DNA of 64,000 bases from Sthenelais limicola (lineage: Eukaryota; Annelida; Polychaeta; Phyllodocida; Sigalionidae). The position numbers and the translations under genes are program-made. The notes below the pieces were generated by a model that did no database searches, was not told the DNA's origin, and worked only from the letters and a program-made list of their open reading frames with translations. The stretch is from contig OW804094.1 in NCBI GenBank assembly GCA_942159475.1, positions 51,208,966 to 51,272,965 on the forward strand, written 5' to 3'. Positions 1-64,000 of the stretch are shown in pieces (the stretch's first letter is position 1; each line of letters opens with the position of its first letter).

Positions 1-1680
1 ATTCTTCTACATCAAATGAGTATCCCATCCTATAGGCGTACTTCACATTGAAGATGTGGAATCTGCCTTAAGAATTACGTTTTCCAGATGATTTTTCGTG
101 CGCAGTGCTGTAAATGTCCCTCCTTTAGATGACACAATTAATCCCTTGAATTGCCATGTGTTCCTCCTAATATCATGTATGACTGAGAGTTATACTTATC
201 AGTTATTCCTCAAGTCAGAAATGAATATTACGGCTTCTGGTATTGTTATAAACATAAATATATATAATGCTATATATCTAGGCTAGTAGTACAATGCCGT
301 TTTTATATACAAGACATTCTCTTGTTGATTTAGACTGCGTGAATAGTAGAACTCGTAGGAGAGCCTCCTCACTCACTCCGACAGAACAGGAGGTTTGGTC
401 ATCATACATACGTTGATGTAGATACAGGCAGACCTGTATCAGTGAACCACTTAACAGGGAATTCAAGCCTCTTCAAAAAGGGACTGGTTGGTTAAAGTGA
501 GAGTGTCGGGGGTGGGGTTGGGGTTGGGGGGTTGGGGGCTGGGGGGGGCACGTCATTCTGGGTGAGATAGATCTTTTTGGTTTGAGTGATGAACACATGT
601 TGCTATTTCTAATTGGATTAAATTGATGATTGAATTCCTTAGGCTGTCCAAAATCCTGTGAGAGTGATTATATCAGGAGTCCTACGCTGAGACTGAGAGG
701 AAAATGTAAATATTGATAGAAGAAGTGATTTGAAATGGAAAATAAGTAATGAAATTTAGATTATTACGTTGTGAGAGAATCATACTATAGGTGGACACAT
801 GACACATAATTCTGATTATAGAGGTTCAGTCGCCTAAGTGTCCATGATTGACACTATATCTTTTATGTATAGTTATGATAGATAGGCGTTATCTTATCTC
901 ATGTCAATCTCTATAACATAACCGTACCATGATGACACTTACATGTGAAGGGTTTTAATGATGTAACATCTTTGCCAAGTGGTGGTTCAATGATATCAAA
1001 TATATAGCCTTTATAAGCTTTACTAACAGGTCTGCACAGATTTTGAGTCACGTTTAATATATTAATATCAATCATCGAGCGACTATTTCGCAAAGTGTGG
1101 ATGTATTGTCAGTTAGTGCATTTATAAACAGTACACAGAAATCACGATAGGAATGTCACTCTCATCCACGCACCACCCAATAATCTCAACGAATAAAGTC
1201 ATTACAATTGAATATCAGACTGGCATAGTTTCGCCATAACCTGATGATATAAGAGCATCAGACTTCAAGGGGCCTGTTGCCGGGAATAATTAATCACGTG
1301 AGTAATGGGTCATGAACCCGTATCATCAAGGATCAAAGAAACTCCTGCATGTATGTGACCATATTATACAATTCTTGGTGTGCTCTTTACAGTATTTTGA
1401 ACTGCAAATGTAATACAAACTGCACTTCTATTACAGAAGTTGTGATACACACATTACACCTATCTTGTAGGAACCTTTCTGATATATACTAGCCATTGTC
1501 ACTAATGTTCCACACGTTTAGTGAAAATGACTTACATGGATTTATTTTGTCCTCACAAAAATATACCCTTTTTTCATTTTTCAAGGAGAAAGTCCCCTGA
1601 AAAGTACCCCTTTTTTCGGATTTCAAGGACCTTGATGTCTAGTGGAGAAAGGAGCCCTTCTCCTTGGTTCCGAGTGCTTC
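1..1680. other. No gene recognised; one G-run tract
   Basis: Only short open frames without recognisable motifs are present. A tract of G runs lies at 508-548. A 14- to 15-base C run followed by G at about 1680-1700 ends the block. Confidence 0.5.
508..548 (+). repeat. G-run tract with quadruplex potential
   Basis: Six runs of four to eight G are separated by one or two T, GT or CT bases. This pattern exceeds the usual four-run rule for an intramolecular quadruplex. Confidence 0.7.
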
Positions 1681-1689
1681 CCCCCCCCC

Positions 1690-2110
1690 CCCCCCGGGGG
1701 GCCTGTTGATTGGGCAGTTAGATCATGAGGTTGTGGTCCTGAGGCGTGTCTATGACTCCCTAATGGCTTTAGTCGCCGTTTGTTGGGATATTACTGTCAT
1801 TAACAACAAATTATAAATGATTTCGAAGCAAAATGAACCAGTGGAAAGCCATGATCTTGCCGTTTTGAGCAGTAAATATTGTTTTTTATTTTCTTTGATG
1901 TAAGCGGTTAGCCGGAAGCAGATGTCCAACACTAGTATGACTGGTCTGTATGCATACAACTGTTCCCGCCAGCCCAACAAAGGCGACTAAGGGCAATTAG
2001 ATCATTTGGTTGTATTGCTGAGGCCGGTCAACTGGTCCATGGAAGAAGACCAAGGCAAAGCTGAGGTCTTGTTCTGGGACCCGTAAACCTGGTCATAGCA
2101 ACACAACCAG
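1690..2110. repeat. Dispersed repeat copy A with nested inverted-repeat element
   Basis: The block shares long near-identical stretches with 36421-36760 (for example GATTTCGAAGCAAAATGAAC). Inside it, CTTTAGTCGCCGTTTGTTGG (1767-1786) and CCCAACAAAGGCGACTAAG (1973-1991) form terminal inverted repeats of a roughly 225-base element. Two related TTAGATCATNNGGTTGT segments flank it on the left (about 1720) and right (about 1998). Confidence 0.65.
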
Positions 2111-4245
2111 ATTATGCAATGCTCTAGCATAGGCTGGACATGGATTTGCAAGTTGAAACCTTGAATTTGGAGATTTCCTTCAATTGAAGGCGATTTAGTG
2201 GATGTTTGAGCCCAGTTTTATGGTTGCTAGGGTAAATTTAGCTAAGAAATCGATTGGTGATATTGATTGATTGTTGCTAAATATTGTCAGTTAATCGGTA
2301 TGGGCATAGTTATGTACTTTGAGCGAAAGGGGGCAATAATAGGGTTCTGAGATTGATCGGTGGGAAGTGATGTGTTGGCAAGGAGGTGGTGGGTGGGTGT
2401 GCAAATAGGAGTTGAGTGGATTATGGTTGAGGTGAGAAAAGGGTGGTATATGGGTGGAGCAAGTGGGGCAGATTAGCCTTCAACAAACATGCGATCTGAT
2501 ATCATCTGATTTCACATCTGATATCAGACTGATTTTTGTCCTGTCCGATCCTGATTTAATCAGTGATTGGCACTTGTCTGGTCGATCTATATAAGGACCC
2601 TCCTCGAAATAAAAATGAAGTTTAAAGTCTAAAAATAGCTTCACAAGTTATGTGCGGGTATACAGCACCCCTGTGGTGGGCATTGTACAAACAAAAGTGA
2701 GACGGCCCTGCGGGATGTTAGGCCTACACGCACATTGTTTTCCTTTTTTACGGAGTCAGCTACTTACTCAGAGTTATCTCATGTTTTGTGCTTCCGTGGA
2801 TGAATCTCTTCCAATAATAGTTTGATTACTGGCACAGTGTGTTCCATTGTCATTGTCACCAATAATTTTCATAAGCTTTTCACATCTAAACATCAAACTC
2901 TACTTGAGGAAGGAATCCAAAATGGGGCACCCATAGACGTGAGATCTCGTCAGATTTCGTCTCGTTGTACACTTTCATCTTTTTCCCAATTTTTCGAATT
3001 GATTTTCTTTATTAGAAATATATCCTTTTCTAGCATTCCTTTTAAAATTTAAGTGAACATTCTGGGCTTCCTTAGAAACGAGCACCCTACTGTTTCATAC
3101 TCTATGATCAGCTGCATAGTAATTCAATTTGAGGTGAACGCCATATACTGCTAAATTAAATCTGTACTTTGTTCTTCGAGGTTAAAGATTTGAGAGTTTT
3201 AAAGTGATTCAATATGAAGCTAATTATTGAAAAATAATTTTGAAATGATTGTCAAACTGAGCTAGGGTGATCCACGATTTTTCATACAGACACAGATTCC
3301 GGAAATGTACAAGACACATCTTCCAGAAAGAAGGAAAGCCGTTTATACTTTTCATAATTAAAGAGTAATTAGCAATTTTAAATATTGATTCCTAAGTCAT
3401 TTAGAGGCTGTTTAGGAGGCTATTTAGATGTAGCCTCCCATACCGGCTTCCCAGATGAAAATGTTTAGTAATTTTGAAACTAGATACTATAATTGAATAT
3501 TTAATAAAAGGGATCGTTGGGGCTCCACTGAAACTGAAGAAGGAAAGTTGTCAAAGTCATACATTTCCTATTTTATTGACTGAGATATCATTGCCCATTC
3601 CATATTCTGCACATAGTTTATAAATTTGCACATCGCACATTCATTTGAACACAACAAATATTGCTGGAAATCATACTACATTCATTTCTGCATTGAATAG
3701 AAAGTTGACAAATCCAAAATATGAATGGATTAAGTTATAAGCAAGAGATCCATGGGCTGTGTTTCTTGTGTTGCCCATAAAACATTATCACCCAAATTAC
3801 GACTCATTAATACATGTATCAACAGACGCACTTTATTTATCATCAGGCTTTTCAAATAGATGTATATTGAAACCTTCGTCGCTGTTACCACTTCTGATAT
3901 ACCTAGCTCTACACTTTTTAAAAGCTACACCTACCACATAACTTGTTTTCAATTGACGACTAGATTTGTTCATTCCATAGATTTTTCATTTTCGTACCAG
4001 CTAGCCTAATTGTTCAGAGATTTCGCCTCGTCGTTTATTGAATCTTGCTTTAGATTTATTGGATATCCTGATTTTCCAAATCAATATAATTTTGTATATA
4101 TATAATGATGAAGAGGACAACCAATCCTCGAAACATGTTTGGTCAAGCTTAAATAAACAACAACTGAAAAAACTTCATCTCCCAGTGTCTTATTAGGTAT
4201 TGTGTCAATTCTATACCATCTTGATATATATAATAATAATTATAA
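2110..4245. other. No gene or repeat recognised
   Basis: AT-rich DNA with short open frames only. A stretch of repeated CTGATATCA-like words lies at about 2490-2580. No domain could be recognised. Confidence 0.4.
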
Positions 4246-4345
4246 TAATGAATTCTTTATCTTAAGACAGTAAGGTACACAACAGAAGAAAACAGGTAGT
4301 ACACTTTAGATTATACATCTGGTCTTCCAGTGATGCCTCTGTATA
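4246..4345. repeat. Dispersed repeat, partner of 27988-28100
   Basis: The segment from TGAATTCTTTAT through the CATCTGGT...CCAG...TGCCTCT words recurs in the same order at 27988-28100 with substitutions and small gaps. It may be a retroelement 3' end, but no coding part is adjacent. Confidence 0.45.
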
Positions 4346-4891
4346 TCTGCTCCAATTCCTTGTGCAAACCAATCACTTGTGCAAACCAATGGTATAATGA
4401 TTTGTTATTTACTGTTTTCATCTGTCGATGATAAGGCACCGTACAATGGGTGGATTATCAAGCTATCATATATATCCGTCTCAATAGATATATAAGAGAG
4501 TAGTCTTTTCTCGGTCAATAAAATCATATAAACCCACTGTACTGTAGATTATATCATTGTTTCAACTTGGTTGCAAATGCCCTCTTGAGATGTAAGGAGC
4601 ATCAGCTCTTAGTACATGTACAATCTAATAATTGAACATTGACGATTTGTGCTCACCATTTGATTGCATATGATACGCATATCATCATTATACCTTTTGT
4701 TTAAATCTAAAATTATTCCAAGTGTATTAATTAGTACTCCATAGCAAAACCTCGTAGAAAATTGCCTTGCCAATGATGCCAATGAAGTATTTTCAGCATT
4801 ATTGCACCTACTGAAGACTTCCATAAAACACTGTATCTCGCCCTACATTCGCCCTTATAATACCGTATTAGCTAGAAACTACTGCTAGGGG

Positions 4892-5804
4892 GCCAAGATT
4901 TTAAATGCTTCATTTAAAAGAACATACCGCCTTCAGTACAATGATAGCCTTATCCCTACTTCTTGAGGTAAAATCAATGTCAGCTATGTTCGAACATAAT
5001 TATAGTGAATAATAAGAGTACTGGAGGGCTTATAATCTTGGATTATGATGTTTGATATAGGCAGACATCTTCGGAGGAGACATGACGTCACTTGTGATAG
5101 AATCATGCCTGCCATGCCTGCATGCCGACTGCACTGTGGTCATGCTTCTCCTCCTACTGGCATTTTGGTAATGATATATAGCAGAAATAGACATGTCTTC
5201 ATTAAATCTGAATCTCTATATGTTATTCATGGCCAGATTTCACTTTTTGAAGTGTGGTTTTATGAAAGAGAAGGTGTTCTGTAAGTGGTAAACAAAGTCT
5301 TGCTAAACCGGAACTGACAAAACTTGTGTCGCCCCTCTATTATCGCTCACAGATACACCAACACTTTCAGGACTATACAGGCTTCATTTCAAACCATCTA
5401 AGTTCAAACTACCCCATAACAGTCCAGTTATAGCCCCTTTCACTCAATATTAGCAAGAAAAATTGCCTTTTAGGGGTTTGAAGGGAGGAAAACATGATTC
5501 AAACTGCTACCCAACCACGCCCACACTGCCTTTGGTCGATGCCGGGAGATGCCGGCATCAGCCTAGAATTTGGCCTTGATGACGTCAAAATCAAGGAGGA
5601 TTCTGAGTATTATTCACCCAAATGGCGGCAGTCATAAATCCTGAATCAAACCTATTTCGGATGTTTCAAATGCTTCTACCAAGGTTTTATTAGATACTAG
5701 GGATATTTCTGTACTACAGGTACGTTTTTATTTAATAAAAGCACCTATTGCGGTACCATTGTACTGAAGGCGGTACTTTATTTTAATACGCGAGTAGTCT
5801 TGGC
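4892..5804. mobile_element. Inverted-repeat element of about 0.9 kb next to the gene 1 3' end
   Basis: The left end GGCCAAGATTTTAAATG...TACCGCCTTCAGTACAATG (to 4942) is matched, inverted, by the right end (5757-5804), including a near-perfect 21-base inner block. No transposase is seen between the ends; the open frame at 5045-5284 has no known motif. It is probably a non-autonomous DNA transposon. Confidence 0.55.
5775..5784 (-). promoter_or_regulatory. Possible polyadenylation signal of gene 1
   Basis: Read on the minus strand, an AATAAA hexamer lies about 130 bases past the stop codon of gene 1. It falls inside the right end of the inverted-repeat element at 4892-5804, so the gene may end within transposon-derived sequence. 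A second AATAAA-like run lies about 50 bases further. No cleavage evidence is available. Confidence 0.3.
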
Positions 5805-5911
5805 AATACATTACAATTTTATTGCCGTTATAATAAATAATCCAAATAAAATAATAGCATATGTGTCACGTACGTTTAAGCTGATTAATGATTGATGTAT
5901 TAAAGTTTTAA

Positions 5912-6801
5912 TTAGAAGTTTGGTAACCGTACATGTCTCCTGTCATTTGCTCCAGCAGACATTGGGTGTCCCTGTCCTCCATTTCTTGGTTGCTGATTCA
6001 ACAGCATTGGAAACATTCTCTTTGCTAATTTTTGGGTAGTAGCCCTGCCACTTTTCCTACAGGGTCTTTCAATTGTCCCTTCTAATCCCTCCGAAAATGG
6101 CACCTTCTTACCAATACTCATGTCCTGGAACTCCCTAGCTATTCTTCTCCTGAGCTGGATTAAATAACTGAACTCCTCCTCGTCCACTGAGAGATGATCC
6201 GGGGAAGCCTCGGGACTACTAATCTGCATTAGTTTAACAAAGATACCCTGTCTCGGGTTAAGTAATGGTTTATCCACCACAACCATATCACTTTGGCTCG
6301 ATGTAATCGGGGCTCCATATGTAGGGGCCTTCCTCATGTTAGGCATTGAATGAATAGATGGAGTGCTTAATTGCTGGAAGCCAAAGTCTCTTTGAACCAT
6401 TGGGGCCGGTGTATGGCTCCTTGACATTTGAGGTCTCCTTGGGGAATCAGGAAGTTTATAGTCCATCTGAGAGTAGCTCCTTTGTTTTATGAGCATATTG
6501 TCCATGTTAACCTGAGGTAGGTTGCCCACGTCTTCCTTAACTTTCCTTTTATCTTCTGTCATCTCATTCAGTTTGAGTTGTAATGTTTTGAAGAAGGGCA
6601 TTCTTTGAACCAAACCCTCTCGGCTGGTCCTGCCAGCAACCAAAGCAGATATTATATTTGCCATGATTTTTAGACAGTTTGGGTTTCTTTTTCTAAAGAG
6701 TCTGTCAAAGTGTGCTTTATGTATCCAGAAAACAGATGTTTCATGTGTGCACACAGCCGAAGCATGGTACTTGTTGAGGCTTAGTAAAAACTCTACATCT
6801 C
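5912..6801 (-). CDS. Gene 1 last exon (cassette B and C-terminal tail)
   Basis: The acceptor is ATTTCAG|GAGATG. The first residues GDVEFLLSLNKYHASAV form cassette B, with Glu but no Arg. TSVFWIHKAHFDRLF and the helix CLKIMANIISALV close the domain. About 240 further residues are polar, with many Ser, Pro, Arg and Met. Near the end lie two basic stretches and the stop at 5912-5914. The large terminal exon is unlike the short upstream ones, which is common for 3' exons. Confidence 0.88.
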
Positions 6802-9800
6802 CTGAAATATTAATGAAAAATACTGGTTAGAAATCAAATGATCTATATCATCACTTTCGTCAATTAAGAAAACTCACACAGTGAATGTTCTCATCACGGG
6901 TAACAATAAAAGTACACTTGCTTTGAAACATATAAACATTGGCACATTAAAATTTCTACACAAAAAAATCAGAATATGTGTAGTGAACCCAAAAAAAACT
7001 CAACTGAGAATCAACTTGGGTCTCTCGCTCAATGTGCTATTTCTTTCACCATAGACAGTAGATTAGATCAACTATAGAGGTATGTTTATATTATTTTACT
7101 GATAAAATCTATGGGCTCAGTATAAACACGCACCCAATAAGAAAACCGGATAACATCTTCGGATGAATGTCTTGTCCGATACAATTTCAGCTATACAGCT
7201 TTATCGGCTTTATAAGACAAATATTGCGTTATTAGACTACAGGTGGTTAATAAATTAATGCATAAGGTACCTAATAGTTGTCCTTCTCCAAGATAACATA
7301 GGTTCACTTTCTCTGTATGTTGCCGGTGGTATAGAAGCTGCTTTCTGATGACAGACGGCGTTAATGTTTGTGAATCTAATGCAGATGAAGTAGGTGGCGG
7401 CGCATGCTTTTGTTGTTCATCCAGGAACTTGCGTAGTTTCTGTGCTGCGTCCTTCTTATCTGTCTTTCGAATACCATCCCTGCTGACAGATACATAGAAT
7501 TACGTTGATAATGGGTCGACTCAATAAAATTTGAAGAAATGTTGCTCATTGGTTCTCAGATTTGTCCGTTAGTATGTATCAAAATATAAATTCTTTTTTT
7601 ATTCTATTTAAATCATTTATACGAATAAAATTACAATGGTAACACTTGATGAGTTTGATATCAGAGTCTTGAACAGGAGTCAGCTCAATAAAATTGTGTA
7701 AAAATAAAATTAACTCGTGTGTAAAAAAAACACCTAGGTCTCGATGGAACAACTTTTTGTACCGCAATCGGGGGTTGTGCACGCAGCAAATGAGTGGATA
7801 CATGCCATCGTATATTGTTGAATGTGACAATTCTTACCTGCCATCTCGGAGCAAGTTGATATTCTGCTCCATGAAATCCCTGAACTGTTCGTGTTGTGTT
7901 TCTGGATCCACAACTAGTTTCACCTCTCCACTGCGGATACAAGCAGAATCGTTTGTTTGCATTCCCACATATTATGATATATTTGGTGTTTAACCAAAGT
8001 TTAGAATTCACTTATCATCTGAAACTTTTATCTAGTTGAAACTACGAGATATCACTAATTAAAATTAATACAAATTTATTTTTTACGTTTTATCTTTAAA
8101 TGCTAATTTTTACTAAGGTTTATATGACCCAAAACCGAAATATAAGTATTTTTCCAGCCTACCAACCTTAATATGAAATATAGCCTGTCGCCTATATCTC
8201 CTTGCTTAAATATAGCGTCTTCATACCCAAATGTAAGTTTAGTCATAGCAATTGCCAAATGTTTTTTCCACTTCTGTGCCCAGTCTTGGAAAATGGGACA
8301 GGATTCTACAAATGTATACTTCTCATCATATTCCTTCTCTATCACGCGGGCCACAGATCTGAAAAAGAGTATAGTAAAATGAATGACACGCTAATACTCT
8401 CTAAACTCTTTGAACAGATACGTTACAGAAGTGCAAAAGTACAATTTCTCATGAACACAAGCATAGATAGCACTTGTTTATCACTTATCAGATATCGACC
8501 GATATTATTATGTTTAATACCTGTTGTATAAATCCCTGTGGATGACGACTAAATCTGTGTTTTCCTCTGATACTATGGAAGCGGTTCTCACACAATCTTC
8601 ACTTAGCAAAGCCAACTCCCCGAAAGCAGCTCCATCTCCTGCAGAAACATGGTAACACACCTTGTCTTAATGTGGTCCGTTACAATTATTTTACTCACAT
8701 TACCACGGGTTCTCAGTTAGTGTGATACCAAAACAGCGCCGTTAACACATTCTTTTTATATACTTAAAAGTTATCATTTGCTTCAAATTCCAAATGTTTG
8801 CGATATATTTTCAAAATTATGTAAGGATAATATTGTGGGCTTCCTAATTTATAGAATTGTGTACTTCTTAGGGTGTATCTATTTTCCCTATTTCAAAGTT
8901 TCTTCTGTTATGAACAGTGGAGATGATATAGAAAAGGACACCAATCGGCGTTAGCTTGCAAAATCTCAGAAAGATCAACCTGCTTTGATATAGTTTTCAC
9001 TTGCCAATATGAATTTAATGAATCAGATTTTACCTAAAGTAGACACCTGTATTCCGAGTTGGCTCCTTTCTAAAGGTTTCTCATTCTCTGCGTCATCATC
9101 CACGTCCATGTTTTCCCGGATCAAAACTGCCACAGATCCCTTTAGGATTATGTAAAAACTGCAAGGGACATCAAATTGCATTTGTAATAAGCTAATCATA
9201 ATCAATTGAAATAATGATTTACGTCTGATTCCAGTTATTTGACTTTTCAACGTACTCAGAAATTTCTTGCAATTTCTAAAATAGTTATAGCATGCTTGCT
9301 GGCTTAACAATTATTTACACAAAAAAAACCATTTGAAGTGTTAAAGTGGCTCTTTTTCAATACAGTCAGTAGTCACAAAATCACTTAAAACTTTATCAGA
9401 TTAATCATATATGGCTAGATATGTATGGTAATATTAGAAATACAGAGTATTAAGATTGGGGTTTCCTTTGGTATTTCTTGAATACGTCTAATGAATGGGA
9501 AAGAATTAAGGCCACAACGCCACCATCAATTTCAAATCACAGAGCTAAAAAGGTAGACTTGTGTAAATCTTTGATTCCCTTTCTTGTTTAAAAAGGTACA
9601 TATTATTCTATTACCTGTATCCCTTTTCCCCTTGTACAATAACTGGTTCATCTTTCTTCAGAGATCGAAACTCACAGTGTTTTATTACATCCAGCACAGT
9701 CTCTGCAAAAAAGAAGAATTATTAGGAATAATAATCATCATTGAACCATCTACCAATCATACTGGTCAAGTGTATTCCATAGTATTAGTATGCCACAGTG

Positions 9801-12800
9801 TTAAAGCAGACGGTGGGAAGACTGAATTTTCTATTTAAAAAAAAGATAATTAAGAATATAATTAATCAAACGAACACAATACAAACCTATGCAGTACCCA
9901 ATACGTGCTTTAACGGGCTTTAAGTTAGACATATGAATGGTTTCTCTCTATAGAAAAAAATAAAACATGATTCAGGGGGTTTAGTAATAGTTCACCACTC
10001 ATGATGATGAATTGCGATGGTGCCCTTTACTGTAATTAGCTTCTACATAGCCAACAGTTAGCCACCATACGAATAAAGGATTTCTCTTGAAACGTTCAGA
10101 TATCCATGATAATAACAATTATAATTTTGAGCAAGGAATTTAAGAAATAAAACAAAGATAGGTATCATATATATGTTAACACAATTCAACCGTGACAACT
10201 TTACTCGCCAAATAAAAAGGATCAGGGAGTTTTATCATAATACATGTACATCCCTTGGAGCTGAAGTCACTGCCTTATCAGTATGTACATTTGTAGGAAT
10301 TTACCAGTCAACACAACCAACGCTGCTGCTACCACCTCACGGCGACAGCTAAGCAAATCTTACCAACTACATTAATATTACGACGTACAGCACTCTTAAG
10401 GCCGTCGCACACAGTCAGGATTTGGAGGCCTCACGATGAGTTGTATGTTCTCATTTTCCCCCATACGTCGACGGCCGCCTAGCCGACAAGATTTACATCA
10501 ACTCACGTCAAGATGTGCGTTCAATTTTCACGCACACATACAGGATTTGAGGCACGATTTGAGGCACACAATTTCAAAAACTTGTGTTCACGTCAAATAT
10601 TCTAACTGCCAAATCGTGCACCAAACCTTGTATAGGTGTGTCTATGTAAAAATTGTTGTAGACTCATAAATTAATGCTCACAATTAATTTTCGTTAAAGA
10701 ATTTAAATGTATGACCGATTTTGTGATAAAAATCTATAAAAAACAAAAATATAGGAGCTGTGCCACGACGATCCAAATTATGGATTGACGTAGGCACAAT
10801 TCCGATGGAAAAACGGTGCATTCTTACACATTTTAGAGAATCAAACAAACAATAATGGCTGCTCTTACTGTCCCAAAATTGTTGACACATATAGTTCAGA
10901 TTATGTACTACATATTAAAAGGAAAAAAAATATATGTCATCGCGTTAAAAAAAATTATTATAGCTGTCTGAAATAGACATGTTTAGGAAACATAGAACAC
11001 TTTGAAAGCAGCAGATTTTGAGTTGTCAGCCATGTTTCAAAGCCCCATAATTCAGAAAAAGGAAAAAAGAGTCATTTAATTATTGGCCAAATAATACTCT
11101 CTCCAAAACTCTTAATTTTGTATAATTTTTAATTTTTGAATGTAAATAGCAAATATGAACCAAATCGTGGCCAGACTATTTCATGAAATCGTGAGTGTGT
11201 GTGCACAATTCTCACGATCTCAGGTTTTGACCAAATTTTCCCTGAAATCGTGACTGTGTGTGCAGTAAAAATGGACACGATTTAAAAAGAAATCTGCATG
11301 AATTCATCTCAAATCGTGAGAACATCCGAGATCTTGACTGTGTGCGTCGGCCTTAAATACACGCATTGCTCTAGAGTAGTTTTTCCTGATTTTCTATTTT
11401 CTTGATTAAAAGTATATAATAAATATGTTAACTAACTCGTTGCTACGCAACTCGTGCAATATTTGCGCTCCTTCAACCAACTCGTTAGTTAACCTGTATT
11501 TATTTAGCAATATTCTGCTGTTGTTATAAGTTTTATATAGGAATTTGAAGTCTAATCGACCGAGTGAATACATTATTGGGACTTTTGAGAGGCCTTGCAG
11601 CAAAACTAACTGGACAATATCCTCCAAAATGTTGGTCAAAGGACTTTTAGATAGAAGTAGAAAATGTTCAATTATTGCCCGATGTTAACGGAGAGTACAA
11701 CTTTAAATAAACCCTATTCATGTGTACTTATTCGTTTGACTTATTTGTTTCTTTTGTATGATCAGCTTGATTCCCATCCGGACCCATATGTGTTGTACTA
11801 CACATTATTGAATACTTTCTGGTGCGTTGGGCACATAGGCCCTCTTCCCATTTGTAATATAATCCTCCTAAATAATTTCTGATTGACGTGAGACGGGTTC
11901 TAAACAACCGAGTAAAATACTTTTCATTTATTTCTAATGAACTGCTATGTTTGGATATAATGTATACGATTATGAAAATAATATTATTATACAGCTTTTA
12001 GAAATGTCAACATAGAAACATATAATATTATTATGGCACATCTCATATTTTTTAGTCAAACAACAATTGATCAAATAGAGAGAATGGAACAAGGCGCCGG
12101 TATTCGAAAAGGATATCGGACGAGATTTATTATATCCTTAGCAAAGAAGAATATTAATGAATCGAAAATCAAAATGAAACACATGAGGTAAACATCCAAT
12201 ATAGATATTTCAATGTATCCCCTTTATTATTGCACATCTCTTACATCATGGGGGCAATAAAGGGTTAGGATGTGGCTTTGCCCAGTCCCTCTTTGGCCCC
12301 ATACACAGATCATAACATTCGATTGCGACGTGCAATCCCTAAAATCCCATTCACGGATAATGAATTCGCATACTACAGGCAAAATACTTAGCCTATGTAT
12401 TACCCTTAATGTAAATGCGGTAGCCCATGTGATTAGCTTCATAAGCCTTCAATCTAGTTCCCTGTACTAAATGGGCTTAATGTTTGGACAATGCAAAGTC
12501 TCTAGCCAAAGAGGAACCGCAACCCAACTGCAAAGCTTCAGGGTTGATTAGTGGTGGATACTGTATGTTGCATGATTTTGCGACCAAACTAGACTCAGTA
12601 ATTAACTTTAGTCTTCAACCCACACTCAATATCTCTCCTCCTTGGAATTACTTCAAACACTTCAGTATGTTAGTATGCGAACTTTAGCGACTCTATAAAT
12701 TTATTAACCTGATGTAAACTCAGCTAGTTTATAGGAAATAGTTCTATCTACTTTATGTTACCTGGAATATCCTTTACATACTGTACAACAATTGAGTAAC

Positions 12801-13874
12801 AACTATAATTCCTTATAACGTTAACCTTCCCATAATTATATTCGTAAAGCATTTCCTGCATGGGTGATAAACCAATTACCAAATTGCCCATATAGCCAAA
12901 TATTCGGTATACACTTAGTTACAACAGCCTGTATGTAAATTATAACCATGCACAAATTAAACACAAGGAGGTGTTACAGATTTCGACATTTGGTCCATAT
13001 ACTGTTATGAGCTCTAGGATTATCCAGCCAGAATAATTCATAGTTCAATTAATTCAACAGTGCCCATATATGGCATCTCAGAGGGAGATCTTTTAGTTTA
13101 CACCCGCCAACCCATTTTCAATGTTTCCCTGCTCATCATGTAGATTTACCTTAGCCGTGGTCCATAAACTACTATCAATTCAATACGTTAAACAAGTTAT
13201 CCAATACATCACTTTATTATATGCGCATTCCACTTGAGAGATGCGAAGAGTGCAATAAAAAATATCTTTATCGTACATGTATACCATAAAAAGGGTTTCT
13301 TTTAGTTATCAGATAATTCATGACGGTTCATAACCCAAAACAAAGGTTTATACTTCAATATTTTTGTATACAAGGGCATATAATAACTAGTGAATGGAAC
13401 TCGCTACTAGTAGTTGGGAATCTTTATTGGACTCGTTTGCTACGTAATCCCGTCCAATTAATATTCAATTACTAGCACCAAGTTTCATTCTCTCTATATA
13501 TCAACACTATAAACATTATATTTTCTCGCATAGAATAAATCGATATAATCAATTCATATGAGAAGTAAAATTAACTATATATGAAAGAAAAATGATTAGT
13601 CCCACAGAGCTGAGAACTGAGAATCTGACCCATTCCTATAATTCCGAAGTCGAGACATTCTGATAAGAATTTTGCTATAACTTATTTATAATCTACAATT
13701 AGTGACTCACCTCTTTGAAGGGAACCAAAGAGTTTTGACTTTTTCCTGACCCAAGGCTCCAGTATATTGAGTTCATCCTTGTCACGTTCATGTGGGGGCT
13801 TGGAGAGGCAGGCCACACACTTTTCATAGATGAACGCCATTCCTTGTACCTTAGCTCCTCCCGGTAATCTAGTC
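5912..13874 (-). CDS. Gene 1: tandem cyclic-nucleotide-binding domain protein (CNBD1/CNBD2-like), nine exons
   Basis: Exons in transcript order: 13711-13874, 9887-9943, 9615-9702, 9034-9158, 8521-8638, 8167-8358, 7838-7930, 7271-7479, 5912-6801. All phases agree, and from the ATG at 13840 they give 633 residues. Residues 1-43 carry a KPPHER-type N-terminal helix motif. CNB domain A spans about 63-172, with cassette FGELALLSEDCVRTAS (Glu141, Arg151). CNB domain B spans about 174-365: YFILSGEV near 233-240, then a roughly 95-residue insert, then the cassette GDVEFLLSLNKYHASAV with Glu341 but His350 where Arg is expected. The tail after about 400 is polar and probably disordered. The family senses cAMP or cGMP; mouse CNBD2/CRIS acts in sperm. 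Relationship to CNBD1/CNBD2 is my inference. Domain A looks able to bind ligand, domain B looks degenerate. The start is chosen because gene 2 has Met at the same place; upstream exons cannot be excluded. Confidence 0.85.
7271..7479 (-). CDS. Gene 1 exon 8 (charged insert inside CNB domain B)
   Basis: The exon encodes a Lys/Asp/Gln-rich insert starting DGIRKTDKKDAAQKLRKF, a short proline run, then TEKVNLCYLGEGQLL, which returns to the CNB fold just before cassette B. The acceptor is CAGCAG|G and the donor TTAG|GTACCT. The insert is likely a flexible surface loop. Confidence 0.82.
7838..7930 (-). CDS. Gene 1 exon 7 (CNB domain B strand and insert)
   Basis: The correct frame reads GEVKLVVDPETQHEQF and continues to NINLLRDG. 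The longer open frame through the same DNA (7685-8011) is a shadow. The acceptor is ATCCGCAG and the donor GCAG|GTAAGA. It is 93 bases against 123 in gene 2, a difference of ten codons in the insert. Confidence 0.85.
8167..8358 (-). CDS. Gene 1 exon 6 (hinge helix and start of CNB domain B)
   Basis: The exon encodes the domain A/B hinge helix (SVARVIEKEY) and the DWAQKWKKHLAIAM helix, then FKQGDIGDRLYFIL of domain B. The donor is AAG|GTTGGT, a weak GT site, but it joins in phase to GEVKLV in the next exon. Gene 2 encodes the same stretch without the exon 5/6 intron. Confidence 0.88.
8521..8638 (-). CDS. Gene 1 exon 5 (phosphate-binding cassette A)
   Basis: The exon encodes GDGAAFGELALL, then SEDCVRTASI and the following strand. 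Glu141 and Arg151 are the residues that hold the ribose hydroxyl and the cyclic phosphate in known CNB domains. The donor is ACAG|GTATTA and the acceptor TCTGCAG. Confidence 0.9.
9034..9158 (-). CDS. Gene 1 exon 4 (CNB domain A, middle strands)
   Basis: The exon encodes FYIILKGSVAVLI, a canonical CNB strand pair, and then an acidic loop with DVDDDAENE before the cassette. The acceptor is CCTTGCAG and the donor TTAG|GTAAAA. The loop is ten residues shorter than in gene 2. Confidence 0.85.
9615..9702 (-). CDS. Gene 1 exon 3 (start of CNB domain A)
   Basis: The exon encodes TVLDVIKHCEF followed by the beta-strand segment DEPVIVQGEKGY. The acceptor is TTTGCAG and the donor ACAG|GTAATA. It is 88 bases long, exactly like the matching exon of gene 2. 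QGEKG is the usual turn between the first CNB strands. Confidence 0.85.
9887..9943 (-). CDS. Gene 1 exon 2 (small linker exon)
   Basis: This 57-base exon encodes TIHMSNLKPVKARIGYCI and sits between tandem AGAGAG acceptor choices and a GTTTGT donor. Only use of the third AG keeps phase with exon 1, giving a Glu at the junction. The residues form the link between the N-terminal helix and the first CNB helix. The acceptor choice is the least certain splice site of the gene. Confidence 0.6.
10396..11356. mobile_element. TTAA-flanked inverted-repeat element (piggyBac-type target) in intron 1 of gene 1
   Basis: The element proper is 10400-11352. It begins GGCCGTCGCACACAGTC and ends with the near-perfect inverse GACTGTGTGCGTCGGCC. 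TTAA lies directly outside both ends, the target duplication made by piggyBac-superfamily elements. Many sub-terminal copies of words such as AAATCGTGA, CACGATTT and GTGTGTGCA occur within about 200 bases of each end. No transposase frame remains, so it is non-autonomous. Confidence 0.75.
11427..11494. repeat. Hairpin-family element, deleted copy (H1)
   Basis: GTTAACTAAC pairs with GTTAGTTAAC across a core containing CGTTGCTACGCAACTCG. It is an inverted, internally deleted copy of 20050-20146, sharing the flank GTTAACCTGTATTTATTT. It lies in intron 1 of gene 1. Confidence 0.6.
12073..12140. repeat. Hairpin-family element, partial copy (H5)
   Basis: It starts AAATAGAGAGAATGGAAC, then GCCGGTATTCGAAAA and GGACGAGATT, in the same order as at 41431-41490. 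AAGGATAT and ATATCCTT form a short stem. The core seen in the other copies is missing, so it is probably truncated. Confidence 0.45.
13408..13500. repeat. Hairpin-family element (H2)
   Basis: Arms at 13408-13432 and 13452-13474 are imperfect inverted repeats around the loop TCGTTTGCTACGTAATCCC. The right flank reads, inverted, TATAGAGAGAATGAAAC, as in the copies at 12073 and 41431. It lies in intron 1 of gene 1. Confidence 0.6.
13711..13874 (-). CDS. Gene 1 exon 1 (first recognisable coding exon)
   Basis: The donor is GAG|GTGAGT and the possible upstream acceptor is CTGCAG|GACT. From ATG at 13840-13838 the frame runs 43 codons plus one base, ending in FGSLQR. It aligns with gene 2 exon 1 (MAFIYEK against MALTYEK; WVRKKSKLF against WFRKKSDLF). 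The frame stays open upstream of the ATG through the acceptor, so this may be an internal exon or the 5' untranslated part of the first exon. Confidence 0.75.
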
Positions 13875-14540
13875 CTGCAGGTAGAAATTATGCATTTTGG
13901 TAAAAAGAACGCAATCTTAGATCTTGTTGCTGTTAGTGTCCATTACCAATGTGTGGCCCAGAGACGCTTTATGACACAGTGAGGGCACGGGTCTATTGAC
14001 TCGAGACCGACGAGAAGTTTATAAGTGGACGTGTGCATTACCAAATTTAAGAAATAATGATGTCTCAGGTTCTTACAACCTCAACTGCAGAGAATGCTTT
14101 GTCCCACTACCTGACACTCACGCCTATATATGGTTCCTGACGTGGTGACATTTATTATTGCACAGCAGAACACATTCTATATTTTCACAGAAAGGTTAAT
14201 TGAAATGATTTGATTGCCTACATTGGCGCATCATAGCTTGACTGAGGGGAACGATCATTCTCATGTTAACAATGTTAGACGGCAATATGTAAATTTAGGT
14301 AAATTTACATATAATATGATTAACGGGTAAATGACCTTTTATTCTTCTATCATCAGCCTTTAAAGACCAACAGACGATTTAATAAACGATAACATTGAAT
14401 TAAAAACATTTCCAGCCGTTACCTACTTCCAGGCTAGTTTGGCTTTGTAGAGAAAACTATTTCTGTATAACACAGATTTTGGAATATTGACAATTAAATT
14501 TCTCCTGTTCTTTGCATGGCTTCTGGTTGATAATGGTCTT
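13875..14540. other. Upstream of gene 1, nothing recognised
   Basis: No TATA-like promoter or upstream exon could be supported. An upstream exon of gene 1 may lie here or further right. Confidence 0.35.
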
Positions 14541-14965
14541 TTATCTAGGTTTTTGTCCGAAAATGATAGATGGAAGACACTCTCCCGGATATGAATCTCT
14601 CTTCTTTTTTTCTTTTTTCAATATTTTTAAATTTGAGAACTCTTTGTCTACATTCGGCTTTTTGTTCACTTTAAAAAAAGAGCGTACAGAGGAATTTAAC
14701 AGAGATTGTAGTCTCTCAAACATCTTTGCAGACGTAGATGAATAAAAGATATCGCCATAATCAATTGGTATAATCAATATTTTGACGATGTCAGTTTTAT
14801 ACGTTTTTATTTAATATATAACTCGATTGTCTGAGTAAGTTTACTTTCCATCTTACTTCATCGATTACAAGTTGTATATGATTGTTGAATGTTAATTTCT
14901 CATCAATCACTGAACCCAACCATCAATTCAGGGTTTTAGATGTTCATGAGAGAGAATAAGTGTTG
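14541..14965 (-). pseudogene. LINE reverse-transcriptase C-terminal fragment, frameshifted
   Basis: The minus strand reads LGSVIDEKLTFNNHIQLVID, then a Lys/Arg-rich helix, then, after a frameshift near 14800, IPIDYGDIFYSS and MFERLQSLLNSSVRSFF. These match the order 'YLGv.iD..l.f..Hi' then 'ilP.l.YGd.vY......LQ..qN..vR' of the region after the catalytic motifs in CR1/Jockey/L2-type non-LTR retrotransposons. The copy is dead through frameshift and truncation. Confidence 0.75.
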
Positions 14966-16970
14966 ATTCGTTTCATGACAAGACACATTTCAGAACTGAA
15001 ATAATTGTAACTTTCAAACTCAAACCCAAGTGTAAAATGGTGAAATCTGAATTTATATTACCTCAATCTTGTCATAAATTATCTATAATGTACTTTCATA
15101 ATTCCGGAATATTCTGGAGCTCTCAGAGAAATGTACCTCCAATTTGTACCTGGGCAATCACACATGCACAATACGCAATACCAACAAGAGATAAGAGACT
15201 CGACGTTCTCAAAAGAAAATTTATAATGTCGCTGAACTTATAGTTGTGTGTGTTCCTTCTGCAACTATGAAAGTAATCTGCAATCGAACTGGCGAGTGCA
15301 ATAATGATATAAGAGGAAGAGAGAACACCTGATGTTACCTTATATTTGTTGGGCATCTATACGGATGAAAAGTGTCGATATGAACACGCTCCGGATAGTA
15401 CTGTACGTTGTTCAAGTAAAAGAGACAACTACTAAATGGCCAGCACTACGCCTCCGCTTACCAAGAGCGCTCAATATACTTTGCCGCACAGTACTTCCAA
15501 TTCCTCCCACCCATGCATGAGGGATTACAAGCTAATCTAGTTCAAAACCATAAAGTACCCCACACTGCTATATAAAATAGTCGGGCGTTTTGTTTTCAGA
15601 ACAATTGCTTATCAACTTGAGCCTAGCTTGGTCTCCTTTCCAACAATGAAAAATTAGATAGGCATTCACGCAACAGGTAGAGCACTATTTCACTTCAAGT
15701 AGGTTATGGGAAAATTGTAAAATATCTTTAGAGGACCCTAATATCTATTATGTTTATGTTGGAGATGATATCCGTCATGTTAAAGTTCGATGCGACCAAG
15801 CTATTATCATAACTACTTTTTTCACCACTGAGAATAACACCTTTGATGTAATGTGCGTTTCAGAATAAAACATTGTCAATCAATCAGCTTGGGTAAAGGA
15901 TTAAGTCTTTAAAGAATTAAGCATGCAAAGAGATAATTGAAAGGCTGTATGCCATTTACCAACAAAGAATCCCATTCCCGGATTAATGACCTCTTAAAAA
16001 TATTGATGACTACATTATATTTGGAATGAAAAAAAAATCTTATATCAATCATATTACAACATACACAATTCAGAGTCTGGTCCATCATAAAGTTATAATG
16101 GACTGGTAAAATATATTGCACTCTTTTGTGATTATTTCACACCATTAAAGGGGTACTCAACGAAATGACCCCAAATGCGGCCCCTAAGGGTCAGATGACC
16201 AAAACAATGACAACAGAAATGATAGTTACCTAGGAACAACATAGAACTCACATCTCACTGGTCCTGCATGCTATTCTAGACAAGGTGCGACCACCCGCTT
16301 TTTCCCAAGAAAAAGTCATAAACATTTCTGATGTCGCCCTACTTACTTGGTCCTTCACTAATAGCTATGACTGCCGTAATGAATTTGCTCTGTTTCGAAC
16401 ATTTCCTCCTACTGACTAAGCCACTGAGTATTAGAAATCAACAGCTCCTGACTTAAAACTGACTTCATTTAAGCAAAATTTCTCTCGTATCTCGCCAATA
16501 AATCAATCCAAACGAAAAGCTACCCACATTCAAAAAGCATCCATATAGCTTCCCAGTAACTGCAACCATGCTACCCCGTCAGCCTCACTCTGATTCATGG
16601 TGTGCACACGGTGTCGGTATGAGTGTAGGGCTTATTTACAACATACGCCCTATGCTAAATATTGCTTATTTAACCTAGCAACTCAAAAGCTAACGTGTAC
16701 CTTTTCTACAGACGTGAGGTAACATCATAATAATTTGATTTACTGTCATTTATTTCTTATGTTGCATTTTCTAATTTTATCTTACGCTCTACTCACAGAA
16801 AATCTCAGGTGTCATGGGTTCATAGCTTCCAGGCACAGCTATAAATAAACTAAATATAGGAACAAAAATGAGTCTTCAAGGCATGCTTGTAAAGCATTTT
16901 CCTATACAATGCAGAGCTATGGATACCAATGAAGAAGAAAGAAAATAAGATCACCTCATTTCAATGAAGG
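14966..16970. other. No gene recognised
   Basis: Short open frames only. A 77-codon minus-strand frame at 15123-15356 has a hydrophobic stretch but no flanking splice or family support, and I do not call it. Confidence 0.4.
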
Positions 16971-17190
16971 CTACTGAGAAGGGCCATAAAGATCAGATGG
17001 CCCAACAAACCACACCAGAAAAATGGAGTAGCGTAATAAAGAAAAGAAGAATAAGGTGGTATGGGCATGTAATAAGACAGAAAATGCCCTAGAGGAGGCA
17101 CTAAGAAAAGTAAAGAAAGGAAAGGGCGGGCAGTCTGCTGCAGAAAGACCTAGACACTCAAACATGACAACAGACTCCATGAGTCTGGAC
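16971..17190 (+). pseudogene. LINE ORF2 C-terminal fragment, frameshifted
   Basis: The plus strand reads KRRIRWYGHVIRQKMP and then, after a stop and frame change, EEALRKVKKGKGG and a RP-containing run. This is the 'R+RWyGHV.R' motif and basic tail typical of the C-terminus of many LINE ORF2 proteins. Nothing upstream restores a reverse transcriptase. Confidence 0.65.
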
Positions 17191-17239
17191 CATCGCTCCG
17201 CAGAGCCCTTACCCTATAAAGTCACAAACCTAGATATCA

Positions 17240-17640
17240 CGCAACTGCATGCTTCTTGTACCACATACTTTCTTATCCTCAGGAGCTTGGTCTCTTGTCT
17301 TTTAGAACCTCTCAAACCATGCTCGTTGTCAGGATTATATATACCAACTTTAGAAAGTCTCAGCTCCATTTCACCCTGCCAGCTGAGGTCTCAACCATGC
17401 GTTTCCTCAAGGTTTTCGGACTATTTTGAATGGGCTGTCCCATTTAGCCCATTTAGCACAATATTTATTAAATGCCTTTGGAGGGTAATATCTATACACC
17501 AAGTCATGTACTTTAAACGACCGGGAATGAGTCTTCATATCATATACATGTGGGCTTCTATGACACATTTTCAGTGTCTTCTTCACAAAATCGTGAGACT
17601 TATGCAGTTTCAGACGGCCAGACAATTAAAATTAACCTGG
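17240..17640 (-). pseudogene. Ty3/gypsy-type integrase C-terminal fragment
   Basis: The minus strand at 17625-17407 reads a helix with HKSHDFVKKTLKM, then YDMKTHSRSFKVHDLVYRYY, then KWDSPFKIVRK. This matches the integrase tail 'R+K.yYD.......F.vGDlVy......K....W.GPy.V'. The usual Gly before Asp is His. A stop follows, and downstream frames continue weak similarity to about 17240. It is an isolated fragment without LTRs nearby. Confidence 0.75.
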
Positions 17641-17649
17641 AAGTAATCC

Positions 17650-19260
17650 GGCTTCTGGCTATTGCAATGGTGATGATGCAAACAGTTTCCCCCAGTAACA
17701 GTAGATTAATTTACTGAATCTTTTCTATATCAACCTTTTTCATATTCCAATGCATTCCCCATGCCTTATAACATAGAAAAAGTGCATTCACACTTGTGTA
17801 CATGTTTATTCTATCCCAAGTTATGGAGTTTCAAAGTTTTAGTGGCGACCATTTTTATTTTCAACTGTCACAGGTTTTCCTACGGGAATTTAAATCTTTT
17901 GAAATATGTTATATGATCTATGGATTCAGAATGTATGATGGGAAACATAGCCTTTTATGTCATGTATGTCAATTTACATTCGAGGAATAATATGTATTCC
18001 TCCACCCTGAACCTGGGATGATTTCTGTAGGATTTACACTGACATACAACTCTCATAATTCCTTGGGAAATGGTGGCTATGCAAATTTCCCTATTAGGTG
18101 GGCGACGTTGACGTTGGTCAAAGTAGGGCCCTAGCATCCAATGTAGGAGACCTAAGTGTTCCCCTTTTGCAACTGTACAATTATATAGATTTCTGGTTGT
18201 TATTGGTTAAGGGTCATGCTTTGCGAATTATTATTCGCTCACCCCCAGAATCAAGAATACAGCATTGTGGGAGCGAATTTTTATGTGTTGTTGTCAGGTT
18301 TCCCGAGTTGTGAAGAGCAGCCTAGCACTAGACTAGCCCTCGTCTGCTAAGACTGCAGTTGTTTATAGAGCCCTAGTGCAAGTCTAGGCGCTCCCCATTC
18401 ATGGAATGTCTTATTCCTCAGTCGAGGGGGTAGTGACTCAATTTGATTGTCATTTTAATTGAACTTTTGTTTATAAAAAAAAATATCAAAGACTAAGCAA
18501 GTCTAGCCTAGCACGAGTGAAATTGCCAGGGGTGAGAATGAGTTGTTTTAGTTGCTTGAACGACCTTGAGGCTTGGGGTTATAAAATGATTACTAACCTA
18601 TATTTCGAGTCTGCTCGTACAATAATGTTTGCCTTTAATGTCGGTCATTAATTCATTATCAACTACCGCTTTTCAACTAATCCTAACACAGGAAAACTAA
18701 TCTCAAGTGTAGGAAATAATATGATAGGATGTAACGAGGTTGGTAACTGACTTACCGTATACGATGCCCACAAGAAGCCGTAGGCTTCGAGTGATATCCC
18801 TGGTCGGAAAAAAACTGGCTATTTTGGGGTCTGGGGCTCCGACGATAACGAAACGTTAGGATCACTACTATAATATTACAAACTTCATGATAAAAATACC
18901 ATATCAACAAAACGTCGTTGTCTGTTTTTTATGTGAAAACCAATGTTACATTTTATACTTATAATGTGTGTGATATTGACCATCACCTTTGGAACTCGAA
19001 ATACTAGGATGGTACTATTTATAATGGCGTATATTGGTTAAATGAGTTAAGTTACATTTAAATGTTTTCTCGTATTAAAAAGCCCTAGATCTTGTTGGTA
19101 ATTGGAATGTAGGAATGCCAAAGACCCAAATTGGTTTCCGGGATCATGGCACCTTTAATCTCAACTGAGGACACTTCAGTACTTAAATATGGAGCTTAAT
19201 CAGTCCCATACACTACACTAAGTGAGGGATTAGTTTAGCCCAACAAAAGTGATCGCCCAG
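17650..19260. other. No gene recognised
   Basis: No supported exon or mobile element. The stretch 18300-18420 repeats CTAGTGCAAGTCTAG-like words, and poly(A) lies near 18475. Confidence 0.4.
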
Positions 19261-19266
19261 CTACTC

Positions 19267-19700
19267 TTATATGCCTTTGGCTAGAATGTTGCATTTTTTG
19301 TTACAACGAAATAAAAGATTTCTTCTTGGAAATACATTTTTTAAGTATATTAAAAGGAAGATATTAAAAAGGAGTTGGACAAGAAATTGGTGTGTCGCTA
19401 GTATATAAAAAAAGATATAGAAAAGCATACAATGTTTACAAATAACTTGTTGAGCCATATTTTTTATTTGTTTTAAATGCTTCAAGGGTTCTGATATTTC
19501 GCTAATAATGCCTGCAGTTACTTCGTTCCACGACTGGGCAGTTTTTACTGTTATAGAATTTTGACCAAGTTTTGTTCTAAAATGGGGTATTTTTAATATG
19601 GAAGCATCAAAGTTTCTAGTTTGTCTATTTGGGAGGATTTGGGGTTCCATAATCGTGTAAGGCTAGTGTTCTTAGATGAGTTATTCTACGATTTATTAAA
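19267..19700 (-). pseudogene. LINE ORF2 3'-end fragment
   Basis: The open frame on the minus strand contains TRNFDASILKIPHFRTKLGQ, then NSITVKTAQSWNEV. This is the 'tR....l..P..Rt..gq.sf...gp..WN.lp' block near the end of CR1/Jockey-type ORF2 proteins. The part after it (VICKHCMLFYIFFYI...) is AT-rich and looks non-coding. With the fragments at 14.5 and 51.2 kb it may represent one LINE family. Confidence 0.65.
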
Positions 19701-20037
19701 AATGGTATTCTTTCTTTGTTATGTAACACATTAGTGGGCGCTTGTGGAAGGTGGAAGGTTTAGGACTATCTTGAGTGCACGGTTAACTTTGGTTATTAGA
19801 TTTGATTATGAAATTGATCGATTATAATCCTAATTTTGTTTTGTTTTTTTATTTAGTATTTTTATACAGCACATCTTCTGTAATAACAACAAACAAGTAC
19901 ATTGTACAATGAAGTTCTAATAATGAATTGAGGACATTAACATTGAGATATGGGCTCACAGATGATAATTCAATACAGAATTACCATGGTCTTCCGTCCA
20001 AAGTCCAAAATAAGACCAAAGGTCAAGATCAGAAATA

Positions 20038-20146
20038 AAATAAATACAGGTTAACTAACGAGTTGGTTGAAGGAGCGTGAATATTGCACGAGTTGCGTAG
20101 CAACAAGTGCAATATTCTAAGTGACTGAAACCAACTCGTTAGTTGC
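20038..20146. repeat. Hairpin-family element, most complete copy (H3)
   Basis: The outer arms AACTAACGAGTTGGTT (20053-20068) and AACCAACTCGTTAGTT (20129-20144) are a perfect 16-base inverted repeat. Inner arms GAATATTGCAC and GTGCAATATTC (20079-20089, 20107-20117) are also perfect. The tip is GAGTTGCGTAGCAACAA. A deleted, inverted relative lies at 11427-11494. Confidence 0.7.
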
Positions 20147-20650
20147 TTTCATGCTTTCAATCATGAAAAAAATTGAGTCATGAATTTGAATTTCACGGGT
20201 AATCTTAGTAAAAAAAAACTAGATTGGTTGCCATGAAAATCCCACGTAAATCACTAGTGAAATATGCACTATGCGTAAATCACTCTAGATATGTTGTTTT
20301 TGGTGCAATGCGTGTATAATAAAATGAAATAAATTTAGAAATTATTAGTTTGGTAAATCTAGTGGCAGCGTGAAGGCGCATGCTCTTAGTTGGTGTAAGA
20401 TTGGAGTATTTTGGGGCAGCGTGAAAGTACAGCATGCACTTTGTTCGTATTAGGGTATAGTTGGTCTGTGGATGTAGCGGCAGCGTGAAGATGCAGCATG
20501 CTCTTTGAAATTTGTTGGTTTTTGGCTATATGGCCAGGGGATCTAGTTGTATTTTGTCAGGTTTGGAGAGGTTTTTGAACTGTTCGTAAGAGGGTGTGTA
20601 TTTTTTGTTGATGTGAGCGAATTATATGCCTGTTAACAAATTATTATTAA

Positions 20651-20825
20651 GCCTGATATCCACTTACATGTCGGTCAGAGCCACGCGGTCACCGTCAATC
20701 GGTCGCACGCACTTTTTGACCGACGTGCGAGTGGATACCGAAGCGACGGTCAATCGGTCGCATGTCGCATGACCGATTAACCGTCCATGCCTCCCGTTTG
20801 ACCGTCGCACCTCCGGTCAAAGAAT
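20651..20825. repeat. GACGGTC-rich foldback repeat, copy A
   Basis: GATATCCACTTACATGTCGG and its near-inverse CCGACGTGCGAGTGGATACC (20720-20739) bound a short GC-rich unit. Inverted words CGGTCAATCGGTCGCA and ATGACCGATTAACCGTC follow. GC content is far above the surroundings. The family recurs at 22360-22520. Confidence 0.55.
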
Positions 20826-22360
20826 TGAACAGGCAATTAATTACGTGTGGGTAGACGGTTAACGGGAGCCAAGGCACACTTATTTTTTTGTTTTTGTGTC
20901 TTTATGGCCTTACCGAAGTTAGTTATTATCTCTGATACCTCTGGTTGACACATGTGACCAATATGCAGTACATTTGTACATTTATTTTAAATTTATTTTT
21001 ATCATTTCATTTGATTTTTATTAATCTAGGGCCATTTTGGGCATATTTTACTGCTTATTTCGATATGTGGGTGTTTTCCTGGTGCCAAATAAGCTTATGA
21101 CCATTTTGGTGAAAGGTTTGGAGTTCATCTGTACATTTATTTCTATCATTTCTATTGATTTATGATTTATCATTGGTATTTTTAGTGATTATTATGAATA
21201 TTTCGACTTAAAAAGTGGAAATATGTATGAGTATTTGTTAGTATTAAGTAATATTTTTTACTCTGAGCATTGTATTATTGCCCCCAGTGATGACGATGTT
21301 ATTTTTTTAAAAAATATTTTTATTGGCCAAGACATTTAACAAAATTCAATTAATAACGACGATTGGGTCTTGATCGATACTTCTGTGTGCTAGATGTACG
21401 CTCTATACTATGGCTGGCTCTAGTATCAAAAGGTCACAACTTGATACGGCGATGCTACTATATAGGTGCCCCCATATCCCAGGCCTCATATCCACATACG
21501 GATTGCTAGAGAGAGAGAGAGAGAGAGTGACAGAAAGAGAGAGAGAGCCCCAGTCATAAATGCTACATTCACTGGTCAAAGGCTGGCCATGACATCTATA
21601 TTGATGAGCGATAATTCGCCCGGCCGTAAAGCGATCACGTGCGACCAGAGAAAGACGCATTAAACACGCCGCAAAATAATCATATATTTAAGCAATTGTG
21701 AACCGTGTTTTGGTCTAAAACCTATCACCCATGTCTTACCCCTGATAAACACCCTTAGGGTGGGACAGTTTGCCATCATACATAGACATGGCAAGGAGGT
21801 TCTGTTCTTTGATTAAAATCTAGATTTATTCAGATCGGACCAGTTTAAGTGAGGATTTAAAGCTTTCTTTCTATTTAAAATTAAGGTATTTCCCATTTTT
21901 GCCATTACCAGGTATGTTCCATTCGTGGGGAATTTGGTAACTTCACAGAAGTGAACAGGAATGAACAGGAGGCTCATCAAGATCATAAGCACCTTTAGTT
22001 TGGCAAAAAAAATCCAGAAAAAACAATTAATTTAGAATTCGAAATTAATTAATGATTTAAATAATAATCATTGCGAAGGTACATATCAAAATTAAATAAT
22101 ATGCAGGTCAATCAGGAACAATAAGAATAATATAAGAAGTCTCACTAGCCCACTCTCTCTAGTTGCTAAAAATCCAGTCCCATAACACAAGGCAGTGAAC
22201 ATGGCTCTGTTTGCCAAGCCTATTTTTAAAATATATATTTCAAATTAATATATCTAGTAATATCAAGGAGAGTTTGGTAGAGTCTGGAGATCGATGATTT
22301 GCTAATATATATGTAGAAATATGACCAGAAATGCCCATACAGTAATAAATCAAATGTCTG
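20826..22360. other. No gene recognised; GA microsatellite
   Basis: AT-rich DNA with a (GA)n tract interrupted once at about 21507-21547. No exon or retroelement domain is seen. Confidence 0.4.
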
Positions 22361-22520
22361 GTGGTCCCTAGGGGACCGTCCGACGGTGACCATGTGGGCT
22401 CTTTTTGACGTGCAAGTAAATACCGAGGACGGTCAAAAGTGGCCATCGGTGGTAACCGTTTGACCGTCCCCTCTGGACACTCTTGACGGTCGTTCCAACC
22501 GACGTGTAAGTAGATACCAT
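22360..22520. repeat. GACGGTC-rich foldback repeat, copy B
   Basis: It shares with copy A the words TTTTTGACGTGCAAGTAAAT (22401-22420), GACGGTCAA, ACCGTTTGACCGTC and CCGACGTGTAAGTAGATACC (22499-22518). It abuts the 3' end of the DIRS-like recombinase remnant. Confidence 0.5.
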
Positions 22521-23923
22521 ACTTTATGCAAATATATATTATTATATACGGATACGCCCGTCAATTTCATCAACGCCGCCGCAACGAATGTTAACCTTAA
22601 ATCTTCTGGAATTATAGGATCCCTTGTTTTCCTCATTTCTCCTAAAACTCTCTTAAGGCTTCTGAGCATCAATTCCAACTTGAAATCTTGGCGAATGTCA
22701 AACTCAGTATGAAGCTTGGACAAATGATTTATAGCAGAAGTGTAGTTCTCTAAAGAAGGGTATGATAGGTCAGATGACGACCAAACCAAAAACCTGCAGA
22801 CATTATCAGGCTTTGAGAAGCTCTAGTGGACATAGAGGTATCAGCAAGAGCCTTCTTCTGCATTACGGTAAACCTACTGTATAGTAAAACGATATCTGAA
22901 ATTATACAGATAAAGGGTCTAAGAAACAATTTTTCTGCACACACATCCAAAATATCGTTTAAACGATATTACCACAGTATTCGTCTGGGCTTTTTTTCGA
23001 GAGGCACCTCATCAGCTTCTTGTTCGAGCTAATGATCAAAATGTCAGGGTTAGAAATATGATGTAACCAGAGGTACAATTCTAATGATAAAGCCACCAAG
23101 CCCTTGAATATTCTAGAATTATCAATCTCCGGGAGTTCCGTAATCAAAGACATGTCCTTAAAGAGAGAACAATCTGGAACACCTGAATGAAACACTCCTA
23201 CATTTGATAGATGTTTCCAGTTATATTATATGAATTTTCCTTTGTCGTGTTCCAGTAGAATTGCAGATGAAGGGACGGCAGCCAAGGTCATATCACGAGT
23301 GCCATTGAAATCCACCATATATGTCGAGACATGAGAAGCACAACAATCCATGCCATCTCATAATATCAGAGAACACGAGAAAAGCAGAAGGGGGCAGATT
23401 GTGAACCAAAGCAGACAAAGTTATCGACACTATATAAGCAACGATCTTATAGCTTCTGAGAAGCTATAGGATCGTTGCTATGAGATTTCTCACCACCCAG
23501 CTTCCATTTCAAACCAAAATAAAATTGATTCAGAGCTATACATTACGGTATAGCTCTGATTGATTCGAGGGATGGATCATCACACTGCGATAAGCTGCCT
23601 TGATGTCGACTGTACACATAAACATCTCCCTCTTAAGTCACAAAGGCAAAGGTAGAACATACTTCATCGACGAAATTATTCACTAATTGCCCGATGGGTC
23701 TTTTACAGTCAGTAATTGGTCGAATACCACCGACAGGCTTTTTGATCACTCCCATTGGGTGAATACATGTAGGTTTCAGTTCAATAGCAGATAATTTTCC
23801 GGCCTTCAACTCTTTGTGGATGTGTGGAACACAAAAAATAACTCCTACATTTATAAGATTCCACCAGGCAGCTATACGGTCCACTGGGCGAAAGCCATTG
23901 TAAATACCATCCAACAACATCAC
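22521..23923 (-). mobile_element. DIRS-like retroelement remnant (reverse transcriptase plus tyrosine recombinase)
   Basis: In minus-strand order, 23923-23640 encodes the start of a reverse transcriptase with HPMGVIKKPVGGIRPITDCK and a VNNF block. Frame-shifted beyond it, 23610-23560 gives TVDIKAAYRSVMIHPSNQ (motif A Asp). About 23425-23380 gives VDNFVCFGSQSAPFCFSR, and near 23310 the YxDD position reads YMVDF, so a catalytic Asp is lost. Downstream, 22789-22545 encodes YPSLENYTSAINHLSKLHTE and a following Arg-rich helix with PIIPEDLRL, as in the N-terminal core of DIRS tyrosine recombinases. Stops, frameshifts and two palindromes show that it is dead. No terminal repeats were found. Confidence 0.7.
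23437..23479. repeat. Near-perfect palindrome inside the retroelement
   Basis: Two 21-base arms (23437-23457 and 23459-23479) are inverse copies with a single mismatch and one base between them. They interrupt the reverse-transcriptase coding sequence. A second 11-base perfect inverted repeat lies at 23530-23540/23549-23559. Confidence 0.8.
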
Positions 23924-26900
23924 CTGAAGTATTATTTAATTCATTATACCTTATTCAAAAAATATTAATAGGCTAATAGCAGCATTGGCGAACATGTCGG
24001 TTCTGAACCCAAACTGTTTCTCATGTAATAACTCACTGTCTTCTAGATAATTTATAATTTGCTCTTGAACATGCTTCTCAAAACTTTCCGCACAATGCTA
24101 AGCTTAGAAATAGGCCCATAATTAATTATATTAGTGTGGGTACTATTTCCCTTGTACATAGGGATGTAAGAACGATGTGTGCAGTTGATATTGTAAAGGC
24201 AATCAAACATTTAACCTGCGGTTTTTCCTAAATGATTGTAGTGTAGAACTGAATAACATCAAACATTCGGACGTTCAACGCTTCTTATGATTCTGGAATA
24301 TGAGGACCTTTCAAAATCAAAATTTCATAAAAAAAAACTGCTCAGGTTAACTCAGGTTAAGTTCTTACTTACCCTTGACGCAGATGCCATTCCTTGATTA
24401 ATCGTTCTTCCTTTATCCTAGCCATTAGGACCTTCTTTTTATGTATGTTTCTTAGTTTAGACAGTCCTACTTCCAACAACATTATATTATATCCGATACA
24501 TACGCTCGACTGGTCAATCCTTGTATCCACATTGGTTTATATTAAATCTACTGTGTGTAAATTTGATAGAAGAAGAAAAAAAACTGTTCGGTATGGTTGT
24601 AAATGAAGATTGTGTGCCTGCCTACAGGCTCAGCAAGGGGTCTTACACTGGATGTATAACAGCATATATACTGAATTAAAATGAAGTATGATCTTGGGGA
24701 GGAGTGTGTGTTTTTGTGTGTGTTTTTAGGGGGGGGGGCATAAGCAAAGATCTCCCTCAAGCGCAAACCTTTACTAACGATTGCCCTTTTTCGCGTGTAG
24801 TCTTAATTTGTTTGTTCTAACATTCTCGAGAATTATTCAGTAGCATTCAAAACTGTTGTGAATAAAATTGGTTATTATTTACATTATAATTAATATTTAT
24901 TTTATATTGTGTGTGTAGTCTTTTGGGTAGGTCCCCCTTGTATTGAAAGGCAGGAGATGGAATTATTTTCTCTAATCACATTTGATGACCCTTGAAGAAA
25001 CGTGGTGCAAGGTGTACTTTCTCTGAGCCTATTTTAACCATAATATTCTCTGCCGCCTATATTAAACTACTGGTGGCGTAATTAATCCTTATGCAAACGG
25101 AATATAACATTCATTTATTGTAATTTCTGGAAGAGGTTATTGAGCTTCAGCAGAAACATACTTAGTATATCACGTACAGTATGTATAATGACCAATTCTA
25201 TTTTGTTGCCGTCCATAAGTGTTATACATCATATCTTCAGGAATATTACAGATCAATTAATCCTGGAACACATATAAAGTAAAATATTATGTTGTCATTT
25301 AACAAAATGATATTTTCACTGGACGAAATCATATCACAGATATCTTTTTTTACATGCGTCACGGAAGTAGTATTCCTGGAACATGTATATACATATCATA
25401 TATGTATATTTGAACACATCTTTAATATCAAAAACGTAATGACTATGCATCTAAAGCATGGAAAAGGTTCTATGGTGATGTGACGAATGGCTAAACACAC
25501 CCTCCCTTATAAGCCAAGACTTTTAACTAAGGGAAAAAAACACCCAAAACAAAATCATATTGTGATGTGTTGCAGGAAAATGAGTCACAAGTCGCAAAAA
25601 GGATATTTTTCAAAGTGTTATTTCTACAAAATCTCTTTGTTGCAATGTTCTCGATTTTGGGAGGCTTAGGCTTAATATGCCCTACGAATCTATGCACCAG
25701 ATTTCAGGACATTGTATTGAATATATCCTTGCATTTTAAAGGTCTTCTTTTGTATTCAAAATCAATATTTTGCAACTTGTCACTCATTTTCCTGTGACAC
25801 ATCATATTTATATGTCGTTAATCTTCAGTTATGTCGTAGGTCTACACAACCCATTTTCCATGTAAAACCTAGTCGGAAAATCTTAGTATTGATATTTATA
25901 GACTGATATTACACAGAACTAATAATAAATATCAAATCTAAAGTTCATTATCAAAATGCTACCTCATAAGACCATAAAAGCGTTAATCTTCCTATGTCGT
26001 TAATCTTCATCACCTCTGGTTCCCATGTGTGGCTGGCGTCATGCATTTTGTCTGCTCAGGCCCAAGAAAAACTCTAACCAATACGGTTATAAGGTTCATT
26101 ACATATCAAATCCTATGAATTTTATCAGTATTTGTTCGATTTGGATAACTTTCATTATTTTTTTTTTAAATTCCACCTTCATAAAACGAGATGTCGTTAA
26201 TCTACACCAGGGGTACCCACACAAAAAAATTATGGATTTTGATGGCTTTTGTCCAAAATCTTTTGCAATTTGTTTTACACAGATCATGTTCAAGTAACCT
26301 ACTATCACAACATATAAAAACAATATTTAAACAATAATATTTGCCCCCAAAATGGGATTTTGAAAAGAAAAAAAAATCTGTGGTAAAAATGCCAAAAATG
26401 TGGTTCCATAGGTTGTTAGAACCATCCAATCAAAAAAACCCCTCAAATTAATGGTAATTTATTTGTATTAAGCCCATTTAATCACATTCCATGGTTGGGG
26501 GCCAAATGTTGTCAAATTGGTGGAATTGGCCATGTACATGTTATATTAAGGCCTACACCTTCAATAAAACAGAAAAGATTTGTGACAAATACATTTGATA
26601 TGTGCCTCAACATCTAGTTACATTTAATGCTGTGTAGTACTAATAAATTTGCTCAGAATTATGTCATTTCTGCTTATCTGTTAAATTTAACATTTTAATT
26701 AGTATTACTCCTCTGAAATAAAATAAGAGTCCAGAATAGAAAATTATGTAATTATCAGTACTTATGGTCGCAAGAAAGGCACCAGACCCACCCTAAACTA
26801 AGACTGGGTATTAGTGTTACTAAATAATAATAACAGAGAGCATCGACATAAATATAAATGGAACGTACCACGGGTGTATTCTCTCCTAGGGTTATGCATC

Positions 26901-26990
26901 AAGGTTGTGGCAGGAGAGAATACACCCAAATATGTTCTATATTTATTATACTACTAAATAAATAAAATAGCATAATGTAAAACTAATTAC
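23924..26990. other. No gene recognised; spaced repeat words
   Basis: There is no supported exon. ATGTCGTTAATCTWCA recurs at about 25812, 25994 and 26191. A hairpin lies at 26858-26950. Open frames in this stretch lack family motifs. Confidence 0.4.
26858..26950. repeat. Foldback hairpin
   Basis: GGGTGTATTCTCTCCT (26872-26887) and AGGAGAGAATACACCC (26912-26927) are perfect inverse copies. Outside them, AT-rich segments containing AAATATAAATGGAAC and GTTCTATATTTAT continue the pairing imperfectly. Confidence 0.7.
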
Positions 26991-27038
<48 letters not shown>

Positions 27039-27064
27039 ATGAATGAATGAATGAATGAATGAAT
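26991..27064. repeat. Microsatellite (GAAA)n then (GAAT)n
   Basis: About twelve GAAA units run into six GAAT units without interruption. Confidence 0.95.
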
Positions 27065-27987
27065 ATCATGTAATTAGAATTTTCGCATTCCATTCCTTTG
27101 TGCGACAAAAAGAGAAAATAGTCCACACACCCGCCACCCGCCGCCTGTGACTTGCCAATAACGTTACAAAATTCAACACTTGTGAACTTCGATTTTGGAT
27201 TACACTAGCCGAAAAACAGACTCACAAGAAGGTAATTAAGCATTTTCAGCCATATTCTTATCGTGGAGGCTCAAAGGCATGCACATATTGTAATGCTGGC
27301 GATGTAATTAACAAATTATCAACCTCCCTCTGTAAGTGGGTGGTACAATGTTGAAGGTATAGGCAGCTACATCGCAGGGGTGTAATATAATTATCGACTA
27401 TCTACTCTCTATTCTTAACTTATGGTAACATAATTGGGGAGGTTATAATCAATTAAAAGTGGATATATTTTCAGCTCTCTTTACCTAAAGCACATAAATT
27501 ACGTGTTATATTCAAACAAGCCCCAATTTCATAAATATGATGATTATAACAATTAACATTATAACTAGAAATAGACCTGGGTCCCAGTATATGGAAATGG
27601 GCAGAAGGTACTCGCGTCTTTGACAATGGGCAATGACAAGGTTCAGCGAACAAAGGCAAGCACTATAAATTCTGGTTGTATGAGTTCGAATTAATCTATA
27701 GATACAACATATGAGTTAGCTCTGTACATAATATCATTCCATGCCAATATTGATAGGTAGGCATATTTCTCTAACGGTAACTTAAAACATTAGTAGTCTA
27801 AAAGTTTCAAATGCTAAAATGATCCCTGAAGACTCTATACAAGTATAGTGACTGTTACTGGTAACAGTGTTTCAGATTACTGCTAATTGTTACACTTATA
27901 GAGGGGGTTTGCTGTTAACAGTTGTAGCTGTCGTTTGGTAGTTCACGATTATCTCATTGTGTTTCCCGAGAAGAAACATTATAAAAA

Positions 27988-28100
27988 TGAATTCTTTTAT
28001 TTTGGCGAGTAGGTACATTTAGACACAGAACAAGACAAAATATATGTAGTATGCTTCAGATTACAAATCTGGTAATCCAGCATATATATATGCCTCTATT
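27988..28100. repeat. Dispersed repeat, partner of 4246-4345
   Basis: The same ordered words as at 4246-4345 (TGAATTCTTTTAT, GAGTAGGTACA, CAGATTACAAATCTGGT, TGCCTCT) occur here with substitutions. Confidence 0.45.
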
Positions 28101-28226
28101 ATTGCATTATAATGGTTAATTAAATACGAGAAGTATTCTAGTACTTGTCAGATCGTAGTACATAGAAATGAAACAAAGTGAAATGCCATATATTATATAT
28201 ACATTAATCTTTCAATAGTTAAGCTT

Positions 28227-28297
28227 GGTACATCTGGCGTACTCCCAGCACGATCTAAAAATCTGACATTGTAATGGGAGTACACGAGATGTATGCC
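28227..28297. repeat. Foldback hairpin
   Basis: GGTACATCTGGCGTACTCCC and GGGAGTACACGAGATGTATG are near-perfect inverse arms, separated by about 28 bases. Confidence 0.65.
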
Positions 28298-28352
28298 ACT
28301 CATGGCTGATGCATGTTGTAATTAGTTTTACTATTTACGTATCAGGAACATG

Positions 28353-28535
28353 AGGGTGGTTTCCACTGGTTGCGGTAAGCTCTGTGGTAAGCCTTGCGAT
28401 GGTCTGTGTTGTTGAGGAGTGGCGAGGTCATGCCTACATCGTTCACTGACCATGTAGGCAAGGAACTCGTCATTCCTCACCACCTACAGAACCAGCACAA
28501 ACCATCGCAAGGCCGCAGCCAGTGGAGACCACCCT
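28353..28535. mobile_element. Foldback element with arms of about 85 bases
   Basis: AGGGTGGTTTCCACTGGTTG at the left matches, inverted, CAGCCAGTGGAGACCACCCT at the right. Pairing continues through CCTTGCGATGG/CCATCGCAAGG and CATGCCTACAT/ATGTAGGCAAG to a 12-base loop. The left arm has a small insertion. There is no coding capacity. Confidence 0.7.
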
Positions 28536-29281
28536 TATATAGACTCATTAGACGAATTTAAATCTGTGTTCCATGTTCGCCAGGAATTGTGCTTAGTTAT
28601 ACTTAATATAGTTTATGTCCTGTCACAATGAACAGAGATTAGAGGAACAACAAAATGTTTATGCTACCAATTATATTGTTTATTATTTTGTTGCTAATTA
28701 TTGGCTTTTATAATAATGGCTCAGTGCATATTATCTCACAATCCATAAGGGTACATTTAAATATCCCTTTCGTTGCTAGGTTCAAAAAGCTCTATAATAA
28801 ATGATATAGACCTATTTACAAGATAAAATTCTCGATCAGAAACTCTTGTTATTAGCAGTATAGTTATGTGAAAGTGGTCTCTAGGTGCTTATATTAGACA
28901 ACAAGCCACGTCATCAATTGGGTAATGAATTCAATAGGATTGTAGTTTTATACTGCACACTCCTTCTAAATAGTTCTTTGTTAATGGCCTCAGTTCTAAA
29001 AACGAAAGGGATATTTAAGACCAAGGCCTCATGTCCCCTTATGAGCATAAATTATATGCGCATAACTGAGCATAAGGTGTATGCGCAAAGATTTGCATTA
29101 TTTCTTGGTGGACATTTGATACATCACCATGTCAGAAATAAGATGAGGGGGTCGTATATATAGCCTTTAGTGCTGCCAATCAGCGGCAGGGTTGGATTAC
29201 AACTACAGCTCCATGTGGATGTGTTATTGCTTACAAGACATATTTCTACACGTAGATACACACACCTTGATATCGATCTAC

Positions 29282-29624
29282 TGTTATAATGGATGTAACA
29301 TAAAGGATGACGAAGTAATGAAGTTTAAAGATGTATTTATTCCTGGTACAGGTATATAATGTGATGGTATAACCTTGGTGTAATTAGGCAGGTAACTGAC
29401 TAATTAGTGGGTCAAACCCAGGTTATATAGGAGGGAGGCTTACCTACCTGGCAAGCCTCTCCACCTCATTGGAGGTGCGACCCAACCAATGACAGGTAAG
29501 CATTAATCAGTAGAGAGGTATAGGCTCCATACAGGTAGGAGCTACGGTGAAGGTATAGGCATATGGCCATTAATAATTAAAATTTTAGGTACATAAATAT
29601 ATTGTGACACAATGAGGTATAACA
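29282..29624 (-). mobile_element. LTR-like element, copy 1 (probable solo LTR)
   Basis: Read on the minus strand it starts TGTTATACCTCATTGTG and ends ATTATAACA, so the ends are TGTTA...TAACA. CCTGTACCAGGAATAAATAC gives a polyadenylation-like AATAAA near the 3' end. It matches 45470-45785 in the CCTCCAAT, CAAGCCTCTCC, CTGACCCA-like and CCAGGAATAAA blocks in the same order. No clear target duplication is seen. Confidence 0.6.
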
Positions 29625-32150
29625 CTGCTAACATATTATCTCATTCACTAACAAAGTAGCTAAATATACTCTATAATATGCCCTTAAAAATGCATGTAAT
29701 CTTTAAAACACTGTCTTGAAATTTGATAAATGTATTCATACTCCGAACAGCATTATGCAACCCAAGGATGATAGCATTCCTTCGGCATATATGCCTCAAA
29801 TCCAAGATGGCCGCAACCTATATATATAGGCATAATTTCAAGAAAATTCCAACATTTTGCTATCAAGTTGCTATTTATCATCCAATATGGTCTTGTAATA
29901 CACCAAAAACATCCTTTGTTTGAGATCAAGCAGATGAGACATAGTTGGGTGATATCCAGGTGATCTTGTAACCATGGCAACAGAAAATACATCATTTTCG
30001 TCCTGATTTCCAATTTCGCAACATAAAACCATGGGTTTTTAATGAAAATCACCGATGAGGCCTAACTTTTTTGTTTATTGTCTAATTTGTGTGTATTAGT
30101 GGTGTGTGATATCTAACTCAGTATCTCTATGGTAAAGCTGAATAAAATATTTAAAATAAAAAAACACTGTGCCCACTGAGGGATTAATGTACAGTACCGT
30201 TTGTTTATAGCATCTTCAATTCCTACTGCATGAAACAATGCTGAACTGCAGGCTGATCGTGCAGTATATATCTAAATTTGTCAAGAACGCATGGAGCATA
30301 TATATATAATATAATAATGCACCGAACATCAAGATACCTGATTGATTGATTGGCTACTCCTGCAATCATTGTCATTGTATCAGAAATGATAAACCTACAA
30401 AAAACGTTTAGCCGTGAAATAGGTCACTCTTTTCCCTTGCCTGACATCATCATGTGATTCTCCAAAACCATAATCCCCAAAACCATCAGCAACCTAACGT
30501 ATCAAACTGTAATTTAGTGTTCTTATGATTTATACAAGCTATTTTTGTGCAGCTTTTAGACGATTAATTTTTAGATCCCTTTCACTTGAACCAGAAGCCC
30601 AACCTTTGTCTTTTCTAATAACTCACGTGCATGGTGCCAAAATATAATCTTGACCTACATTTTATGTTGGTAGCTCTATGTTAATTAAAGCTCCTGAGGG
30701 AAAAGACCACAGGGAACCTAAGAAAGTAGATATTGTCCCAAAGAATATTCTGATAAAAGCAATGGCTGTCAAATAATTTTATCATTTTACGGAAACAAAC
30801 TTTTAATCTCAAATGTGGGCGCTATTCGGAAATTTCTTACTGGGACGGGAATTTGATGAAATTACATTAATCAAATAGTATTTTTTCGTTCGGCCGGTGC
30901 GAACAGTATAATAGTACAGGTATACTTGAGTGGCTTTTCTGGGCCCTTAAGTCTTCTAAATCTTCTGTTTATATTATAGTTGGGAATAACGCATGCAGTT
31001 GTTAAAAGTATTAATAATATAGGATCGGAATATTCATAGAAATTGTCTAGGAACAAAAGGGAACAAGGACTAAACTTCATCATTTGGACAATCGTGATTT
31101 CCCTTGATTATTTGAGACAATTTTTTGCGACTTCAAATTCATGGTCAACAGAAAGTGCGTTTTTATTAAATGAGTCATCAGGAAATCACTACAGAGAGAT
31201 CGTGTTGATATTTCATGATTAAAAGGGGTTTCCGTAAATTTGCCTATAAGTTGGCGGTCGGTATGCTCTCCCCAATAAAACTTATCAATGCCGGAGTGTT
31301 GTATTATGTCTCTGTTCTGGTGTTAGTGTGGGAATTCCTATTTCATCTATCTGCTCTCTGTGTGTAATTGGCTGGTGAGGCAGAAAATCAATCAGACAGT
31401 GCAAGCAATGCTCTCGATCCATAGCAATAAAAAAGGATTTACCTGGTCATGTATGATATGACTCTGTAGGACTTCACCCGGCCATTTTTCTGTTCTTAAT
31501 CTTAGAGTAAAATACCTTAATTACTCTAAGTCTTAATCAACACTTTAAGACAAAGCACATCTATTCTGAGATTCTGAGATTCAGCCATCATTCAAAGGCA
31601 CACAGTGATCGAGCAACAATGGTAGTATATCTATTTATAGTTGGCCTCCACTATTTCTCCATGTCTACCATGGAGTGCTGTTGCTGGCCTTTATACTACA
31701 TTCAGTATTTTTGGATGTGCACTAATAATAGTCTTTTTCTCACTATATACCAGGTGTAGGATTAGTGCGGGCATGCACTGGATGTTTCATTAAATATGAG
31801 ATTAATTACGGTCATCCCAGGACCCCAGGAAGCAATGCGCCCCCTCCCCCACTCCCGCCCGAAAGCCCCTTCTGTACCTCTGATCACCCGACCCGTTACC
31901 ATGGCAACACATGTCTCGCTTTGTGCAACTTGCATTTTCCTGTGTCCTTCTCCCTCCTTTCTGATACCTCATAGTATTGATCAGTAGAGGTAAAGGATTG
32001 ATTGACTCATCACATGTGCAGGGACACCTGCACATATATACTAAAATACTGTCTAAGCATTGTTACATATTAGCAATTTCAATTCATTTCAAAAGATGAT
32101 ACTAAATCATATGAAATGCATTTGTATACCTTCTGTTATACCTAATGTAG
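29625..32150. other. No gene recognised
   Basis: AT-rich DNA, short frames only. The three overlapping frames at 31765-32035 share one GC-rich stretch and none has a recognisable domain. Confidence 0.4.
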
Positions 32151-32152
32151 TG

Positions 32153-32187
32153 TATGCATGTATGTATGTATGTATGTATGTATGTAT
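32153..32187. repeat. Microsatellite (TGTA)n
   Basis: About eight TGTA units are followed by TAATGTTTATTTCCAG. A second (TGTA)n tract at 34852-34873 is followed by TAATATTTATTTCCAG, so the microsatellite belongs to a dispersed repeat. Confidence 0.85.
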
Positions 32188-32539
32188 AATGTTTATTTCC
32201 AGAAGCGTACATTTGTAATAATAATTATATCAATCAATTTTTACACCGAAAAAAGATGCCTCTCTTCTATACAATAATAACATACAAATAAGATAAAACA
32301 TTAAACTGGGCACGCTACATGCCATGAAGCGAGGTCTCTCCTTCATGTACATGTGTTTGGGTCCACTACTTATCTTAGTGAATTATTATATGGTTTTGTC
32401 TGTCGTCCTGGATCAATACTCTTGTGGATAATTTTCTTTTATATTATAATTACAAGCATCTCCATCGCATTTGACCATGATCTGGTACAGTACACATCTT
32501 TATGTTTTATGTAGATACTAGCAAAGTACCCGTCCTCCG

Positions 32540-32885
32540 GATGGTCCCCCCTTTCCCTCTTTCCCTCCCCCTCTTCTCTGTCTCTCATACCTGTTTTTCT
32601 CTCCCAACCCCATCTCCGATTCCCCCATCTCCCTCACCTCTTCCTCATGCTCCCCCTCCCCACTTTCTCCCCCTCCCCTCTCTCCCTTCCCCTACATCCT
32701 CTCCCTCCCCTCTCCCTCCCATCCTCTTCACTCTCCCACTTCTCTGCATGTAGTTGGGTCCCCTGGAAGTGACATAGTATCTCACAGGGGCTTTCCCAGG
32801 CTATAAATAGAGTGTGTAGATCCCAATTTAAAAAAGGCTTTAAAATCACATTTTCACCCCACATACCTTTACAAACCACATATAA
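32540..32885. repeat. Pyrimidine tract plus conserved flank, copy 1
   Basis: About 200 bases of CT-rich sequence on the plus strand are followed by a flank with GGCTATAAATAGAGTGTG and TTCACCCCACATACC. The same order and flank occur at 48860-49265. The long open frames over the tract are composition artefacts. Confidence 0.65.
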
Positions 32886-33319
32886 TGTCCTCCATACAGG
32901 GTCGATGGACCTGTACAGACCAAAAAGACAGATGGGTAGATCACAGATTCCCAGAACATGTGTGTCAAAAAAACCCTTCTAGAGCTTTATATATTAGGGG
33001 GATGTTGCAGTCAGCTGGTGAGTAGCATTTTGGCAAACACTGGCCCATTTTCTTGAGTAAACAACCGTAGTAACAGTAATATAGTAATGCAACAACAGTT
33101 TGTATTGGAGAGAGAGAAAAGTGACCACTTTGTTACTGACTGTTATTAGGCTGTGCTGGGTGCTCCATCCCTGAATATGATAAAGGTTTTCTTCAAGGTA
33201 TGCCTGGGCCCTGTTTCAAAATCAGGGACATAGGAATTAAGTAAAAAAACATCCGATTTGGGACAAATTCCACTTCATAATCAAAGTTGAGAATCTTATC
33301 AGAGTTGCTAAGATTCACG

Positions 33320-33382
33320 GTGACATTGAGAACATTCATAGTGACTTTGAGAACATTCGTAGCGACTTTGAGTACATTCGCA
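33320..33382. repeat. Three 21-base tandem repeats
   Basis: Units GTGACATTGAGAACATTCAT A, GTGACTTTGAGAACATTCGT A and GCGACTTTGAGTACATTCGC A follow each other exactly. The segment before them (TTTGGGACAAATTCC...ATAATCAAAGTTGAGAA) recurs at 36975-37015. Confidence 0.8.
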
Positions 33383-34110
33383 GCAAATCCTGGCAATGTA
33401 CACTCTCTATTCCTCTCAGCCCATGGCGCCTCCCTGTCTGTTATTATGGTTATTACGTAATAAGACAACTCACATGGCCGGTCCCGTCACCGGCCTATTT
33501 CTCGTGAATCCGGAGAGCTGCGAATGTCAGTGCGAATACGAATGTTCCCGCGAACGTCCTACATTATGTAACGCCAGGCCGGGACATTCTTTGTAACATT
33601 TGAAAACCATTCGCAAATTTTCAAAATAAATCTTGCCATGTCTCATTCATTATGAAACAGTACCTTTAAGGTATTGTTGATTCATATTCTTAATTTCAGA
33701 TAAAATTGTAGAGTTACTCTAAAGGCCCATTTACATTACAAGAAATACGGATGCCGTTACGTAATTGAGATAGGTTTGTGCGGATTACTTCCACTCAATT
33801 CTACGTAAGAGAAGGGGTATCTTTTGCAAAGATAACACTGCTTTAATTTAGACTTGTTCAGGCGGGGGAGGGGATCGTTAATAAAGGGCATATAATATCA
33901 CTATAAAATCTTTTGATAAGAAATAAATACATGGAGATACATGTGGTACAATTGTTATAATACTTTACTTTACGTTGATGTATGTACCACATGCTATTTG
34001 TATGTGCGGGAGTAGTGTGGAAATTTTCACCAGTTCCACACGTGTGGTATGACTTCCTGTCCTCAGTAAGCATAGCCATATAAGGTAAGCATAGCAACGT
34101 CGGAGTAAAT

Positions 34111-34270
34111 ATAGAACCTAAATTCGAATGTGGTACTTGGGACACATTTACACTGTCCTTGATGGGTTTTTTTCGTAACCCACTTGCCTATCGGTTCGTG
34201 GGCCACGAAAAAACAAACATTTCAGACAGTGTAATAGTGTCCCTTGTACCACATTCTCATCAGGTTCTAT
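34111..34270. mobile_element. Foldback element of 160 bases
   Basis: The left arm (ATAGAACCT, GAATGTGGTAC, GGGACAC, TACACTGTC) is matched inverted by the right arm (GACAGTGTA, GTGTCCC, GTACCACATTC, AGGTTCTAT). Inside, TTTTTTTCGT and ACGAAAAAA pair again. Confidence 0.7.
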
Positions 34271-34851
34271 TTATTTACATACCACACAATATTTTTTCTT
34301 TAAAATTGGATTGGTCCTTGGTATGACCATAAAGTGCCTTTCTGTCTCTTTTCTCTGTCTCTCTCTCCCTTCTTCTCTATCTCTATTTCCTTGGTATGAT
34401 TATAAACTGCCTCCCTCTCAGCTCTCCCGCCCTTGATATAAGCATCTTAAATGTGTTGATGAGGGCATAAAGCAACCAATCTCACTACATTGTTTTTTAA
34501 ATGTTTATTCGACAAAATTTCACATGATGTGATACATTTCATTCAGCAACAAAAATTTCAATCACAGATACTATTAACGTTCATAACTGACTTTCACATT
34601 AATTGTTTTACTTCTTTTAACTTAATTTACACCATCACCTTTCAATCTCTTTAATACAATTTCATTCATTTCTATAGATCAAAGCAAATTCCGACCCTCC
34701 CAACATGCCTCAAATCTGTTCAGTAATTTAACTTTAACATTAATGAGTATCATAAGATTTGTACCGTGGTTATCATGTTATAGTCGTTAATCTGTTATTA
34801 GGGCTCTATTCACCGAGAATCTGTATCGGACGTTTATGTATGTATTAATTA

Positions 34852-34873
34852 TGTATGTATGTATGTATGTATA
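34852..34873. repeat. Microsatellite (TGTA)n, second tract
   Basis: Short TATG/TGTA run followed by the TTTATTTCCAG flank shared with 32188-32205. Confidence 0.75.
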
Positions 34874-34999
34874 ATATTTATTTCCAGTCTACATTGTACA
34901 TTCAAAATAGTAGTAGTAATAATAAAATCAAATCTGGGAATGGGCAGCCCCTTCTATGAAAATCATAGCTCTTCCAGGAGTTCCCTGAGTTCCCATCTC

Positions 35000-35629
35000 A
35001 GTTTATTTTAGTAAGAATATCAAATGTGTACATACCCCATCTTTATCTAGTTCTTTGTTGTGGGTATATTCCAATGGATCGAAAATAAGCCAGGCCAATC
35101 CTTTTTTTTCTAGTCTCTCTCCACGATTCGACTTGCCTCGTTACTAAAGCAGTCCGTTTCTCCCTGTCTGGACATAAATTAATGTGAGTTCTTTGTTGTT
35201 GGATATGCTAGATAACAGTAACAACACAAGTTTACACACTTGTCTCAACCAGCCCCTACTCCTATTCGTCTCCTTTGATGAATTGGTCTTGATTAAATAA
35301 ATGAATGGAACTTAGCTCATGTGTTCTGCCATCTGACTGATCAAGCATACGCATTTACTCATAATCAGTTTTACATACCATTTACGTACCAACAGTGTGT
35401 CCGGTTAAAGCTGGTCCTTAATATCTAAGTTTTGGCAGGGAGGTGACTCCCAGGCGCAGTGTAATAGGCCCGACAACTAACACTGGTGGAGAGAAGCCAA
35501 CACCTTACTAAATGAATTAGCCAAACTAACCATGTATAATTCTAGAAGTACCTTTGTACTTCCAATGCTGTTGTGCCTCCCCTCAACTTTACATGATATT
35601 TCCGGTTCAACCCAAGCTTTTCTCTCAGC

Positions 35630-35662
<33 letters not shown>

Positions 35663-36420
35663 GGTCTTGGCTATGGTGTGTGTTCATGTTTTGATGCATG
35701 TATTTAATCACTAGAAATCAAAGGGCCAAAGCAAGGGATTTGGTCACAGCGCTTAATAATTGATCCATTTGTGTCTAATACAGCATGAAAACGATCCCCA
35801 GAATCGTTAATGCGGTGGCACCCGGTTAACCTTGGTACTGACCATGCGCATGACTTGCGCAGAACTACGTTGGATGGCTGTCTGCGATTTTAATAGTCCA
35901 TTCTCAGTCTTTTAAGACTTTTAAGTGTAAATCTATTCGAAATGAGTAAAGTATGGCTCGCAGCACTTCCGCCGTTTCTGTACTCCAGTATGAATATTGG
36001 TAAATAGAATTCAAGTCATCTTCCTAGTACTACTGTTGTCAGTAAGTAATATGAAACGAAAACCACATGTTTAATATAAAACCTGATTGTCCAATAGCTG
36101 ATGTAGAATATCCAAAATAACTATAAAATATACCAGAACACTTTTTATATCACCGGCAAGATAGTGGAACCTCAACTAAGAAATGAGAGGGATTTTCACT
36201 TGTTTAAATTGAGAGTGAAATATGTATTATTAAATAAACAGTCATATAGTATGCTATATCGATAAGGAATTATGAGCATGCATCTCAAACTTAGAAATAA
36301 GCGTGAAATATGGTTCAAGAGACACAAATGTATTGTAGTGTAAAATGTATTATGCGAACAGTCATAAAAAAATATATGTTACAGGAATTATGTAATTGGA
36401 ATTAGTTATAAGCATGAAAT
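35000..36420. other. No gene recognised; GA microsatellite with G run
   Basis: (GA)n at 35630-35651 runs directly into a run of G (about 35652-35664). Nothing else is supported. Confidence 0.45.
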
Positions 36421-36760
36421 ATTGGGTGATTAGATCATGAGGTTGTATTGCCTGAGGCCGTCTACGGGTCCAGGAAGAAGGCCAAAGCAAAGCCGAGGTC
36501 TTCCGGCCGAAGTAACACAACCAAATGATCTAATGGATTTAGTCCCCAATTGTTGGGTTGTTACTGTCATTAACAACACATTATAAATGATTTCGAAGCA
36601 AAATGAACCAGTGGAAAGCCATGAGCTTGCCATTTTGAGCATAGATATTGTTTTTTATTTTTGTTGATGTAAGCGGTCGGCCGGAAGCACTAGTAGGACT
36701 GCATGGTCTGCAGGCCTACAACTGCTGCCGCTATCCCACCAAAGGGCGAGTAAGGTTCAA
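36421..36760. repeat. Dispersed repeat copy B
   Basis: It is related to 1690-2110 (shared TTATAAATGATTTCGAAGCA, ACCAGTGGAAAGCCATGA and GATGTAAGCGG). The nested inverted ends are diverged here (TTTAGTCCCCAATTGTTGGG and CCCACCAAAGGGCGAGTAAG). Confidence 0.65.
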
Positions 36761-37767
36761 GAGACACAGATTGTATTGTAAATCATCCAATATTATATCA
36801 TTTTGTTCTCATCTCAACTGATTTCTTTCTATCCTACCGTTATCCTAATGTTATATTCCTACTCAGAAAAAAAATAGCCAGAAGCAGGGAGAAGCAGGTA
36901 GCCTTATACCTGATCTCTGTAATGTGATGGTGTTGAGCAAAGGCCAACACTATAAATGATAAGAAAGAAATCCCATTTGGGACAAATTCCGTTTTATAAT
37001 CAAAGTTGAGAAGTCATCTCAAAGTTTGAGAAGATCTAACAGACTTTGAAAAGATTTCGCAACTAATTTTCGCAACTTGTAGAATTTTCGCCATATCTGC
37101 TAGGCTACTTCATATATTTACTGGGAATTTTCGGAATCATCTTCACCGGTGCGTGAATCAATAAGCAAAGTCAGGACTTTTCTGAGTGTCAAATCTTCCT
37201 TTGAAATATGTTTGATGGGTACAATAATATAGAATTTAAGTCGTCACTGTAATTGTATAGTAATGTATGGTTTTCTCCAGAATAAATGTAATAGTGAGGT
37301 GTGGGAATATATAATATATATAAATAGGTGTAGCATTTAGCGCGACACTATGTTTGAGCTATATCATCTTTCATGTTGATATATTAGCAGCTGTATCTCC
37401 ATATGAATGCTCAATATTTGCTAAAAAGTGTTAACAGTAAAAGTCTGTATATTCCTGCATATATGACTGGGTCACTTGTCGATAGGGTGTCATTTTTGAC
37501 TGATGTAAAAGGGGAGAAAGCTTGGTACCCTAGTGAAAGTTTGCTGTAAAAAGCTTGCGATCGCCGACTTTTAGTCTCACTAGAATTAACGTATTGTTTA
37601 GGAGTTGATAACTTTGATAATCTCAGTACCCTATGCGCAATAGCGATTTCCGGACATGCGTTATCGCCAGCGCAACTTGGGTAATGTGAGGGGAGAAAGT
37701 ATGGTCCCCGAGTGAAGGCCCAGTTTGAGGGATTACGGAAAAATGGCAAGCCCATTGCAGCTAATGT

Positions 37768-37833
37768 GTATGATAAATAATTGGAACTCAACACGAAGCT
37801 GCAGGATAGTCGACGGACAGCATTGTCCGCCTA
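37768..37833. repeat. Dispersed 66-base repeat, copy 1
   Basis: GTATGATAAATAATTGGAAC and GCAGGATAGTCGACGGACAG are repeated almost unchanged at 42531-42596. The end GGACAGCATTGTCC is a small palindrome. Confidence 0.75.
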
Positions 37834-39190
37834 TTTATTAGACAAAAGAAAAGGTTTCTGCGGGAATTACTAGGTCTGTCTGTCTCTGTGTAATAGACTA
37901 TAATTATCTAATTATTCTACATACGCGGTAAGGGTCAAATGAGAGAAGCAATAACCTCCGCACGAACAGGAACTATAATTATCCGAAGGACTAACGGACA
38001 CGTATAGACTTTACGTGAAACTAAAACTGTGAAAACACGTCTTCACTGAATCTTTAATCTTAAATTTTTTGATTGAATGAAGCACTCTCACCGCTTGATA
38101 TTGTTATTTCACACCTTATATTATGTATACCTATGTACTTTCATTTCTACGATTATATATCTGGCTGGGGCAAGGCCAGCTCAGATCAAGCTCAGCTATG
38201 GCTCCACCTGGTGGGACTCATAATTATCTCGCCCCATATAGATAATGTGGCACATATGAGCGTCATTTGGGTTGAAAAACAACAGCCCCTCCAGAGGCTA
38301 AAATACTTACCTGAGAGTATTTGCTTTGGTACTCTTTAATCCCGGAGAGAAAAATAGTCAAGACGGAAGTATTCTTTGACGTCTTTTTAAATATTTCTTT
38401 AATAATGAGATCAACAAAATGCTTATTTCCGTGCATGCACCACACATAAAAAACGGAGGTTTTCCTATCCAAACTACTATAAAATGCAGCAGTTTTCATC
38501 AATAAATAAATTATTATTATTAGTGTAGTGGTTTTTCCCCTAATGGCGGACTTTGGTGAGTAGTATGCCATTGGCGGACTTTGGTGAGTAGTACCAAAAT
38601 TAACACCAGGTGGACAGGCGGCCTACCGGCCCTAGGTCAGAGGTTAGCAGGGTTCATATACACATGTATGCTATAGTTCTCAGCTTCTCATCGCACAATT
38701 CCCGATTAAACATGCATTTATAGGCACTGAACAACAGGTGTCTGGCATTATTGAGTTGCATTCTGTTGTTCATAATATTAGACCTTCCATAATCTAAAAC
38801 TGAGGCTCGAAATAATGTCCCCCTGCCTTGTCAACCCTTAGCTACTCTTGTTTTAGCTTGTTTTAGTAGCCCAGAGATTTATATTTTGATTTGAATTAGG
38901 GTATAGAGAAATTGAAACACCTTAAGGGGGTATAGTCTATTAACCTTGAAATAAAAAACGTAATCTTTCCTAAATGATATGATACCACTTATAGGCCTAG
39001 AAATTATGTATAGAAAAGGAAGCTTAAAAAGGTAATATATACATTGAGAGATAAGGGGTATTTCTACTCTTTCCGGAGATAAGGGGTAGAAAATTAGGGA
39101 ATGAGCCTATGTGTCTATCTAATATACTGAGTGGGGTGGCCGGGACCCTACCATATCGTATCAGACTCTATTATTACCGGTATGGTATGA
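37834..39190. other. No gene recognised
   Basis: Only short frames. A tandem pair of GGCGGACTTTGGTGAGTAGT lies at 38544-38592. Confidence 0.45.
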
Positions 39191-39194
39191 ATAC

Positions 39195-40358
39195 TATGAT
39201 ACCATATGAGTAATTCTCCCAAACGGGCAGCATTTGATTTCAGGAGGCCTTTTTTTTTTAGAAAAAATACAATTCGTCAAATCTCTACAATTTTTGGCGT
39301 ACATATAGAAGGGAATATCATCATTATACTGACAAAGTTTGGGAAGGCTGTGCCAAATATTTTGATTCCTACACCTATGCTTCAGAAACCCCCATTTTTG
39401 CTTTTTTCGCCTATATTAAGCCAGATTTATCAAATAATATTGTGTAAATTTGATATGAGTAACGCAGTAATTATGGCAGCAATATTAAATAAGAAAGTGA
39501 CAGCTAGGAAATCGATGGTAGCCGCCAACATAGGACCTGGTTGTAACCCAAGTTTGAATAACTTTTTGGCAAAATATCCGTTTTATTTCTATACAGTAAC
39601 TGTGCTAATACAGAAGGATCTCTATTATTCCTATTAATTATGGCGTAACGGCGACGCTATGTGGTAATGGCGACATTCCAACATAGGCTCACTGCAATTC
39701 AACAGCATCTGCATTTATTCATATCTATATCTTTTACCGAATTCAGCTGGGCCTAAAGAATTATGATAATAGGCGAAATTGCAAAAAAATATATTTCATT
39801 CTAAATTATGGGACTTAATTCACATGTCGTAACGCGACATAAAACATTCCAACATGAATTCAATGAATTGTATTTTAGGAAATAAGAGGGTTCATACACA
39901 TTATAGGCTAATAACTTTGATTTTTATCAAAAGATACCTATGTGTACATCTTCCCTACCCCCCAATATTACATGCAATGTAATATTTATGGTGACTCTTT
40001 GGGTATTTCATTAGTTTGAAGCTAAATATTCCAAAATGATATTTTCCATGTCTAGATCGGTTTATACTAGAGATTCCTTAGATATTGTGTTTTTCATAAT
40101 AACAAACATGTGTGCATGTGTCAGAACCATTTTTCGTCAGCAAAAGTAATATATTTTCTAAATGCGCCAGTGTATTATATTCGAATTCCATAATTATTGA
40201 ATTATTGAATGTAGGGTACCCCCGACCTCATTTCGGCCAAGGAATTGAAATAAAATGGTTATAATCGTGTGTGACCATCCCAAATACAGGTTGTAGACAC
40301 CCTAGGTTGGAAAACCAAATGATGCTCGATTGGGAGAATTACTCATATATACGGTATA
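39195..40358. mobile_element. Inverted-repeat element of about 1.15 kb
   Basis: ATGAGTAATTCTCCCAAACG (left, from about 39206) is matched inverted by GATTGGGAGAATTACTCAT (right, about 40328-40346). Pairing extends through the CAGCATTTGATT/AACCAAATGATG block and weakly outward through GATACC/GGTATA. The interior is AT-rich. Confidence 0.65.
39206..39637 (+). CDS. Unrecognised 143-codon ORF at the left end of the inverted-repeat element
   Basis: The ATG is inside the left terminal repeat and the frame runs to 39637. I recognise no transposase DDE/DDD pattern, zinc finger or other domain. The protein is rich in Ile, Lys and Asn, as expected of translated AT-rich DNA. It could be a remnant or chance open frame. 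Confidence 0.2.
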   Translation: MSNSPKRAAFDFRRPFFFRKNTIRQISTIFGVHIEGNIIIILTKFGKAVPNILIPTPMLQKPPFLLFSPILSQIYQIILCKFDMSNAVIMAAILNKKVTARKSMVAANIGPGCNPSLNNFLAKYPFYFYTVTVLIQKDLYYSY

Positions 40359-40359
40359 G

Positions 40360-41430
40360 ATTCTGTTCACTGGCAGTAAATGTGTGGAGCTGCTATATAT
40401 TATAGATGCAGCATGGATACAAAGCCTCCTTAATTCAGTATAACCCGGTTTGTTTTACATAAATAGATACGGTACTTATACTAGATACATGTATGTTAAT
40501 CTGTCTGAAAAATCGGGAGATCTCCCGCCAAGTCGGGAGGTTTGGCACCTCTGTCAGCATGCAACGAAATGTCTGACCCATGTGTCATAGGTCGCCGGGG
40601 GTCAACCCCTATCCTCCTGGGCCGCTTCTTGGCTCCACCTGGTGGTTAACTACATCGTCACTAAAGTTCGCCATACCACCGACCAGATTCACTTTCGACG
40701 TTCCACACAAAGAAGACACAACACAGACGTAAACTACGTTACTCCAGCTCCCTTCTTTATTCAACTCTTATCCGGACATGAAGCTCCCAGAAGCTTGACA
40801 CAACCTTGGTGTCCGTGGACACCTAACTATTATGGAGTGCAGTACAAAGAGGTCCCTGCACTCGTACACATATTAAGTCCTTGTAAGGAATAAAGAAGGA
40901 GAGAACCTTTAACATTGAGAGTCTGGAAGTGTAAATAATAAAGCCCAACATGGCTACTAAAAGTTATAATAAAAGATGATAAAGAGACACAAGGCCTTTA
41001 TGTAAGTTAAGAATGTAAAACCAAGCATGGTTCGCCCCGTGGCGCTTGCTGGTGTTAGTCACCAGAAGTAAAACCCCTACAATAGCATAAATCATTTTTT
41101 CTTGGTGTTAAAATATGCAAGAAACACCAGGCACATAAATACATACAAAAACTGTATTTGAACTAATTTGGATAGGGGCCACAAGCATAAAAAAGTATGG
41201 CGCCGTAACTGGGGTCTAGAGGGCGACCATGTCGCCGTAATGGGGGTCTAGAGGGGGCGGTGTCTGAAGTGGGGTTGAAACTATTTTTTCTAAATTTTCC
41301 CCTACTAATTTTGCCTCTAAATACCTAAATATAACTTATGTTTACCTTCATAAACAACCGAATTGCAAGGCAACTTAATAGGAAAACAAGGGGAAACAGT
41401 GTTATTAATATTTTTGCATATATTCTAAAT
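40360..41430. other. No gene recognised
   Basis: An 83-codon frame at 40642-40893 lies in a GC-richer patch. A 15-base GGCTCCACCTGGTGG segment there is shared with about 38200, so the patch may be part of a repeat. Confidence 0.4.
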
Positions 41431-41533
41431 AAATAGAGAGAATGGGACGAGCCGGCAATAATCGAAAATTTATAGGACGAGATTCGTCCACATAAGCACT
41501 CTGCCTACGGCATCGTGCTTATGTGGACGAATC
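41431..41533. repeat. Hairpin-family element with perfect 19-base arms (H4)
   Basis: AAATAGAGAGAATGGGAC opens the copy. GATTCGTCCACATAAGCAC (41481-41499) and its exact inverse (41515-41533) surround the loop TCTGCCTACGGCATC. The GGACGAGATT word just before the arm is shared with the copy at 12073. Confidence 0.75.
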
Positions 41534-41739
41534 AAGCATATCATTCAAAAGAGAATTTAATGCTCTATTTAATGATGTAGGTCTTATTATGTATTTCTAT
41601 AATCATAGTACCAGAATCACCAGAAGACCCTCAGGGTATGTCTACATAGTTAACATAGGCTTTGGACCGGGCGGACTTGACTTGAAGACTGAGATTGGGT
41701 TTTGGTTTTTTTTTTCTCTTTAATAAAATAGGTCTACCA

Positions 41740-42596
41740 GTTTCGTCTGTATTAGCAGCAATAAACCAATGGAAGCAATTTAAGAATTTTCAGCCCTGTA
41801 TAGCCAAATGACGCTTACATTACTGGATTCGGCCCGGGTCGAGACACAAGAGAACTCTTAATTGAAGGTGAGAGTACATGGAAGCTCTTACAGGATGAAG
41901 ATATAAAATAAACGGCTGGCCTTCGTAGAAGGTTTAAGAAGAGGAGAGCGTGGGAGGGGAAGAGAATATAGGTGTGTATGCTAGGCGGAGCAGCGAAGGA
42001 GTGAGTGGGAGGGAGCGGGGGTACCTGCCCGAGGAGCAGGGGTGAGAGGGGGTAGTGTAGGTGTCTCTCACCAGGGCCGCAGAAATGACAGCGCATTACT
42101 AGTAAGCAATGCACCCACAATGGTGGAATTGCTCATATATGTTCAGAATGTCTGGGTAAAATATGATGCCCGAATTAATATCAGAACCATTGCAAAACAG
42201 AGAGTGCTTTAGTCAGATCCAAAGCACAATGGGTAATTGAAGGTGAAAAACAGACAAGGTATAATCTTTCTAATTTTAATCGTCATTTATGTTGAAATAT
42301 TTACCCTTCCGCTTTGCCCTTTCCATCGGAATTCAGGTCACAGTGTCTGCCAAGCTGCCCCGACCACAATATTCATTATCAACGTTCTCAATCTCGTTTA
42401 TATTAGCAGCAATACATCTAGTTTGTTTATGTACGAGAAAAAATAAATCAATGCATGGACAATTAATCTTCAACCTTGGATGGCCAAATGACGCATTTTT
42501 GGTGGAAGTGTTCATATATATAATCCATACGTATGATAAATAATTGGAACTCAACACTAACCTGCAGGATAGTCGACGGACAGCTTTGTCCGCCTA
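41740..42596. repeat. Diverged local duplication with second copy of the 66-base repeat
   Basis: TTAGCAGCAATA...CCAAATGACGC occurs at about 41750-41815 and 42401-42495, and TTGAAGGTGA follows or precedes each. The 66-base repeat of 37768-37833 ends the block at 42531-42596. Confidence 0.5.
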
Positions 42597-43024
42597 ACAC
42601 CCAAACTATAAGAAGGGAGCTTTTAATTGTATTGTTCTTCTATATTTTTCTGTTAACGTCCCCATGTAAAACATTTGTTCTCCTGGGAAAAGGTACGTAC
42701 GTAAGAGACCGCAGATGGATTAAATTCCAGTCTCCTCACGAGACAATCGCGACATGAATACCTTATTAAACTATGTAACTTATTATTTTCCCTTATCCCT
42801 CCAAGCACCGTTCTTGATATACTGCAGATTGTTCATTAATATCACTTGCACTCTCTCGAATTGACGAGTGCATTTTGTGTTCTACGCGTTTCTCATCTGC
42901 CTACCATGTTGTTTGTCAGCATAATCTATATATACTCCAGACACGTATTTACCATTTTTCAAGAGTGACTTCACCAACGGAGTATAGTGAACTTCTTCAC
43001 CAGGGAGGGTACTCTTAGACACCT

Positions 43025-43960
43025 TCCAACATCTCCTAACCTTTAGAACAGAGACATTTTAAAAACTTGATCAATTACCTTTAGAACATTTACATACCTC
43101 ATAAGCTTTACTCAAGTCGAACCTTAGCACCTACCGCAATATTCAAGCAACACACAACGTACGTACGTCTAGACAGACGGAAACCACTGTTGCTGCCACC
43201 TGAACATATCTGCTACTGCTATAAAACCATGTCATATTTTATAATCTTCTAAATGTCCCATTAGCCCGTGTATTTCTCCGAGATTCATCATTACATCTTT
43301 AAAATACTCATCTATTGAATGTTTATACTTTACGTTACCCCATTACGGACCTCATTAAATTCTTTACTCTTTCGTAGTTATATTTCTACTTTATTCCATA
43401 ATTGAATTGAATTGAAAGGCATGTTATTGCACTTTTTAAATGCTTATGATGGGGGTTTTTCCTGCAGGTGGGAGGCTTCTGTTTTCTCTTGTAGAGTACA
43501 ATATCGATTCAACCCATGACTGAAATCGATTCGCAGTTTTCAATATTTAATAATTACAACATAATGCAATATGGCGTTAAACAGTTAGGTTAAATATTAC
43601 ACTCAGAATACTGATGCTACACAGTACAAAAATAGTAGAGAAATATAATTATGAAAGGTTTCATTTATCTTCTCCCATTTTTCCTCCTTGCACCAGTGTT
43701 GACTCATGTATAAATTGTTTTTCATATTTTACCATCCTTTGAAACTCTCATTTGAACTTTCCATCGAGGAGGATCGCACACGCCATTTGTAGACGCCTTA
43801 TAATACTTTAAACAGAGACATTTTAACTTTAAATACACCAGTGAACATCTTACCCTAAGAGCTTAACTCAAAATCAAGCTATTCCTACATATTGTCTACA
43901 CGTCTGGAGGGACGGGGACCTATTCATGAGACTACCGACTGCTGCTGCCTGATCGACCTA
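43025..43960. repeat. Diverged tandem duplication
   Basis: CTTTAGAACAGAGACATTTT (43039-43058) and the related CTTTAAACAGAGACATTTTA (43807-43826) start two segments that also share GTCTAGACAGACGGA-like and GACTGCTGCTGCC-like words in the same order. No gene is seen. Confidence 0.4.
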
Positions 43961-44780
43961 CCTTTTTACTGTATTCGATGTTTTTCAATGTTTACCTCTT
44001 GGTTATATACTACTCGGTATCATTTAACTTCTTTAAAACGGGTATTTTACCTTATTTCACATTTATATAATTCTTTAAATACCTCTGACCTTTTCTATAT
44101 CTGTGTAGTTACCTCCTCCTGGGTCCCTTTAGCTGGTGCACTTATCAGGAGTCAGCTAACAACCTTTTCTCGGTCGATTTGTGTATTTTATATTTTTATC
44201 TTTTAAATTGCCTGTCAGGCCGCTATTCGAGCTGTTTCTGACTCTTTATCTTTATTTTTCCTGTAAATATGTTCCAGGATAAAAACTCGTGATTATTAGG
44301 CCTAGGTCGAGAAAGCATTATTTTTCTCTATCTAAAATAATGTTTACCTTCGTACATATCTAGTGATCATCTTCCATTATTTTATTATATGTTACATAAT
44401 TTTCCCCTATTAAGACATTTTTCCATAACCCTTAATTTCCAAAACCCTCAAGATCACTAGATATATTTTTATTCCTATGCTTTAGCATAGCAAATGCCAA
44501 CAGATATTAAGTTAAACAGCAGCTCCGAGGTTTTGGGATTTTCACCAACCACGGCAGCCATCATACTTTTATCTGGGTCATCCAGTAGCGCTCGCTCACC
44601 GCACGCCCCTACACGGTAGTGTTGCGGTCACCGGGTGACTGGCGCTGGTTAGCTTATCTTATCGGGGCAGAGGCGTCCTTTCATATAATTTGTCACTTAT
44701 CTAATTACGTAATTTCAAGTCATTTTGCACAAGTTTTATATTTTATTACAAGTATTTTAGCCATTTCCAATTTTCAGAGC

Positions 44781-44996
44781 CGCGTTTCATAAGTAACGCA
44801 GCGCGCGTTATAGGACCTAACGACAGTCATTACCAAATAAAGAATGACATATTTTAACATAGCGCGCGGTAAGGGCCAAAATTTAAGGCAACTAACGTTG
44901 CGTTACTATAATGAACGCGCCTTAAATTTATCGCTATCTGTGACCCATAGTTACGCTACCATAACGAACGCGCGCTGCGTTACTTATGAAACGCCC
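44781..44996. mobile_element. GC-rich inverted-repeat element (MITE-like), copy 1
   Basis: It starts CGCGTTTCATAAGTAACGCA and ends TGCGTTACTTATGAAACGCC, inverted. GCGCGCGTTA is repeated in both arms. The internal part has more GCGCG and TAACG words in both orientations. The same ends occur at 60218-60343. Confidence 0.75.
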
Positions 44997-44999
44997 TAC

Positions 45000-45460
45000 A
45001 GATTGTCAATTTTCTCATATATTAGCATAATTTTATTATGTAACTATTCGGTAATCTTACCGGTAATTAAGCCGATGGCGTAATTAATTTTTAAGTTTTA
45101 ATTACGTACCATTACGTAATCTTACATAACATCGCATAACTAATTTGATTATGCATTTTTCGTAACTTAAATTATGTATTATTACATAACACTGCAGGGC
45201 ACTGTTGCCACTGTATTTGCATAATTTTTAATTATTTTTTATTGTGTAACTATTACGTAAGGTTACGCAACTCGGTGATTTGCATTAGGCTAATAATCAC
45301 AATCAATATTTCCAATATGTCACTTCAATTTCATGTTTTTTTATTATGTAATCTTTAATGCTTCCGCCTATTACATGATATTATATAACTGTAAGCCTTA
45401 TGCCACAATTAATGTCATTTTAATTAACATCTCGTCGGCGGAGCGACTTATAGTAATTGG
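45000..45460. repeat. Cluster of TTACGTAA / TTATGTAAT words
   Basis: At least ten variants of ATTACGTAAT, TTACATAAC and TTATGTAAT occur irregularly, in both orientations. There is no fixed period. Confidence 0.5.
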
Positions 45461-45469
45461 GGGATAATA

Positions 45470-45785
45470 TGTTATACCTTATGGCATCATAAGTATACAT
45501 CCCTAAAATTTCCATTCAATACCTCCTACCTGTGTGAGGGTTCACGCCACAGTGAGGGATCCCTCATCCTGATTGGTCGGCCACGCCCTCCAATCAGCAT
45601 GGGAGTCCGAGGCTCTCCTGACGGCAAGCCTCTCCCATGATATAAGGGGTTCTCTGACCCATTAACACTAGTTACCCTCGCACCTGTATAACACCAAAGG
45701 TCATTTTAAACCTGTACCAGGAATAAAGGCTATTTTCAACTTCACTCGATTCTCCTTCGCCCTTTGTGTTACACCACTTGTAACA
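45470..45785 (+). mobile_element. LTR-like element, copy 2 (probable solo LTR)
   Basis: It starts TGTTATACC and ends CTTGTAACA. A TATAAGG box-like word lies at about 45641 and AATAAA at 45722-45727, in the order promoter then polyadenylation signal expected of an LTR. It is related to 29282-29624 on the other strand. Neither primer-binding site nor polypurine tract is convincing next to it. Confidence 0.6.
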
Positions 45786-47890
45786 CTTTCACTGCGCAAG
45801 AATCTGGGTCACCACACAGCTTGGCGTGTTCACCACCCAGATCCTTCTGCCTTTATGCACTTGTCAATTGCATCCCCAACCCCATCCCCGGGGGTATGGG
45901 GGAATGGTAGGGGTATGTTAGAGAAAATATGCCCCCACCGGGCGGGTATTTCCCTCAGTTTACAGGAGTATCAACTGGAGACGGAACAGTGCGGGGGAAT
46001 GTCTCTCAGCGCCAACTCCAGGGTGGACTATGTGACATGTACATGACTGCGTGTCGGTAGGGGGGTGCAGATAAAGGGGATTTCCCCACGATTTTGGGGC
46101 ATTTGATGCGTTTTAGAGCACTAAAGTTTTTAATCGCATATGGACTGTGACAATTTTTAAGTCTAAATTTAAATTGTATATTTCTATTACTTATTTCGAC
46201 ACCCATATGTTCACACACTAACATATGAGACCACAAGAGGGTTGCAGATCAGTATGGGATCTTTAATGGACTCAGTGATTTTAGGTACTCCTGTAATGCT
46301 GTAAATTCTAATTTAGTTCTAAGTTTAAGTGGGACATATTATCAAATCATACATACTACCAGCCTATTAAAAAACAGGGTGCGACAAGATCCAGATTATC
46401 CACCTGTCAGATTTGAAATCTACCTGCCCTCCTTAAAGTTTCACCTGCCCAATCTTTTCTGGAACCCTTAACTCTAAAAAAATAACATTCATATCTTTAT
46501 GACATCCCAGATTCCGTCTATAAATATTATCAATATTGCTTAATATTATGTCTGTTGAATAATACGTTCAATCTCGAAGTACAAAAATATGAATGGTATA
46601 TTTAGTCCTATACCAGGTAGATGTCTGAAATGTTGCGTATGATGTCAGGTTTATGGGCCTACATCAAATATTTAATATGAATATTCTAGCAGCAGAATTC
46701 CCACTTGGGTATATGTGGGATATCACATTCGGCCACAACCTTGTGTACATGGGGAAGAGATCAAATGGGATCAAATGACGGTTCAGTATGCTATGTTTGT
46801 ACATAAACTAGCACATGTATGTGAAACACCCCAATATGCTCACTATTATTAACCGCTAAAAGGTTTCATCTTTTAATTTGATCAATCTGGAAATGTTAGT
46901 CTGTGTAAGACACGGTATCTTTTTGGACCATGTGATCTGAGTAACACCCCACCAATGTCGACATACATAAATATAATTGGTTCGATATTTATAATATAGC
47001 CAATAATGAAATATATCGAAATGTGTCTTTCCAATGACATAGGCAAACTCTACTTAGAAACTCCGATCTCTGTCTACAGAATCCCGCATCACATAACACT
47101 GTTCTATTAATTGTAAATACTCCCTCATCAATCGCACGATCATGAAATTTGAATCGGACCTATACATTTAGACAAACAATTCAAAATGCTTGGAATACCT
47201 AGCCCTTATTGAAAACGGAGAATACACACACGGCGTTACTGAACTTCCAACTCTTCAAAGCAAATGATACGGAGTATAAATAATCATCCAACGTAACGTA
47301 TTAGGGACAGCAATTCAGAAGCACTCAATACAACAAGGTGCCATACCTCATTGTGCTTACCCCTCAAACCTAAAGTACCTATTATGAGAACACGCATTTC
47401 CTACAAATAGCCTTCACTCTCCCCTCCCCTCTGCTTATATATGAGTTATGTAAGATGTTGCCTCAACCCATTCCCTAATAAGATAATTAATTCTAAATAT
47501 AGTAATTATCAACGATATGATAAAGCCCTAATTGAAAAATCCATGTTATTATGAACGCTCTGTTGGAAGTTTTTATTGTCATGAGGTAACTGTGATATAC
47601 ATACTTGTACAATCTTATATTATTACTCTCAAATTAGGAGTTCAGGCCCCAACGTGCATTACGTGCAAACATAGCCCTAATACCGTCAGTGAACGGTATC
47701 TTTTTTAATTGAAACTCGAAGTACCCTTCAAATTAGCTTGAATATATTTCAGGAATGCGCTTTCATTAGATAATATAGGTAATCGACGGGCAAATCCACC
47801 ATGACCATCTTTAATGAAAATGTAAATTCAACTTTTACCTAATGGAACCACAAATTCCGTAACTCGCCCATTAATGATTGTGGCATAATA
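45786..47890. other. No gene recognised
   Basis: Short frames only, no recognised domain or repeat. Confidence 0.4.
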
Positions 47891-47892
47891 GA

Positions 47893-48450
47893 ATTCCCTC
47901 CCTCTCCCTCCACTTCTCTCTCATCCTCTTTCTTCCTCTTCTTGTCCTCTCCTTCTCTCCCTGCCCTCTTCTACTCTGTCTCCTTCCCCACCCCCAACCC
48001 CTCTCCCTCCCCTCTCCCCCCTCTCCCTCCCATCTTTTTCTCTCCACCACCCCCTCCTCTCTCTATCCCTCGTACCCTCTCCGATTCCTCCTGCTCCCCC
48101 ACCCTCTTCACTCTTCCCTTCCCCATGCTCTCTCTGCCCCTACTCCCTCTCCACCTCCACATCTTCCTACCCTCTTCCCTCTGTATCCCTTATTTCGTCT
48201 CTTCTGTTCCTGCCTTCCCCTCTCCGATTCCCTTCACCCTCTCTTCTTCTCTGTTCCCTTCCCCCTCCGATCTCTCAACCCCTCGCTCCATCCCCACCTC
48301 CCCATCTCCCTCCTCTCTTTTTCTCTCTCCCCCCCCCACTTCTCCCTCCCCGTCTCTTCTTCTCCTCCACTCCCCCTCTGCCCTCCTCCTCCCTCCCCTC
48401 TTCTCTCTGTATCCCTCATTCCGTCTCTTCTTGTCCTTCTTTACCCTTGT
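47893..48450. repeat. Long pyrimidine tract
   Basis: About 550 bases of almost pure CT on the plus strand, built from CTCTCCCTCCC-like words. Overlapping open frames of 193 and 174 codons are low-complexity artefacts of the tract. Confidence 0.9.
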
Positions 48451-48640
48451 CAGGTCTAGGTGTTAATTGGTTATGCAACATGAGGTAATGATTATGAATT
48501 ATGAGTTATGTAGTATAAGTGTTAAGTAGGTGTTAATGTATATACTTTAACACCTACTTGAATACACGTGCACAATAAGTGTTAAGTATAGGTGTTAATT
48601 GTATAACTTAGGAAACGTTAGGTAATAATATTTTAGCCCT
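48450..48640. repeat. TAGGTGTTAAT-type imperfect repeats with hairpin
   Basis: TAGGTGTTAATTG recurs near 48458 and 48590, with TAGGTGTTAATGT at 48527. AAGTAGGTGTTAA and TTAACACCTACTT form a perfect 13-base inverted repeat at about 48523-48561. Confidence 0.65.
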
Positions 48641-48859
48641 ATACGTAATGACAGGTCACCCTTAAGGGGTCTAATTTTATACATGTAACTAAGGACACGT
48701 GTCACTCTGGTTAGGACGATTCATGCTTAGCCTTGTAACCATATATAACCCATGTTGCACCGAAGCCTCCTCAGTTAGGGTCAATAAAGAATACGAACAG
48801 GACGAATGTCTCTTTCATCATTTCTACATTACTCCAGGTATATCGATACCTCACACCCT

Positions 48860-49265
48860 CTTCTCTTCCCCCCAACCTCTCTTCTCTCTCCCTCCCTGTC
48901 TCCCTCCCCTCCTCTTCCCCCTCTTCTCTCAGTATCCCTCATACCTTCTCTTCTTTCCCCCTCCCCCTCTCCGATTCTCCCTCCCCTCTTCTTCTCTCTC
49001 CCCCTTCCCCCTCCCCCTCTCTCGCCATTTTCAGGGTCTGTGGGACCAATGATGCTAGTGTTAGATAGGATCATTGGTGGGAGTCCCATCAAAGGCATGA
49101 CGTCAAATACGTCTTCATTCAAGTGGCAATCATGTGATGGGTCATGTGCTCCTTACTTTTCACATTTGTCCATAAAATAGGCTATAAATAGTGTGTGGAT
49201 ATCCCGATTAAAAAGGGCTTCAAAAGCACATTCTCACCCCAGATACCTTCACAAACCCCATTCCG
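48860..49265. repeat. Pyrimidine tract plus conserved flank, copy 2
   Basis: CT-rich tract to about 49025, then unique sequence, then the flank GGCTATAAATAGTGTGTGGA and TTCTCACCCCAGATACC. It is partner of 32540-32885. Confidence 0.65.
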
Positions 49266-49269
49266 GTAG

Positions 49270-51200
49270 ATAAAGCATCGATGAAACTGTATAAAGAAGA
49301 AAAACGGTTGGAAACATCGCCGATCGCCTTTTATATAAGAGATACATATATGTTTTGAAATAGGAACAGGATCGAAGCAAACAAGCATGCCAGAGTACAT
49401 GCTGTCTTGTTTCAAGAAGAGATTTAACCCTAAAGCCTGTTTACATCCAATTAGTGTTAATCTACCTTAATCCAGTGGATTAAAGGTGGCAGAAAGGAGG
49501 TACCACCTTGTCCACTTTGTTTGTCCATCTCTCCAGAGTACCGATAATCTATGTGCTTCTCGTTCTTTATTCTGTTTGTCCTCCAACTAACCTATATGGA
49601 CCTCACATCAAAGGTCCGTTTCTGAATATCAATAAGGTAATATTCTTACCAGTAACAACAGCATTTTCCTCATACACATATAAAAGAATGCGCGAATGTG
49701 CAAATTTTGTATGTGCGAATTTTGTATTGCTGTGAATGTATGGATTGGCATTTATTTAGCTCTTTGCAGATAGGAAATATTTTTTAAAGGTGTGGCTGCG
49801 ACTGGTAATCTGACTCCCCTATATTATTGTATATAGCGTCGTCCGTCAGCCTAGATAAATTCGGGAAAGTTCTAAGTTCTGTAGTTTGTTGAGACATAAT
49901 ACTCAACCAATGCCTATGAAAATATATACCCTTAATCTATAACATTCTGTGATGCTTATGGTACATTCTTGGGAGAGGCTGTGAATAATTCAGAGAACTG
50001 GTACTTTTTTTATTGGCACATGTGAGTTCTATAGTCATCTTTGATTGAAAACATGGCCCAATATATATACTATTGCGTGTAATAATGCATGTGCCAAGAA
50101 AACGGTAAAAAAATGGCTAAAACCCTATTACAATGCCTGTATTAAAAGGCGTGAAGCATTAAAACGGCTAGGGACCGGCAACAATTTAATCGAAAATAGG
50201 CTTTACTGCTTTACCCTGAGCACAAAAAATGGCCGCTTTAAAGCCTTTTCTTTTTAGCTGTTGAAAGCATTGCCTATTGTGGGTTAATTGGCTTCAAACC
50301 ATTACTTCTAAGCTAATATGTATGGACATAAGATATTATACATCGATTTTATTATCATAGTGAGACGTTAGAAACTTCTAAAACTCCCACAAACTACCAT
50401 TAGGTCAATGTTGGGGAGAATTAGATGAGATAAATGGTAAACAGCCATAAGACAGCTACAACTGATAGCAGTAAACCACTTTAACTGTTAACAGTGACTG
50501 TTACTTGTTATAATTATTCTTAAACCAGGGAGATGTAGATCCCTGCTGGTGCGTGGTATCGATCTATAGATTAATTAACAGAAGGTGTGGTGTTTAACGT
50601 GTAACCCCCCTTTCAAAATTACGCCAATATTGACGTTTACATGTAAATACCCAGTGTGACATGTCCTGTTCACAAACAAGACTACTAAAGTATGTAAGTT
50701 GTTTTTATCAACGTGCAACGCCCCTGAAAGTTGCATTTTTCAGGATGTCTGGGTTCTGCCATGACCACTGGCCTACATAAAATCTGTACAAAGTATTTAT
50801 TTTCATGTTATTCTATGGTTCTTTACAACAATAAACAAAAAATACTTTTCTTATGCAATGTCAGGTATACATAGGAAATCTAATGCAGGGTTATATTGGA
50901 CCTTCTGATAGAACCATAAAACAAGTAGTTAACCTGGGATAAAGGATTACATGGGCCCGAGACGATTTTCTCAGTGGCACTCAAGCCAATAGACGAGTGT
51001 TACAAAGAAACGTCAAGGGCACATTTCTTTTCTTTATGGCAGAAGATAAAAAACTCACGGCTTCATCGCAGTGACGGTCTTCCAATCTGCCTGCCTTACA
51101 CTAATAGCAATAGGAAAAGTACTAATTTAGTCAAAGGGTTAGTGGAGGTAATGGTACATGAGTTTTTTTATGTTGGGGTCGAGGGGGGGGGGGGGCTGAG
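49270..51200. other. No gene recognised
   Basis: Short frames only. A run of about 13 G lies at 51184-51196. Confidence 0.4.
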
Positions 51201-51209
51201 CCCGTCTGT

Positions 51210-51690
51210 GTGATTATTTATAGAAAGTGGTTGTTGTTCTGTGAACGGAGAATGATCCTCTTTAGATTGATTTTTAGGGCTTTTTGTCTTGATTACAGAT
51301 GTTGGCATCTAATCCTCTTACCTCATTTTTTTAGTTTTTTTGAGACTCATCATAATTTTATTCTTAACTGTCCAACTATGGAACAGTTTCAAGTTATTTT
51401 CCATACCTATGGCTAATTGATCTACATTGAATAAATCAAGTATAGGATAAGTCCTAATACTGATCCCTGCGGGCCACTGTCCATTAATATCTCTGATGAT
51501 ATATGTGTTCCCCTAACTTAACACACTGCATTCTATTAATAGGATAAGATTTTAACCAGTTCAAAATGTGTTTTTAAATCCCCATCATACTAAGTATTTG
51601 AACAATAATAACATGGTTCACGCTATCAAAGGCTTTACTAAAATCTGTATAGGTGACACGTGCACATTTTCGTTGGTTAAGGGCCTGATT
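51210..51690 (-). pseudogene. LINE reverse-transcriptase fragment
   Basis: In minus-strand order it encodes TDFSKAFDSVNHVIIVQILS (motif A with catalytic Asp). After frame changes comes SGPQGSVLGLILYLIYS (motif B). NLKLFHSWTVKNKIMMSLKK follows, as in the region 'L..W...NkL.lN..Kt'. Stops and frameshifts separate the blocks and the YxDD region is not recognisable. This is a CR1/Jockey-like non-LTR retrotransposon remnant. Confidence 0.8.
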
Positions 51691-51765
51691 TGAGCCTAAT
51701 ATGGTGGAAATGCAACCCCAATACAAAGCCTGTTAGTTATTGCCCAATACAGCAGACAGTGTTAA

Positions 51766-51790
51766 ATCATTGGCGCAGTCAGTGAAGCGG
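51766..51790 (+). other. Possible LTR-retrotransposon primer-binding site
   Basis: TTGGCGCAGTCAGTGAAGCG resembles the TGGCGC-type primer-binding sites that follow the left LTR in many Ty3/gypsy elements. The preceding bases end in TCA, but no full LTR could be delimited. Confidence 0.3.
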
Positions 51791-51799
51791 AAGGTTCCG

Positions 51800-54700
51800 A
51801 TAAAGGGATCACCTAATATAAACATACAAATCCACATTCAGAGAAACTACTGGAGGAACTCTGAGAATAATTGTTTTGATCCCCGTAAAGCTCTTTAAGG
51901 AAGGATTACATGTATCCACATCTCGTGTCACCATCTTTATACACAATTGCTTCACGTGCCAGATATATCTTATATTATACTCAATTATCCCTTTCTATAC
52001 GTAAAGTTAGCCATTCCTGTTCTACTAAAGGTATACGATATTGTCACAAGTTCCTTTCATGTATTTTATTTTCAACCCACCCACTTTCCATGTGCCTTTG
52101 TTCTTAATTGTAATTTAATGATGTAGGGAATATTACCGCCATGTATCCGTAACACCATTTTCCACACATTGTTAGTTCAAATTAATGGAAATAAAAATAC
52201 TTGATATTAATCAAAAGATTTCACCGAAAGATTTATCTTTAGAATAAATTGTTTTTTCCTCTCCCCCTCTAAAATCTGGGTGTCTCCATGTTGATAAACA
52301 TTTGCTTTCTATACCAGAGACTTTGTCTACCACAATCTTTTCCACCATGCCGTCATTATTCTCAAACAATCTCCTCGATATAAAGTTATAGACAACCATA
52401 TTAATTAATTTCTCAATATTTGTTATATTTCATTTCACTATGCTTTATTAATGCACGGAAAGTTTCAGCTTGCGCAATCTGGGTTGTCCGCATGAATAAC
52501 ATGATGTAGGCCTATGTTGAAGAGGCAATTTTCCCGACCCTTTACAACTTATAATGATAATATCCTTAGCAAAAATCTGTCATTAGCTTATTATTTGTCC
52601 ATATATCAGCTTTTAGGGGGCAGTACTAGCAGCCTGGAAGGATTATACAGAGGGATCAAGGGAACGCAGCCCTATTATCGCTCGGTGGCGGATTAGCCTG
52701 GTTTGCAGAGTTCTATAGATTCTTTTCTCTGTACACCTAATCGGTTTATATGAGTTCTTGATAATGTTAAAAACCATTTACAAAAAAGCCTGATCGACCT
52801 ATGATGATAATAGTGATAGTAAGGTCTTGTCCGTTGTGACGCCTCCCTTCTTAGCCGTTATAGATGTCATGATACCATTGTTTAGTGTTCCCTCTTCCTA
52901 CTCCCCAAGAGAAATTCTCTTTTCAAAATGTGTCGGATAATTATGAATAAACTTTAAAATATGGCTCTCTAAATGTGTTAGACCTTAAATGCGCAGCTAT
53001 TTACTTAATCGAATTCAAAACATGAGCGTTAATATTCACAATGTCGTATATAATCGTTCTCTTTAATTTCTTTAATATTTGATTTTTTTTTATCGGGCAT
53101 GAGACCTGTGTTATGTGACAAGCCTCTGAGGAGACGAGAGGATGTGTACAAAACTTGGGAAAGCCTTGAGGCCAACTAATTAAGATGAAGATATCTAGGT
53201 GTGTTGAAGGAGTGTTCCCCTCTGGGTGACCTGCTTGGAGTCACTATGTACGATACTTGAATTCAGTGCTTTAAATCTCAGTCAAAATTGGCAGGATGGT
53301 TTAACGAGCCTTGTGTAAGGGTCACACTGTGAGACTAAGAGTAATCTAATAATACCAACTTACAGGTTTATAGATCCCTGTTGCATATAGCAGCCGCGAT
53401 ACTAAGAATACTCTAATAATTATCATGAATGATTCATACGAAATTTAAATGGGGTTAGCCCATGTACATTTGGAGTGACCTCCTATATGATCTTAAGAAA
53501 AATGGCCTATATGACCTAATTTTTATTTATATTAAATACCATTTTCATCTTCGCGAGATACTGGATTACTAAATAACCCAATATGATGGGTACTGCTCTC
53601 CACTTTCAATAAGAATCATACCTACGTTGTCTGTACCTTCAAAATATAGTAACATCATATATTTAAATAAGTCGACAGCATATTTCCTATTATCATCCGG
53701 TCATGTATTAAATTTTAGGAAATTAAAGCGATATATAGAGGCACACGATGTAAATAGAAATATGAAAATAGAAGCGTCGATAAACTAATGAATATTTAAG
53801 TATGATAATGATAGCACCAACAATGAGAATTATGTCATGTACATTTAAATTCTATGCAATAAAGTGTAACACTTTTAAAGCAGATCCCATTTCCTCTAAC
53901 TTTATCGCCAATCAATGTCTTGTACGAATGTTTAATTTTAATTTTGCGTTTGATACATATGTCTCTATTACACGGTCAGGATCAATAAAGAGGCAGATAT
54001 ACCATTGTTACAAGCTGAAGCATACAAAAAACTGTGTGATACAAACTCTTGTGAACATGTATTTACACAAACGTCTATACGAGGCGTTTGCTACGGACTT
54101 AGGCATAAGAAAACTCATTAACCCATCTACTACAGTTGTTAAAACCTTGGAAAAACATTGATCGATCTCGAATCATATATATCACTCATTCGTTACTGAT
54201 TTCCAAAACCAATGAAAGGACTATCACTCATTGGAACAAAAGCTTTGATATTTTGAAGGAGTAATACCAACTGAATATGTCCCAGGATTATGTCATCGGA
54301 TAGATGTACATACATGTATAATCATAAAATATTGCCATGTGTTCTGGATTTTTAGAGCGCTTTGTATAAAGGATTGTGAATCCCAGAAGACGCGTGAAAA
54401 GAAGAATATCAATAGACGGTATTGCTCGATAAGACCACCCGAACCTTTACAGAGGGCGCACTATAAGTGAGATTTCGGAGGGAAAGAAGTTGATCTAAAT
54501 AAGCCAATGTCGAACCCTACGGGGTTTGGTCACTCCGAGAAAGGCTTGACCACTAAGTAGCCGGTAAATCGTCTTTTGATCATTGATATAAGCCACAAAC
54601 ACACTCTTCCTTCGGGAGTGGAACCTGCCAAAGTTTGTTCTGCGTACTTCTGGGTGGATAGTTTAGTTCCATTGTTGGGTTCAGAGATTTCTGCGAGTGA

Positions 54701-55980
54701 GGCAGAGTGGGTGAGAAGCAGAGTAAACTTTCATTGGTTAAATACAAGTGTGTTAAGTCATATTTGATTTAGTGGGAAAACACCCGCGGCCTTGGTCAAA
54801 AGATCAAATATGCCTTATATCACTCAGGCTATACTCACTCATTAATGGATTTCAAAAGTGCAGCCATTTGTTCTTGAAAATTCTAAACAATTTGCATGTG
54901 AATTGCACTAAAATAAGGAAATCTTTAAGATTAATTCCTGCGATTTGTTTTACAATAGCCTAAGTTATCTGGTCAGCACCAGATCTTTATCCACTACTAC
55001 CTGTTTTTGCATCGATCAAGTATTACTCAGAATCAAATGGAAGGTACTGGGAAAATGTTATTAATGGAATGTTTGCGAATGTAAACCTGGAGATAAATGG
55101 AATCGCATATATCTAATCGCCAGTACAAACAACACGGGCAGGAATAAAAGTATGGGTGAGGGCCGCCTCCCTAGTGTGCGCAAACACTGACTAGTTAGTT
55201 TATTACGCTTGCGAATGGACAGCAACACCACTATAATAGAACCGGGGTAAATTGTATTTATCTTGGCTCCCGGAGCTTTTAGTAGAACACAAGAAAAAGT
55301 ACTACCAACCTCACCAGAGGTGCTGACCAACCGTCCCAACCGAATCAAACCCTTCACTCCCACAATATTGCTGGCGCTTACTTGTAGGTTATTTCATGCC
55401 GAGAAGTATGTGCTGAGAACGAGACAGAAAATGAGAAAGAATTGGCGGTTTAATTGTTAGTTGGAGAGAGACACAACATTGAAGGATATTCAGATTAACT
55501 CACTTAACCCCCTGTGTGGACATTTGTATGTGTATTTATGTAAATATGCACATGCGTGTGTCTTGGCTACATCATAGTTTCGACCTCAGAGTTAGGATAT
55601 ATGGGAAGAGAAACACATAGATCTACCTACCTAAAGAAGTGACAGTCGGGGCAGCACATCTACGAATGATTGGCACAGCTAATACCATACCATAAACAAT
55701 AGGATTATTTGGATATTTACATAAAGGAATATACCAGAACAGGACAATAAACCAAGGATATTGCTATGAACTTGTAATGTTTAAAATGGGATAGTAATGC
55801 AGATTATTATGGAGAATAACTTCGCCTCACGCGTGAAACCTATTTATTGTTCCCTACCTCCAATAAGGACTGTTATTGCTGCTCAGAAAACCATCGCAGA
55901 TTGGATTAATTTGTGAACGCAAAAACAAAAATTGAGGATCGAATTTCTTGTTCATAATTGGATATTCTTGAGTTAACACA
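51800..55980. other. No gene recognised up to gene 2
   Basis: A 119-codon plus-strand frame at 53802-54161 has no recognised motif and AT-rich codons; I do not call it a gene. No promoter element of gene 2 could be supported. Confidence 0.4.
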
Positions 55981-55989
55981 AGAATAAAC

Positions 55990-56119
55990 ATGGCTCTAAC
56001 ATATGAAAAAGTAATCGGGGTTATATCTCAGGCTCCTGATAAGCGTAAAGACTTCGAAATAAATAACTTAATGTCGTGGTTCAGGAAAAAATCGGACCTA
56101 TTTAGGAACCTTAAAACAG
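55990..56119 (+). CDS. Gene 2 exon 1
   Basis: ATG at 55990 opens 43 codons plus one base, ending at an ACAG|GTAGGT donor, the same length and phase as gene 1 exon 1. No convincing acceptor lies just upstream, so this is probably the initiating exon. The reading frame continues past the donor for some way; that extension is intronic. Confidence 0.75.
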
Positions 56120-59100
56120 GTAGGTCAAAGCATTTATACACATTAGTCAATCGTAGGCGTGTCATTTTGACGCCACTCTATTGGTTAGGATTTGGGTGGT
56201 TTTATTCCAGAATATATTTTACAGCTGAATAATACTTTCATAATCTGATTAAAAGATCAATCGTTCAAGTCCATAACCCTTTAATGCTTAAATAATTACT
56301 AGACTGCCTCTTAATTCTAGAACAGCGGTATACCTTTAATAACATCCGTAATAGTATGTGAAAATATTTCATGTTTTCTATTCCAGTGATGAAATAGAGC
56401 ACAACATAAGCCATACATAACCCTCTAAAATAGTTTGATTTTGGTTCATGGTCTATCTGTAATAAAATTCAATCAAGGGAATAGAGTTGGTTATGACCAA
56501 TGTATACGCTCACAATTAGTATTAGAGTGTTGGCAGCTCTTGTAGTTTAAGTTAGATAATAGGAGGTATTAGTGGTTAGCATTGTTTCCCACACCTTCAC
56601 GCAAAAGATGCATGACTACATGCATCTCTAAGAAAGTTATTGTAAAGATTTTCACGCTTTGCACATTGCATATATTGTGTATCAATACAAATGGGCAGGG
56701 ACGCATGAGAGTGTAGAGTGTACAGAATGTTAACGCTGTGTATACTAGAAGTATATATGCTTACTTGTATCAAGTGCAGTGCCAGGTTTGATGGCTAATT
56801 TAGCAAGCAAGAAACTATTAAAAAAGCAATAAGTTTTTCTAATATGATATGGTGTAAAGTTGTTCTGACTACCTATGCCCTACATTTATCTAGTTGTCCT
56901 TCCCAGGTGTAAAATCTGCTATTTGGAAGTCAGATAAGGCCAAAATGGATGTTGTTTTCCGCGACAACGAAACCGATTTCACTGGCCATAGTTCACAGGC
57001 GTATGCATACATGTACAAGTCTGTTTCAGATGTTATTCCCCAGAATTCTTTTGACGTTAGACGTTGAATTAATTTTAAGGCAGACTGAGGTTTGATCGGA
57101 AAAGAGGCTGTATAATATATATATGATTGTTTACCGCCTTGAAAATACCTGGCGGTAAGAAGGACTCGGTTATTAATCCTTTAATAGTGTGAGATCTGCA
57201 TCAATCTATCAGCAAATAAACCTGACCAGCAGGGACAGATATGGGAGCTTTTTCGGCAGGTGGCTGTCCTGACACCTATATATCAGTACCACGTGCTAAA
57301 TTGGGAGACAAGACAATCAAACGCATAATTAATGCATGAATGGAATAGTATAATTCCAATTTGCTATCAGGTGTAGTACAAACCTGTCATTTTCAAGGTT
57401 TACCCTCCTGTATCAAATAGTTTAAACGTTCTTTTGACCTACTAATTGTTTGGTTTGTGAATTATGGAGCACTCAAAACCAAAACAGAATGTCAATTGTC
57501 AATGTCAAAACAGAACAAAAAAATATACCTAACCTAATCAGGATCGGATAAATTCCATCCGTAGTGCGTTAAAAAGGTCATTAATTACACATACAAGAAA
57601 GGCATTAATCAATATTTATACTTTAACAATAATAACATATGTATAGTATAAATGAAGATGGATTTCCGCAAAAGATTCTAGGTTTTTAATTAAGACCAAT
57701 TAATATTTTGTGTTAATTGATATGGGGGGGGGGGGGCTGTCGTCTCGGGGCTTTACTTGGTATACCCGGTACCTTCTGTTATAATGCATCAGTTTGGTTT
57801 GGGTTGTTTGTTTTGGGTTTTTTGTTTTTTTGGGGGGTTTTGGGGGGGTACAGTTGGAACTGTCAAAGGATGCTGCGAGCTGGCAGGAGCTAACACATGT
57901 CTAACTCACCCAATGGACTCGCCCATAAGCCATAAACAGTTTAGAGATGGTGGGTGCTGTCACCAGCTACACAGGTGGTCCAGTCGATGTTTTAGAATAA
58001 ATGACCAACATTGAGGGGCTGCTGGTGCACTGTTTGGTATATAATTCCGAGGCGAAGTCCGAAATGCAAGTTACTATGATCCTTTTAATGACTAACTTAG
58101 GTGCTTATCGATCCAAGACTTTCAAGGCAATGATTAAACACAACCCCTCTCGCCCTCTACCCTCTCTATTGATATGATTATATCTCTCCCCTCTCACTCT
58201 CATTCCTATCCTCCTCTCCCCCACTCCTTCTGCCCCCCTCTCCCTATTCTACATACCCTCCCTTCGGCACCCCTTTCTATCTCTCTCTCTCTTTTGATCA
58301 TCCCCCTCACTGTCATTCTAGACCTGTCTACTTTTATCGGCACCTCATTTCTCCCTCTCTCGCCCCAACCCCTCCCTCTCCCCCTCTGTCTATCTGTCAG
58401 TCACACACACACACCCTTCTTTTGCCCCCTCACTCAATGCTACATTTTCTCAGCATGCCTTACCTAAATATAACTTATGATTATGACTCAGATTAAAGAG
58501 TAATTTATACGACCATTTGTTTGAAACATTTGAATTCCTTCACTTTGTCAATAATAGGTAGTCTTTGTCCACCAGAATTATAGGTTTGTGTATACAAAGA
58601 CAGCAGTATGATTGGATTTACCTTGTGCTCAGATGACTACTATGATAAAAAGCCCCTGAAGTTTATGTCTTAATAAACATTTAACGCAGAGAGGAAATTC
58701 CTGAAGTAGTTTTGTCAGTGGAGTTCCATCAAACTCCCTTTGATCTAAACATGAACACTTCGTAATTTTCATCAAGTATTCATGAAGCATTTGTGTAATC
58801 TGACAATCTGACAAAGCACTTCGAGTTTACAACAATTATTTAATAGGTTGTTAAGTTTAATACAATGTATAATTTTGATATAATACAAAAACCCATCAAG
58901 ATGAATCAAGTTGCCTTCAATCAACCTGTCGTTTAACATAGGGAATTGTTTCAGGAAAAGTGTTTATAATTCTAAACTAAAGGTTTTATATCTCAAGTAG
59001 AAGCAGTATCGTGAAATTCTTTTGTTGGTCGCTCAGCAGAGGAGTGACCCTAAGGAGGAAGGCTCCTGAGAGGTGGTGGTGGTTTCATTTCTCTTGTTAC

Positions 59101-62100
59101 TACCAAGAAACAGCAATGCCGTTTGTCACTAAGAAAATTCTTTTGTCGTTTGTCACTTAATTTTAGTAATACGGACTAAAGACTAATAAGGTTTACGTTA
59201 ATTTGTCAGGCTAAGAAAGTCTTTTTGTCAATTGTCAATGGCTGCCTTTGTTGATATGTCGATCTAAGAAAAGGCCATGGCGATTTGTCGACTTAAGGCC
59301 TCAAGGGCCCTTTTAATTTATCAGTCAGATCTCAGAATGAATAAACTTTTGTCCGAGTATGTCCTTCAAAATTATTAAGCAAGTATGGGGCAGTGGCGGG
59401 ATGGGCTGATGCAGAGCTTTGCTGGCATAGTACAGGGCTGCGTTACATAAAGGGAGATAAGCAATATTGCGTCTCCAATCGACTAATATGGGACGCACAA
59501 ACAATTGTGCGTTCACAGGCGAATCTATGAAACTGCTATTGGTATTTGCTTTCCCCCACGTTTCTATACTACAAATTTACAGGAGAGTTTGGTATTGAAG
59601 GCAGCCCGCCAAAATAGGCCATTGTTTTACCACAAAAGCTGCTATTTGTTATCCAAACAAGAATAATTTCTTGGAAGTGATTTCAAAGAATTGTGTATTC
59701 ATAGCCTGAGTGTTGTCATGTGAGGTAACTAGAGAGGGTTGGTTTAGGTTTACCTTTCTACTTGGGGAACCATAGGTTTTATGATGTCTATGGGAATAAT
59801 CAGAATGCGAGCTTGGGTTCCATACTTCAAAGGGTGAAGGACTTAGTGTACCTTATTTCTATCACCGATAGGTTCTGTTAAAGGTCCCGTTGCTCTCAGA
59901 TCAAATGACCAATGCTGGCAAGAATTGAACATTATCATATCCACGTTCTACCTTAACAAATTACAAGATAATGTCGTGCTTCAGGCAGATTGTTAATGAA
60001 CTAGAATGTGTATCATATAATGTTGTGTATGTATACATGTTAAACACAAATATGAACACAAAACCACAATATATTGACTTTATATAGTGCCTGGAAAAGT
60101 ACTACTAAATAAAGTAAAATTGTATATCGTATTGGTATAGGGTATGTCAATTATATCTTTTCCCAACGCATTGCCGGGAGATTTATCTGGTTCTAATTCT
60201 CTAAATAAAGAACCTGCGGGGCGTTTCATAAGTTAACGCAGCGCGCGTTATAAGGTCTAACGGCAGTCGTTACCAAACATAACATTACCAAATTTATCGC
60301 TACCATAACGAACGCGCGCCGCGTTATAACTTATGAAACGCCCCCCATCGGTGATTCATTATCTCATATTATATTGAATTGTTATTCTGACACAAATGAT
60401 AGAATTGGACTACAACTTCTACTTCGTATCTTCCAGTTTGCCCATGAAGCAAATACAATGGATGTCTTTCTTTATTTCAGAGCTATTATTTGATTTGATC
60501 AAACATTTACAACTTGTCAACAGAAAAAGAGACGACATAGTCATTCAACAGGGAGAAAAGGGTGATTGGTGAGTAGTCCGAGACTCGGAATTGGGCGGAT
60601 ATTTTCCGCCGAGAATCCAAATACTTAATAATATTATGCATCGTAACGTCAAATTAAGTATTCATTGATTGCTTTGTTGGTACTACTGATCACAGAACAT
60701 GGATGCCATCGTGGGTGTCAAATGACACAACTTGAAGAGGCAGGGATCTTTAACAATGGTCCAATGCAAATCGCCCAAAAGCAAATTGGTATTATATTTG
60801 CTATATCATTGTAAAATAAATAGTGTATAATTATTCAAACCAGACTATTTTGTTTCTACTCTTCTACAGTATGTACATATTGCTGAGGGGGCAAGTATCA
60901 ATATATATCCAATACGCTGCTAAAAATGATGATGATAAGGCAGACAAGCCTCCTCCACCACCTGCTACAGCGAAGTCAGGAGAGTCCGTGCGCACACAGT
61001 TGGGCACCTTCGTCTGCAGCTTGGGTAAGTCTTATAGCACGTTGACACTTACGATAATTAAATGCTCTCTTCTCATGTAAACCTCCTGTGAGAGATACGT
61101 GCACTTCATTTACTCGTTCCTTTTTTTCTCATAATAATTATAGCATGCATAGCATTGCAATTACATGTGTAGTTAGATATTCATGTGTTCCGCTTTCTCT
61201 CCCTCTCTAGCTCTCTGTCCCTCTCACTCTCACTCTCTCTCCCCTCCCCTCCCCTCTGAGGCTCTCTGTTCCTCTCTCGTCTGTTTTTAGCAATTACGAC
61301 GAATGTTTTGGGTTAGGTATTCAGTTTCAGTTAGGTATTATTCCTAAACTAACGCCAATTATTCCCAGACGTCCCATCCCCATTTAACGAAAGTTTCACT
61401 AAATATTATAACTACTTTTATTAAATAGTAAACATGTTTCTTTACTGAAACCTTCTGCCCGTAATATCAACCAATTCAATCTTTTTATTATATGCTACAT
61501 GACAGGTGCTGGGGCAGCATTTGGTGAGGTTGCACTCATCAGTGAAGACTGCATTCGTACTGCCAGCATCATTGCTGATGACTTTGGAGATCTTATTATC
61601 ATAGACAGGGAACTCTATGATAGATCTGTCAAGTACGTCCTTCAGAAGGAGTTTGAGGACAAATCCAACTTTATAGCCGCCAGTCCCTTCTTCTCTAACT
61701 GGGCACCAAAATACAAGAAACAGTTGGCAATGGCGTTAGTTAAAGACTCTATTCCGTATGAGAATTTGCTAACCAAGCAAGGGGAGCCTGTACAAGGGAT
61801 ATATTTTATATTATCGTGAGTATACTCCATATAATTATATATGGGTTGATATAATGGAGGGTTTCCTTCCAATCGAAACTGGTAGGTTTAAATACTGACT
61901 CTTACATTTTAGAAATGATATTGTGAAACATTGGAATTACATTATGAATTGTCTTTGTTGCGGCTAACTCAGTCAATACGAATAATCACCATTCAACGTG
62001 CATGTTCAACATTTAACGTAAATACCTACTCCAATTATTAACTTTAAGCAATAGTAACAGATAGCAATCAGTTGGTCAACCCACCAATAACCATCATAAT

Positions 62101-63607
62101 TTAAATCATAAAAATGAAAGGCGCACTGCAAAAGGCAGGTGGCAAGAGCTACCTCCCCCCCCCCCCCCCCCCCCCCCACACACACACAAGCAGTAACCTC
62201 GGTGGAGCAGCAGCAGCCCCTCAAAACCTGCACCAACCACGGCAGCCATAATACATTTATTCAGGTCATAGTAACATTATAAGGCTAAAATATGCTATCC
62301 ATCCCTTCCCTATCGCTTCTCGTTTAAAATCTCTGCGCGGCTGTGTAACATGTACCGGAAAGGTATGGAAAGGCAGGGGGTCCTGGGAAAACTCGTGGGC
62401 CAAAAGATTGGCCTTAGGCCAAGAACATTATTCTAAACATTGCGGTCTGTTGCCCTTCGAGTTCATCTATAATAGTTTCATTGTCATCACCCGACCTTCC
62501 GTAGAAGACGAGCCGATAAACTCCTTTCAAAGAGGCGGCATAAAGAAATTAGCGTCGTTCTAACATGCATATTATATATATAACAGGTATGCCTATTTTC
62601 CGCATTATATATGTAACTGTTGAATTTAAAAAAAGAAATGTATGAGCTTTCCGGTACATGTTACACAGCCGCGCAGAGATTTTAAACGAAACCATGTAGT
62701 GCCAAACCGATGACATATTATCATTGGGAGGAAGAGTTTATTTGACTCTAGAAAATCATTTTTATCTCATGTTGGGAATTTCTGGATTTTTTGGATTTAA
62801 ATTCCTTTTTAATCTCATTTGATTTTATTAATAACGACATTAAAACGCCTTGGATACAAATTCTGAGCAACAATAGCACACCTTGTTGATGTCACCATGA
62901 CATCACCAAGGGTACGAGTGAGGTCATAGTAACCCACGTCTGAAGAATGTGACGTTCTTCAGTTGCATGGTAGCCTTCGTAAGGGAGGTTTGTGTGTAGT
63001 CCCGTTCAAATAAAAAAAATATGTAACTGTTGAATATCGGAAATAAAACTACTTATAAATCATAGATACTAGTCTTGCGTGGGTAAAGTTATATTATTCT
63101 AGTTTCTACGCAACAATAAAATATATAGGTTCTAAAACCAGGCGGCCGATACAAACTGATGGTAGTTTTCGATAATATTTATCATAATGTATTTCTATGT
63201 CCCTTTTTCAGGGGAGAAGTAAAGTTATTAACAGATCCCAGTTGTCATGAAAATCAGTACCCTAAATTAGGACCTCTAGAACCAGAGAAAATCAAACCTG
63301 GAGAAGACACAAGTGATGTAAACACGTTGATAAAGTAAGAGATATTCTGTCTTCTTTTTATGATTTCCGCAGATTTTGATATTCTATTTCGAATGAGAAT
63401 ACGTGTATTTCCTTTAAAATAATTGATTTGTAGCTGGAATATAAACGATTTATCTTAAACTTAGAATTACAAACCCGTTTTCTTTTAATAGGCGAATGTA
63501 TGAGACAAGGCGACCAGACGAGGACTCCGTAGTACCGAGATACAGACGAAGAAGTAAAAGGAAAAATGTGCTGGAACTGTGTCTGCTTGGTATGAACGAG
63601 TGCGTAG
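55990..63607 (+). CDS. Gene 2: tandem cyclic-nucleotide-binding domain protein, paralogue of gene 1, truncated by the window end
   Basis: Supported exons: 55990-56119, 60481-60568, 60870-61024, 61506-61815, 63212-63334, 63492-63607; a further one at 56907-56990 is tentative. The N-terminus MALTYEK...WFRKKSDLF matches gene 1. CNB domain A carries QQGEKGDC, MYILLRGQVSIYI, a loop with NDDDKADK and five prolines, and the cassette FGEVALISEDCIRTAS with conserved Glu and Arg. Domain B begins with the NWAPKYKKQLAMALVKDSI helix and GIYFILSGEVKLL. The last visible exon ends NVLELCLLGMNECV, just before cassette B. Likely role: cAMP/cGMP-responsive protein of the CNBD1/CNBD2 kind (inferred). The 3' part is outside the window. 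About 42 kb separates its start from that of gene 1, which is transcribed in the opposite direction. Confidence 0.82.
56907..56990 (+). CDS. Gene 2 tentative exon 2
   Basis: After a pyrimidine-rich TTCCCAG acceptor the frame inherited from exon 1 reads VKSAIWKSDKAKMDVVFRDN and then ETDFTGH. A GT at 56991 would keep the phase needed by the next exon. A stronger-looking donor GC|GTATGC at 57001 breaks phase unless another exon lies between. The peptide does not clearly resemble the gene 1 linker exon. Confidence 0.35.
57722..57850 (+). repeat. G and GT-rich low-complexity tract in a gene 2 intron
   Basis: A run of about 13 G at 57724-57736 and a T/G-only stretch with G runs of three to seven at 57778-57848. 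Confidence 0.8.
58146..58400. repeat. Pyrimidine-rich tract in a gene 2 intron
   Basis: CT-rich sequence similar in composition to the tracts at 32.5, 47.9 and 48.9 kb, followed by a short CACACA run. The open frame over it is an artefact. Confidence 0.7.
60218..60343. mobile_element. GC-rich inverted-repeat element (MITE-like), copy 2
   Basis: It begins GGGCGTTTCATAAGTTAACG and ends with the inverse ATGAAACGCCC. The arms contain GCGCGCGTTATA and AACGCGCGCCGCGTTATA. It sits about 140 bases upstream of the 60481 exon of gene 2 and is a shorter relative of 44781-44996. Confidence 0.75.
60481..60568 (+). CDS. Gene 2 exon (start of CNB domain A)
   Basis: The acceptor is TTTATTTCAG and the donor TG|GTGAGT. 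It encodes LLFDLIKHLQLVNRKRDD then IVIQQGEKGD. At 88 bases it is identical in length and phase to its partner in gene 1. Confidence 0.85.
60870..61024 (+). CDS. Gene 2 exon (CNB domain A middle strands and proline loop)
   Basis: The acceptor is CTTCTACAG and the donor TTGG|GTAAGT. It encodes MYILLRGQVSIYIQYAAK, then an acidic and proline-rich loop, then TQLGTFVCSLG. It is 155 bases against 125 in gene 1; the ten extra codons lie in the loop. Confidence 0.87.
61506..61815 (+). CDS. Gene 2 exon (cassette A, hinge and start of CNB domain B)
   Basis: The acceptor is CATGACAG and the donor TC|GTGAGT. It encodes GAGAAFGEVALISEDCIRTA, the RELYDRSVKYVLQKEF hinge, and GEPVQGIYFIL. This one exon covers the region split by an intron in gene 1. 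Confidence 0.92.
62153..62190. repeat. C run then (CA)n
   Basis: About 23 consecutive C followed by six CA units, in an intron of gene 2. Confidence 0.9.
62321..62688. mobile_element. Element with perfect 42-base inverted repeats in a gene 2 intron
   Basis: The 42 bases at 62321-62362 (starting CGTTTAAAATCTCTGCGCGG) are exactly inverted at 62647-62688. The 284 bases between have no open frame of note. Perfect arms suggest recent origin or gene conversion. Confidence 0.8.
63212..63334 (+). CDS. Gene 2 exon (CNB domain B strand and insert)
   Basis: The acceptor is TTTTTCAG and the donor AA|GTAAGA. It encodes GEVKLLTDPSCHENQYPKLG followed by a Lys/Glu/Pro-rich insert. Phases join the exons on either side. 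Confidence 0.85.
63492..63607 (+). CDS. Gene 2 exon (end of insert before cassette B), last in window
   Basis: The acceptor is TTTTAATAG and the donor GTAG|GTAAGT. It encodes an Arg-rich stretch (YRRRSKRK), then NVLELCLLGMNECV. This corresponds to the VNLCYLGEGQLL segment of gene 1. The cassette B exon should follow beyond the right edge. Confidence 0.82.
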
Positions 63608-64000
63608 GTAAGTACTTATTCAGTGTTTTCTCAATACCCTGTAAAAAGTTATATTGAGGTTGCTTTGTTTCACAATATTGAAATCAATGCCCCTAAAAGG
63701 GCCTGGTCATAATTCAATAAAATACTTGAATTTATTCCAATAAGTCCGCAGCAGACAGAAACTCGAGAAACTCATTTGGCACTAAAACGAATTTTACAAT
63801 CCGACTCAGTGCATTTAAGCGTTGGACATTGTAAATTTGAGGAATAACCAGCCATTTTAATCTTAGATATCTGAAAATGTGGGGTCCTCCCTACGTTCAT
63901 TCAGACTCACATGACACAAAATGTTTGGGGCCCCTCTTCCGGTGCAAATTACCCATGAGCCTCCATTCTGGCATGGGTGACAAACTCTCAATTCGGATTA

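Follow-up and report, generated by a model that had tools for sequence, protein, structure and literature searches.

Long hairpins with a fixed tip and exchanged arms as the probable 3′ termini of Helitron2/Helentron-like elements in Sthenelais limicola

A 64,000-nucleotide stretch of the Sthenelais limicola genome (hereafter the window; C1:51208966-51272965 of a 1.13-Gb assembly, on which all genome-wide counts were made) contains long hairpins that are probably the 3′ termini of non-autonomous, Helitron2/Helentron-like rolling-circle elements, the giant hairpin acting as a termination signal under selection for structure. Judged by their anatomy, membership of Helitron2 is likely. The hairpins themselves are real and do not arise by chance: the 11-mer tip TTGCTACGYAA has 1788 matches in the genome against 746 for the backwards pattern (2.4-fold), an excess that rules out the chance reading and agrees with the original prediction of a recurrent core.

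That prediction described long inverted repeats at 11427, 13408, 20053 and 41481, with a recurring tip, flank and word, and with arms unrelated from copy to copy. All but the last of these claims stood. Hairpins are found within a few bases of each position (Table 1). Five stretches were folded as DNA: four beat their shuffles (z = −3.3, −10.1, −4.9 and −7.3), and the fifth, at 12073, did not (z = −0.3). Tip words occur in all four hairpins (at 11441, 13438, 20094 on the minus strand, and 41502), and the three occurrences of TGCTACGYA in the window all lie inside hairpins. The flank, AGAGAGAATGRRAC, is present at 12077, 13482 (minus strand) and 41435; the word, GGACGAGATT, at 12118 and 41475. 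The arms are not unrelated from copy to copy, however: the 11427 and 20053 copies show 96% identity over 71 bp and belong to the same family (A), and the copies at 12073, 13408 and 41481 form one second, related lineage (B/C). Deletions and an inversion explain the divergent look of two copies: that at 11427 has lost the interval separating two ACTCGTTG repeats, and that at 41481 has an inverted apex and no longer has the left-arm base.

Table 1. Elements and hairpins in the window (ATIR, asymmetric terminal inverted repeat)
Feature	Position	Strand	Details
Family A element, internally deleted	11353..11499	+	5′ end TTAAATACACGC; 3′ end CCTGTAT; limits by eye
Hairpin of the 11353..11499 element	11427-11493; tip word 11441-11449	+	Deletion joins the ACTCGTTG repeats of the outer and inner notch
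Decayed B/C-lineage element	12075..12261	-	3′ end CTCTCTAT at 12075; no significant fold; 5′ hairpin about 12220-12261 (5′ limit by eye); 3′ hairpin largely gone
Full-length family B element	13214..13497	+	5′ end TTATTATATGCGC; 3′ end CTCTCTAT
3′ copy of ATIR, GCATATAATAACT	13376..13388	+	
Family B 3′ hairpin	about 13392..13490	+	TAC triloop 13441-13443
Full-length family A element	20044..20322	-	3′ hairpin 20051-20145
Family C element, 5′ part without defined limit	41433..41626	-	Limits by eye; apex palindrome (hairpin) 41481-41533 inverted relative to base; 3′ ATIR and left-arm base deleted

The window holds other features. Likely exons are located at 5915-6826 (minus strand; four unnamed database relatives) and at 61412-61816 (plus strand), the latter with a match just under the cut-off to the cyclic nucleotide-binding domain PF00027. 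Two dispersed repeat pairs are present, 1760-1895 with 36530-36665 (85% identity) and 37768-37833 with 42531-42596 (95% identity), as is a perfect 16-bp inverted repeat, GGGTGTATTCTCTCCT, after TATAATAAAT (26872-26927, minus strand). Rfam gave no match in the window at gathering score.

The hairpins do not stand alone but terminate, on the 3′ side, short interspersed elements of three non-coding families (A, B and C), and BLAST comparisons of copy with copy returned common stretches of about 300 bp that end at the hairpin. Among the first 28 of the 1788 listed tip sites, 27 have family A or B arms and one (L003) has neither (by eye). The family A alignment comprises the 30 best matches to the 20053 hairpin (best 40 of 2932 first-look candidates scored) and that of family B the 30 best matches to the 13408 hairpin (best 40 of 850 scored); these are the nearest copies, and divergence among them is biased low. 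Family C was defined from the 41481 hairpin (best 40 of 289 scored). Consensus length is about 295 bp in both A and B; two C units measured 488 and 619 bp. The exact 3′ end of C, CCGGCTCGTCCCATTCTCTCTAT, has 1315 genome matches (none for the backwards control), and that of B 165 (none for the control). Four canonical C hairpins differ from each other at 1-2 of 145 bases, which indicates that C moved recently.

A search for further families, with a pattern requiring a base other than A at the sixth base of the spacer and blind to families with A there, yielded 14 matches, by eye mutated copies of A (12) or B (2). A scan of 291 kb returned A, B and C, two older C-like copies (L045 and L046) and a short C-like one (L086), the rest being unrelated palindromes or chance matches. 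Outside the three families, L066:368-about 515 contains a near-perfect inverted repeat of about 140 bp (GCAAAAGTGCATTCGGGACGATCTGTTGTCCC...), unrelated to them and preceded by GATAATAAAT. The exact 20-mer tip had no match in viral_contigs or in genome_contigs, and in the literature, as far as the retrieved portions extend, the tip words occur in 11 papers, titled on other subjects. A tRNA-derived SINE was considered from copy L008, which reads GGTTCAAAC, resembling a B box, and was set aside: the consensus does not carry it.

Each element starts with TTATTATAYRYGC, has an inverted copy of this sequence directly upstream of a 95-140-nt hairpin, and ends in a short tail, CTGTAT or CTCTAT. The layout of family A is TTATTATACACGC ... 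GCATGTATAATAAAT, hairpin, CTGTAT; that of B is TTATTATATGCGC ... GCATATAATAAAT, hairpin, CTCTAT; and that of C is TTATTATACGYGC ... GCACATATAATAAAT, hairpin, CTCTAT. Both ATIR and hairpin are present in the consensus of 30 A and 30 B copies. The 5′ ATIR begins at most 2 bp from the 5′ end and matches its inverted copy over 10-12 bp in the A and B consensus (in C, by reading); in B its outermost five bases are weakly conserved (about half to three fifths of 25 copies) and may belong to the target instead of the element. From the 3′ ATIR to the 3′ end the distance is about 110 nt in A and B and about 150 nt in C, and the hairpin, of about 37-60 pairs, has its base about 4-7 nt from that end.

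With DNA parameters the consensus hairpins of A, B and C are predicted to fold at −27, −38 and −64 kcal/mol. The folded consensus consists of a basal stem, a 2×2 internal loop, or notch (TC on both strands), a long stem, a second internal loop, and a TAC triloop closed by C-G. The second loop is of the same TC/TC type, but TT/TC in C; the long stem of A has additional small mismatches, and the C hairpin has one additional 19-bp segment with a third loop (TC/TC). From ATAATAAAT to the first ACTCG the spacing is 10 nt in all three families; the next notch follows about 30 nt on, and then the TAC triloop. A second palindrome is found close to the 5′ end in each family, its arms unlike between B and C. 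As to a 5′ hairpin that includes the ATIR, a feature of Helitron2, the B consensus forms one, C does so weakly and A does not.

Target-site duplications, for which a check had been proposed at the outset, were absent from the flank comparison (the 27 of 30 A and 25 of 30 B copies with an intact 5′ end). Family A inserts at T^NTAT, without duplication, and the left flank is T-rich. Joined flanks were used to recover empty sites of family A, and 11 of the listed matches were aligned. For the insertion at L031, three paralogues were available: GAACT^GTATTTTG stands in two, and the other is unlike at the junction; at L001 one A is missing relative to three paralogues; at L034 (three paralogues) T/A richness makes the junction ambiguous; and L046 and L048 are insertions adjoining another A copy. 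Tandem units also occur: L116 contains an exact head-to-tail junction, CTCTAT joined to TTATTATACGCGC, twice at a distance of 619 bp, L004 contains one exact A-family junction (CTGTAT joined to TTATTATA), and that at L046 is inexact.

These data bear on the class of element. Long inverted repeats, short length and many copies are what would be expected of a foldback element or a MITE of a cut-and-paste (DDE) transposon, but the two termini are not mutual inverted repeats, the tandem junctions are exact and no duplication accompanies insertion (flank test of A and B; empty sites of A). We regard this origin as very improbable, and on the duplication-free flanks (A and B) and empty sites (A) the MITE reading was rejected.

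Rep-type genes are plentiful. Genome-wide, 150 of 171 candidates are scored matches to the Rep domain PF14214, a few of them fragments of one locus and many lying in open frames of 1442-2416 codons; at the end of one Rep gene there is a weak match to an endonuclease-like domain (PF14529, E 1.6e-5, short of the curated cut-off). No autonomous copy with A, B or C ends was found when Rep matches were compared with the first 100 listed B and C ends and nine Rep flanks were inspected. By eye, the 23 Rep matches on C1:0-84 Mb are all more than 30 kb away from the C ends among the first 100 listed (the closest pair about 31 kb apart), and for the first 100 listed B ends the distance to any Rep match exceeds 60 kb (minimum 61 kb). 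The nine stretches downstream of Rep genes (1.6-5.5 kb, placed partly by estimate) gave weak single-motif matches and no such hairpin; the ends of the elements lie beyond them, and the search in these flanks failed because the Rep elements are longer than the stretches. Two Rep gene 3′ flanks (L106 and L115) that come from separate chromosomes show 99.8% identity across about 3.4 kb and have 109-bp tandem units in common; the Rep elements themselves therefore look recently active.

This lack of linkage between Rep matches and B or C ends (the first 100 listed of each, and the nine flanks) is what would be seen if another single-strand or recombinase system (IS200/IS605-like, Crypton or IS607-like) moved the elements with no Helitron Rep-Helicase, and subterminal hairpins, absence of target duplication and a T-rich left flank would suit such a system too. 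Against it, an ATIR followed by a hairpin is the signature published for Helitron2 (PMC3627910, in the part available), exact head-to-tail units fit rolling circles, and Rep-domain matches are many; we judge it distinctly unlikely.

The original prediction also held that arms change while staying complementary, as opposed to one consensus arm sequence decaying at random. Inside families A and B the latter is observed. Among 26 gapless B copies (44 paired columns), 43 changes affect the left arm only and 34 the right arm only; double changes comprise 1 that is compensatory and 3 others, the shuffle mean for compensatory changes being 1.0; among 41 A copies (37 pairs) there are 75 left-only and 30 right-only changes and 2 compensatory ones (shuffle mean 1.8). 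Within A and within B, then, one consensus arm set decays without compensation, as expected of dead copies. Between B and C the arms do change together. Over 41 columns from the base, 27 pairs are identical, 8 are compensated, 2 are paired in one family only and 4 are unpaired in both: 8 of the 10 differing paired columns are compensated, and the four doubly unpaired columns are the two 2×2 notches. The comparison of A with B (fixed ungapped register, 39 columns) gave 11 identical columns, 11 with compensation, 15 in which a single family pairs and 2 unpaired in both. Left-arm identity is 34/44 for B and C and 16/39 for A and B; A and B carry largely unrelated arms on the same architecture. 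Because A and B are both palindromes, compensation between them is nearly automatic; the B/C comparison carries weight because these arms are clearly homologous, and, being a single pair of families, it represents few independent events.

How arms change is indicated by the apex and the notches. Of 13 C copies fetched, eight have the canonical apex, four (L095-L098) have it inverted relative to the base and one (L099) has two apexes; the flipped copies entered the set because they matched best the copy at 41481 in the window, itself flipped, so that 4/13 is biased upward and is no genome frequency. Notches were counted in orientation-filtered sets (41 A, 26 B and 7 C copies, the outer-right row of A left out). 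The outer right notch of B has changed from TC to GA in 9 of 26 copies, against five adjacent double changes in the 94 other dinucleotides together. The equivalent change in A is less striking: GA stands at the outer left notch in 5 of 41 copies, but the 93 other dinucleotides together show 26 double changes, as many as 4 of them at a single place.

Template switching at hairpins has been documented to repair stems in one step and to invert loops (PMC8794818, in the part available), and the inverted 41481 apex and TC-to-GA notches fit this process. It is possible, if unlikely, that template switching alone rewrites the arms and flips the apex, with no selection for structure: the documented stem fixing and loop inversion, the flipped and doubled apexes and the notch changes (B, and more weakly A) all speak for it. 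However, copying one arm onto the other closes the unpaired notches, yet these persist in the consensus of all three families, which argues that selection on structure is also needed; the nine B copies with a GA notch, moreover, may reflect one inherited event. Both mechanisms originally suggested thus find some support, structure selection in the retained unpaired loops and palindrome rewriting in the inverted apexes and altered notches. We infer that template switching is the supply and transposition function the filter.

If the hairpins are termini of Helitron2/Helentron-like elements, as we prefer, a Rep-type nuclease encoded elsewhere would nick the element 5′ end, one strand would be peeled off, and the giant hairpin would stall the machinery, whereupon the 3′ end would be cut and the circle closed. 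What the protein would recognize is the TAC tip together with the unpaired TC/TC notches, spaced at about 30 nt, and not the stem letters, leaving the arms free to drift while pairing. Template switching at the palindrome would supply stem-repairing or apex-flipping changes, and transposition would select structures with tip and notches intact. A more radical reading, which we hold to be rather unlikely, is of a separate group of ssDNA transposons that the genome's Rep-Helicase Helitrons do not serve and whose own nuclease would read a ‘notch code’ (TC/TC loops about three and two helical turns apart, and the TAC tip) on the giant 3′ hairpin; template switching would write the arms and flip the apex, and only arms keeping the notches would move again.

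As 3′ ends of transposons, these hairpins form a natural series: stem letters are exchanged while tip and unpaired notches are kept. The series matches the prediction from the Helraiser stem-swap and loop-change experiments and names the bases that a rolling-circle nuclease should need. Family C, being young and present in many copies, allows a direct comparison of hairpins before and after an apex flip, and hence a view of how palindromes mutate.

The original remark that no named family was known with this description does not hold for the class of element, since the anatomy is Helitron2/Helentron-like. It is not that of Helitron1 (5′ TC, 3′ CTRR, insertion between A and T): here the start is TTATTATA and the end CTGTAT or CTCTAT. 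The comparisons that follow draw on the available portions of the cited papers. Helitron2 (Bao and Jurka 2013, PMC3627910) has ATIRs, the 3′ one immediately upstream of the 3′ hairpin, starts with T, makes no target duplication and shows compensatory changes between two related families. Families A, B and C share the ATIRs and their placement, the T start and the between-family compensation, together with a T-rich target without duplication (flank test of A and B; empty sites of A). They differ in the far larger hairpin (about 95-140 nt, with internal notches), in the distance of the 3′ ATIR from the end (about 110-150 nt versus about 20-30 bp), in the target (T^NTAT versus TTTT^T/C) and in that a RepHel partner is not linked among the 150 Rep matches.

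Helentrons, HINEs and DINE-1 are short and non-coding, with inverted repeats by both ends, a 3′ palindrome and a T-rich target without duplication (PMC4067079, PMC7492417). The elements described here resemble these, including the oyster HINE, in every one of these respects, and at least one Rep gene in the genome ends, as in Helentrons, in an endonuclease-like domain (below the curated cut-off). In the mite families, however, the 3′ palindrome is 5-10 bp long and the repeats lie 38-60 bp from the 3′ end (PMC4067079, PMC7492417); a short palindrome of this kind, 8-35 bp from the end, characterizes Helentrons and HINEs, compared with about 37-60 pairs and a base about 4-7 nt from the end here; a conserved tip with exchanged arms, present here, is not described in the available text of those accounts.

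Fusarium FoHeli (PMC5148889) likewise has an ATIR, hairpins, a TNAT-type target and joined-end circles, all of which have counterparts here (joined ends in the last case), but its 3′ repeat is about 20-50 bp from the end, its hairpins are short and its order of target and element is unlike. In Helraiser (PMC4778049), the ends of which (5′ TC, 3′ CTAG) and short hairpin differ from ours, the 3′ hairpin is the terminator: about 90% of activity remained after the stem was exchanged, whereas altering the loop and its closing pair did as much harm as deleting the hairpin. Replaceable stem letters, a fixed loop and precise head-to-tail junctions are features that the elements of S. limicola share with it, as, we suggest, is the role of the hairpin as terminator.
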